This document shows positions 1 to 64,000 of a DNA stretch of 64,000 nucleotides, in pieces. The stretch's first letter is position 1. Every line of letters starts with the position of its first letter. The position numbers were made by a program, and so were the translations under genes. Location: positions 38,668,617-38,732,616 of the forward strand of contig NC_080421.1 in NCBI RefSeq assembly GCF_029873635.1, given 5' to 3'. The DNA is from Malania oleifera (taxonomy: Eukaryota > Streptophyta > Magnoliopsida > Santalales > Ximeniaceae). Under the pieces are notes generated by a model that was not told where the DNA came from, searched no databases, and saw nothing but the letters and a program-made list of their open reading frames with translations.

Positions 1-2400
1 TCTATTTTTAACCCATTGGTTTTCTCAACCGGAGATTTCACATCTCAAATCCCCAATCGAAAGATGTAGAATTACAAATCTTTGATAAATTCAAAAGTAA
101 ATTTTATAAATATTATTCATCTCGTTTAGAACTCAAAAGGTATTAACTTTGTTAACAAAATCTAATACCGACAATATATCCGGAGACAATATCGCAGTAG
201 AGGAGTAATTTAACAAAATTAATAGTTTGTATTGAACATATTCATGGATCCTTACAATTCTATGGAAAAAGCATGATTGAATCCATGACGAGATTCATAT
301 ATATGAATATTCTAGCGCGAAATAAAACAAATAACAATTGATGAACAATAAATAGAAAATATATAAACATTGAAGACCAACAATATGGATTAAAAACAAA
401 TTGAAATACCTTTATTTTGATCTAGTAAAAGTCTGAACTAACAAAAGGCTATTTCAGGATAAATTGTAGCCCATTACATAAGGTTTTCAACGCAACTTGA
501 ATCGCCTAAAACCAATATCGGATGAGATAGTTATGATGAAAATACCGAACGGTGCGCAGATACTCTTCCAAAACAGGATTCTATCATATCCAATATTCTT
601 TCCTCCAATTTAGGTGGTTGATCTTCTTCATCTATGTTAAGGGTTGACTTCTAAATCTTCTTAACTTCATTCCTATCATAAAATCATTGAAAATTAATTG
701 GAATTAAAAACTTTATAAAATGAAGATTAAGTTAGAAACTTACCACTAACATATTCAAATTGTCCTTATAAATTAGCAAATAAACAAGAAAAAGTAATGT
801 TCAGATTAGACTTTTATGCACTCATCAGAGAGTCACATGTATGGAGTTAAAGAGGTTCTGACTCTTCATGAATGATTCAATTCAAAGGGAAGTTGAAGAG
901 ACTCTAATAGTTAGATGAACACAACGAAAATAGTCTCTATTGCTAAAACTTTATATGGTTCCTTATAAATGGGATAAAATGAGTTGAATCATTCTTAATG
1001 AGGAGCCTAATAATCAAGCATATTTTATCGCCCGGAGAACTACTATAATTTTGACTTTATACGTTGAAGAGCAATTTATTATCTTATCAAAGTGTGCTTT
1101 GCATTTTTTTGCCATCCTAATAATGTTTTAATTTGTTCACACTTTAAAGTTATTTTTAATACCCAAATTATTAAAACTTAATAGTGATTGTTAAATTGAC
1201 AAATCTTAGGATAATCAACATATGGCGCAGTAATTAGTTTTTAGTTTATCCTAAAACAAAAATAAATGCGCTGAATTTTTTAAGTTTATTTTAATTTTGA
1301 ATTATGAGTATGACAAAATTCTTTTTTCTATATTACATATGTAATTTCTATTTTTATTCATAATTTTTAATTTTTGTTTTTAATTTCTCACTTTCTTAAT
1401 CTTTAACCATACTAAATTTGGGAATTTTTTCCTGATTTGTTTATTTTTTTAAAAAATATATTAAATAATACTTTTTTTGAGAAAATAATTTTAGAAATAA
1501 CTTTGATGTAATCTAGATTTGCCACGTGTCATTTCAAGAAATATTTTTCCACAAAAGATATAATTTAACACTTAACATTTCATCCACAAGGATTCCAGCC
1601 AGGCCAGCCATTCCTTCTGATATTTCAGCAGAGGTAGAGTCAAGTCTGGGGGTGCCTCAACGGTTCTGTTCCCAGCTTCCCTCTGATTATCCAAATCAAT
1701 ATCGTTTGCCATCTTCGCAAACTTCCCACATCAACGTCGGTCCTTCGTCCCCATTTTTTTTTCCTCTTAAAACCATCTGCTGTTTGTTTTGACAAAACTG
1801 ATGTTATTCCCCATGTTCTAGTCAACGAATTTTTTTTTAAAATAATAAGAAAAATCAATTTCCTACACTTTCTCAGTAACCAATCAAACTAATCGTACAT
1901 TGAGAAATTTCTTCTCCAAAAATGCAATAAAAATAACAAAAGAAACAAAACCTGTGACTTCTTATCTTCTATCGAGCGGCTTCCATGGCAGCGAAGCTTC
2001 ATTGCTGCAAAATCAAATGCAACTTGGGAGTTGGGTTCTTGAAAAATCTGATCAAAGGACCTTTTTACTTAAGCTTTGAGAAATTAAAAACTGACGGTAG
2101 CTTGGAGAGTTTTTTCCCCTTTATTATTATTTTTTTAAAAATATATTAAATAATATTTTTTTTTGTAAAACAAATTTTTAAAATGACACATAACAAAACT
2201 AATTACTTAAAGTAATGATTATTTGGAGTAATGAAATTACGTCAAAATCAATTGTTTTCTCAAAAAAATATATTATTTAATATATTATTTTAAAAAAAGG
2301 GAATAAATAAGGGAAAAACTCCCAAACTCGCATTAAATTTTAACGGTGGTAGACGGGGAAGATAATTAAGTCAAAAATAAAATAAAGAAGGGACGAAGCC
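1..2400. other. AT-rich upstream region, no gene seen
   Basis: I see no coding region here. Short open frames (for example around 1526-1792) resemble nothing I recognise and are not supported by splice sites or codon pattern. A G-box core CACGTG lies at 1523-1528, about 940 bp before the first coding exon; a role is possible but unproven. The stretch is strongly AT-rich and holds foldback arms described separately. Confidence 0.6.
2098..2345. mobile_element. Foldback / MITE-like element upstream of the protease-like gene
   Basis: A left arm at about 2105-2165 (GAGTTTTTTCCCC, then an A/T run containing ATATATTAAATAAT) is repeated in inverted orientation at about 2260-2335. This makes a stem-loop element of about 240 bp ending about 120 bp before the start codon. 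A further copy of the same arm lies at about 1425-1500, so the sequence is dispersed. No clear target-site duplication was seen, so the superfamily is not assigned. Confidence 0.5.
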
Positions 2401-2423
2401 TGAAGGGTTTTAGAAGAGGGGGG

Positions 2424-2533
2424 ATGCTGGAGCTCTGCACCTCCATAATCTCTCAATTTCAATGGTTTCCCTCTCGACTTGGTGTCGATATATTGCGCAC
2501 AAGCTCGAATACTCCGTCTCTCTTAGCTGGAAG
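2424..2533 (+). other. Possible overlapping upstream ORF
   Basis: An ATG at 2424 lies 38 bases before the main ATG at 2462 and is out of frame with it. The frame stays open through exon 1 and, after splicing to exon 2, stops at the TAA beginning seven codons into exon 2. If the transcript starts upstream of 2424, this uORF would overlap the main start and could lower translation. The transcription start is not visible, so this is inference. Confidence 0.3.
2462..2533 (+). CDS. Exon 1 of the S26-like gene
   Basis: Encodes residues 1-24, ending SLSWK, followed by the donor GTATCTC at 2534. The start is set by strong similarity of [16 protein letters not shown] to plant members of this family. 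The exon ends in phase 0. Confidence 0.88.
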
Positions 2534-4871
2534 GTATCTCTCCCTTTCTCTCAATATTATCAACTGGGTATCGTCGATTGTTGATGTTTTCAATGTAGAT
2601 TGATGGTTCTCCATACGATTAGAAGTTTTATTCCTTTAATTTTCTGGCGGTATTGTCCATTTTTTTGAATCATTGCCTCGAGTTTTTTTTTTTGTTGGTA
2701 AACGTTCTTTCATTCTGGGTCCATAGTTTGTGGATTTGCATGAATAATCACACGCCGTAGTTTGTCCTAATTATTTTCCCAATTGAGCTCTTTTTTTTCC
2801 CCGGCGCATGCAGGTTAGATGGACTCTGGTGCAGTTTGAGGTTGGATTTGTGCATGTCTATATGGTCTGTTACGGGGCAATGCTTGTTGATGATATTGGA
2901 AATACATTTTTTTTTTTCATTTTAAAACGAAAAAAACTGCATCAATTTTGGAGCTTGAAATTAAAATTACCTTCAAAGTTTAGTAAAACTGTGTGTTTGT
3001 ACATGTAAGTTATGTTTTGAAAGCAAAATGAGCACTTGTGCTAATCAACGATGTGTAAGGGTGTTTTAGAAATCTGCATTATAAACAAAATTGGTTTCAA
3101 ACAGAGCACTTGATGGGACAATGATGGTGTTCTTGCTTTGATTTTTTGAGAGCAGAAGAAGATTTCATTAAAAGATTAGGAATGTACAAAAAAGAGAATA
3201 AGAAATCCACCTAAGAAAAAATGGAAAGTAAAACAAAAAATGAAGACAACAAAGGAAAAGCAAAAAACACCAATCAAACCCAAGTAGAACCAATCCCATT
3301 GGATATTTGAGAAGTTCACTCCTTTAAACTACCTAGAACCAACACACCATTACAAAGGCAGATGATGAATCTGTTCCCATAACAGCAAAATATCCAGCTT
3401 CTTCCTAGAAAAATGTGAGCGTTAAGTTTCAACAATGAACTCCACACCGCTGCAAAATAAAAGCGTCTCTGTAATGTTACATATCCTTTTTCCTACCAAA
3501 ATCATTGAAGGAAATTGCCAAAAATTTCTCCACCATATCTTGATAGACCCAACCCCTCCCAATAAACCAAGTAGCTTATTCCACACTTTCCAAGAAAAAT
3601 CAGTGCAAAAAGAAATGGGATGATGTTTCTCAATTGTTAAAGGAAAGAAGACATACATCTGGAGAAAGTGCCTTAAAAGATCTCCTACAGTCCTACTCTG
3701 AAGCAACTTTTTGGTCTTCTTGCTTTCATTAATAGGAAAAAAAAAAAAAATGATGCCATGCTGTTTATCCCTCCTTTTATCAAGTAGGGGACCACTCGAC
3801 CAATGAAAAAAACAACGGTAAATACTTATTTTTGTCTGAATGGTATGAAAAAATAAATAATTATATAAGACATCAAACATAAATAATTATGTAAGGCTGA
3901 ATGGTTTATGCTGTGGCCGAGTGTGACCAGTGTTGCCAAAGTGAAGTCTATCTGTTATATATGTGCCTCTGTCCTTATGATTGTGCATCGGCAAGATTTC
4001 ATTGTTGATAGTTTAGTGATGTGGGGAAATGATTGGTATAAGGGTGGTCAAGTGGATCTGAATAAGGTGTTAATCAAGATAGCATTTGCGTGGGCCATGC
4101 ACTCGGCCACCCTTTCTTACTTGGACACCATCTCCTTTCTGTGATATAGTACTTGGCTAAATTGTTTTAGATATTGACATGAATGAAAAAAGTGATAGAG
4201 TTTGTGTCCACCCCAACAATTTGAAGACTCATCATCACAAGGAAGAAATTTTCTATTAAATTAGGAGGATTTAAGATAATTATTTTGCTGTTTCATTCTT
4301 AATTTTTTGTGTTTAGTCCTAGGTTTATTGTGTCCTTTTGGTTGAGTCCTTGTTTGAATGGAAATAGAATTTTAAGGGGGCGTGAGAACTTTTAAGTTAT
4401 GTTTAGTTTATGAAATATCTATTTCTAGGAATACAATGGAATAAGGTGAGCATGAAATAGAAATTGTGTAGGGATATAAAAAATTAAATGAAAATCATTC
4501 ATGCCAAAGTTTGTATTATTCCAACCAAAATTGAATAGTTAAATTTGGAAAAATCATTCCTTGTCTATTCCATGTTTATGGATCAATATAAAATGTTTCA
4601 TTGTCATTTGTTTTAGGATCTATTCCATGTTTATGGATCCATATAAAATGTTGCATTGTCATTTGTTTTAGGATGCAAGTACCATTTCTTTTGTAAGCTA
4701 TCAAATCCCTATATTATGTGTGTTGTGTTCTAAGGTATGGACATTCCTTGAACCAAATGCAACAAATTGGCGCGATAGAGGTCTCATTGTAAGAAATCTT
4801 GTACAAGAGGAAACATATGCATCAATACTATTTTAAATTGTTCCTGTACTTAGATGTAGTTCCAACAATTC

Positions 4872-4914
<43 letters not shown>

Positions 4915-6160
4915 GTCAAATTTCTCACCTCCTAATCTCTCTTCTCATCGTTCTTGTCCCATTTACTGAAGGGTATGACTTGGGCCCAAGTCCCTAAATT
5001 CCATTCCTATGCATTTTCATTAAATAACGAATTCTCACTTTGGGAAAACATTTCATATAAATACATGTTTGTATAAGCTTCTGTGTAGCAGCAACCACTT
5101 CCCTGGTGCTTTTGTGCATAGATAGGAGGACTTTCACTTGCATAGGTCACTTGAAACAATTTACCTTCTTTTTTTTTTTCTGGTTTGTTTTAGAAATTGT
5201 TATTCAAATTGGAGCAATGATGCAAGCTTATGTCAAGGAATCAGCCCATCCAAAAAGGGTGTTACTTTCCCAAGACCCTAAGAGTGGGAGCCTTGTGAAT
5301 TAGGCTGACCTGTTTTATAATTTATTTAAATTATATTGATTGTCTAGCTTAAGAAAACTAACATGAATGATAGGGAAAATTTATAGTTTATAATGATACT
5401 CTGCTGCAAAGGACAAGCATAGAATCGAATTGTTAGTTTCAGGATGGAGTGATATCATTAAAGCACACATAATAATTAAATCCATTACCATGTATAGATT
5501 TCAAGTTCAAGTTGCATTAGTGATGCAAGAAAATCCCACAAACACAGCTCAGGTAGTTGGTGGAGATATTTAGAGATCAGGAATAGCAAAGAGATATTAA
5601 AATCTCTGTCAAGGACTAGAACTTCTAGGTTACACAGCCTGGGGAAGAAAGAGAATAACTTTCACTATCCAATATCATCAAAATCTGAGTTGCTGCCTTA
5701 GGTGCACTTTTATACTATAACATCTTAATTAAAATCTAACACCAGGCCTGGAAAAATCCTCAACTCTCACGAATACCCCTACAGGAATTCAAGAGACATA
5801 AACCCCCTAATACTTGTTTTTTGATAGAACCCTCAAATGAAAAATTGCTAGTGGCCTGAATAGTACTTGTGCTACAGCTGCATGAATAGTGCTCACACTA
5901 CTCTATTGAGAACAGTAGCATTTTTTTTTAATTTTTTCTCCTCCATATCTCCCCAAGTTGGAAGAGGGAGAACTCTTTCAGGCTGTTCTTTCTATGGTGT
6001 CTGCATCAAAGAACAGTTTACTCCTCTGCATGAATGTATTCGTGAAAACTCTTGCACATATAGCAATTGATTTTTCTGTTTTCATTTTCTCTTGTACTTG
6101 AGTTGCATCCCCTTGATGGCTTCACCTATTTAATAAATTATTTATCTCTTAGCTGATAAC

Positions 6161-6191
<31 letters not shown>

Positions 6192-9100
6192 GCAATTGAT
6201 TTTTTCATTGGTTATACTCGCTTGTTTTTTTGGATAAAAAAGAAGATATCTTAAGAAAGAGAATGTACAATCAGAGCGAGGATACTAAATCCTCAAAAAG
6301 AAAAAGGAAAAAAAAAAAGGAATAATGAAAGTAATAAAAAATAAAAAAACTGAAATTATCCAAGAAAACCCCTCTTTAATCCCTGTTGGTTATACTCACT
6401 TGGCTTTTTAAGTAGTCTATTTTGAATGAAAAAAAATTAACAAATCCATCTGCACTAAGGGTGATTTTAGCCCCTTTTTTTATTTTTTATTTTTTTAGAT
6501 GAGCTCCTTCTTTGTAAAAGCTGGGTATAACACGTTTAGTAAGCCGCTTTTTTAGCTTTTAAAAAGCTAGTTTTTGTTTTTGTTTTTTTTGTTTTTTTTT
6601 TGAGAATTTTTATAAGTTACAGTTTTGGAGCTTTTAAAAGCTAGAAGCTAACATCTTTATAGCAGATTATTCTATTTCACCGGTGTATTTTTTCAAATAT
6701 TACAAAATTATCTGCACATTAATTATGTCTTTTAAATTTTCTTGTTAATTCTTTTCCTTTTAATGAAAATTTCTTTTTCTATAAAAAGGAAGTCTCCTAA
6801 ATTAACTTATCCTGTTTGGTCATTTTAAATAACTTTGACATGTTATGACTTTTTTCTTTTGCCACACTTAGGATCAGCTTTTTCATTTTAATGACTTTTT
6901 TTCACAGGGGACCAAACAATTTTAAACAACCTAATTCAGCTTCTTTTCATCAATTCCTTTTCATTGGGCACAAGGGCAAACTAAACCTAACTTTAGTTTC
7001 TGTATATTTTTTTTTGGCACTATCAAATGCTGTAAAATCTCCCCAAACCTGGTCATATATTTGAGGAATTTGATAACCCCAATTCTTCTCTACGCGGACT
7101 TTTATAAAGCTTGTGCGTGGTATTCCGATTAAAAGAAAATGGATTGATAACAGGTAACATAGTGGGACTTTCATGAAGCACTTGAAAACATTCCCTCTTC
7201 TTGAATGGCTGCTGGACCATAAAGTGAAGAACTTACTTCCATTCATTAGGGTAAACATCATAGATTGGTGGAGAATCCAATATTCAAGAATTCCATCGCA
7301 ATTGATAGTCTCAATCTGTGGAACTATCATCTTCAAGACTACCTTCTTTTATGTTTGAAGTGTTGCAGATTCTTTCTGGTATCTCCACTCTTGTTCCTGT
7401 TTGATCCCCATTTTTTGCAGAAGTTGCTCTGTCATCATTCAAATCTCTAAAATTTGTCGTGTTGGTTTGACCTAGTAACACTTCCTTTTACTGACACAGC
7501 AATTTTAGAATCAGTCTTTTGTGCTAATACTAAATGGATGGGAAAACAAGCTGCCAGGATTTGTTGAAAGAGAGTAAGAAAATCAAAAGGGAGAGCAATA
7601 GAATGAAATACTTGGCAAGGGGCTGGTTTTTGAATTCTAATATCTAAACCCAGTGAAGGAGGAATGTATCTTTTCAGAATATTATTTCAAAATACATCTG
7701 GTTGGTTGTTTTTTCTTTTGAGGATTTCGTGTCCTCTCTTAGGTTGGTTTCTCTCTCTTCTTCCGCATTATATTTCTTTTTTTTTTCCATTAAAAGAAAA
7801 CATCTGAATTGTCTCCTTACATCAATTAGAAGTCCTTATGTAGCATAAAATCTTAATATCTTTAAACTGGTTTAGTCTCAATCTTTCATTGTGCCCTAAA
7901 GATAATAACTGAAAAAAAGACAAAAAATCCTAATCTGCTGTAGCAATGTGAAAAGCTTGTGCAATAGTCACTACTGGAGCACCAGTAAAAGTTATTTGAA
8001 AAATTGACTTAGCTTGTGGATCAATTACATTAACTGATTATTAAGTAGAACAATATTCTTAATCATCTTCCAGTATTCGCTGGTTTTCTGCTTGGATGGT
8101 TGGGACATTTGTCATTCTGTTCCTTTTAAAGTTATGACTGCTGGCAAAATTTAATTTTGTAGTTTCTGCTCTCACCACCCCCCACCCTCAAGCCCGCCTC
8201 CCAGAAAAGGAATTGATTTTTCTGCTGTAGTTTAGTAAATGTTTTTTTGTTTGCCTTTTATCTTATACTTATGAATGGTGGCTGTTGGAGCTGCTTCTTT
8301 TGTACACTTTTCTCATTGAACCTTCTTTGCAATGCAGAGCTATAAAAGAGGTCAAATAACTGACAGAGAAGTAGGTGATGTTGTGTGGAAAAATGTTTTT
8401 CAAGGAAAATTGACTTTCATGCATTGGAATAAGGGAGAGGAGATGGCTCCGGCAATTGGGGGCCAGGGGGGAACTCTTCTTGTCAGAAAAATACCTGCTG
8501 CAAATCCAAGGTGATATTTACTTATGAGAGAAATTTCAAAATTTTTATTTAAATGTGTGCCTATTTTTCGCTTGTTTGATTTATTTATTCATTTATTTAT
8601 GTTTTGTGAATTAAACTTTCATTTACTGTTGCATGAGATAAGCTTTTCTTGAGCAGCTTCCGGAAAAGCACTCTCTGGTCATGTATGCATATCCCTCTTG
8701 TTGCGGTCTATAATATTGTCATATTATGCACGCAGAACAACAAAATCAATTGAATTTTATTTGATGACCCATTGGCCTCATACGAGTTTCATATGAGTGT
8801 TGTAACTGCTTGTGTAATCTGAAATTTCAAATCTTACTTGATATATTCCATCTCATGCTTTTGCATGAGTTTTGGAATCCCGTTCCTAATAATAAGCATT
8901 TATTGGGACACTTGTAGACTTTCTGTATTTTTGGTAAATATGCAAGTCAGAGGAAGAAATTGACGAACTTTACTGGAGGAGGGAGAGATGTGAAATTTAA
9001 AATTTGTGTTGCACCAGCTATATAGCAGCATATGAATCTAAATATTGTAGTGGGTTCCCATATCCAAAAATTGATTTAGGGCACTACTTGGAACTTTGAA

Positions 9101-12100
9101 AATGAGGCATTGTGAAATGGATATGAAGATATTGTTTTTTGAGACTTGCAAGAGGTACAAAAAATATTAGGGTTTTTTAAAAAATCTTGTCTCCAACCAT
9201 CCTCCCGGGGAAGGGGGGGGGGGGGACCGAGTTGGTGCCTTAAAGAGCATGGATTGGGGTACAAGTGTTGGGAAAAGTGCGGGGCTTTCCTGCTGACCGT
9301 GGATAGTTGTGTGAGCATTGCACAAGGCAAGAAGGAATGAATTGGATTTTGCTCTCTCATTTGTTCTCCACGACTCCACCTTTAGGGTAGTTTTCTCTTG
9401 AAATCATTTTACTAAGTTGGAATTATGCACAAGCATGGCTACTGTGCAAAGCTGATAAAGAAGGGAAGGAATATTCTTTGATCTTATTTAGGAGTCTCGG
9501 ATATTTGGTGCATGGGACGCCTTCCAAAGGTCGTATGTTTAGCTGATTGTGAAGCATGGTGGTTTGGTAGTGGTTGCACCTTCAGCCCAGCGGGCTTGGG
9601 CTCGTACACTTAAATTCATGAAGGCAGGGGATTGATGGAACATATGCTGCATTGGTTTCCATTACCTGTCATGGAATAATGCCTTTGGACTACTGTAGTC
9701 AAAAGAATTCCTGGTGTGCATCAGGTCCTCTGGTGCAACGAGGTGCATGCCTAGCTTTTCAAGCTTCCAGGCAAGGGGCTAGCCTCTGGTTCTTAGAACA
9801 CCTATCATCAACATTACAATCATATGGTTATCATGCCCTTTGCATAAATGCGTATCAGGCCCTCAGGTGCAATGAGGTGCACACCTAGCACTTCTCAAGC
9901 TCCCAGTCAAGGCACCTGGTGCAAGATCCAGGCAAGGGGCTAGCCTCTGGTTCTTAGAACACCTATCATCAACATTACAATCATATGGTTATCATGCCCT
10001 TTGCATAAATGCGTATCAGGCCCTCAGGTGCAATGAGGTGCACACCTAGCACTTCTCAAGCTCCCAGTCAAGGCACATGGTGCAAGATGCATAGAATGAG
10101 CGCTTTGTTGAAACCTGTCTGCAGCATTAAAATCTTAATGTTATGATGCCCCTTGCATAAGGTGAAATGCTTATAAATTGATTGTGAAGCTTGGTGGTTT
10201 GGTAGTGGTTGCGCCTCCCAGCCCAGCGGCCTTGGGCTCGTGCACTTAAATTCATGAAAGCAGGGGATTGATGGAATATATGCTGCATTGGTTTCCATTT
10301 ACCTTTTATGGAATAATGCCTTTGGACTACTGTAGCCAAAAGAATTCTGGTGTGCATCAGGCCCTCAAGTGTAAAGAGGGGCAGGCCTAGATTTTCAAGC
10401 TTTTAGACAAGGGGCTAGCCTCTGGTACTTAGAACACCTATCATCAACATTACAATCTTATGGTTATCATGCCCTTTGCATAAATGCGTATCAGGCCCTC
10501 AGGTGCAATTAGGTTACACCTAGCACTTCTCAAGCTCCCAGTGAAAGCACATGTTGCAAGGTGCATAATGAACGCCTTGTTGAAACCTATCAGCAACATT
10601 AAAATCTTAAGGTTATGATGCCCCTTGCATAAGGTGAAATGTGTATAAATTGAGTGCCTTCATTGAAATCCTATCATCAATGTTAAAGTTATTAATATGA
10701 TATGGTTCCAGCAAACATATTTATAAAACCATAAGTAAATCATTTTCTCCTTTTTATTTACTTAGTTACATATAAGGAAATGCATCCCATTTGAATTAAA
10801 ACAGTTATAATTTTGAAACTTCAAAAAATAACAGGTCAACTTTAATTTCATTATAGTTTGATACTACAATTTTATGTTCAGGGATATTTAATTAAAATTG
10901 AGGCTCCTTTAACTTGATTTTGCCTAAGAATGATTAGAAGTTAAAGTGCTAAGATTTATTTATTTATTTACAGAGTAGGGCCTTTAAGGCCTCAGCTGAA
11001 TTTTAGTCAACAGAAGGCTTCCGGATTTAGACAAATTCTAGACTTGGTCAACCCCATATTCACTTGCCCTAACTTGATCCAAAATGTTCCGTAGTACTTC
11101 AAAGCCATGAAACTAATGCTAAGCCAAACAAAGGAATTGGGTAAACATAAACTTATGTGTGTGTATATGTTTTTTTTTTCTTAATAATTATGCTACAAGA
11201 ATTATAGGATGTAGCTCTATTTTTTATGTCATTTCCTTTTGCAGTTAGTATATATAAAATCAAATTTAAATGGAAATGCAAGGATCTGGCGCCCAGGTGA
11301 TAAAGGGGCATATTGTCTGGAGTGTGCTGCTTTTTGACTATATTGCTCAACACTGAAGGGACATGTCCATTTAGCATACGCTGAATTCTCAGGCATTATT
11401 GTCTGTAGATGTATGGAGGGCTTGCCTCTTCACTGCTCCACCATTTGAGGATACTCTGCCCGACTGTCTATTGCCATTTTTTGGCCGCGCTGCTGCTGTT
11501 CCAATGGCTTGCCAGGCTGTCATTGACAGTTAGAAGCCTTATTTAGAACTTCTAGGACCTTGCACCTGAACAAGTGCATATTATGGGTTTGGGACATGGC
11601 TAAATTTGTGGTTGTTCAAGGGGATTTACAGTCTTTCAGATGTGCAATGAAGCTTGCCTAAGGCTGCAATTCCATAAAAATAACCATGGGCAATTATTGC
11701 AGTGAAGATTCTGTTGGCATGCCATGTTGTGGTTGCAGGGAGTCCACTTGGGCATTGTGAGGTCCATGTTCAGCTATGAGGGTGTTCTCTTTATGAATAA
11801 GCACACTATGGGAAATTATGCCTTTGTGCTGCGCTATGACTTCATTTGCTGCGACTTTTTCTTTTGTTATTTATTGTTCATTTTTTTTTAAATGATTCCT
11901 CCTGCACTTTGATGAATCTAACCATCTTGTCTACGATCATACTTCAGATGCATCAGTATGGTGTGATTCCCTTAACAATTTCAATGTGTTACAAATCTTT
12001 TAGATTGCTGTAGCTTTCCTTCTAATGGACTGCAGCCATGCTTCCCATGGTTAAGTTCTCCTTTGCAATATTGTCCTATTTAAAAGTTACCGAGATGAGA

Positions 12101-15100
12101 ATGCTTGGATGAGTGACATATTGAAAGATAAATTAAGGAATGAACATATTCGTGATAACTTAGTGTAACTCCTATAGAAGATAAGGTAAAGGAGGGACGA
12201 CTCAGATGGTATGAACACTTGCAACGTAGGCCACATAGTGCACCTGTGAGGAAGAGTGACTTAGTTACTGTGGGGGGCAGTTGAAGGGGTAGGGGTAGAC
12301 CTAAAATAACTTGGGAGGAAATAGTGAGTAAGGATTTAATATCCTTGAATCTATCAAAAGAAATGGTCCATGATCGCATAAGTTGGCGGAAAAAGATTCA
12401 TATAACCGAACCCACTTAGTGGGACTGAGCCTTGGTTTTGTTGTTGTTTAGATACTTTAATTGTTTTTTATGTGTATGGGTTCTACCTCTTGGAGTCCTT
12501 ATGTTGTATGCCTTATATCTTTTGCTTATTTATATTAATTTTTTATATTTTGAAGAAGGATGGACTTCAAGAACTTCCAAGGGTTGTCTTTTATGCTCAC
12601 CGCTGCACTAAGTGCTAATATTCAGATACTTATGTATTATAAAGCCTCTAGTTCTATAGTCCATGGCTAATCAATTACTGGGAAGCCTGTCATTCACAAC
12701 TGTGAATGTGCAGAATTTTTTTTTTTTTCTCTTACAATTTGTCCTTGAATGTATTGGAAAATACTTTGGAAACAAACCCAGAGACTTCTTCATATATGAG
12801 GAATTCAGAATTGTAGTCAAATGAAATTTTTTCTTTAAACATGTAGGTTTCATGAGGTTTCATGGGAATGCTTTCTACGGTATCATTATTTAGGATCATT
12901 TCCATTGCTGCTGGTTTTGCTCATAAATGTGCTTCCTCTTTTCTTTCTTTGGTTTTTGTTGTGTAGAAGTTTGAAGGCCTCTTTCTTTTCTTGATTGTTC
13001 TATTTTCTCGGTTTCTTCCCTGTAATCATTCTAGATCCTAAATTCCAGAGTTAAATTATCTTGCCTCTCAATCTCCTATGAACCTTCAGTCTTGCAATTT
13101 TCTGTATTTAAGCTTTTGATTTTGTTGCTACAAATGTTCACATCGGCACCAGCTTTCCACTTTAAAACTTCATCTTAGCTAAAATGGGAGCAGTCTGTGT
13201 TTGACAAGAAAATGCAAGCCTGCAATAAAACCACAAGCTATCAAACTTCCAATGTTGTATAATTAATCTGCTTCCCAATCTGAAAGAGGGAATGCAACTT
13301 CATAGAGCAGGCTCAATGCCCAGCAGATCTTGCCAATCACAAGGCTTAATGAAAGGATTTTTTATTGCTGTGGCACTTGATGGCCAAAGCATAAATATGC
13401 AAAGTTCAGTGTTGATTCCATTGGTTGTTGTTTCAAGATTACATGTTCATATTTTGTAGAGTTGCAAAAGGATGAAAGGGTTTTTTAATAATTATTTTTG
13501 CCATCTCTTTTATGTGTTTGTATGTCCTTGATAGAAAATTTAATAAGCCGTGCACTGTTTGAAAACTTTGAATATTGTCTATAGAAAATTATGATTGATT
13601 CAAAATTATAAATCCATGACCTCAAACATTGATTTTTTTTCCCCCTCTATTTAAAAATTGTTTACAGTCTTTGAACATTTCTTCATATTTTTGGATGCTT
13701 TTGTTTTTATGCTTCCCTGACTGTGTACATCTTTGGTAGTCGTGTTTTTGTTGGAGATGTTGTAGTTTTGAAGGATCCTGAGAAATCAAGTGGTTATCTG
13801 GTTCGAAGATTGGCAGCCATTGAAGGGTATGAAATGGTGTCTACAGATGAAAAAGATGAGCCTTTTGTTCTTGAACAGGATCAGTGCTGGGTGTTGGCTG
13901 ACAATGAAACTTTGAAACCCAAGGTATATGGATGTTTCTTATTCAAACGTGATCTTTTAAATTTTTATGGATACTTTTCGTATGTTTATTGGTTTGTTTG
14001 TTTTTTATTTTATGAGTAACCAGCCAATTGAAATATATTAGCATAGGGGGAAAATGCATGTGTGTATCAGTACACATGTACAACCAAGTCCCACGTTGGC
14101 TAGAGCTACCATTACAGACACTAGATTTTATATTCTTACCCATTAACCTACCTTTTACATCAAATAAGATTCTGCTTACAGCAGCTTCAGATTCAGGCAG
14201 CTTGTCATGCAGTTTTTGATTTCTAGTCCTCCAATTGTGATACATGGCAGCAGCCCTTCTTGATAAGAGTGGAGAGAATTCCTGAAAAACCCTCCAAAGC
14301 CAACTCGATCAGTATTTCACTCGGTATTAGCATTATTCATGAAGCAGTTGGTGAAGATGTTTCGATATATTGCAAAAGAGAAGCAGAAGGAAAGATGATT
14401 CCTTCTTTCTGAATCAGAGCTGCAGAAATAAATATTCAGAGGAACTTCTCAATCGCTTCTTAATCATCAATTTACCAATTTATAAGAAGTCCATATGAAA
14501 AACAAGCCATGAAAGAAAAACATGCTTTTTGGGATATTCTTTTACCAAATCACTTTATATCTTAACCAAAGGGGGCTTTGATTGTCACACAATCTCACGC
14601 AGATCTGAAAGTAAAACTACCAGATGAATCAGCTTCCCAAGACCACTCATCTTCAGAACCAATGACAGGAAGAAGCTCAATTGGAGTCTTAGAACGTAAA
14701 TCTGGACAGGCAAAGAAACTTGGGTTAATTCAGGTATTATCTGACAAATTAATATCTAACTTTTGCTTCTCGTGGTAAATCAAAATCCTGACTACGTGAA
14801 GTCCATAAGACTGCATCAATGAGACGGGTGGCAGTTATCAAAAAATAAAAATGTATTCCTGCCATTCCCTGCAAAATGCTTTATACAGGAAAGATTGGGG
14901 AATTTTCAAAGACCAACTCTTCTTTTTTATTTTATAGGAGTGGACCTCCAGCAGCCCAAAGAAAATCCTTGCAACAAAAACTATTCCAAATCATTCTAAA
15001 AATAGCACCTTTATTCCAATCTTCCGAAGTCTTGAATCTAAGTCTTCTTCAAAAGGTTTATTGGCATGAGGCCAACCTACTTTACGGCCAAAGTATTTCA

Positions 15101-18100
15101 GTCATTTCCATGCCATACAAAGGCATTAAATTTTTGCTCAAAGCCACTTAGCAACCTTCTGAGGAAGAATTAAACAAAACACCAAAATATTTGAATGACT
15201 GCATTACCCAATTCTTGCTGCCTTTTCTATTTCCACCATCCAACCAGACCTCTTCTCCTCTAGGATCAGACAGCCACAAGCCCACCTTATCCAACAGTTG
15301 TTGAGCTTCTAAATCCTTCCCTATAATCACTGCAGACACCAGCAGTGGCGGCCCCTCTTCTCTTCCCTTTCTCTCCTTTATTTTTCTGTTTGATTCTTTC
15401 AAAACTACATAGTGCCGGTGTCAGGTTTTGGGTCCCCCTCTCTCTCTCTCTCTCTCTCTCTGTGCGTTCCGGTGACAGTGCTGGTGTCTATTTTTCCGGT
15501 GGCTGGTTCTGTCAACTACCAACAGTGCTTATGTGCAAATAGAGCACACAACCACACGCTTCCTTACAAGACATTTCAACTTTCCAGCAGCCAATGCGCT
15601 TATATGCCAGCAAGGAACATCTGAAGGATTTTCCAGTGTTCTTCCGATACTTCAAGAATTGCAATATAAGTCCAGACGCGAGAAATGGGAAAATTTCCAC
15701 TGTATCTTAATTTTGCTTTGTGATATTTTGACCTGTTCTGCAGGATCTTGGAAGAAAAAAAAAATTCAGTCTTTTTGGAGGATGAATAACTCTGCCAGCA
15801 GTCAGATTGAGACACAGCTTCAATATTTTGAAATTAATAGCAACAGTTGGGTTTTTCCTTCTTGGAGCTCTCAATTTTCATGTTGTGTTTTTTTTAGCTT
15901 TTCTTGAGTTTCTTTCCCATTTCGGTTTTTTTTCCCTGTGAGGGATTTTCATGTCCTGAAATTTGATTTGATTTTTCATGTCTTCTTGATCTCTTTCTTT
16001 GTCTCCATGGACGAGGGGTTTAGGGCTAATGGTAGCAACAGGAAAGATCAGCCTTCTGTAAAGATTCTCTTGGATTTTGAGACATGGGTCTTTTCTACAT
16101 TCTTCAAGTTATGCTATGGCAAAAACGGTATTCTTTTATTCATCTTCCTTTGTTTGGATTCAAATTTATTTGGCTTTGGTGGCTTTTAGAGGATTCTTAT
16201 TCAATTGTGGCATGCAATGGATCAAGAGATCAATAAAGAAGCAATAAAGATTTATGGGTTGAGGAATCTTGTTTCTTCAATATTCTTGATTTTGAATCTT
16301 GAATTTAGATTGAAGAATTTTTGCAATCCCTCGCTTAAATATTCTTCGATTGATTTCATTAGCATCAAATTTCCCGAGACAAAGGATACTTACGGTAGTA
16401 TTTTTCAAGCGGTTGTCATTTCCTTTTAGTTTTCAGTCACCAGTGAGATCTTCTCCTCTCTTGTTATTTCTTTCTTATTACCAGTGTTTTTAAAGGCATA
16501 AATAGGGCGCGCCTTGAGGCGTTTTAGGGCAAAAACACACCAAGGCGTAAGTTAAAAGGTGCAAGTCCACAAAAGCGTAAGCCTCAGGCGAGAAGGCGTA
16601 CACATCAGGCAAAAAACCTCGCCTTTTTACACCTCAGCATCCAGGCGTACGCCTTTCGGTATCCCTGCCAAAACCTAGAATGCAGCCTCTGCTCTCTCTC
16701 AAAGCCTCAACGAAGCCTTTGCTATCTCGATGAAGCTCGACTAAGCCTCTGCTCTCTCTCGAAGCCTCAACAAAGCCTTTGCTCTCTCCGATGAAGCTTG
16801 ACGAAGCCTCTGCTCTCTCTTTCGAAGCCTCGACGAAGCCTCTGCTCTCTCTCGAAGCCTCGACGAAGCCTCTGCTCTCTCTCGAAGCCTCAACGAAGCC
16901 TTTGCTCCCTCTGACGAAGCTCTATGAAGCCTCTGCTCTCTCTCGAAGCCTCTGCTCTCTCCGACAAAGCTCGACGAAGCTTCTGCTCTCTCTCGAAGCC
17001 TTTGCCCTCTCTTAAGAATTATGTTTTTATTAGTTTCTCCATTATTCTAACATTTTTCTCATTTTTATACTATATATAAATTTTTTTATATATTAATTAT
17101 TTTTAAAAATAAAGTCCTGAAATGCTTACGCCTCAACAACTTGAGGCTTGTGCCTCACCTCGCAGAGGGTAAAATGCCTCGCGTTACGCCTTTGCCTTTT
17201 AAAACACTGCTTATTAATATTATTAATAAATTTTTCGAATAGTTGGTTGCTAGTGGAGATTTTGTGTTTTTGATTTGTAGTCTTAGTAGTTAGTATATTC
17301 AATTTTGTGTTTTTTGTGTTTTTCATTTGTAGGTTTTGGAATATACAAAATTTTTCAAAAAAAGTACTATTGCATGGTTCTTTTTAATTGTAATATAGCT
17401 GGATTCACATTGTATGCTTTAAATTTAATTTTTTTTAATGCATTGTCTTGTAGTGTGGTTTCTACTAGTTGTAGGGTGTGATTTAGAAAATTTTTTATGT
17501 GAAAAAAAAACATGCAATTGTATACTTTGCCTATGTAATACAATTTTCTTGTACACATAGCCGGTCCCAAACCCGGATAAAGGAGTAGGGTTGTGTTAGG
17601 TAGCTGATAGCTAGCGTAAAACTTTGTTAGATCTTATTATCATGAATTCTTACCATATTCACTTAGGTCAAGGGAATAAACTAAGTCAGTATAAAAAGGA
17701 AAGGGTTAACAAGTTAGCACAAGAAAATAATATTAGATTAGCAACTTGGAATTTAGGGACTCTTACGAGAAAAAGTATGGAAATAGTGGAAATAATGTGT
17801 ATAAGGAGAATTAACTTATTTGTCTTCAAGAGACGAAATGGATAGGAGAGAAAGTAAGAGAAATTGAAAAGGATTTAAACTGTAGTACACTGGTAAAGAG
17901 AAACGTAAAAACGAGGTGGGCATTATTGTAGACAATGACCTAAAAGATAATGTAGTAGATGTTAAAAGAATAAGGGTAGGATCATTAAAATCAGAATAGC
18001 TTTAGGCTTGGAGGTAGTGAACATCATTAGTGTGTATGCTCCCCAAATAGGCTTAGCAAAAAATCTTATAAGACAATTTTGGGAAGATATGGATATTATT

Positions 18101-21100
18101 GTACAAGAGATACCAATGTCTGAAAAGACATCCATAGGAGCTGATTTGAATGGTCACGTTGGAAAGGATAATTTAGGATATGAGAGGATACGTTGAGGCC
18201 ATGGATATGGAGATAAAAATGAGGACGGTAATACAATCTTAGAATTTGCCATGTCTTACGATTTTGTTATGTTGAATACTTGCTTTATAAAAAGAGAAGA
18301 ACACTTAACTTTCAAGGGTGAGTATAATAAAAGCCGAATAGATTTCTTCTTAACTAAGTACGGGGATGATCTATCTTGTAAGGATTGTAGAGTTATTCCA
18401 GATCAAAGTTTGGCTACTCAGCATAGAGTCTTAGTATTGGATGTACATGTTAAAAATTGGAAGAAAAGGAGCAGTATAAATCAACACAAGAGTACTAGAT
18501 GGTGGAAATTGGAAGAAGATAATATAGTAAAATTCAAAGATAAAATGAACAAAGAGTGTAATTGGGTTGTAGGGGATAAGGTTGATGCAAATATTGTTTG
18601 GAATAAAATGACAAATTTTGCAATTATAACACGAGGTTTTAAGTGAGTCCAAAGGAAGATATGTAGGCAGTAAAGAAAGTTGATGGTGAGATCAAGAAGT
18701 CTGAAAAATAGTTAAGGCAAAAAGGAATTGGTATAAAATATGGCAAAATTGTAGAAATATAGAAAATCTTGAAAAATACGAAGAAACAAGAAAAAAAATG
18801 CAAAAATGGCTATTAGTGAAACTAAACATAGAGCTTATGATACTTTATCTACTAAACTAGATACAAAAGAAGGAGAAGAAGACATTACAAACTTGCTAGA
18901 GCTAGAGAAAGAAAAGGCAAAGATTTAGGTGAAGTAAAATGTATAAAGGACGATAATGATAATGTTTTACTTAAAGAAGACATAAAAGAGATTTGGCGGA
19001 GATACTTTGATAAGTTGTTTAATGAAAACCAAAATGAAAGATTGAATGTGGAAGTGACAAATGAGGAGAAGACTAAAAATAGGAGATTTATTCGTAAAAT
19101 TAGAGCCCTTGAAGTTAAGATGACATTAAGAAAGATGAAAAGTGGGAAATCTATAGGACCACATAAAATACCAATTAAAGATTGGAAATGTTTAGGGGAT
19201 AAAGGAATTATTTGGTTAACAAATCTATTCAACGCTATTATAAAAACCAGGAAAATTCCAGAAGAACGGAGGAAAAGTACGTTAGTATGTTTGTACAAAA
19301 TAAAGGCGATATTCAAAACTGTAATAACTATTGTGGAATGAAGATTTTGAGTCATACGATGAAATTATGTGTAATTGAACATAGGAAACGAAGATTTTGG
19401 AAAATCAATTTGGTTTTATTCTTGGGAGATCAACAATAGAAGCTATTTATCTTTTAAGAAGTTTAATGGAAGGGAAAAGAAGAGGGATTTGTATATGGTT
19501 TTTATTGACCTAGAGAAAGCTTATGATAGAATACCTAGGGAAGTTCTTTTGTAGGTCTTAGAAAGGAAGGGAGTGTGCAGTAGACTTACAGATGTTATTA
19601 AGGATATGTATGATAAAGTAGTGACTAGCGTTAGGATTGTAGGAGGAGATCTAGAGATTTTCCAATCACAGTAGGTGTATATCAAGGTTCTACTTTGAGT
19701 CCTTATTTTTTACTTTAGTAATTGATGAACTAACTAAAAATATCCAAAATGAGATTCCTTGGTGTATGTTGTTTGCAGATGATATTGTGTTAATTGATGA
19801 TAGTAAGAGCGGAGTGGAAAGCTAGAACTTTGGAGTACACATTAGAGTCTAAAGGGATTAGGATAAGTAGGAATAAGATAGAATATATGAAATATAATTT
19901 CAGTAATGTAAGGAGTAGAAATAAAGAGAAGATAAAACTTGATAATCAAGAGGTTTATAGCACCTGATAGATTTAGATATATTGGATCTATTATGCAAGC
20001 TGAAGGAAAAATTGAAGAAAATGTAGTACATAGAATTAAAACAGGTTGGGTAAAATGTAGGAGTGCGTCAGTTGTGTTATGTGATTGTAGAATGCCCTTA
20101 AAATTAAAAGGAAAGTTTTATAAAACGGTTATAAGGCCAACTATGCTTTATGGTTCAGCATGTTGGACAACTAAGAAACAACATGTACAAAAGATAAAAG
20201 TTGTTGAGATGCGAATGTTAAGGTGGATAAGTGGTTTAACATTAAAAGGTAAAGTAAGAAATGAGCATATACATAATAATTTAGGCATAACACAGATTGA
20301 AAATAATATAAGTGAGGGGCAGCTTAAATGGTTTGGGCATTTGAAACAGAGTTCTAGTAGAACACTTGTGAGGAGGAATGAGTTAGTTATTGTTTTTGGC
20401 ATGAAAATTGGTAGGGGTAGGCCTAAAATGACTTGGAATGAGGTAGTGAGTAGAGGAAAACACTTTTGATTGAGTGAATTGGCGGAAAATAGTTCATATA
20501 GTCGACCCCACCTAGTGGGACTTAAGGCTTGTTGTTGTTGTACCAAATTATTTGAATGCTGAAGATTACTGCTGTAACCTTCTGGCATAAGATAAATTCC
20601 CATGCGCCCAGTAATCGATCTTGCCTGAAATTCTTTAAAGAAGCTGATCGCAATCTTTAGGAGACAACCTCTTTGTAATAAGAAGCCACAAGTATCTAAC
20701 AAGTACCTTGTCCTCCTAGATTCGCCAAATACTCAGAACATCAGTTTTGATACTTAGATCTATTCCAGCGCAGAAAACTTCAAACTTTCCAGGGTTAGCC
20801 TTAAAGTCCAGAGGTCTTATAAAATATCTCGAGGACATTCCTTATTCAAGAAGCAGTTTGAGTGCATAACCATTTGCAAAGACAAGGGAACCGTAGGCAA
20901 AGTTCAAATCTGTATCTTTTACCCTTTTAAGCTTACTGTGAAACTTAAGATCTTTAAACTGTAAATCTTTTGAATAAATCTTAGGGGCCTTTTGGTATCA
21001 CTGCCAAAAATTACGAAAATGAAAACCAGAGACAAAAACCAAACACTTGAAACATAAACTAAAAACCAAAAACCAGCAACCTATTTAGTTAATATTTGTA

Positions 21101-24100
21101 AAACTAAAACAAATTTAAAATTTAATTAAAAAATGCTTATTTTTATTTTTAAATCAAATAATATTATAAAAATATGATTAAAATAATAAAATTGCAAAAT
21201 AATACACATTAAAAAAATACTATAATAAAAATAAAAAACTATTATAACTATTTTACTTAGTTGTTATGCTTTCAAATTTTGCTTTACAATAAAATTTTAC
21301 TGTACATGACAATTGAAAAATTGCAAAACTGTTTTGTAATTGACTTTATTATTGTTATTTTTTAAAACTTATATATATATATATTTATTTATTTTAATTA
21401 TATTTAAATTCATATGATCATTTTATTTTAATCTTAATTTAAAAGTGTATAAAATGAATGATTTAATCCAAAAAAACTATTTTTTGAATATTAAAATTTC
21501 CAGCAACAAGTTGCCAAAACAACTAAAAGCCATAAAATCTGATTCTCAGTTTTTTTGCAAACAGCTGAAAATTGACAACAGAAACAGAAAACTGGCAGCA
21601 TAAACAAACACATTTTTATTAGTTGTTTCTTCACTGTGCAGAAATAGAAACAAAAGACAGAAAACAACAACAATACCAAATGGGCCCTTAGCTTTCAACC
21701 ATAAAAAAAAATGTTGGAGAGATAGGGTTGCCTCTCCTTGCTGTTTCTTCACCACCCTCCATTTGGGAAGAGAGAGACAAAAGAAAATGCTAATGATATA
21801 CTTTTATATCCAATCAACCAAACCCGGTGGGAAGGGGTCCCATACAAGCAAGCTAGGAGAATAACCAAAAACAATCAAATGACCCAGTCAACTAAATCAA
21901 AAGCTTTTCTTGCATAAACCTTTAACCCAAAAACTGCAAGCCCCTTGTTCTTGTGAGTTGTGACAATAATGCAATAATTCTTGATCCTGCAAAATTGTCT
22001 TGAATCCTTTACTTTTTGTCAACGAATTATATTAGAGAAAAAAATACAATAAAAATAATATTGTCTTAAATCTTTCTCCCCTTAATAATAGTAGTTTGGC
22101 TTTTACTAACAAAAGAGGGCAAACAAGTTTGCAGGCTATTGGCCATGATCTTAAGGAAACATTTATATGTGTGTGATATTATAACAGGAATTTGATGAAA
22201 GATCAGAGATAATAGAAGGGTTCTTGACCTTGGGACTGTAGTAGGTATAGCAGCATTGGCTTGCTTTAAAAGTTAGGAATCTTTGAGAAAATACTTAACA
22301 ACAGCAAGAACATCTTGATCAATAATCCCAAGCAGGATCGAAAGAAATAAGCATGATAAGAATTATACCCATCTGGACCTGAAGCCTTGTCATTTGAGAA
22401 AGAAAAGATGGGTTTCTTTATCTCATCATTTGTCTAAGAGTGTCATTTCAGCATCAGATGATGAAAAACCCTAAGAGACGCTTAATTAATATTGCAATGT
22501 TGAAATCTGAAATAGCAGACTCCAAAAGAGATTTATAAAAATCTAGGACTTTGTGCTTAATTTCATCATGAGAATCCATTTTATTACCATCCTAGTCATA
22601 AAGAAGCATTTTATTGTTTCTTGTTCTTCTAGAATTAGCCAATTGAGCTAAAAACTCCAGAGTTATGAATACCCGACTTAGGCCACTGCATCCTTGACCT
22701 TTGCTTAAGCACATATTCTTCTGGCTTAAGAAGCTCTAAATATTTATTTGTTTTTCCTTAGCTGCAGAAATTTTTTTGTAGGAAAAGAAATTTATTAAGG
22801 AGAGAAGGAATATACAAAGAATAAAATCCTCATAATGAGAAAAAGTAAGGTACAATCATATCAACAAAGCCTTCCGAGTTCCACTGAAAATCCTCAAAAC
22901 ATGTACCTTTTAAAACAGCCTGCACTAAGAAGCCCAAAGGGATGCCAAATACTGAATCCTGTTCCAAAGCAAAGTTGAAGACAACTTTTTCCATTAAAGA
23001 TACGCACATTTGGCTCTGACCAGATCCCCACACAACAGCAAAGAGCACACACCTCCACAAAGTTATAGCATCTTTCCTCTTTCCAAACCCAATGAAAGAA
23101 ATACCCAAAAAATTATCCTTAGCTGCAGAATTAAACCCTCATTGGCATCACATCTGAGCAAATTAATTTGGCACTGGTCAACACCCAGCTGAGCATCATT
23201 TAACTTCATATCAGAAAAATGAAATTTATGAAAGTTCTCTTTCAAGGAGCTTCAGCTACCATACAAATGAATGTTGGAGTGTTCCTTCCACCTTAGAGTT
23301 CCAAATCCTTTCAACACGAGAGAAACTTGGACGATTCACCCAGCAATTAAGAGACTTGAAATGAGAACACCCACTGTAGACACCCCAATTTTAACAGGGC
23401 CGGCCCAAGGAAACCTAGTGTAATAAGGTTTGGCTTTGAGTTCTGAATGGAGCCCCTTTTTATAATTAAGACCCTAAGTCCCCGTGATGTCAAAATTGAG
23501 TCCTTTTGATATCAAATAGCCGAGTTCCTTAAAAATTTCAAAAAACAAATTGATTGATTTGAAACCAAGTTTTGTAGTTTTCACTTGAGTCCTTGATTTT
23601 CCAAAATAGAGTCTCTTAAGAAAATTGATTGATTTGAAACCAAGTTTTGTAGTTTTCACTTGAATCTTTGATTTTCCAAAATAGAGTCTCTTAAGTTTTC
23701 AAACCATAGTAGTTAGATTTTTAAATTGTAATCCTAGTATAGGTTCTTTTAGTTGCAAAATTAATCTTTTTCATTGGTCGAGGTCCTGTAAGTTCAAAAC
23801 CAATTTCCCTTATTAGGTATGGTGGTTTAAGTCTTGAAATCCCAAAATTTGAGTCCTTAGTTTTAGTTTTGAAACTGAGTTCTTTGAACTCCTTAGTTGA
23901 GTTCTCTGAATTTCAATTTTTGGTCCTTTTACTTTTATTAAGTTGAAAACTGAGTTTCCATTTCTAGGGTTTTTGATTTGAGTCCTTCAAAATTTTGAAT
24001 TGAGTTTTTAGATCTTGATTTGAGCCTTTCAAAGTCTTTGAATTCAGCCTTTTAATTTTCAAATTAGGTCTTTAATTTTAAAACTGGGTATTTGTTTAGG

Positions 24101-27100
24101 GTGTTAAGGTCATGTTTTATTGACCGTCGGGCAAATGGGTCAACTCTGAGATTGTGGTCAAAATTAGAAAAAGGATGTCACATTTTATTGAAAGGGGAGG
24201 GGGACACATGTCCAATTACAGTGCCGGGTACACACGTGCAGTGCAGAATACAGAGTGATGCGCATACAAAGAATTAATATGACATACATATAGGGAAAGA
24301 AATACAGGCAGATACCAGAGAGAGTACAAAGAATAGTTGCAAGGAATGAGGGTATGGGGGTACATACATATACACAAAAATTACAAAAAAAAAGAAGAAA
24401 ATGTAAAATACAAAAATACAAGCCCTCCACTCCTGGGCTGCCACCTGGCCAAATTGAAAGTGTTCCTCAAGTTAGTTGCGCACAAGAGAATGTGGGAATC
24501 AGCTTGTTAGCTGAAAATTCACAAAAAAAGATAAAATGCAATCAGCAGAAATTCACATGTGCAGATAGAATGGAGTTGGTTAAAAAGTAATATTCCCTGC
24601 CAGCGCAGGGAATAAGAAAGGGAAATTGGTTAGAGGGGAAAATTTGGCGCCAAATCAAGCTCTGAGACTCCCTATAAATAGGGAGTCTCGCACTGTAGCT
24701 GGACATCATCAGAGGGCATCAAAGAAACTTTGCAGAGATAGAGAGTTAGAAAGAAAAAAGTTGAGTAACACCTTGCCGAAATTGGGAGTGGAGAGAATTA
24801 GAGTTAGTGGGATTCTGCAGGAATTAAGAGAGACTTTGCCGAATTGGAGAACCTTAGTGAGAAGGCTAGCTAGAGAGCACATTTGAAAATAGAAGCAGAG
24901 AAGCAGAAGCAAAGAAGCAGAGAGCCTGAAGCAGGAGTTCAGGAACTCCCTACTCAGACACTCAGGTAGATACAGCAAGAGGGAGAAGAAGACCGGAGGA
25001 GAAAAGCCCCGAGGTAAAATCCAATAATCCCCTATTTTCATCATTTCTACAATCCATGTGCATTTTTATTCAATTTTGAATGTAGGAACCCCCTCTCAGT
25101 ATTCAGGTTCTCACTTGAACCTGAGCTCAGACTCGTACCCGAACTGGGATTTGAATCCCCTGATCCAAACCTCTAACCCAAATCAGGGTTCAAATCTTCT
25201 GATCTGAACCCGAACCCATTTAACCCATGCCTGATTCGAGACCCGAACCCTGACCCACACTGATGGTTTGAACTAGACCCAATTCCCATCTCCCCGAACC
25301 CAAATCTGAGTCTGGGTTCTCACTCTCTTAAATCCCCAAACCCGTTTTGTTTTAAAAATTTAACCAGGCCAAGCCCATTTGAAAGCTCACCCCCTGAGCC
25401 CAATTTTAAAATCCCCCTAGGGCCTGTTTAGATTTTAATCCCCAAGCCCATTTTTCAATTACCCCTGAGCCCGTTTTACAAAACACTTGACCCCAAGCCC
25501 ATTTTTCAAATACCCCTGAGCCCGTTTTAAAAAACACTAGACCCCAAGCCCATTTTTCAAGTACCCTTGACCCGTTTTAAAAACACTTGACCCCAAGCCC
25601 CTTTTTTCAAATACCCTTGAGCTCATTTTAAAAAACCCTAGACCCCAAGCCCATTTTTCAAATACCCCCGAGCTTGTTTTAAAAACACTTGACCCCAAAC
25701 CCATTTTTCAAAAACCCCCGAGCCCATTTATCTAAATAAAGAACCCCACACGTTTCCTGAGCTTGACTCGGGCTTAGCTGCGTTCACATGACCCTAGGGT
25801 TGACTCGTGCGAGTTAGCCCTATCACCCACTCACTAGGTTGGGACGAGGTGACTTGTCTTGGACCCTGCCGGAACCTTAGCTTTACCCAAAGCTTCAATC
25901 CGAAGCCCTAACAGGTTCATGCACTAACTCATGAAGATCCAGTATACAGATCACAAAAAATAAAAAATAAAAAAAGAAATCACCCTTGGATCACATACAG
26001 ACCGCATCAAAAAAATCAAAACAAAAAGAAAAGAAGGAGAAGCTTATCTTTTTTAGGGCGTTTCTAAAAGTTGACTCCCCTCGGATGTCTCCTCTGATGC
26101 GCAGATCGTACCCTAGTCTCGAACATCTAACCCATGGAGAGAGAGAGAGAGAGCAAGCCGTGAGATGTGAACCACGTTCGATCATTGTTTAGGGGAATGG
26201 GATTTTCAGATCTCAGGAAGTGATTCCCTAAGTCCAGTGTGAAGTGGAGTTAAAGAGAAAGAAAGAAGAGAGGAAATCTAGGGCTTCGGGTTTTGCTTAC
26301 TGGGTTGCAGAGCTACAATCAGAGGAGGGGGTTTTTGAGATCTGGGGTTTCTGAGAGATAAGGGCAGAGAAGAGTGGTTGCAAGGCAAGGGTTTACGAGA
26401 ACCCTCAAGAATAGAAGCAGGAAGGAGATTGAGAGAGAGAATAGAGTGAGTTACAGAAACCATTAGGGTTTCTGGTTTGTGAAGAAACAGAGGAGAAAGA
26501 GAGAAGGGAAGGGAGCAGAGAGAGAGAGAGAGCATTCGAGAAAGGGGAAAGTGAAAATTGGAGGAGACAAAAAAAAAAAATTGGCTTAAGTATGTTTGAG
26601 CTCGAAGCCCTTGGATTTTGATGTGTGGCATCTGATCCTTTTCCAATGTGAGACATGTGGCCCAACCACGTTAATGCACGCATGCTCCCTGAGAATTGCA
26701 CAATTCGTGTTTTCGGTAAACGCTCCAGATGAAGCTACGTAGGCAATCCATGCGCACCTAGTTGACAACCGCACGATCCAGGCATCTCCGCATGACTGAG
26801 ATTTGTCCACGACATCCATTCGGACGCGTCTTGCCCTCACCGTTGGATCTCCGCCCACAGTCAACGGCAGCGATCGCGCCTGATCAGATGTCTGTATCAC
26901 ATGTCAGCTCCCCTAACTGACCGAGGACATTTGGCACCCCCACACCTTCACCGTACTCGGCGCCCTCCTGTCAACTGTCCGATCTCTTCAGCGCACCGAC
27001 AACCACAATCTCGCCGAACCAGATGCCCTTTCAATGCCCACTTCCCCCACCCGATCGCTGACACGTGGAGTTCAGCGTGCCTTTCATTCGGACACCTCAC

Positions 27101-30100
27101 GTGGCTTCTCTGAATCCGTTCGATCATCTCCTCCCACTGACGGATTGGATCAAGCACGTCGCTCACGTTTGTCCCCCAGTCGAGCACTGCCACGTGTATG
27201 GCCCTAACTAGGCCTTAAACTGGTTTCCCCCAAACCGGTCAACGTTTGACTGGTTCGTCCTCCTGAAGCGGTTTTCACCAGTTTTCTCTATTTTATTTAA
27301 TTATTATTATGCTTAAAAATTCATGAAAAATTCAACAAAAATCATATAAAAATACAGAAAAATGCAGAAAAATATACAAAAATATTTTGAAAGTTAAAAA
27401 TTGTTTTACACTTGAAAAATCTCAGAAAATACAAGAAAAATCAGAAAATTTACAAAAAAAATTCTCAAGAATGATTTTGAAATTAAAAATTTGTTTTTGC
27501 CTTTGAAAAAAATTTAGAAAAATTCACAAAAAATTTTAAAGTAAAAATTTTGTTTTGCACTTTAGAAACTTCAGAAAAATTGCAAAAGAACTCTAGGAAA
27601 ATATTTTTAACGTTCACTATTTTCTTTAGTTATCTTTGTGTTATTTAAAAATTCGGGAAAAATCACCAAAAATCCAGAAAAATGTTTTCAAAGTCGTATA
27701 GATTGTTTTGCAAATTTTTCATCCCGAATGACTTCAAAAACCTCCCAAAATAGAATCTTCATACTTAGAAAAACCTGATAAAATTTCAAATCGTGGGAGT
27801 GTATTTTGTAAAGTTTTTTCTTGATTTTCATATCCTAATGATTTCAAAGGGAGGCATGAGCTCTTTGGAGTACGGTATGCCCCGATTCTGAGGGAATATT
27901 TATATAGTATTTTATTTTGTGCATTTCTTTACACTTTTTGAAAGGGGGTAATTTCAAAGGCTTATTACATTTGATTTGTGGTATAATTTTCAATTAATCA
28001 AGTACTGTTCGTAGAACGGGCGTGTAGGGGGTGCTAATACCTTTCCCTCGTGTTACTAGACTCCCGAATCCGACTCTGGCAACACAGACTGATTCTACCC
28101 TTAATTAGGTAGTAATCAAGTGTTTTAACCATACTCCAAAAGGTTAGTGGCGACTTCATTACACCGTTGTTTTCCACGAAAATATTTTTAAAACCACTGT
28201 TTGTCCAAGTTCGCCTCGGGAATGTCACGACACCTATTGGCCCGGTTTTTTCACTACATCTAAAAAAGATCCCCTGGAGTTAAGAATTCCACTGTTGAAT
28301 ATGAGAAGGAGCTCAAGGAAGAATTTCAAAGAGAGTTTGTTAAAACACTAACAAGTACCCTCAGCAATAAGCATCATTCCTTCAATTAGACCAAGATTGA
28401 GGGCCAGAAGAATCAAAACTCATCCACATAAATCTGAGAATGATAACGTTCTTAAAGTCAGTAGACCATTGCATACTAATAATGGAATGGTAACAGCCAT
28501 ATTCACTTCTTTGAAATCATCGGTAGTGCAGGCCTAGACCCGAATTGATTAGAGAAGTGAATAAGCTAGGACCAAAGTGACTTCTTTTCCAAATTGAAGC
28601 ATATCAGAGAAATCCAGTAGCAAATATTAGAGGTTGCCGCTTCTACCTAGATAGTAATGGGTTGGGAGTCAACAATAAAATCTTTTCTAACCTTGAGGAT
28701 CACAGGATCAAAACCAACTTAAATACTTCCCAGGGGACACGTGTAACAATAGCTTAAATTATTAACAAAAACCTGTCCTTGTTGATAAACTTTAAGAATT
28801 GAGAATAGTTCTTGCATTTAACTCTAGTCTCTCAGACAATTAATAATATTTTTCTAGCTTTCATTTAGATCCCTTATATTCCAACTGGCAACATCCAGTA
28901 GGAAGCTCATCTCTCTTAGGACTATCTTGCACCTTTTCGCCCTTCTTGCCACTCGTGGGACCAGATTGCTGAATGGATCGCCCGGTGGGTAGATTCACAT
29001 TGTCTTTAGGCATTGCTTTAGCTTCTGAACAGAAATCTTTGGGAACTAGCACAGTGAGTTGAGGTCTTAGAATTAGAATTGTGAGGATCAGATAAGCATA
29101 GCTATCATCATGACAACAGAAAAATTGTTGAACTGTTCTAGCATCTATATTAGAATCAGAACAAAACTGGGAGTGAGGGCCAATATCAAATTTGACACCA
29201 AACAAAACAGCAAATGGATTTGAAGTCGTCATCTCAGACTTAGAAGACTTATTCAAATATTCACCCATACAGGAGGTTTCTTCAATTAACTTGTATTCTT
29301 TTTTCCCCAAAGCTTGGAACTCTGCAGTTGCAGAAACCTGGGGGAACTACCAATATGCGTAGGGCCATTATCAAGAATCCAATCTCAAGCTCTGGGGTCC
29401 TTGAACTTGAAAATATAAGAACGGTTGTTGAGTGTAAAGTTTTTTTCAGGAATTTGAATTTTCTTCCAACTTTGTTGACATTGATTTTAGTAGAAGAGAA
29501 AGCGGGAACATTAATGGTGGGCCTTGACTCAATGGTAATGTGTTATATTGAAACTTGAAGGTCAAAGTCTGAAATCATGGAAACAGTCTCTTAAAGCATG
29601 GACATAAGATTGCGTACCTCTTGCCCTCCTCCACCTGATGGCATGGGAGCCTTGTGTAATAGGTGTTAACTTTCTTAAAGTAGGAATGCAAATAATAGAA
29701 GCTTTCCATTTCTCACCGCCTGAATGAAGAATCTTGTGAAGTTCACAAAAACCTTTCCTCCATCTTTAAAAGGCTTAAAATAGTTGCTTTCGTGCCTCCG
29801 TAGAATCAGCAGGTTTAAGAAGACTTGTCCAGTTCATACTGGATTCATTCGTTTTAGCTTGATTATTGTCTAAACTCATTTGAATAGCATGCAACGATTT
29901 CGCCTGCTTATCATGAGATGCCCTGACAAGATTCAATTCAAACTCTCAAGGAATTATAAGCTTGCTGGCCAGAATTTTGAGAACTACAGCAAACAAGCCA
30001 TTAGTCAGAACCCAAGGATTGATTAGTTTTCTCATTTGGTATTCCCAGATCAACTGAATGATAAATTCATGCCTCCACTGTCAACATTGAATGATCTGAG

Positions 30101-33100
30101 GAAGCAACTTTGCTTGAACTAGCCATTCTGGGTTGAAAATTGGAAAATAAACAAGTTTCACAGGCCGGTCAGAGGTATAATTTTGATCAAATGTGATGAG
30201 CAGTGCCCGTCAGCTCAGAACTGCTAATATATGTCGAAAGTAACAACTTTTCACTATGTGTATCTTCCTCTGATTTTTGATTGCTGATTTTCTAAAAAAA
30301 CTCAATTCAATGTTAAATCCCAATTGCCTGGTTGTAGTCTTGCTCCTCAATCTGATTCTTTGGTTCTGATTTGGAAGCCTGTGTGACTAGTGGTTCAATT
30401 GTGACACAGCTAGAAATTGGCTTAGGTAGAGTGCAGGCTGCTGGAACCCAGTTTATTTATTTATATTGTACTGGACGAAAATTCAGAAATGGTGTCAACA
30501 TATTCTGATTTAAATTACTATAATTTCAGAATTCTAAAGTTCTTTGAGAATTCAATACTTATATTCTTCTGCTTGGCATTTAGAATAAAAAAACATGCTG
30601 GATTTGCATAATTTTTGTAAGAACAGTAACTTTTTTCCTCCTTATAATTGTTTGGATACTAGATATTTTCTTCCTTTAGTGTATTTTCCTTGAGCAGCTC
30701 TGACCTTGCATCATAGTTTCTAGGAAATTCGAACACTTTCTCCTGAATTGCAAATTGGTATAAAATGTTCCAAAAAAACATGGTACATTATCCTCCTGGA
30801 GCACTAAATCTAACATTATTCTAAAGTTGAATCGAGTATTTTCAGTGTGATATAAGTAAAAAGGAAGTGTTATTGCATTAGAATAATACAAATTTCATTC
30901 AGCAATTATTTTCTTGTTTGAAAAAGAAGAAGTATATTAATAGACAAAGAATGTAAAAAACAGGAGAATAAGGAATCCTCTGAAAAAAAAAAAAAACTAA
31001 AAGAAAAACAAAATAATTAATACAAAAACAACAAACCAATAAAGCTGAACATCTAAAACACATTCCCTTGAAACAACCAGCAGCAGCTGCCCATAAAGAG
31101 GCCAAATATTGAAATTCTTATGCCAAACCAAAACTCAATAAGTCTTCTTCCCCTTCGAAATGCTGCTTTTCCTTTTCATCCACATAGCCAGCAAGCCACA
31201 TCTCCACTGGTGGATCTGTCTTCGCTCCTTTCAGGCCCCAAAAAATAAATATCCAGCAAATCTCCCACCAACTCTAGAGAAACCCATGTTTCTCTAATAA
31301 ATCCAAAAGCTTGTTCCTTAGGTAAGACAATGATGAAGGATCATTGGCAAATTATTCTAGGCAACTATATTTTGTTTGAAGATTTGAAAATCAAGGATTC
31401 TATTTTAAATTAGTAAATTTAGTTATTTTAGAAGTTTAGGGTCTATTTGGTATCATTTTTGTTTTCTGTTTTCCGTTTTTGTTTCTCCACAGTGAAGAAA
31501 CAAATTATAAAAATGCGTTTGTTTATAGTATCAGTTTTATGTTTATGTTGTCGGTGTTTAGCTGTTTGCCAAAAGACTGAAAAACCAGATTTTATGGTTT
31601 TCAGTTGTTTTGACAACTTATTGCTAGAAATTTTAATACCCAAAAATTAATTTTTTTTGGATTAAATTATTCATTTTATACACTTCTAAATTTAAATTAA
31701 AATTAAATGATCTTATGAATTTAAATATGTTTAAAAGAAAAATATACATAAATTTCAAAAAATAATAATAAAGCCAATTGCAAAGAACCTTTACTATTTT
31801 TCAATTGTTATGCTCAATAAAATTTTTATTGTAAAATAAATTTTGAAAGTAGAACAATTAAGTAAAATAATTGCAATAATTTTTTTATTATAGTAGTTTT
31901 TTTTAATGTGTACTATTTGTAATATTATTTTAATCATATTTTAATAATATTATTTGATTTAAAGATGAAAATGAACATTTTTAATTAAAGTTTTAATTTG
32001 TATTAGTTTTATAAATGTTAACCAAATAGGTTTCTGGTTTTTAGTTTTTATTTTTTGTTTCTAGTTTTTGGCTTTTGTTTCTAGTTGTTGTTTCTCTAAT
32101 TTTTGACAGTGATACCAAATGGCCCCTTGGTTACTTTGGGTTTATTTGTGTTGTACTTTTGGGTTATTTTGTTATTATGTGTTTTGTTGGGGTTATTTGC
32201 AAGGTCTAAAATTTTGATTTCAACTCAAATTTCAAAGCTCCAAAAGTGCTGATATTTTGACGCAAATTTTGATTTTGATTTTGATTTGAAAAAATAATGG
32301 AAATAAGTAATAAAGCATGGAATTCTTTTATAAAACTTTAGAAATGGTTAATAGACCTAATAATATAAATTTTAGGGCTAATCTATTACAAGTTAAATAC
32401 ATCTATGTTGTGTATGAGGTGGAAAAATTGCAAGATAATGTGTATCAAATATATTTGTAGGATGTGCATTAAGCATATTCAGTTAACCCAAATGAAATTC
32501 ATTAATCATTTAAATACTATTTATTATAAAAAATAATGATAATTTTGACATGAATGGTTTGATAAAATGTTGTTATAAGTTTATTTTTTTCATATAATTT
32601 CAAAAGCCCTCGTAATAATCTTTTTGTTTTAAAAAAAATAATAATAATAAGAGAAATTTCACTTTGCTCCTAAATCTCTTATTTGAATTCCGAGAAAATT
32701 TCATTTTATAGTTAAAATTTAGACAAGTTTCAATGAAATTTTGAAATTTCGATAAATTTCAAATGATTGATTAAAGTTTTGATGGAAATATGTAAGATAG
32801 AAATCAACTGCCATTTTAATTTTGAGGGTGACATAAATCAGAAATTACGATAATATTGTGGAAATTTAAGACCATGGTTATTTATAAATATGTTTTAGTA
32901 ATAGTGGGTACAATTGCTGGACACATAAGTTATTGTACAGTTATCATTTGAAATCATTGCAGTTTCCCTCCGTTCCTCCCTCCGTCACGGGTTCTCCTTT
33001 GAACTCCCTTTGTTGGGGAAAGCTTGACCTTGAGTTCTGAAATGGTGTAGTAGTTTGAACTCCATGAGTTGGAACAAAGTGGAACATGTAGGAAAATCGA

Positions 33101-36100
33101 AAGGAGACTCAGATATGCATTTCATCATCAATCACCATTGGAGAGTATCTAGAAAATCTTCCAACTGCAAGTAGCACAGAAGGCTGCAATGTCCTCTGAT
33201 GAAACAAATAGTCCTCCAAACAAGAAATCAATTTAATATCCAAATCTATTGGCAGCTTAAGCAAACCACGATCATCACACTGCCGTTCAAAGTTCAGAAA
33301 TTGCAGGAACTGGAGCATTGTTCACCTGCAACTTTTTCCAGAAATTACAATCGTGCCACTGGTTCGAAACCCTAATTTCCATCAATAATCTTCCAACACC
33401 TCCTTCACCATCATAACCAGAACCCTCTGAAAGGCCTCTCCTGCAGCTCCATTTCCACTTGATGAGGGGTGCGGGCCCACACGCTACTTGAAGGTCTCCG
33501 AGCCAACCCCCTCCTGAAATCTCAGATCTGCCAATATTTTCTTGACACTCCCTCACCATCACGGGAACCACCACCTCTTGTTCTACCACCAGCCGGAGAA
33601 TCATTGCTGGGGATGCCTCACCAGTGGCGCACGTGCCCCACATGCTGGCAACTTATGAGTGAGAAATTTCCAGAGTGTTCTCCCGCTTCCAAATTCATGA
33701 GAAATTCCAGCCATGATAAATTTGGTTTTCGCTTGAGATTTTGAAGCTGAATTGAGTAAAATTCAAGTGCTAATGCAAGTTACATGTTTGGAGGGTAATT
33801 CAGTACCAGAATTGGATCCAGACTTCATTTGCTGCATTTTGTAGGATTTTATATTATGGACGGTCAGCTCAAATTTCTGTGTTTTGAAGGCCTACCAGCA
33901 CTCAGATTGAGGCCCAGCTGCTGTATTTTGAGATTTACTACAACAAATTTAGTTTTCCTCTGCAAGATGTAAATGTTGGTGAATAAATCTAACTTGGATT
34001 GTTTGATGCATATACTTGAAGGATAAAGTCAGCATTATTGGCCCCTAATGTCAGGTTTAATTCTAATTTTTTTTGGAATTTATGCAAGCCACCCATTATT
34101 GCTGATTAATTGGATAACCTACAGCCAGGAAGCCAACATTTTTAATATTTTGCAAGATATGAGTTTGAGAAATGTTCCATGGGATTCTATGCTTTGTTTG
34201 AGTTTCAATGGTAATTTTTCCGAAAGTGAATTCATAAACTGGCTGTATCTTGATATTTATTTTGATACAATGACACACCTGAAACAAGAAGGGAAAGATT
34301 TGCATCTTATGAGCTTGTTGGTTCAATGGCTGAGTGGTGGGATAGAATACAATGCTACCGAAGACAAGGTAAAACTCAAACCTTCTTTTGGTTTAGAACA
34401 GAAATGTTTGTTGGTATCTGAATTCTTATGCAACTGTTATCATGAGATCATTTTCCATCTCAAGAGAAAAAGGAGTTCTTATTTTGGGCAATATGATCTT
34501 CCAATCTCAAAATGGCCTTATGAAGGATGAAGCAGAAATTGTTGTTGCCATGGACTACACATACGATCACAAAAAGAGGAAACTGCTAGTGAACTTGAAT
34601 TCTCAAAACAGCCTATCAAAGATGAAACGGAAGTTGTTATGGACTACACCTCTGATCACAAAAATGAGGAATTTTGGAAGTGATCCTGAATTCATGTTTG
34701 TTACGGATTATCAATGTGAAAATGAAAGCTCCATTAATTGTGTAGATGCTAGATCATGCGGTGCCATCCTTAAAGGGCAAGAAAATGCATTGCAACAGCA
34801 CGTTCAAGTTGTAGAAGTCCCAGGATCAGGCAACAAAGTTCAATGTTAAAATTGGGAATCCAATTGAGCAGAACTACCTTTTAGAGGATGAATTCTTGAA
34901 TCTTGTGAGAAGCTAGTGACACAGACCCCAAGCCTTGAATCATCATCCAAAGTGTGAAACTTCTCCCTATCGACTTCATCAAGATTGAGAACCATGAGGA
35001 CAATTGCAATAATTCGTGAAATTACAAGTTGAATGGTTCATTGATACACATTCCATACTTTTGTTGCACCATATTAAAACTCAAGTTTGAGTTTTCTCTA
35101 ACTAGGGGATTTTGATGGAGGATTGCTTGCAAATTATTCTAGGTGAACATATTTTGTTTAAATTTAGAAATCAAGGATTTTGTTGTAAATTAGGAAATTT
35201 AGATATTTTAGAAGTTTAGTTACTTTGAATTTATTTGTGTAATGTAAGTACTTTCGAGTTATTTTTTGTTATTATGTGTTTAATTGGGTTTATTTTGTAA
35301 ATATGTGTTGTCAGTAGTAGTGGGTATAAATGCTGGACATGCAAGTTATTGTGTAGTTATCATTTGAAATCAGAACTGCTGTAGTTTCCCTACCTCTCTC
35401 CCTCTCCCGGGGCGGGCAGGTTCTCCTTTTGCCTCCTCTTCTTCTCCCTCCCCCATCTCTGTTTTGTTCTTTGTGTTCTGTTCTTCTTCTTTCTGTCTTT
35501 CTCTGTCTCTTATATCTTCTGTTCTGGTTCTGTCCTGTTACCTCTTCTTCTCCTTCTTTTTCTTTTCTTCTCTGCTTCTAATTCTCTCAATTCTCTCTCT
35601 ATCTTTGACTCTCTTACTTGTCCTACATCACACGGACACTCCAAAAGGGCCAGGGACATTCCTGACACCGACACGCCCCTGGCATGGCCATATACGTGTC
35701 TGACATGTGTCCAAAATTAATTTTGTTGAATTTATTTGGACACTAGTGGATGCGCCCTGACATGGAGTAGACACACCCTAGACTTTTTTTTCTTCCCTTC
35801 TCTTCAAATACTGCATTTTGCTTCCTGCATTTGGCCACTTACAAAACTTTAAAAAAGAAGACACAGGCAGATAGAAGAGACGAGGAGAAGCTTAATCAGA
35901 GTCCTAGCATAACTCGCGACCCCATCCTCCCCTATTATTGCCATCAAACCTCTCTCCAAGCTTGCAGCCTTCTTCACCCTGTTTACCGAACATCTCAGCC
36001 TCGAGAAGGAGCTTCTTCGGAGCCCTAGTTTGACTTGCAACCCCATTCTTCCCCGTCCTTGCCATCAAACCTCTCTCCCAGCCTCGAAGCCTCTTCTCTC

Positions 36101-39100
36101 TTGAAGGCTTGAAGCCTTTTCTTTGCTGAACGTGAGTCACCCTCTTCCTCCTTCCCTCCTTATTCGTCTCCTTACCTGTTTTTTACTAGTTGCAGGATAT
36201 GATTGAAGTGCCCAAGCACAATTAGGGGTTTCAGTGTTTGAAAAGCTAAATGCAAAATTGATATTTTGGTGTTTGAAAGGTTAAATGCAAAAATTGATGT
36301 TTCAGTCTTTCAAAATTTGAAAGTGGGGCTGCTAGTTTTATTAGGTGGGTAGATGCAAGAGCCATATATATGGCTCTGCTTATGCAACTTTAACCCCCAT
36401 CTCCCGAAGGGTTTAAAATGCATCTCGAGGAAAAATCAGTTTTGTACTCAAGAGTGTTTGAGTGCTTGCCAATGGCCACTGCCTATTTCTTTTTAATTAA
36501 AATTACCTCAGTATTTTTCATTTAAAAGGAAAAACATGACTAAATATTTTTTATATTAGTTAACTAACGTATCCCGGCCGTATTGTATCCAATTTTTGCA
36601 AAATAACGTATTGCCATGTTAGTACCTTGTCATATCTGTGTCCCATGTCAGTATTGGTGCTTTCTAGCTTGTCCCATATCCTCCAAGGGAAAGAACAATG
36701 CAAGAACAAGTGAGGCAGATTCATTTCAGCAATCATTAATCCTCATCGAGGTAGAAAATATTTTTTAAATACATAATAGCCCCAACATTTTTCACCTATG
36801 TGTCTATAGAAGTATACCCCAGCTTACATCATTTTACAGCACATGCTGAATTGCAAATCATTCCTGTTGCACAAATTGGAACATGCCATGATGAAATGTC
36901 ATTGACATGTCATTTTTTTTATTTCAAACCAACAAAATGTTCCTCTTTTGATTTGTATTTATACATTAATTTTTCTTGCTGATTTTATATCCTTCATCAA
37001 ATATCTGCTATATCAAAGAAACAAACTTGGTATTGACAGATGCTAAAAACATGAGTTAGTGGAAGCTATGAGAAATTTTTGTTTGCAAATCAAGAATGGT
37101 TGGGATATTGATGTATTTCATTGATGCAGCTAGAACAAATTTGGCTGACATTACCATTTTGTTTTGTTTTTTAATAGAAAAAGAAGACAATTTTATTAAA
37201 CCTGAGAAATGGAGTTCATGATTGGAGGACAAGGAGTTCTCAACCGATTAGAAAACCTGAGAAAAACCAAAAAAATAGTGCAGAGAATACCAAACAAAGG
37301 AAAAAAAATACAATCCAAAACTCCAGCTCAAGATTAATGCCTTCCAGTCGGACAGCGGAAGACCATTAAAAAAACCCAAAGAGGGCACCCACAGGGAGGC
37401 TAGGGAAGTCACCCTGTCCCAAAAAAGCTGTGAGCAGGTAGAACGAGTTCTGAAAATACTAGTGGTCCTTCCAATCCACATGGCCCAAAGAATGGAAGAA
37501 ACAGCCGCACACCATAGAGTTCTGCCATTTCTATTCTTTCCCAAATTCCTGAAATTAACCAAAAGCAAGTCTTTCACCTTTCCTGGAGCCACCCACTCTT
37601 CCTCTGCCAGAGAGAAAAGAGCATTCCAAAGCTGCGATGTGACCTTGCAATGCACAAAAAATGGGCAATTGACTCATTTTTTTCACGGCACATGAAGCAC
37701 ATATCAAGACTAGGGGCCATAGAGTGTCATGTTCTCTTAAGCATGTCATTCATGTTGATCTTTTCTAGGATCACGGTCCAAACAAAAGTCTGAATCTTTC
37801 CCAGTACCTTAGCCCTCCAAAGTAGGCGGTTCCAAGGAAAAGGTTTAGGGATATGAGTTTTCAAAAGATGAGATGGGAAAGATTTAGAAGTATATATGCC
37901 TTAGGAACGCCCCTCCCCACTCTTAAAATCCACTAGAAGAATGTGTTGGTCCAACAAGGAAATGAGGTTAGTGAGCTCAACGAACTCACTTTCATTGAGA
38001 TTCTTGAAGTAGTGAAAGAACTAATAGGAGCATTATAAAGAGAAGAAAGCTTAAAAAATGAGGAACCTTTAGCATCAATGGAATCCCCCCCACCCACATC
38101 TTCTTAGAAGTGGACTTTTTTGCCATTACCCACGTTGAACCAAATAAGAGGAAAGAATTGATTGGTTACCCGAAAGACAAATTTCTAGGGACAAGCATGA
38201 GAAGTAATGATGCTGCTTTTTGTCTCCCATCCATTTTGTTTGATCCGGGACTTACTCTTTATCACCTTATGCCAAAGGGATTTAGTTTTTAGAGGAAACC
38301 TCCAGAGCCATTTACCTATAAGAGAATTGTTCTTTGATACCACATTCCCAATACCCAAGCCCACCTTTGACTTTGGTTGCAAACCAAATCCCAGCTAACA
38401 AAATGGTCACGCCTACCCTCCCTGGGACCCGAACAAATTAAATTACACATCAACCCCTCTTAAGGACTTGGAAACTCTAAAGGGAACTCCAAAAAAAGAG
38501 AGATAATAAATTGGGATATTTAGAGAGAAGCTCTAGTAGAGTAGAACAACTCTCAAGGGAAAAAGAAGCCCTCTTCCAACCCTCCAATCTCCTAGCCACT
38601 TTTTTCAGGACAAGATTCCATAAGTCCTTCAACGTTTGGATTACCTCCAAGGGGGAAGTAGAGATAAGTAAGGGGCCATTGAATGGATTCACAACTTGCA
38701 CTCTATTTGAAATTCTAAGGAGTCCTCTCACCCATGTCAATGCTAGGCACATCGCTCTTGGACAAGTTGATCATAGGACAGATCTTATCAAAGATTTTGA
38801 GCAACAAAATAGCTTTCTTGAACTTTACTAAATTTTCCTCAAGGAGTAGTAGAGTGTCATTAGCAAACTAAATATACAAAATCTCCACGTCCTCCCTCCC
38901 CACACAAAGGCCTCATATTGCCTTCCTTGCTTGAGCGTGAAAGAACAACCTACTACAGATTTCAACAACAAAGGTGAACAAGCAAGGGGATAGAGGGTCC
39001 CTTGTCTAAGATCCGTAGAGGCCTTGAACCAATCTCTCAATTAACCATTGACAATAACAGACAAATGGGGCAAAGTGAGACAACCCTTGATCCACTTTCT

Positions 39101-42100
39101 TCACAAATCTCCGAAGCATTTTTGCTCATCACCCTCTCTAAAAAGCCCCAGGTGATCCTATCATAGACTTTCTCAAAATCTACTTTTAATATGATACCCT
39201 TTCTTTCCCTCCTCTTCACATACTCTTACCTCCTTGTTGGCCACCAACATCGCATCTAAGATATGTTTGTAATGGATAAAAGCGGATTGAGCCAAGGTGA
39301 TAGTTTCCCCAAGACAATTTTGAGTCTCTTAGCAAGGACTTTAGATAGGATTTTATAAAGGCTAGTGACAAGGCTAATTGGTCTAAAGCCCCCAACTCTT
39401 TTAGTTCCCTCCTTCGTAGGGATAAGAGTTATAAAAGTGGATGTAGCACTGACATTCACCACACCATTCTGATAAAACTTTTCAAAAAATTTGAGGATAT
39501 CTGCTTCCAACACACCCCAATTTTCTTGTAAGGGAGCCATTGAAAGCCATCCAAGCCAGGGCCTTGTCTCCACTCATTTCAAAAGCTGTTTTTAAAATTT
39601 CCTCAACCTCAAAAAGGTGTTTTGAATCACTGAGCAAAGTTTTCCTTGATGAGACTCCAATCAAGGCCTTCCACCATCATTACATTTGGGATTTCATCTA
39701 GAGAAAGGGATTTATAGAAATTAGTATATCTCTACTCCCATTTTGTCTTTACCCCTCTCCACCTGACCGAAGTCCAAAATCAACTCCTTGATGTAACTTC
39801 TCCTCCTCCTGTTTGCAACCTTATGGAAGTAAATTGAATTGCACCCCCACCTTTCCAAATTCATCCATTCCTATATTTTCGGAACCAACTCATGTCTCCT
39901 CTTGAGCAGACCACAGTCTTCTAACCTATCCAAAGCTGCAATATTGGAGAGGATCCCATTTTTTGCAGCTTTGACATTCCCAAAAGTCTCCCTATTCCAA
40001 GCTTTCAACTTTGATTCAGGAGTTTCAGCTTCTTCAAGAATTTAAAAACCCTCCCAACCCTCCACCGACACTCATTCCTCCAACTTCTAACATTTTCTAG
40101 AAGGAAGGATGAGTTAACCACATGTTGTCAAAATAGAAAGAAGTGAGTCCCCATTGCATAGGATTGGACTATAAAAAAATAGGAAAGCGATCAGAGGTAG
40201 GCCTAGGCAAGATTTCCTTGATGAGATGAGAGAATGCATCCTCCCACTCATTAGTGAACAAAAATCTGTCAATATGGGAGCAGAATCAACTTTCCCCAGA
40301 AATTCCCCTAGTGAAATGACCATTATCAAAAGGGATGTCTCTAAGCCCACACTCCCGGATGAAACAATCAAATTTCCTCATGGTGAAAAAGTCCTAGAAC
40401 TCTCCAAGATTCTTTAGCATTGCAAATCACATTGAAATTGCCCCAAAACCCAATGAGGGCGGCATAGACCAAAAAATGCCCCCCAACTCCTTAAAAAACT
40501 AGGTCCTCAAAGAAACAATGTTCGACCCATACACCGAAGTAAACCACCACTTCCTTACACCTCCAACATCAATGAGAACAGACAAGGAGGAGGACCCCTC
40601 AAGAGCTTCCTTAACGAATGCTACTCTAGAATCCTACATAATAGTCTGACTCCTAGATGCCCTCGATGAAGGAAGACACACCCAGTCTCCATTTTTGAAG
40701 TCCCAAAGACTTCTGATCAGAAATGAATCTACATCCTTTAGTTTACTTGAAGGAATAAGATGTCTCGACTGGATTTGAGATGAGTTCCTTTAACCACTCT
40801 TTTACCCCCTACTATGTAGACCTCTCATGTTCCAAGAAAGGATCTTCACTTTGTGTGTAAGAAGGCCCTAGCTGGAATTCCACCCTTATCATACTTAACC
40901 AAAGACACCAACCTATCCAGCTACCTCCTTAGTTTCTTAGCCTTTATTCTATCCTTGAATCCCCCTTCCTAAGCCTTATTCTTTTGCCCCCTTGAATTAA
41001 CCAAAGCTAGGTTGAACTCATCCAGGAGACACTAGGCATCAAGGTTCTCATCTTCCATTATGTCCAAAGAAAAAGAAGAACTCTCCTCCAGAGGATCCCT
41101 AGTGCAAAGAGGTACATTCGAGTTATTCTGGGACACAAATGTAACAGGTGGACTATCAACAATGGCTATCTTGCGTGTCCTCCAGAACTTCACGACTCAG
41201 ATTGCATGAGCTCAAGTTAAGAAAAGTATTTGGTTTGGCTGAGGACTCCAAATTTTCAACAGAAAAAACATGGTTTAAGGGTGCTCCAGGCTATGGTTCT
41301 CAGGATTGAGGGCTCTGTCTGGGCTCGCTGCTTCCAGTAAAGAAGACTCACCAGCTTTTCCTGAAGATGGGATCCCTAATGTATGACTTTCCTGTCCCTT
41401 GCACCTATCAAGATCTCTGAGCTCTCTCTTCCTGCGGAGACAATCAATAAGGAGCCCTTCATTGTCTGAAGAAAAAGGGCTGACAGCATCTGTTTTGTCC
41501 TTTGAAGTTTCACCCTCTGATGCGACAATCTGTTTGCCCTTAGTCTGATCAGATCCTTTCCCTCCCAACCAAGCCCTGAATCTCCTACAAGCTGCCATTT
41601 ATTCTCATTAACACCTCCTTTGATCTTTTACTGGTTGATTGCAAGAGAGATTTCCTCCCTCAATTTTCGGTATTGGAGATGGAATTGTTGCTTAAGGAAG
41701 TCGATTTTCTGCCTTGTATGAGGGCCTCCTTATAGGACTGGAACTTGCAGTAATCGACTCCAATTTTAGATAAAGGCCGAGGTTTAAGATTGACTGCTTG
41801 GAAAGATTTTTTTTTTTTTTTTGTGTGCGCGTGCAGTTTTCCTTCAGAACAGACCCAGTTTTAAGTGGTCTGGAAGCTGGAACCACACGGTTGGAAACAC
41901 CTTTCTTCTTGCACGAAAATCTCATGCCTTGATTAAGAACTTTCTCAGATTTGAGCTCTTCCTAGGCAAGGATATTCCCCAAGCCCTGAAATTTCCCCTC
42001 AAATGCCAGTTTTCCCAAATTAAAATTACTCTTTAGCTGTGGGCAACACGATTAGAACCCATGACCTCCTGGTAAGCTGCTCTAAGACCATATTAGACAA

Positions 42101-44691
42101 CCGTACCCAGTGCACTAGGCTCTCCCACTTTGAGTGGGGTCTGGGAGAGGTGGATGTCGGCAAGCCTTATCCCATATTTGGAGAGGCCGCTCCCAAGTCT
42201 CAAACCCGAGACCACCCGTACCGAGGCGGAGGCACTTGCCATTGCACCAAGGCACAACCTCTAAGACCATATTAGACAACCACTTCGCCTAAAAGCTTAA
42301 GCCGTTAGGTGTGGATCAACAATATATATCAAGCTTTAACACCTCTCCTTTATTTGTTTTCTCTTCTTTCCTGTCCCATGTCAATTGATATTGGTATCAG
42401 AGCCCACTCGGTTCCAGCTGTAAATACCTCTGTTACCACACAAATGGTCCGCCATAACTGTCCAGCTCATCTCCATCCCAGGCGGTCTCATCTGCCAGTT
42501 CAAAGCCTCACTTCAATCCAATCATCTGCCACATCACTGCCACTGATAACTGCCTTTCAGCCATACCCTAATAAATTGAAACCCTTATCATTTTTCCCTC
42601 CAGCAAACCCCTAAGTCCACAGAGCCTGTTAATTAGAAGGAAAAAACAGTCACTGTTGCAAAGACCAGGAAAAAGCTGGAGATGGCATGGTAGAAACTGC
42701 TGTCGCCAGTTCTGAAATTTAGAAAGGTTATAGGAGGAAAAGAAAAAGATTGCTGCTGCCTCAAAGCTTTGTTGTCGGGAAGTGAGTTAAATCCTTTCTG
42801 CATTCCCTTGCCATTGGAGCCATCATATCCATCTTTGCCAGTGCGCCAGCCTGTAACTTCTGTCCAGAGAGGAGATTTTGACTGCATCATAGAGAGGTTC
42901 AAATCAGGCATGAGTTGACTTATGATGCGAAATATTTGGTAAATTTCTGAGAAACTGAAGAAAAAGCTGACCTAGTATCAAAAGCAATCTTGTAGGCACC
43001 TAGTATGGCTACATGGAGCATCATATGTGCTTGTACTCTTTTTGAAAATTAATTTAATGTTGCTTATCTAATTGGTATGCTTGGGAATTTGTACTTGGAC
43101 TGTACCTTTTTCTGTTTGAATTTGTATTAGGTATGTTGTACTTTTGTGTGTTCCTCATTCTTGCTCTTCAATGTTATGGACAAAAAAAAAAAAAAAATAC
43201 ATGTTGCCTTTCTTCTTGCATCAAATCATGATTTTGTTTCCTTTACTCATCCTTACAAATTCATCTATTATTTTTTATTTGTTCCAAGGAAAAAAATATG
43301 TTGTTATGAGTCTTTTGACAGTTTTGGTTATGAAGTAGTTGGCAATGCTCAACAAGTGACTAAACCTAGATGCCCCTTTGAGTTTGATGGATGTTCAAAC
43401 CCTCATTGTTTCTGATATTGGTTCAGTTAACATAGGAAACTATTTTGATTGGTGTGGATTTTCTTACTGCCAATAAATCCACTTTGGAATATCAAGACTC
43501 ATTCGATTGGATAGTCCTAGGCAATCATATTCTAGTCAAATATGTAGAAATTAAAAATTTGTTTTTGTTTGGCAAATCTTGATGTCATGAGGAATTTTTA
43601 GTTAATTTTCGTGTGTTTTGTTTATATTAGTTATTTAGGGTATTATTTTGATATTTAATTGCTTTGGGGTTGTTTTACAATTTTTGATTAGGTAGAGGTT
43701 ATGTTGTAATTTTGATTGTTTTATAGTAAGGGGTTTTTGTCTGCCATTAAATATTGGCTTATAATGCAAGGCATTGTTGACTTTTGGATGATCCAGTGAA
43801 TCTATAATTACTCTCTTGGTTCCCTATTCCCCCCCCCCCCCCCCCCCAAAAACATATCGTCTCTCTCTCTCTCTCACGACATCTTCTTCTCCCTTCTTTT
43901 TTCTCTCCCTTTCTTCCTTTATTTACCTTGTTTTCTCCTGTCTTTCTTGCCCTACATATCAACACACTAATGAGCCGACAACAAAAAGTTCAACAACAAA
44001 CAAGCCTCAAGTCCCACTAGGTGAGGTCGGCTACATGAATCCTTTCCCACCAATTCACCTCTTCTCATTACCACAGTCCAAGTTCTTTTAGGTCCACTAC
44101 TACCTCTTTTCATGCCATAAACAATAACTCACTCACTCCACCTAGCTGCGTATGGAAGAGAAAGAAAGTATGCACAGGAACATATCCACATTTTCAGTTT
44201 TGAGTAGATCTAGCATTCAGCATTTCAAGAGATTCTATATTTGAGCTTTGCCTAAAAATATGACGTGGTTTGGATCAGTTTTAATTATTTGCATATTAAG
44301 ACTGCTTGATTTGTGGAGTTTATGGTCAGAACTCAAACTATAAACCTGCTTGATTTGTGAAGGTATTGGGATAGCATTCAAACTATTTCTTTTTTCCTCC
44401 AACTTTTTAAATGGCAGGAAGCGAATGACAGCAGAGCGTTTGGCCCAGTTTCCATGGCGGACATAGTTGGCAGAGTCATATATTGCTTGAGAACAGCTGT
44501 GGATCATGGGCCTGTGCAGAATAGGTATGCTGCTCAAATAATTTCAATTGATTATTTTTGTTGTGATAGAGAGAGAAAACTGTGGGTGAAAATTTTGTTC
44601 CTTTACCAGTCATTTCAGCATGCAAAAGGATTCACCAGTATTGGAGATTGAACTGGACGTTGATGAGATGGCTAAAAGTCACAAAACCTAG
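2462..44691 (+). CDS. S26-type peptidase-like protein (At1g06200/At2g31140-like), 5 exons, catalytic dyad replaced
   Basis: Joining exons 2462-2533, 8338-8510, 13740-13923, 44418-44524 and 44619-44691 gives 609 bases, 202 residues, with GT-AG introns and consistent phases (0, 2, 0, 2). The protein starts [20 protein letters not shown]. It has the S26 fold layout: a box B-like segment [12 protein letters not shown] (53-64), [12 protein letters not shown] (84-95), [11 protein letters not shown] (103-113), QCWVLADN (130-137) and box [10 protein letters not shown] (147-155). It ends VELDVDEM-like ([12 protein letters not shown]). Relatives in the family are signal peptidases and mitochondrial inner membrane proteases. 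Here the nucleophile Ser of SMxP is Glu59 and the base Lys is Arg104, so catalysis is unlikely; from memory the Arabidopsis relatives look similar. The role is unknown, possibly organellar; I see no clear membrane segment. Intron 3 is 30.5 kb and packed with transposons. Confidence 0.9.
3144..3716 (-). mobile_element. 5'-truncated L1 LINE, antisense, with TSD
   Basis: The + strand starts with a T-rich end and AGAAGATTTCATTAAAAG, the reverse of an L1 3' end. The - strand reads a degraded zf-RVT region (for example [13 protein letters not shown]). It is flanked by imperfect 14-bp direct repeats TTCTTGCTTTGATT (3130-3143) and TTCTTGCTTTCATT (3717-3730), the expected target-site duplication. Confidence 0.7.
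4564..4673. repeat. 55-bp tandem duplication
   Basis: Two adjacent copies (4564-4618 and 4619-4673) of a unit beginning TCTATTCCATGTTTATGGAT differ at very few positions, suggesting a fairly recent local duplication in intron 1. Confidence 0.8.
4876..4910. repeat. (CT)n microsatellite
   Basis: Uninterrupted TC/CT dinucleotide run of about 35 bases in intron 1. Confidence 0.95.
6161..6187. repeat. (AT)n microsatellite
   Basis: Uninterrupted AT dinucleotide run of about 27 bases in intron 1. Confidence 0.95.
6225..6385 (-). mobile_element. Very short 5'-truncated L1 3' end, antisense, with TSD
   Basis: A 161-bp insertion beginning with a T tract and AAAAAAGAAGATATCTTAAG, the reverse of an L1 3' end. 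It is flanked by 17-bp direct repeats TTGGTTATACTCGCTTG (6208-6224) and TTGGTTATACTCACTTG (6386-6402) with one mismatch. Confidence 0.7.
8338..8510 (+). CDS. Exon 2 of the S26-like gene
   Basis: Follows acceptor AATGCAG. Encodes residues 25-81 plus two bases of codon 82 ([19 protein letters not shown] onward to IPAANP). It contains the GEEMAP motif at 57-62, where S26 proteases have SMxP. Donor is GTGATA at 8511. Confidence 0.92.
9545..10660. repeat. Nested tandem duplication (635-bp period with inner 161-bp repeat)
   Basis: A block starting GATTGTGAAGC at 9545 recurs at 10180. Inside the first copy a 161-bp unit starting GGCAAGGGGCTAGCC at 9770 recurs almost identically at 9931, while the second copy has a single version (about 10397-10570). 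So a roughly 474-bp unit was duplicated, and the first copy then gained an inner 161-bp duplication. The inner pair is more alike than the outer pair. No coding potential is evident. Confidence 0.8.
12085..12450 (+). mobile_element. 5'-truncated RTE-type LINE
   Basis: The + strand encodes, with frameshifts, the C-terminal part of a plant RTE reverse transcriptase: a degraded [12 protein letters not shown] segment, [12 protein letters not shown], then [11 protein letters not shown]. It ends with the family 3' end CCACTTAGTGGGACT and a TTGTTGTTGT tail. It matches the 3' end of the longer copy at 17557-20541. Confidence 0.75.
13740..13923 (+). CDS. Exon 3 of the S26-like gene
   Basis: Follows acceptor TTTGGTAG. 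Its first base completes Ser82, then it encodes R83-K143 ([16 protein letters not shown] onward). It carries [20 protein letters not shown], where Arg104 occupies the position of the catalytic Lys, and QCWVLADNE. Donor GTATATG at 13924 opens the 30.5-kb intron. Confidence 0.92.
16482..17209. mobile_element. hAT-type MITE with TIRs, 8-bp TSD and internal tandem array
   Basis: Left end CAGTGTTTTTAAAGGC and right end GCCTTTTAAAACACTG are inverted repeats. The flanks CTTATTAC (16474-16481) and CTTATTAA (17210-17217) give an 8-bp target-site duplication with one mismatch, as expected for hAT. Subterminal GGCG/CGCC-rich sequence flanks a tandem array at about 16685-17010. No transposase is present, so it is non-autonomous. 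Confidence 0.8.
16685..17010. repeat. Tandem array of GAAGCCTCTGCTCTCTC units inside the hAT MITE
   Basis: About ten degenerate copies of a unit combining GAAGCCTCTGCTCTCTCTC with CGACGAAGC, of mixed 20-36 bp spacing. It gives an open frame of repeating [10 protein letters not shown], which is a by-product of the repeat rather than a gene. Confidence 0.85.
17557..20541 (+). mobile_element. RTE-type LINE, near full length, inactivated
   Basis: Starts with GCCGGTCCCAAACCCGGATA, a typical plant RTE 5' region. The + strand then reads the endonuclease ([20 protein letters not shown] near 17730; [15 protein letters not shown] near 18015; GADLNGHVG near 18140). The reverse transcriptase follows ([17 protein letters not shown] near 19140; [16 protein letters not shown] near 19505; [12 protein letters not shown] near 19770). 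The C-terminal part is open from 19939 to 20469 ([31 protein letters not shown]). It ends CCACCTAGTGGGACTTAAGG with a (TTG)n tail. Frameshifts and stops break the ORF into at least six parts, although FADD is intact. The 17-bp repeat beyond its tail pairs with 15181-15197, so its 5' boundary is unclear. Confidence 0.85.
20984..21687. mobile_element. PIF/Harbinger (Tourist-like) MITE, copy 1
   Basis: Terminal inverted repeats GGGGCCTTTTGGTATCA (left) and ATACCAAATGGGCCC (right), flanked by TTA on both sides (20981-20983, 21688-21690), the 3-bp duplication typical of Harbinger elements. The interior is AT-rich and non-coding. It sits within the RT part of L1 copy A. Confidence 0.75.
22770..23115 (-). 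mobile_element. 5'-truncated L1 LINE (copy B), nested in L1 A, with TSD
   Basis: Flanked by perfect 15-bp repeats TCCTTAGCTGCAGAA at 22755-22769 and 23116-23130. The + strand begins with a T run and AAATTTATTAAGGAGAG, the reverse L1 3' end. The - strand encodes the C-terminal tail ([32 protein letters not shown]). L1 A resumes on both sides. Confidence 0.85.
23549..23698. repeat. 75-bp tandem duplication in the solo LTR
   Basis: Two adjacent 75-bp units containing TTGATTTGAAACCAAGTTTT differ at only a few bases. Confidence 0.8.
24664..24689 (+). promoter_or_regulatory. TATA box in a perfect hairpin, probable LTR promoter
   Basis: GAGACTCCCTA (24664-24674), loop TAAA, then TAGGGAGTCTC (24679-24689) form a perfect 11-bp stem. 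The centre reads CTATAAATAGG, a consensus plant TATA box. It lies about 1.3 kb into the solo LTR, where the U3/R boundary would be expected. Function as a promoter is inferred. Confidence 0.65.
25440..25740. repeat. About 51-bp tandem array (6 copies) in the solo LTR
   Basis: Units beginning CCCAAGCCCATTTTTCAA start at 25441, 25492, 25543, 25592, 25644 and 25694 (spacing 49-52). Each continues with a CCCTGAGCCCGTTTTAAAA-like segment. Confidence 0.85.
30127..30904. other. Intron sequence upstream of L1 A, nothing recognised
   Basis: Part may be the 5' UTR of L1 copy A, since ORF1 begins at 30126 on the - strand. I see no gene, array or clear element termini. Confidence 0.5.
30905..31317 (-). 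mobile_element. L1 LINE 3' part (copy F), antisense
   Basis: The + strand starts with TTTCTTGTTTGAAAAAGAAG (reverse 3' end). The - strand reads a degraded zf-RVT/C-terminal region, including [18 protein letters not shown], which parallels [17 protein letters not shown] in copy B. The upstream part of the same reading ([17 protein letters not shown]) is found at 36666-36735, so this L1 was split by the block 31318-36665. Confidence 0.7.
31439..32126. mobile_element. PIF/Harbinger (Tourist-like) MITE, copy 2
   Basis: Ends GGGTCTATTTGGTATCA and TGATACCAAATGGCCCC are inverted repeats of the same family as 20984-21687. It is flanked by TTA (31436-31438) and TTG. The 3' LTR shows the empty site GAAGTTTAGTTAC near 35210, confirming a 3-bp TTA target. 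Confidence 0.8.
32201..32875. mobile_element. Non-autonomous DNA element, possibly Mutator-like
   Basis: Ends AAGGTCTAAAATTT and AAATTTAAGACCAT are imperfect inverted repeats. The flanks GGTTATTTGC and GGTTATTTAT look like a 9-10 bp target-site duplication, and the 3' LTR at about 35280-35310 lacks the insertion. Class is inferred from TSD length only. Confidence 0.55.
33011..34047. other. Internal region of the LTR element, not assigned
   Basis: Between the 5' LTR and the gag-like frame. Short frames exist on both strands without recognisable domains. About 33890-33950 resembles 15790-15845. Confidence 0.4.
34048..34848 (+). pseudogene. Possible gag remnant of the LTR element
   Basis: Two overlapping + frames (34048-34530; 34442-34849) give fragments such as [19 protein letters not shown], reminiscent of gag segments of the form FNG...FLDWL...FF. 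They lie between the two LTRs. Near 34520-34670 there is an internal repeat (GACTACAC...GATCACAAAAA twice). There is no protease, RT or integrase. The assignment is tentative. Confidence 0.35.
35113..35430 (+). mobile_element. 3' LTR of the degraded LTR retrotransposon
   Basis: Starts TGATGGAGGATTGCTTGC just after a purine-rich CTAGGGGATTT and matches the 5' LTR (31331 onward) without the two nested elements. The visible match ends near GGTTCTCCTTT at 35421-35431; the true end may lie further on. Confidence 0.6.
35431..36665. other. CT-rich and duplicated sequence right of the LTR element
   Basis: 35455-35620 is pyrimidine-rich. About 35890-35975 and 36010-36095 are a diverged direct duplication sharing GCCATCAAACCTCTCTCC. 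The stretch lies inside the block that split L1 copy F. No gene is supported. Confidence 0.45.
36666..36790 (-). mobile_element. L1 zf-RVT fragment (upstream part of copy F)
   Basis: The - strand reads [17 protein letters not shown], a clear L1 zf-RVT signature. AGCTTGTCCC at 36666-36675 is nearly repeated as AGCTTGTTCC at 31308-31317, where the rest of the zinc-finger region continues. Confidence 0.65.
36791..37154. other. Intron sequence, nothing recognised
   Basis: AT-rich; no gene, repeat array or element terminus was seen. Confidence 0.5.
37155..42030 (-). mobile_element. Nearly complete L1 LINE (copy C), antisense, inactivated
   Basis: On the - strand: ORF1 segments (about 41930-41275, for example [16 protein letters not shown]); endonuclease start [12 protein letters not shown] near 40845 and PTSDRFP near 40190; RT with [20 protein letters not shown] (39400s), [19 protein letters not shown] (39150s) and LPKGQ-free fingers; the FADD box as FANDTLLL near 38855 just after a stop codon; zf-RVT with FMCRE near 37690, HCKVTSQLW and [20 protein letters not shown] (37250-37655). 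The 3' end is the T-rich stretch at about 37155-37200 on +. Frames are broken repeatedly. The 5' limit (about 42030) and any TSD are uncertain. Confidence 0.85.
42040..42404 (+). mobile_element. LTR end plus primer-binding site of an LTR retrotransposon
   Basis: The segment AAGCTTAAGCCGTTAGGTG through CAAGCTTTAACA (about 42293-42341) looks like the end of a plant LTR. TGGTATCAGAGCC at 42392-42404 matches the initiator tRNA-Met primer-binding site common in Ty1/copia elements. An SINE is inserted in it (42103-42258). No gag-pol follows. Confidence 0.6.
42103..42258 (-). mobile_element. Au-like SINE with 23-bp target-site duplication
   Basis: The flanking 23-bp repeats at 42080-42102 and 42259-42281 (CTCTAAGACCATATTAGACA plus ACC) are identical. 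On the - strand the 156-bp insertion starts with TTGTGCCTTGGTGCAATGGC (tRNA-like, box A region). It then has GGGTTTGAGACTTGGGA (box B-like) and ends with CTCCCAGACCCC...GTGCACTGGGTAC, typical of plant Au-type SINEs. Confidence 0.8.
42405..44417. other. Internal/LTR-like remnants at the end of intron 3
   Basis: No coding domain is recognised. About 43500-43800 resembles AT-rich LTR sequence, with pieces similar to the LTR at 31331. It is followed by a C19 run (43829-43847) and a CT tract (43860-43877). Exon 4 follows at 44418. Confidence 0.4.
43829..43877. repeat. Poly-C run and CT tract
   Basis: Nineteen Cs at 43829-43847, then a CT dinucleotide run from 43860. Similar C runs occur near 50696-50715 and 55757-55775. 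Confidence 0.9.
44418..44524 (+). CDS. Exon 4 of the S26-like gene
   Basis: Follows acceptor ATGGCAG. Encodes E144-N178 plus two bases of codon 179, including box [10 protein letters not shown] and [18 protein letters not shown]. It is recognisable only as the missing C-terminal part of the exon 1-3 protein, 30 kb downstream. Donor GTATGC at 44525. Confidence 0.9.
44619..44691 (+). CDS. Exon 5 (last) of the S26-like gene
   Basis: Follows acceptor CATTTCAG after a 94-base intron. Completes Ser179 and encodes [20 protein letters not shown] and HKT, then TAG at 44689-44691. The acidic tail ELDVDEMAK fits the family C-terminus. Reading through the donor of exon 4 would instead give an unrelated tail. 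Confidence 0.87.
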
Positions 44692-45969
44692 AGTCTGCTT
44701 AGGAGGAGGATCCGACTCAGTTGGCTTGTATGTATTTTCCTCCCCACTTCTTTTCCTCATTGGACCGTTAGAAATTATCTAGGAAAAATAAGAGATGTAA
44801 TTTTTAGAATGTTCATCCATTATTGGACTTGAAATGAGTATGGCAATTGGGTGATAGATCTCTGTACCCTCCTGGGCGGAATCCAAAGCGGCCTTTGTTG
44901 AATTTTGAGTTATAAACTGTATTTCAACATTGCTTTGAAACAATTCTGTAGTCTGCAAAACCATCAAAACAGAGCTTCTAGTCAATGAATTCTAAAACAA
45001 GCAAAAAAAAAATATTCTAGCCCCTACTGCGAGGCTGATTTGTCCTTGTTGACTCTGTTCATAATTGCATTAAAATTAGTTCTATTTGATGCTTTGATTT
45101 TGCCAACATTAGCCAAGGGTGTAATGGAAGAAAAATATGACCAGAATGATGGGCCCTAACCACAAATTCTAACAACAAATTTTGTCTCTTTTGTCCCTTG
45201 AAAAGGCATCAGGGACTGGCCTAAACGAAACCACTATAGGCTTCAGGAAGTTGAAAGTAGCAAGAATTGATTTTTTATTTTTAAATATTGGGCAGCGATT
45301 GCCTGTCACCTGTCACCTGTCACCGGAGTAGAACATTGCTGCTGCCTGATTAGGTTCATTCACAGAAGCTTGCCTGTTGTGCTTATTCATTAATTTTTTA
45401 CACAAGAAATGGCAACGAAGTGATCCATATTAATGTAGTAGTTTTTTCATAAAGTTGGTTGCTTGTTTGTTCAACTGCTACATAATGGACACTGGGAGGA
45501 AGAAACAGTTCTCATGGATATTAGGATGAATTATCAGATGTGCATTTGTGAATGAAATCATTCCCCTTCAAGCTAGGGGGCTTCCAAGATGGGTTCCCAC
45601 TGAGTAGGTTTCTACGTTGTCCTGGACAGCAGAATAATTTGAATTCAAAGCTGAATAATTTGAATTCAAAGGATGTTAGACTTTGAATTTAGATTTGCAT
45701 GAATTTTTGCAGAACAAAATATTTTGTTTTGTATTGGGTTCCATTGGAATCTAAACAAATATAAATTGAAGTTTCAAAACCAACTTCTCAAATGCTACTG
45801 TGTTTGGGATTTAGATTTAAATAAAATTGTATTCGATTTGAAAAAAAAAAATTTACAGAATTATATATTTAAATTTTGAAATTCTTACTTCCAAACAAAA
45901 CTATCTGACATTGAATGACTTGGATATGGGCAGCCTTTTCGAGGAGAGGGTAATGGCTCCATAATAAAG
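44692..45969. other. 3' flank of the S26-like gene; no further gene seen
   Basis: The first few hundred bases should hold the 3' UTR; the polyadenylation site is not evident. Short direct repeats occur (CACCTGT units at 45304-45325; GAATAATTTGAATTCAAAG twice at about 45630-45671). No coding region is supported. Confidence 0.5.
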
Positions 45970-45982
45970 TGGTATTAGAGCC
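45970..45982 (+). other. tRNA-Met-type primer-binding site remnant
   Basis: TGGTATTAGAGCC differs by one base from the copia-type primer-binding site at 42392. It marks a second LTR retrotransposon remnant; neither flanking LTR is clearly bounded. Confidence 0.5.
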
Positions 45983-46859
45983 AACTCGACTCGACTCGAC
46001 TCATGCCAAGCATCCAAGGGGGTGGGCAGGGTGGCCTTGGGCGATGTGGGCCAACTCGACTCGAAGGCTTACCTAAATTGCTTATTCCTTCCCCTATAAC
46101 CCCATCTGGTGGTGAACCAAAGCCAAGCTTCAGCCCTCGTATCTCCTTGATTCGACAACGTGTACAAATTCACCTACCATAATGCAAATGAGCTCATACA
46201 TGGGTTTCAAATTTCTTCCAACTCTTCATAACTTGAAGGTCATTGAAATTAACTAATTCATGAATGTTGGTGTTTTCCATATGTTTATAAAGGCAACAAT
46301 TTTCCTTCGCTTAAAAAAATATTAACCATTTATGTCTCATATGATTGATACTAATTTGGTAGCTTTAAGTAACTAAAATTTTTGCTTTCAAAAAGGGTTT
46401 TTTAAAACCCAAATAAGAGGAAAATAATTGAGGGGTATAAGTGTATTTTTCTTGATAATTTACCATTTTTATTTGCTTCTTGTTTTATTAGAAATCCAAT
46501 GAACATGTTGGAATTGTTTTTCCTGTCATTAAAATTTTGCATCGAACTTGAAATTTTCAATCATTGGATAGCGATAGTTGGAATCATCAATTTTTTTTTT
46601 CTTTTTAAACATAATCAAGATGAATTAACTATAATAAATTTTTATTATCTTAATTAACTTAAAGTAGAAGGTCTGTAGAAACTCGAACCCTAAATTCAAT
46701 AACCCTAGTTCAATCAATTTAATCTCAAATAAAATACTATTTTAAAATTTTTTAGGTCCATAAACTCCTAATAAACAATTAAACTTTCAAAAATAATCAA
46801 TTTGCTTAATTTCCTAAATCTCACTCTTACTTTGGATTAGTGTTTAAGACCCCCAAATT

Positions 46860-47364
46860 GAAATTTTGCTCCAGCCAAAATATCGACGATCGAGACTAGG
46901 ACCCCGTGGTGGTGTCCGACCGTCAATTTAAACAAAAATTTAAGGAGAAATTAAGAAAAGAAAGGGTATATATCTTTCCCCAGAAGTGGTGCCTACATTG
47001 CTTCTATGACAAATCCGCTCTGATAGAAATGTTGGTGGTGGAGAATGGAGCCCAACGATATTTTTTGTTTTTTGATCGGCGCCCGATTAATTGACGAAAT
47101 CGAGGAGAAAGAGAGAGAAGACGAGTAGAGAAAAAGTGGAGAGAAACGAAATTGAAAAGGGGGGGCGTCCTGCTCTGATTTCAATTTGAAATCAACTTCC
47201 TAATTCTTGTGGAAGTTGATTATATATATATATATATATATATATATCTTATTATATTATTTATTTAATTAATTTAATTTAATAATACTTAATTTATTTA
47301 TTTATATATTTATTTATTTATTTATTTTTACACTCCCAAGCATATCATGTTTTGGGGCGTTACA
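46860..47364 (+). mobile_element. Possible LTR 3' end
   Basis: The stretch ends GTTTTGGGGCGTTACA at 47364, a common end of plant Ty3-type LTRs. It contains a (TA)n run at 47221-47247. The 5' end of the LTR and its TSD were not found. The frame at 46906-47094 is not recognised. Confidence 0.35.
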
Positions 47365-48600
47365 TCGACACATCAAATAAGTTAAGTAGAAGATTTCAGA
47401 AAATTAATATGTCAATTAATTAAATTGTCAGTAATTTAATTTAACTGACTGGTATCTGTAATCTTTAGGTGGGGAGATAAACAAACATTTAATAATAGAA
47501 GCTCGAAATTCAATTTCAAATATGACAGGGAGTGCAATTATAACTCTTTAGTGGTATGAATTGTCATTAACGTAATTAAGGATTAATTCGAATCAAATTA
47601 GGAATTCTTAATTATGTTAGAAGCCCTAGTCATATTTGCTCAGAGGTCCCTGTTGTAGCCGCACTCCATTCAACGGCGAGGGTTAGATGAAAACACACAT
47701 ACAGAGGCAGACGTCTTCGTGAGAAGCAAACCCTAGCTGCCGTTGATGAGCCCACTCTCTGAGGAGCAAGGCATGTTCGAGGAATACAGTAGAAGATCTC
47801 TGGTCGTTATCACGAGTTCTTCTTCGATCTCGCAGATTCGGGAGTTCCTCTTCGTGCTTGCAGATTTGGGAGTTCTTCTTTGTGCTTGCAGATTTGAAAT
47901 CAAACCAGGGAGATCTCGTAGGTATGATCCTAATCACGTAATTAGGATTTGCAAGATCGAATTTTTATTGTGATCCGGTTTTGAAAGATCGAATTTTTGT
48001 TTAACCCGCACATGCAAGATTATTATTATTATTATTTTTGGTTATCCGTATGCACTACAGCCAAATCTTAGGGCTATTTCGCAGAAGGCCCCTTCAGATC
48101 GGTCGTCGTCGTAGGACGTCATAGGATTTCCGCAACAACAGACAACAGTTCTCTATGGATTAATGTACTTTACCCGAATTCATATACCTTAATGATCTAG
48201 CATGATGTAGATCCTAGAATTTTCGGAATACAGCTCTAAGATATTTGCATCTAAAATAATTTATGTTTTCGGTATAATTTTATTTTTAACAATTTGGGTA
48301 TAAATATTTGTCTTTTTGAAGGGTGCAGACAGCTCAGCTAATTTTGTCCTCTGTTTTGTGCCACAGTGAATGTACTTTCCTAGCTGTAATCTTGAAGTCT
48401 CATTCTGTAACCTTATAGATTGTATGAAGGATGGAGCAACAACAGCCATTCCTTTTTGGGCTGGCTTTATAACAAACCCACCATATACACTATTTTTTAC
48501 TTATGATAAAATAGATTTAGCATTGGATTTCAGCCAATTTTTGCTGCAAAAGCCCTTCTGTGGTAATTTTTTTTCCTTATATTTTCATGAATTATTATTA
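47365..48600. other. Intergenic, no supported gene
   Basis: About 47640-48160 is less AT-rich and has a 31-bp imperfect repeat (GCAGATTYGGGAGTTCYTCT twice near 47836-47880), in the style of an LTR or leader region. Frames at 47743-47973 and 48370-48624 lack recognisable domains. The part near 48600 probably includes the 3' UTR of the RING gene. Confidence 0.45.
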
Positions 48601-48852
48601 ATAAATGATCAACAAAAGGGCTAAAGAAAATAAAACAAATAGGAGTAAAAGAAAAATGACATCCATATACTTACTATAAGCGAATAAAATTGCAGAATAG
48701 TATTCGACATTGATCCGAATTTGAAGGGTTGTTCAAAAATCTGAAAGTAGATGATTCAGAATAAACTCCTTTTGAAGAGAAAAAAGAAAAAGAAAATCCT
48801 AAGGTCATGAGCGTAACTGGAAGAAGAGACGAGAATACACAAAAATAGGAAG

Positions 48853-49624
48853 CTAATGGATCGTACATCGGCACATGGGACAGGAATCATGCTGTCGCTG
48901 CAGCCAGGGAAGAATGCAATCATAATGAAATAGATGAGAACAGCCAAGCCTGCTACACTCCGCACCGTCTTCTATTTCGTCCAAACACACCGCGCAGACC
49001 ACTCCTTCTTCTTCCTCTGTTCCCTTTCCCTCTCTTTCTGCCTCCGCCTCTCCCTTCTTTTCTTTCCCTTTTTCAATCACTTTGGCCCGCCTATAGATCT
49101 CCCTTTTCACGCTCTGAATCAGATTATTAGCAGAGGGCCCTTCTGATGGTGATGGATCGTCGAAGGCGGCGTCGATTGCCCTTTGCACCTCCGAGAGAAG
49201 TTCCGTGATCTCGGCTTCTGCATCAATGTCCGCCACCGTATTCAACTCCAGGAAGGCCACCAGTCCCCATCCCCCCCTCGTCGTCCCAGCCGCCATCTCC
49301 ATGGCCACCCGCTCCAATATTCGTTGCGCAGCAAACTCAAGGAAGTCCCCGTCCAGATCAAAGCTTCGAAGAAAATTGAAGAGAAGTCTGCGGAGGAGCG
49401 CCGGCCGAGGGAGGACAGTCCGGGGAAGCAGACACTGGCCCCACAGCTCATGAGACGGGCTATTGCCCCCTTCGGTGACGGTGACGCGGCCGTCGGCTGA
49501 GTGATGCCGCCACCGGAACAACCGTGTGACGTGGACTTCCAAGATCCCTACACCAGACGGCGGCGGAGGAAGGGGAGGAGCCGGGGCCGCGGGGTACAAG
49601 GTGAGCTGAATTTCGCGACTAGAC

Positions 49625-49626
<2 letters not shown>
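48853..49626 (-). CDS. RING-H2 finger protein, probable E3 ubiquitin-protein ligase
   Basis: Intronless frame of 257 residues, ATG at 49626-49624 and TAG at 48855-48853. The C-terminal RING-H2 spans residues 211-252: CAVC, 14 residues, then C-S-H-LF-H-YD-C (C229, H231, H234, C237), 11 residues, CPMC, with the conserved ILPWLQ preceding the last pair. This is the C3H2C3 pattern that binds two zinc ions and recruits an E2. Residues 1-180 are not a domain I know; about 180-205 is Lys/Glu-rich (KGKEKKGEAEAEREGKGTEE) and probably disordered. There is no signal peptide or obvious membrane segment. The substrate is unknown. The start is the first ATG after a GA-rich leader. Transposon-derived duplicated DNA begins about 225 bp upstream. 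Confidence 0.85.

Positions 49627-49627
<1 letters not shown>

Positions 49628-49660
<33 letters not shown>
49628..49660. repeat. (GA)n microsatellite in the 5' leader of the RING gene
   Basis: A GA dinucleotide run of about 33 bases directly before the start codon (CT-rich on the coding strand). CT-rich leaders near plant start sites are common; length variation here could affect expression. Confidence 0.85.
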
Positions 49661-49664
<4 letters not shown>

Positions 49665-49850
49665 CCAGAGAGAGAGCGCAACGGAGCTTAATATTTCGAA
49701 ATTCTAACCGTTACATGTCGGCTTGACATGCCTCTCAAGGCTGGGGATATTTGATTAATAATATTTTGGGGTACCATCCGCGCACCCAAAATTATAGGAA
49801 GGACAAGGAATATTTTACCTAATTATTTTTAATAAAATATTATTAATCAA

Positions 49851-52800
49851 ATATCAAATTAATATTTAAGAAATTGTTATATAACCCCTATTGCTCTCGA
49901 TGAAAATTTTTTAATTAACAGAAAATAGTTGTAGATTTTTGTAAAATTGCACAAAAAAATTTCATTTTTTAATATATATATATCGCGATGTAACAATATA
50001 TATTTTCTTGTTTAAATATTTTCTTATAAAAGTATTTGAATAACTCCGTTGTTGCATAATTTTATATCTTATGAAGGAAAATGAAAATTTAATATATTAT
50101 GGATATTCTCCTAGAGGTTTAAGGTCTTTTTTACAATTTTCTCAAGATTTTTCTAAATTTTGTTGATTTCCTCTTGAAACTTTTGAACAGTTCAACAACT
50201 TAAAAAAAAAAAAAATGAATATTTTATTAAAACTTGACATTTTCATGCAATTTCAATTTTTTTATGAAATTTAAGATTTTTTTACATCTTTATAAGACTT
50301 CAGAGTATTGGGAATTTTTTTTATGTATTTATTTGGGATTTCTAGCGAAATTTTCCTTTGTTTTATGAAATCTCTTGGTTTATTTTATTCTATTATGTAT
50401 TTCTTTTATTTTTCCATGGATTTACTTATTTTTGTTGAGTTTGTTGAATTATCTGCTTTTTGAATTTTTATTTTGTATTTTTATTATTTTATTTTTTGTT
50501 TTAATTTTATTCATTTAAAGCAAAGATATATTACACACACATACACATATATGACATAAAATAAATCAAGTCTAGTCAAAGCTATCAACCTAATTGGGTT
50601 CAATCGGGTGGGTTCAATCGGGTTGGACTTGATTGTAATTAGGATTAAAAGGTCATAGATGGAGATGGGAGGAGGAATTACACTCAAAATCCCTCCCCCC
50701 GCCCCCCCCCCCCCAACCCTTCTCTTTCTTTCCTAGATGTTGGTGCAATCACAATTATCGCAATGTTTCGAAATAGGGGTCTAGAATGGTGAAAGATGAT
50801 GATAATAATGGTTCAATGGAATCGTCACTAACATGTTATTTTCGTAAGTGTGGTTAGTTCACCAAATTACTACTAGTTGATTGGTATCTAAACTAATCCT
50901 AAGGCCAAGAAACCGATAGTCTCAATCTTGTTGGCTTTTTGAGTCCGAACTCTATTTTGATGCTGACAAACCACCAGTATCTTATGTGTGCGTTTAGTGT
51001 TTGAATATGTTGTCATTTCAGCACCAATATAAGATACTGCAAAATGGAAGCCAGTAGAGACATAAAGCTCACACACTCTTGGCGAATTCCACTAAAAATG
51101 AAGAGCAAGAGAAGAAGACATTTTGAGTTTAAATTTGTCTTGCATTTATTTTTTTATATCTTTGGTCTGTAATAATGCATGCATCTGCATGATATTTTTT
51201 TAATGCTCAGAAATATCATAGACTGACCATAGGGACCGAACGTATCTTAGGGCACCTTTCGGTCGACCAACGCCAGGTTTTTGGCCTTAGACCTTAGGTT
51301 CCCACACATTGTACACAAAGTCCCCTATATCACTCTTCATATTAGAGGAGTTAATTTTGGCTAAAATTGACTTAATTGAAAATGCTGAGTGTATTTGGGT
51401 GACCGAACCCATTGCGTTTAAAACGCTTCAGGCGACCGAAGCCTAGACAAGTCAAAAGTTTGACTTGGTTTGGGCGACCGAACCAAATTGAACTGATCTC
51501 CCTCGGGTGACCGAACCTCTATCAGTGTACTTTTCACCTTCCCCGAGCGCTCGAACTCCGTGTTCAAAATGTCCTCGGGAGACCAAACTTTTAAGTTCGG
51601 TTAACCAAACTTTGTACCGGGCACCCGAATCGCACGCAAATGTTTCTGACTTTGGTTCAATGAACCGAACCTAGATTTGGGCGACCAAACTCTTTAAAAT
51701 ACCTTTTTTAGTTGAGTTTGTTCGGGCGACCGAACCTTAGGTCGGGCACCCGAATCGTGCGGGTTAATTTGTTTTTACCAAGGTTATTTTTAATTAAACA
51801 TCATTGATCTTTTTCTAAAATGACCTCTGTATCCCCAACGATCATAATTTTCAGAAAATATATAAATACCCCCTCATTTTCTTTGATTAACAACTTTGAT
51901 TAACATAAATTTTCTCTTTAATCCTTGGTTAATCAAAGTTTCCCCAAAATGCCTTTTATTGTTTAAATCACTCTTTTGGGGCAAAAAGTTTTTTATACAA
52001 ATTTCTCCATCTCTCTTTCATGCATTTATTTCAAAATCATTTTATTGAGGAGAGTAATTTATTTAGGGCATTCTAATTGTTTTTACTCTCACATACCTTT
52101 CATCTTTGAAATATATTTTTGAGAGTATTACTTAGGGTTTCTCCGCAGTTATTTCTTTGGTAAATATATTTTAGGAGAAAATCATTTATTGCACAAGTGT
52201 TTTCTTGAGCCTAACTCCTAGATTCTCCAAATAGTTTTCATTTGCATAAATCTTTACTAGAGAACATATTACTCATATTTCACACACATATATTATTTGT
52301 GCAAAAATCATTGAAAGAGCAAAACTCAAGGTTCTCCTATATTGTTATTGAAATATATTTTTGGAGAAAATATTTTATTAGGGTTTAAATATAGTTAAAC
52401 ATCCTTACTCTCCTGACCATCATTTCATATCATTGGAGTGTGTATTTTCATGAGCTTATTGTGTACACTTCAGCTTGTATTTTTAGAAGCACTTTGATGT
52501 ACAAAATGGTTTTTATTGTAACGGTTGGGTTCGGCCCGTGAACTGAACTGGGGAGTCTCAGCCCCGTAAGTGAGACCGGTTCAATTTAATCCAGAATTGA
52601 ACTGGGGAGTTTCAGCCCCGCAAGTGAGACTAGTTCGGCTTAACCTAATAATTGAGTTAAGGTTTTTCTCGCCCTGTAAGGAGAGGATGTAATCGGTGCC
52701 GCTCCAACCGTTTAAGTGGGCTTAGTGGAATCCTTGGGGGGTATGCCCAAGGCGGGGATGTAAGCTGGTTTGGCCGAACTTCGATAACAGATCTGGTGTC

Positions 52801-54947
52801 ACTCTCTCCCTATCTCATTTAAATTACTACACTTTAATTTCCACATGTGTATGCTTTCATTTATCATTATTATCTGCATGCTCACCTCTATTTCAAATGA
52901 GATATGTTTCACTTGTATGACTGCTTTTATTGTTTTATTAATTTACTGACACGTGAAAATAAGATATAATATGTGGTGAATGGCGTAAATGTTTAATTTA
53001 GTCGAAATTGTTTTAAAACCCAATTCAACCCCCCTCTTGGGATCACAAAAATTCCAACATATCTCCTTTTATCCAAACTAGGATCGAAAGTACAGTTATA
53101 TATGATAAATGTATTAGTACTTCCTACACACTAGTTCTATTAACGGTATATAATTAACTATAAATTATCTCAATTTGAATCATAGAGTCCTCAATTAACT
53201 TTTAAAAACAAGTCCAATAAATATTAAAATTTTTTTAAAAAAAATTAAGTGTGTTTTAGGAATGCCTAATAAGGTTTTAAAGGAGAGAATCTTATTAGAT
53301 AAACTTCCTTTATAACTTATATAGGTAAGGTCTGAAACACCTCTTTACCAAAATATGATATATACAAATATTAAATAAATAAAATGATTATACAAATGCA
53401 TCAAATTTAATAAAAAATGATATTTAAAACATTCCTAGATTTTTCAGAATTTTTTCAAAAACTTTTCTGAAATTTTCTAAAATTTTCTCGCAATTTCCTA
53501 GGATTTTTAAAGAATTTTCTCCATTTTATTTATTTTTATATTTATATATTATTTTTATATTTGTTTGGTTGCTTGAGTCAAAATGACTCAAAGAATTTTT
53601 TTTTTTCCCTTTTTTTTCTTAATTTTTTTATATAATTTTCCCATTCTTTAATTAAAAATGAATTGAAAATAATTTTTTATAAAAATTTTTTATAAAAAAT
53701 AGGGTGATTCATGATGGGGCTACATGTGTTACCATGTGTCAAACCACACAAGGCAACTTGTGATAGCACGTGATACTTTTATTTTCTTTTGTTAAAATCA
53801 TGAGGCGACACGTGGTAGTGTGACATCAGCGTGACGTCATTGACTACATGGTGGAATGGTATTGGCTCCATTTTAGGTTTATTGGGTCAAAATTTAACCT
53901 TGTTCAAGGTTCTGTTAAGAATTGGCTTTGGTATTTTTGGTCTAAATTTTTAGGACTTTAGAGACTTAAATGTGGGCTTTAATTGCAAAATATATAAACC
54001 TTGTTAGGCCAAATGCTCGACTTTAAAATTCAATAATTTCAAACGGGCCAGAAATTAAAAAGACAAATAGCTGAACCAACTAATCTAAAAAAAATTAAAG
54101 GAATGGGTACTACCATTTTGCTCCTCTATTTCTGAATCTTTCAGTTTGCAAGCTTGTTTCTTCTCCTTGTTTAAACTCACTTAATTTTCTATTATCAAAC
54201 CTTCTTCTAGCCTCTGCAATTTGTGCCTTTCTTTAACCCCAAAAGTCTTGTCTCCGTCCTTCAATTTGAAATCCAAACTTTGTAGACTTCAACGTACTAG
54301 CCTTCTAGCTTCTTTTTGCTCTCAATTTTTTCAATTCTTCCTTTATTCTTCAAATTTCAATCTTTTAAACTCTTAGCCTTTGGCTCACTCCTTTTCTTTC
54401 TCCAACTTTTTTTCTCACCATTCTTTCACAAAACTTAATTTATAGGCCAACATTATATCATCCAATTAAGTTTGATTGATCAATCAATCTTAATTTATTA
54501 ATCAAAATTTAAACTAGTCACTTGATTATGTTTGATTAATCAATCAATTTTAATTGGTCAATCAAATTTAAAGCTAGTTACTTGATTTTTTATTCTGATT
54601 TATTTGTATTTTCCAATCTATAACTAACTAAAACTCTCTGGTGATGTGTGTGCCAATGTGAGTATGGAAGAGCTAGGCCATCAAATTACAATCATTATTA
54701 TTATTATAATTATTATTATTTATTTTCCATGTTTTTTTATTTTTTTTAAAATTTTACTAATAAATTTTACAAAAGGTAGTTTTTACTAAATAAGATCCCG
54801 AACAAAATTGTGTGTCATAGCGGCCCCTCTTTATAAGTTTTTACTTAGGATAATATAAAGACCTATCTCTTGGCATCCTATAAAGATAGGAAACACAAAT
54901 TTTGGACTGACCAATATATAGTAAAACCTTGGCAAAAGAGAATGTAT
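49851..54947. repeat. 5.1-kb direct tandem repeat, copy A
   Basis: Begins ATATCAAATTAATATTTAAG and ends GGCAAAAGAGAATGTAT. Copy B (54955-59977) matches along its whole length with scattered substitutions and small indels. Only seven bases (TTACCCT) separate the copies. It is non-coding; it contains an antisense solo LTR (50890-53059) and AT-rich flanks. No element termini are evident at the unit ends. Confidence 0.85.
50890..53059 (-). mobile_element. Solo LTR, antisense, within repeat A
   Basis: The - strand starts TGTTGGAATTTTTGTGATCC, then CCAAGAGGGGGG, the same start as the + oriented LTR at 61776. The flanks TATCT (50885-50889) and TATCT (53060-53064) form a 5-bp TSD. The outer end is AAACTAATCC on +, not the usual TG/CA, so that boundary is tentative. 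It contains an array of GGGCGACCGAACC motifs (about 51240-51760) and a repeated CGGTTC/GTGAGAC block (52520-52700). Confidence 0.6.
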
Positions 54948-55946
54948 TTACCCTATATCAAATTAATATTTAAGAAATTGTTATATAACCCCTATTGCTC
55001 TCGATGACAATTTTTTAATTAACAGAAAATAGTTGTACATTTTTTGTAAAATTGCACAAAAAAGTTCATTTTTTAATGTATATATCGCTATGTGAACAAT
55101 ATATATTTTCTTGTTTAAATATTTTCTTATAAAAGTATTTGAATAACTCGTTGTTGCATAATTTTATATCTTATGAAGGAAAATGAAAATTTAATATATT
55201 TTGGATATTCTCAGAGGTTTAAGGTCTTTTTTATAATTTTCTCAAGATTTTTCTAAATTTGGTTGATTTCCTCTTGAAACTTTTGAAAAGTTCAATAACT
55301 TTCTTAAAAAAATTTTTGAATATTTTATTAAAACTTGACATTTTCATGCAATTTCAAATTTTTTATGAAATTTAAGATATTTTTACATCTTTATGAGACT
55401 TCAGAGTATTGAGAATTTTTTTATGTATTTATTTGGGATTTTTAGTGAAATTTTCCTTCGTTTTATGAAATCTCTTGGTTTATTTTATTCTATTATGTAT
55501 TCCTTTTATTTTTCCATGTATTTACTTATTTTTGTTGAGTTTGCTGAATTATCTGCTTTTTGAATTTTTATTTTTTATTTTTATTATTTTATTTTTTGTT
55601 TTGATTTTATTCATTTAAAGTAAAGATATAATACACACACATACACATATATGACATAAAATAAATCAAGTCTAGTCAAAGCTACCAACCTAATTGGGTT
55701 CAATCGAGTTGGACATAGATGGAGATGGGAGGAGGAGGAATTACAGTCAAAATCCCCCTCCCCCCCCCCCCCCACCCTTCTCTTCTTTCCTAGATGTTGG
55801 TGCAATCACGATTATCGCAATGTCTCGAAATAGGGGTCTGGAATGGTGAAAGATGATGATAATAATGGTTCAATGGAGTCATCACTAACATGTTATTTTC
55901 GTAAGTGTGGTTAGTTCACCAAATTACTACCAGTTGATTGGTGTCT

Positions 55947-58016
55947 AAACTAATCCTAAAGCCAAGGAACCAATAGTCTTGATCTTGTTGGCTTTTTGAG
56001 TCCGAATTCTGTTTTGATGCTGACAAGTTACCAGTATCTTATGTGTGCATTTAGTGTTTGAACAGGTTGTCATTTCAGCACGAATATAAGATACTAGAAA
56101 ATGGAAGACAACAGGAACATAAAACTCACACACTCCTGGCGAATTCCACTGAAAATGAAGAGCAAGAGAAGAAGACATTTTGAGTTTAAATTTGTATTGT
56201 ATTTATTTTTTATATCTTTAGTTTGTAATAATGCATGCATCTGCATGATATGTTTTGAATGTTCAGAATTGTCATAGACTGACCATAGGGACCGAACGTA
56301 TCTTAGGGCACGGTTGACCGACGCCAGGTTTTTGGCCTTAAAACTTAGGTTCCCACACATTGTGCACAAAGTCCCCTATATCACTCTTCATATCAGGTGA
56401 GTTAATTTTGGCTAAAATTGACTTAATTGAAAATGCTGAGTGTGTTCGGGCGACCGAACCCTAGATAGGTCAAAAGTTTGACTTTGTTCGGGCAACCGAA
56501 CCTCTGTCAGTGTACTTTTCACCTTCCCTAGACGCTTGAACTCCGTGTTCAAAATGGCCTTGGGAGACCAAACTTTGTACCGGGCACCCGAACCACGCGC
56601 AAATGTTTTTGACTTTGGTTTAGCCAACTGAACCTAGACTCGGGTGACCGAACTCTTTAAAATACCTTTTTTAGCTGAGTCTGTTCGGGTGACCAAACCT
56701 TAGGTCGGGCACCTGAATCACGTGGGTTAATTTATTTTTACCGAGGTTATTTTTAATTAAACAGCATTAATCTTTTACTAAAATGACCTCCGTGTCCCCA
56801 ACGATCATAATTTTCAGAAAATCTATAAATACCCCCTCATTTGCTTTGATTAGCAACTTTAATTAACATAAATTTTCTCTCTAATCCTTGGTTAATCAAA
56901 GTTCCCCCAAAATGCCTTTTATTATTTAAATCACTCTTTTGGGGCAAAAAATTTTTTATACAAATCTCTCCATCTCTCTTTCATGCATTTATTTCAAAAT
57001 CGTTTTATTGAGGAGAGTAATTTATTTAGGGCATTGTTTTCACTCTCACATACCTTTCATCTTTGAAATATATTTTTGAGAGTATTGCTTAGGGTTTCTC
57101 CCCAATTATTTCTTTGGTAAATATATTTTAGGAGAAAATAATTTATTGCACAAATGTTTTCTTGAGCCTAACTCCTAGATTCTCCAAGTAGTTTTTATTT
57201 GCATAAATCTTTGTTGGAGAACATATTACTCATATTTCACACACATATATTATTTGTGCAAAAATCATTGAAAGAGAAAAACCCAAGGTTCTCCTATATT
57301 GTTATTGAAATATATTTTTGGAGAAAATATTTTATTAGGGTTTAAATATAGTTAAACACCTTTACTCCTTTGAGCCATTTCATATCATTGGAGTGTGTAT
57401 TTTCATGAGCTTATTGTGTACACTTCAGCTTGTATTTTTAGAAGCACTTTGATGTACAAAATGGTTTTTATTGTAACAGTTGAGTTCAGCCCGTGAATTG
57501 AACAGGGGAGTCTCAGTCCCGTAAGTGAGACCGGTTCGGTTTAACCCGAAATTGAACTGTGGAGTGTCAACCCCGCAAGTGAGACTAGTTCGGCTTAGCC
57601 TAGTAATTGAGTTGGGGTTTTTCTCGTCCCGTAAGGAGAGGATGTAATTGGTGCCGCTCCACTCGTTTAAGTGGGCTTAGTGGAATCCTTGGGGGGTATG
57701 CCCAAGGTGGAGATGTAAGCTGGTTTGGCCGAATCTCGATAACAGATCTGGTGTCACTCTCTCCTTATCTCATTTAAATTACTACACTTTAATTTCCGCA
57801 TGTGTATGCTTTCATTTATCATTATTATATGCATGCTCACCTCTATTTCAAATGAGATATGTTTCACTTGTATGTCTGCTTTTATTGTTTTATTAATTTA
57901 CTTACCTACATGAAAATGGAATATAATATGTGGTGAATCAGCGTAAATGTTTAATTTAGTCGAAAATGTTTTAAAACTCTATTCACCCCCCTCTTGGAAT
58001 CACACCAATTCCAACA
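55947..58016 (-). mobile_element. Solo LTR, antisense, within repeat B
   Basis: Counterpart of 50890-53059, about 100 bp shorter. The flanks are TGTCT (55942-55946) and TATCT (58017-58021), one change from the TSD in copy A. The insertion therefore predates the tandem duplication. The loss includes about two of the CGACCGAAC units. Confidence 0.6.
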
Positions 58017-59614
58017 TATCTCCTTTTATCAAAACTAGGATCGGAAGTACAGTTATAAAAGATGAATGTATTAGTACTCCCTACACAGTCATTCTTTTAA
58101 CGGTATAAAATAACTATAAATTATCTCAATTTGAATCATAGAGTCCTCAATTAACTTTTAAAAACAAGTCCAATAAATATGAAAATTTTTTAAAAAAATT
58201 AAGTGTGTTTTAGGAATGGCTAATAAGGTTTTAAAGGAGAGAATCTTATTAGATAAACTTCCTTTAGAACTTATATAGGTAAGGTCTGAAACACCTCTTT
58301 ACCAAAATATGATATATACAAATATTAAATAGATAAAATGATTATACAAATGCATCAAATTTAATAAAAAATGATATTTAAAACATTCCTAGATTTTCAG
58401 AATTTTTCAAAAACTTTTCTGAAATTTTGTAAAATTTTCTAGGATTTTTAAAGAATTTTCTCCATTTTATTTATTTTTATATTTATATTTTATTTTTATA
58501 TTTGTTTGGTTCCTTGAGTCAAAATGACTCAAAGAATTTTTTTTCCCTATTTTTTCTTATTTTTTATAAATTTTTTATAATTTTCCCATTCTTTGATTGA
58601 AAATAAATTTTTTTAAAAAAAATAGGGCGATTCATGATGGGGCTACCAAGTGTCAAACCACACAAGGCAACGTGTGATAGCAAGTGATACTTTTATTTTC
58701 TTTTTTTAAAACCATGAGGTGACACGTGGCAGTGTGACATCAGCGTGACGTCACTGACTACATGGTGGAATGGTATTGGCTCCATTTTAGGTTTATTGGG
58801 TCAAAATTAAACCTTGGTCAAGGTTCTGTTAAGAATTGGCTTTGGTATTTTTGGTCTAAATTTTTAGGACTTTAGAGACTTAAATGTGGGCTCTAATTGC
58901 AAAATATAAAAACATTGTTAGGCCAAATGCTCGACTTTAAAATTCAACAATTTCAAACTAGCCAGAAATTAAAAAGACACACAGCTGAACCAACTAATCT
59001 AATTAAAGGAATGGGTACTACCATTTTGCTCCTCTATTTTTGAATCTTTCAGTTTGCAAGCTTGTTTCTTCTCCTTGTTTAAACTCACTTAATTCTCTAT
59101 TGTCAAACCTTCTTCTAGCCTTGCAATTTGAGCCTTTCTTTAACCCCAAAAGTCTTGTCTCTGTCCTTCAATTTGAAATCCAAACTCTGTAGACTCCAAT
59201 GTACTAGCCTTCTAGCTTCTTTTTGCTCTCAATTTTTTCAATTCTTCCTTTATTCTTCAAATTTCAATCTTTTAAACTCTTAGCCTTTGGCTCACTCCTT
59301 TTCTTTCTCCAACTTTTTTTCTCACCATTCTTTCACAAAACTTAATTTTTAGGCCAACATTAGATCATCCAATTAAGTTTGATTGATCAATCAATCTTAA
59401 TTTATTAATCAAAATTTAAACTAATCACTTGATTATGTTTGATTAATCAATCAATTTTAATTGGTCAATCAAATTTAAAGCTAGTTACTTGATTTTTTAT
59501 TCTGATTTATTTGTATTTACCAATCTATAACTAACTAAAACTCTCTGGTGATGTGTGTGCCAATGTGAGTATGGAAGAGCTAGCCCATCAAATTACTATC
59601 ATTATTAGTATTGT

Positions 59615-59615
<1 letters not shown>

Positions 59616-59658
<43 letters not shown>

Positions 59659-59756
59659 TGATGATGATGATGATGATGATAATAATAATAATAATTATTA
59701 TTATTATTATAATTATAATAATAATAATTATTATTATTAGTATTATTATTATTTAT
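59616..59756. repeat. Compound trinucleotide microsatellite (AAT/ATG/ATT)
   Basis: Runs of AAT, then GAT/ATG, then ATT over about 140 bases. The corresponding site in copy A (about 54692-54722) is only about 30 bases. A frame through it (59553-59891) encodes runs of Ile and Met and is not a gene. Confidence 0.9.
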
Positions 59757-60079
59757 TTTCCATGTTTTTTTTATTTTTTAAAAATTTTATTAATAAATTT
59801 TACAAAGGTAGTTTTTACTAAAAAAGACCCTGAACAAAATTGGGTGTCACAGCGGCCCCTCTTTATAAGTTTGTTACTTGGAATAATATAAAGACTCTAT
59901 TGGCATCCTATAAAGATAGGAAACACAAATTTTGGACTGACCAATATATAGTAAAACCTTGGCAAAAGAGAATGTATGGATTTACAAAAGGTGCATAGAA
60001 TCTAGGTCAATTCAATAAACTTACAAAGTAAGGTGTAAGTTATCCTAATTTATGAAGAGATCACTACCATGGATTTGGA

Positions 60080-60620
60080 AACACGCTACATGCCTCCAAG
60101 GTAGATAAGTCATCACAACTTGAAAATGATTACTCGGACTTGAAAACTAATGCCTCATTCCTCCAAAGCAGACAAACATCACAACTTGAAAATGACTACT
60201 TTGATTCGAAGATTAATGCCACATACCTCTGAGATAACCAAAACATCACAACTTGAAAATGACTACTCGGATTTGAAAACTTATGTCACATGCCTCCGAA
60301 ATAGGAAAAACATCATAACTTGAAAATCACAACTTGAAAAGTGAATACCTAGGTCTCTAAGGTAGACGTCACAATTTGAAACTACTCGGATTTGGGAACT
60401 AATGTCACACACCTTCGAGGCAAACAAAACATCACAACTTGAAAGAGACTACTTGGATTTGGGAACTAATGTCACACGCCTCCAAAGTAGACATCATGAC
60501 TTGAGAACAACTACTTAGATTTGGGAACTAATGCCACTTGTCTTCGAGGTAGAAAAAACATCACAACTTGAAAAATAGACTACCCATATCTCTGAGGTAA
60601 ACATAAATGACTACTCGGGT
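60080..60620. repeat. Degenerate minisatellite, unit about 60-67 bp
   Basis: Eight or nine diverged units built on CATCACAACTTGAAAATGAC, TACTCGGATTTG and ATGCC(T/A)CC(G/A)AGGTAGA. Start points recur near 60111, 60177, 60245, 60310, 60370, 60430, 60488 and 60552. There are no identical repeats with unique spacers, so it is not CRISPR-like. It is probably internal to a retroelement. Confidence 0.75.
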
Positions 60621-61775
60621 TTCTGATTTATACAAATAAGATTTGATAAAATGACTACTTAGATTAGGGAGAATCAATCCCTATACCCTAAGTAGAACAT
60701 AAACCATTCTGGTCTATGGAAGGCAATGAATTGAATGTGTGAGAAGTGGAATGAATGCTATTCATAAGATCTATGAAATAAATTTGTATGATATGAATAT
60801 TATGATACATGACGTGAGGACACACATGTCCTAACTTTACTTATACAATGATAACACTTTACAGAATGCATATAGAATTCTTCCTATCACTATTGATGTT
60901 ATGCATGCAATGTATGAAGATGCACAAATCTCCTCTTCAATTATGCTCGTGAACCGACACCTATCCAAACAATAGATGAGATTCTAAAATCAATCTTTCC
61001 CATATTTCATTTTCACTACTACGGTTCTCAAATTCAAATTCGTGGAGAGGAAGGTTTATGCTTTACCAATGATGCCCCTACTAGTGACTTTCAAGAGACC
61101 TATACTCTTGGGCAGATGATATAACCTATCTTCTCTTATTTAAATGCCTTTGAATCTTGTCTTTTAAAACTTGGCATGACATTTGTCCTAGGTCACTTTG
61201 CACCAAGTTACTCAAGTTTATAGTTTGACCTATTAATCCCAAGAATGTTGATTAACCAATGCTTCCTTGAACTCTTCTGACAACAGCATCCTATTAGGGA
61301 CCACATTCTCAATGTTTAAATCATTTTGAAGTTAAATGAATAAGCATGCAATCAGGTAACACAATCTCATTAGGGATACGAATAAAACTTTCAAACCTGT
61401 CTATTTGCATAGTTTTTGTGATTTAATAAGGAACTTTACCAATACTCTAACAATATGTAGCCATGATGTCAACTTAGATAATCAAGTCAATGGGCAAACA
61501 TATATGATTTCTCACTGATAATCCCCTTTTTCTTCTCATAGGAAAAAAGCAAAACCGACCCTGCTGATCTATTGCACCCACTTCTTCCCTATTCCACAAT
61601 AAATTTTATGTCTACTTCTGGTAGTACCTTCTTGATATGTTTCCCATAGCTCATTTCAATATTTCCATCCTAAATCACAATCAATGTCTTATCGATGATT
61701 TGATAAGTATTTTAACCCGAAGGTGAACTTTAAGTGTAGTGACTCAAAGAATAATAGTACTTTAATAATAAAGAG
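60621..61775. other. No supported gene; probably retroelement-derived
   Basis: The sequence continues from the minisatellite. It contains many stops in all frames and no recognisable domain. It ends at the LTR start at 61776. Confidence 0.45.
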
Positions 61776-64000
61776 TGTTAGAATTGGTGTATTCCCAAGA
61801 GGGGGGGGTGAATAGGTATTTTAAAACTTTTTCACCTAGGTTGATCTATGCAACAACGGTATGTACACAACCTAGGAACAGTCTAAACAGTTTCCAAGTG
61901 CGTAGATAAATATACTGTGGAAATTAAGTCATACGCATCATTCACCCATAACATACACGTGCGGTAAATATAAAATGCAGAAATATAAGCAAACACACGA
62001 TATGTTTTCGGGGTTCGGCCAACTGTGCCTACGTCCCCGCCTCAAGCTCGCAAGCTTGAGGATTCCACTAATAGCTCACTTAAAGGTGGAGCGGCACCGT
62101 TTACAACCAGGTCAAATTAACACAGGGCTGACCTCAACCTTAACCAGGTCAATTAGCGGGGCTGACCTCAACCTACACGCCTTAATAGGACGACGCACCT
62201 AGCTATCCTAACCAGGTCTAAGCCAATCCGGCACTATTCCAGGGCTAGTCTCCCTCTTCAGGCCCGTGCCTGGAAATACAACAGTATTTGAAATACAATC
62301 AAATGGTACAATGAATAAGCTTTCAAGTAAAGCAGATGTGTACCCAAATACGTGCAATTACAAACACCACAGTATGATTCAATATGTAAGCTCAATGTGG
62401 TCTAAGGTGTCAACTCTCAAATAGATTTACTATCGTTGTAATGAGTGCGTGAGAGTGCAAACCTAAATGATCTTTGTATCACAGGATATTCAATCTAAGT
62501 GCTCAAACAAAGATATTATCCAAACTTCATATATTTCAATCAACAAGTTTTCCCAATACATATATGTATATGAAGCTCTAGCAATGTATAAGTTTGGTTT
62601 GCAAAAAGAGTTTAATCTTTGTATTCAACTATAGATATAAATCAATGAATATTGCAACAAAGATTTCTTTTCTCACACAAACAAATATCTCTTTAAAGAT
62701 TTATCAAGACAAAGCACACTAGATATTTGAAAGTATTTTGAAAATGTTTTGCAACCAAAAACAAATACAATCTTCTTAAGATGTTGTAATGAAGGTGCAA
62801 ATCGTAGAAGATCTATCAAAGTCTTCTTAGGATAGACTTATTTACTAAGTCTCCTAAGAATACTTAGGTTTAGCTCTCAATGAAAATAAATCAATCAAAT
62901 ATGAATGGGAGAGCAAACCTATTAACTATAAACACTCAATCGACTTACAAAGGATTTAAGAGATCGAAGAAGGTAAGCATGAGTGAATGGGGATTGGATA
63001 TGTGTATTATAGGGTTTTGGTTTTTCAAAGAATTTTCCCTAATCAATGTGGCTAATCCTTTTTAATCTTTGCAAATGAACACATATATATAGCCATGGAA
63101 GGAAATATGACCGTTGGGGACCTTTTGAGTATTATTAGAAAATTTTAATGACGTTTAAGGCATTTTAACCCTGTTAAAAAATTGTTAACTGCGGTAAATA
63201 AATCAGGGCAACCCGAGAGGTCCGGTCAACCAGAAATGGTTCGATCGACTAGGACTCAAATGTCTCGGTCGACTAGGAAACTTTTGAACTGAATGGTCGG
63301 TCGACTGGGGCAAGGCGATTTTCCAAATTTTCGAGGTTCGGTCGACCGGGCCTTTTTGAACTGTGTGGTTTGGTCGACCAGACCGCTGGGAATCCTCCCG
63401 AGGACCCTCCGGTCGACCAGGTTGTTGGAGTACAAAGTTGGTCGGTCGACCAGGAGATCAAAATGTTGACTCCTAGGTGGTTCGGTCGACCGGCAAGAAA
63501 TGAACTGTGAAGTTCGGTCGACCGGGCCTTGGTCAAACTGTTGACCCAGGGCTGGTTCGGTCGACCAGGGCCTTTTGAACTATAGGTTTCGGTCGACCGA
63601 AAGTGCACCAAGTGTGCATTTCGGTCCCGTATTGAACCAAACCAGTCCTATTCAAGTGCCTAACAAATATATGTGAATATGTGTGTGTCCTAAGGTCACT
63701 TGGGGTCCAATTTGGAAACACCGAAAAAGTCCGGTGTCGGTCGACCGAAGGTGCACCCTAGGGTCTTTCTATGGCTCTTTCTCATTCATGGTTCGGTTTG
63801 AGCTTACAAAATAAATCATACATGTGATGTGTGTGAACTTATTACAAACCAAGTGCCTACTTACTATTACAGACCAATTAAATATATTACATTATGAAAT
63901 AAAACTTTGGTCTTCGGGCTTTTCTTAACTTTGTGCACATCTTTATTTTAACACCTTTAGTTCCTGCACAAAACCTCAACCACTCATTAGATACAACGAG
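61776..64000 (+). mobile_element. LTR of the same family as in repeats A/B, + orientation, runs off the window
   Basis: Starts TGTTAGAATTGGTGTATTCC, then CCAAGAGGGG. It shares with the antisense LTRs a block GGATTCCACTAA...GGAGCGGCACCG (62060-62100) and a palindromic motif array (63200-63745). The 3' end is outside the window, so it may be a solo LTR or the 5' LTR of a full element. Open frames inside (61975-62202, 63273-63611) reflect repeats, not genes. Confidence 0.65.
63200..63745. repeat. Array of GGTCGACC-type palindromes in the LTR
   Basis: At least a dozen copies of (T)TCGGTCGACC(G/A) and variants, spaced irregularly by about 30-60 bases, alternating with pieces like TTTTGAACT and GTTGAC. 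The diverged family members at 51240-51760 and 56440-56720 carry GGGCGACCGAACC instead. Confidence 0.85.

Follow-up and report, generated by a model that had tools for sequence, protein, structure and literature searches.

Long plant introns built up from transposable elements have been described in several lineages. In Ginkgo, 16,939 introns, 12.45% of all introns, are reported to exceed 20 kb (PMC5118899), and LINE-rich long introns are on record for Gnetum and Amborella (PMC9364684). For Arabidopsis, the longest annotated intron is given as about 11 kb, and a 17-kb intron carrying a T-DNA is reported to be capable of being spliced (PMC5364540). A plant system comprising IBM2, EDM2 and AIPP1, which allows Pol II transcription to pass through heterochromatic introns, is described in two reports (PMC5364540, PMC11265718).

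The locus presented here, an S26-like gene of Malania oleifera, contains a further case of such a TE-expanded intron. Like the long introns of other seed plants (Ginkgo, conifers, Gnetum and Amborella), its intron 3 combines a build-up of LTR elements and LINEs with conserved exons and a length above 20 kb. In contrast to Ginkgo-type genomes, the host has a genome of 1.49 Gb in which most sampled introns are short, and intron 3 is an outlier. The gene may also be likened to the Arabidopsis IBM2/EDM2/AIPP1 targets IBM1 and PPD7, as reported, in that a TE-bearing intron would lie within an expressed gene; one difference from that class is length, about 11 kb for the longest annotated Arabidopsis intron (PMC5364540) against 30.5 kb here. 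Our searches of the open-access literature, which were not aimed at Malania oleifera, found no published account of this gene's intron. We consider it very probable that the locus is a working nuclear gene related to S26 peptidases, apparently present in one copy, with an intron 3 that grew by TE insertion and with ordinary transcription, splicing and silencing. As a tiny gene in a putative 42-kb transcription unit of a mid-sized genome, it offers a clean case in which the reach of plant splicing can be tested.

A five-exon S26-like gene spanning 42 kb

The Malania oleifera genome comprises 1,494,336,490 bases in 510 contigs. Since C13 measures at least 83.6 Mb and C14 only 62 kb, it likely has 13 chromosomes. 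The window, that is, the whole 64-kb stretch that we analysed, corresponds to C5:38668617-38732616, and positions below are counted from its first base. We rebuilt the gene model from the raw sequence. On the forward strand, exon 1 (2462-2533, 72 coding nt) starts with the ATG at 2462, with an in-frame TAG upstream at 2411; it is followed by exon 2 (8338-8510, 173 nt), exon 3 (13740-13923, 184 nt), exon 4 (44418-44524, 107 nt) and exon 5 (44610-44691, 82 nt), which ends in the stop codon. The gene thus covers 2462-44691, or 42,230 bp, with introns of 5,804, 5,229, 30,494 and 85 bp, so that the 42.2-kb span and the 30.5-kb third intron of the initial annotation were both recovered. Its statements that all splice sites are GT-AG with agreeing phases and that the gene looks intact also held: all four introns are GT-AG, the phases after exons 1 to 4 are 0, 2, 0 and 2, and the five exons give an uninterrupted frame of 205 codons. 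At 609 bases and 202 residues, the coding length had been counted slightly low; with its stop codon, the CDS measures 618 nt, which leaves 615 coding bases.

Intron 3 (13924-44417, forward strand) has the donor AAG/GTATAT and the acceptor TTTTTAAATGGCAG/G, is in phase and is flanked by exons of a single intact frame. When the joined protein was compared with the window by tblastn, the five exons were matched together with a single chance-level piece (E 7.7). Frame, splice signals and homology together predict the junction 13923/44418. The gene looks intact, and its intron is real and ordinary in kind, with an extreme length.

The product is probably a pseudo-protease

The joined protein matched Pfam Peptidase_S26 (PF10502) over the cut-off, with an E value of 1.2e-7, and reached 44.8 bits with the NCBIfam signal peptidase I model TIGR02227, just under its cut-off of 47. 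A phmmer search of PDB chains gave no match up to E 1. We aligned the protein with E. coli LepB (a fragment checked in the PDB), Paenarthrobacter lepB and two S26 relatives encoded in the Malania oleifera genome, at C5:31.087 Mb and at C12:35.819 Mb. In the box-B region encoded by exon 2 (KGEEMAP), the catalytic Ser, present in all four comparison sequences, is replaced by Glu59; in the box-D region of exon 3 (VRRLAAIEG), the catalytic Lys, likewise present in all four, is replaced by Arg104. Pontibacillus lepB agrees with this Ser/Lys comparison, and a third relative at C8:90.60 Mb, seen at the Ser position only, has the Ser. The DSR..G box is retained in exon 4 (DSRAFGPVS). S26 relatives with both catalytic residues therefore occur in the same genome, and the residues found here make the product a probable pseudo-protease.

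We take At2g31140 to be the probable Arabidopsis orthologue. Under the name AtIMP2, At2g31140 is reported by Migdal et al. (2017; PMC5594102) to be mitochondrial and negative in yeast complementation, and these findings are restated in PMC8847149. AtIMP2 is called a protease homologue in print, whereas the gene in the window is without both catalytic residues. The failed complementation would be explained if the protein were a pseudo-protease; plant IMP2, so named in print, may come from a lineage that has lost catalytic activity.

Intron 3 is a nest of old transposable elements

The initial annotation described the exons as separated by 30.5 kb of transposons. This is true of most of intron 3 but overstated for the whole of it. 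Dispersed copies elsewhere in the genome matched 54% of the intron base by base, a figure for which the three genome queries left out 31401-32199. The share rose to 58% when repeats within the window were included, to 67% when the unmatched middles of recognised elements were filled and to 79% when LINE-B, recognised by motif only, was added. Thus, the majority of intron 3 consists of dispersed repeats and 21-46% lies outside called elements, depending on the strictness of element calling. Three LINEs, a lone LTR of 4.9 kb and an LTR pair 0.18 substitutions per site apart make up the inventory, together with four short MITE-like repeats. They form a nest of old elements inserted into one another: a MITE lies in LINE-A, an LTR in LINE-B and two inserts in LTR A, of which LTR B preserves the empty site.

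LINE-A (16233-20541) lies in the sense orientation and has many long genome copies of 79-84% identity. Its 5' limit is uncertain because one genome copy (C8:879393-880495) also matches the adjoining upstream segment 15352-16389, at 79%; the element or a neighbour may start earlier. A hAT-like MITE occupies 16482-17209 within LINE-A. Its ends are CAGTG and CACTG, its 8-bp flanks, CTTATTAC and CTTATTAA, differ at one base, and it contains a minisatellite at 16684-17012. In no fewer than 12 of the LINE-A copies in the genome, bases 16481 and 17210 are adjacent, which identifies the segment between them as an insert. One LINE-A segment compared with the PDB had no match up to E 0.1. An antisense 3'-end fragment of a LINE-A relative lies at 43988-44143, about 275 bp upstream of exon 4, and a sense 3'-end fragment in intron 2 (12081-12446) brings the pieces of this LINE type in the gene to three. 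Another LINE-A relative (C12:80699000-80708999) lies in a chaperonin gene, within a long gap. Elements of the LINE-A type may often be located in introns of the Malania oleifera genome.

LINE-B is of the L1 type and antisense, and is split in two by the lone LTR at 23375-28232. We recognised its reverse-transcriptase side (20600-23374, limits approximate) by eye from an 11-residue motif and its endonuclease and ORF1 side (28233-30200, 5' limit approximate) from SWNIRDLN. The lone LTR is 4,858 bp long and bounded by TG...CA. Nine genome matches stop within 2 bases of its 3' end at 28232; the 5' end is based on one genome copy, the middle is mostly without matches, and the flanks CCCAC and CCTAT would be a target duplication only on the assumption of two C-to-T changes.

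The old LTR element (31331-35631, forward strand) consists of LTR A (31331-32982, with two interruptions), an internal part of which pieces occur at four genome loci with 69-81% identity, and LTR B (35113-35404). Over 277 aligned sites, LTR A and LTR B agree at 84%, giving a K2P distance of 0.18. Both interruptions of LTR A are inserts whose empty sites LTR B carries: a MITE on the forward strand (copy 2, 31440-32126) and a short repeat (32200-32876), to which 28 of 55 genome matches correspond, at 81-84% identity; the query for this repeat began at 32200, and its left end was taken from two loci and LTR B. MITE copy 1 (20976-21691, reverse strand), for which 25 of 49 genome matches are of nearly equal extent, is inverse to copy 2, the two being 85% identical. 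We considered whether intron 3 is a single large DNA transposon with long inverted ends and rejected this: the apparent arms (21.1-21.7 and 31.4-32.0 kb) are separate MITEs with ends of their own.

The third LINE, LINE-C (37153-42040, antisense, L1-type), is 76-81% identical to its best copies, with a 5' limit taken from one copy. A segment of it matched L1 ORF2 structures in the PDB (best E value for a LINE-1 ORF2 chain, 4.7e-5), and its RVT_1 match was below the Pfam cut-off. We likewise rejected a gene nested in intron 3, judging from 28 stop-free segments scanned against Pfam and chosen from 300 of at least 45 residues: the sole sensible match was the sub-cut-off reverse transcriptase, and weak sub-cut-off matches to CC2D1A-B_DM14, ATP_Ca_trans_C, Piezo_cap, Galaxin_repeat and Syd were taken as chance. 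A tRNA scan of the window gave no match.

The coding frame has probably been under selection since the LTR element arrived

The initial annotation had raised the prospect of a separate intact copy elsewhere, and this found no support. A protein query with exons 3 and 4 against the 1.49-Gb genome gave, at E ≤ 0.001, two matches, which were the gene's own exons, and no second copy. A processed copy of exons 3 and 4 would be expected to match as a single piece. Judged on these exons, the S26-like gene is apparently single-copy.

For a neutral clock we used the one LTR pair, whose K2P distance of 0.18 translates into about 0.09 substitutions per site in each sequence since insertion. At this rate, and with the indels of the pair, a 615-base frame free of constraint would be expected to have acquired about 2.2 stops and 4.4 frameshifts. 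The probability that it would still be intact is about 0.0014, or 0.11 when stops alone are counted, on a clock that is a single LTR pair and in repeat DNA, which mutates fast when methylated. These low survival odds suggest that the gene has probably been under selection since the LTR element inserted.

These data bear on whether the intron has recently broken the gene, such that exons 1-3 and 4-5 are no longer joined in one mRNA and the frame is an undecayed relic. Loss might be tolerated, since the motifs of the protein are not those of an active protease, and a GL2 intron enlarged by T-DNA to more than 20 kb is reported never to have been rescued (PMC5364540). However, the elements are old, as judged from the LTR pair (K2P 0.18) and from the LINE-C copies (76-81%), and the intron has consequently been long for a long time, during which five exons, their phases and their splice sites stayed intact; moreover, the genome search revealed no other copy of exons 3-4. 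We therefore regard a recent break as unlikely and retain the reading of a working gene.

Splice signals at the ends of intron 3 are strong

Splice sites were scored with approximate plant matrices. By these scores, the intron-3 donor (9.7) and acceptor (11.2) are the best among the gene's four pairs. Within the 30.5 kb, one donor and four acceptors in the sense orientation score equally well or better, compared with 3.8 and 5.0 in shuffled sequences. Sense AATAAA motifs number 35, near the shuffled value of 31.9. We also considered recursive splicing of intron 3 and rejected it, AG/GT ratchet sites being no commoner than in shuffles: at two lower thresholds there are 13 and 8 against 21.2 and 9.9, and at the highest threshold 4 against 3.5.

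Under the working-gene reading, LINEs, LTR elements and MITEs would have inserted repeatedly, over a long time, both into an intron that was already there and into each other. Pol II would transcribe all 42 kb of the unit, and exon 3 would be joined directly to exon 4 by the U2 spliceosome, favoured by terminal sites that are strong and that few sites within the intron equal. Heterochromatin, presumably with methylation, probably covers the inserted elements, and read-through may be aided by factors of the IBM2/EDM2 type, by analogy with Arabidopsis.

Intron 3 lies at the end of a heavy tail of intron lengths

As a length background, we took exon-by-exon profile matches for two families, chaperonins (PF00118; 84 of 87 matches used, three isolated ones being omitted) and kinesins (PF00225; 150 of 159 used). 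A gap was counted as one intron if the profile positions on its two sides were adjacent within -15 to +12. Wider gaps, among them two of 18.9 and 12.9 kb, were set aside, and exons were joined over distances of up to 60 kb in the chaperonins and 100 kb in the kinesins. The 43 chaperonin gaps, one of which is a hit overlap (-19) rather than an intron, have a median of 566 bp, and one exceeds 10 kb (16.9 kb). The 70 kinesin gaps, among the matches listed, have a median of 159 bp, with one above 10 kb (12.3 kb). For the two families together, among the matches listed, two of the 113 gaps exceed 10 kb and none exceeds 20 kb. A proteasome gene has a gap of 13.4 kb. Intron 3 is thus longer than every sampled intron and stands at the end of a heavy tail. 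The initial annotation had treated the giant intron as a special puzzle. With introns or intron gaps of 12-19 kb in chaperonin, proteasome and kinesin genes of the same genome, introns above 20 kb in Ginkgo and IBM2/EDM2/AIPP1 already described, that view finds no support, and the points that the annotation left open, namely correct splicing and internal silencing, call for RNA and methylation data rather than for a new mechanism.

Could the intron have been kept for a function, either slowing or timing expression or acting as a methylation sensor in the manner of the long intron of Arabidopsis IBM1? The reported IBM1 precedent (PMC11265718) and the long time over which intron 3 has been long, as dated by the LTR pair, would fit such a role. 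Against it, the 64-kb window contains no Rfam match at gathering scores; recursive splice sites show no excess; and long introns occur in unrelated genes of this genome too, repeats shared with the window being found in two of the four long-intron stretches examined. We thus judge a selected function to be highly improbable, and growth of the intron of a working gene by TE insertion remains our preferred explanation.

CpG depletion extends over the whole gene

Upstream of the ATG, the CpG observed/expected ratio is 0.75-0.85. Between 3001 and 45000, covered by 42 windows of 1 kb, it falls to 0.29 in the median, and it climbs again past about 46 kb, the 20 flanking windows having a median of 0.56; this comparison of gene and flanks omits windows 2001-3000 and 45001-46000. 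The genome background, a non-random sample read in 190 windows and made up of 19 stretches spaced evenly over six of the 13 large contigs, has a median of 0.54. The CpG-depleted block, 3001-46000, coincides with the putative transcription unit, coding sequence included. The coding sequence contains 12 CpG compared with 20.5 in codon shuffles, a fraction of 0.0005 of 2,000 shuffles being as low. Transposon age cannot account for this loss in the coding sequence; for the loss in intron 3, the age of the sequence is a fair alternative. By element, the ratio is 0.62 in LINE-A, 0.58 in the lone LTR and 0.22 in LINE-C.

This profile also bears on the integrity of the assembly. A block so rich in repeats might have been mis-assembled, with exons joined across it that do not belong together. 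However, the contig is 112.9 Mb long, the window contains no N, the nested elements have sensible boundaries and empty sites, and CpG depletion is found on both sides of intron 3 and through most of it. An assembly artefact is, in our estimation, scarcely credible, and we continue to treat the locus as one intact gene.

We then compared four 10-kb stretches in long introns or gaps of other genes. Their CpG median over 40 windows is 0.40, against 0.54 for the background (Mann-Whitney p 5e-4); taken singly, the stretches give 0.52, 0.51, 0.32 and 0.41, so that two of the four are near background. The transcription unit as marked by CpG loss would thus be readable from sequence alone at this locus, and the mark is weaker in the other long introns examined. 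Low CHG is expected of silenced elements. LINE-A (0.60) and LINE-C (0.61) have low CHG observed/expected ratios, whereas the lone LTR (1.03) and both sides of LINE-B (1.25 and 1.22) do not, with 0.95 for the whole of intron 3; the trace of silencing in the sequence is therefore mixed.

A broader reading can be put forward as a tentative suggestion, which we think unlikely: an apparently single-copy S26 pseudo-protease would have been kept intact for long as transposons filled its intron, and the CpG-poor 42-kb block would record that such an intron is handled by plants as gene body in the germ line, its younger inserts alone still standing out. Were this true, the limits of transcription units with giant introns could be drawn from the CpG profile of an unannotated assembly, and plant IMP2 would act as a scaffold and not as a protease.

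Other features of the window

Intron 2 contains an imperfect tandem repeat (9544-10656) with units of about 161 bp that are up to 99% alike. Downstream of the S26-like gene, an intact RING-H2 finger gene with a single exon and 257 codons lies on the reverse strand at 48853-49626; its CpG ratio is 0.86 and it is not depleted. It is followed by a head-to-tail duplication of about 5 kb (49851-54947 and 54955-59977), 90% identical, with no listed reading frame of 150 codons or more. The end of the window, 61775-64000, is a high-copy dispersed repeat; of 19 genome samples of 10 kb taken at even spacing, 7 contain partial matches to it.
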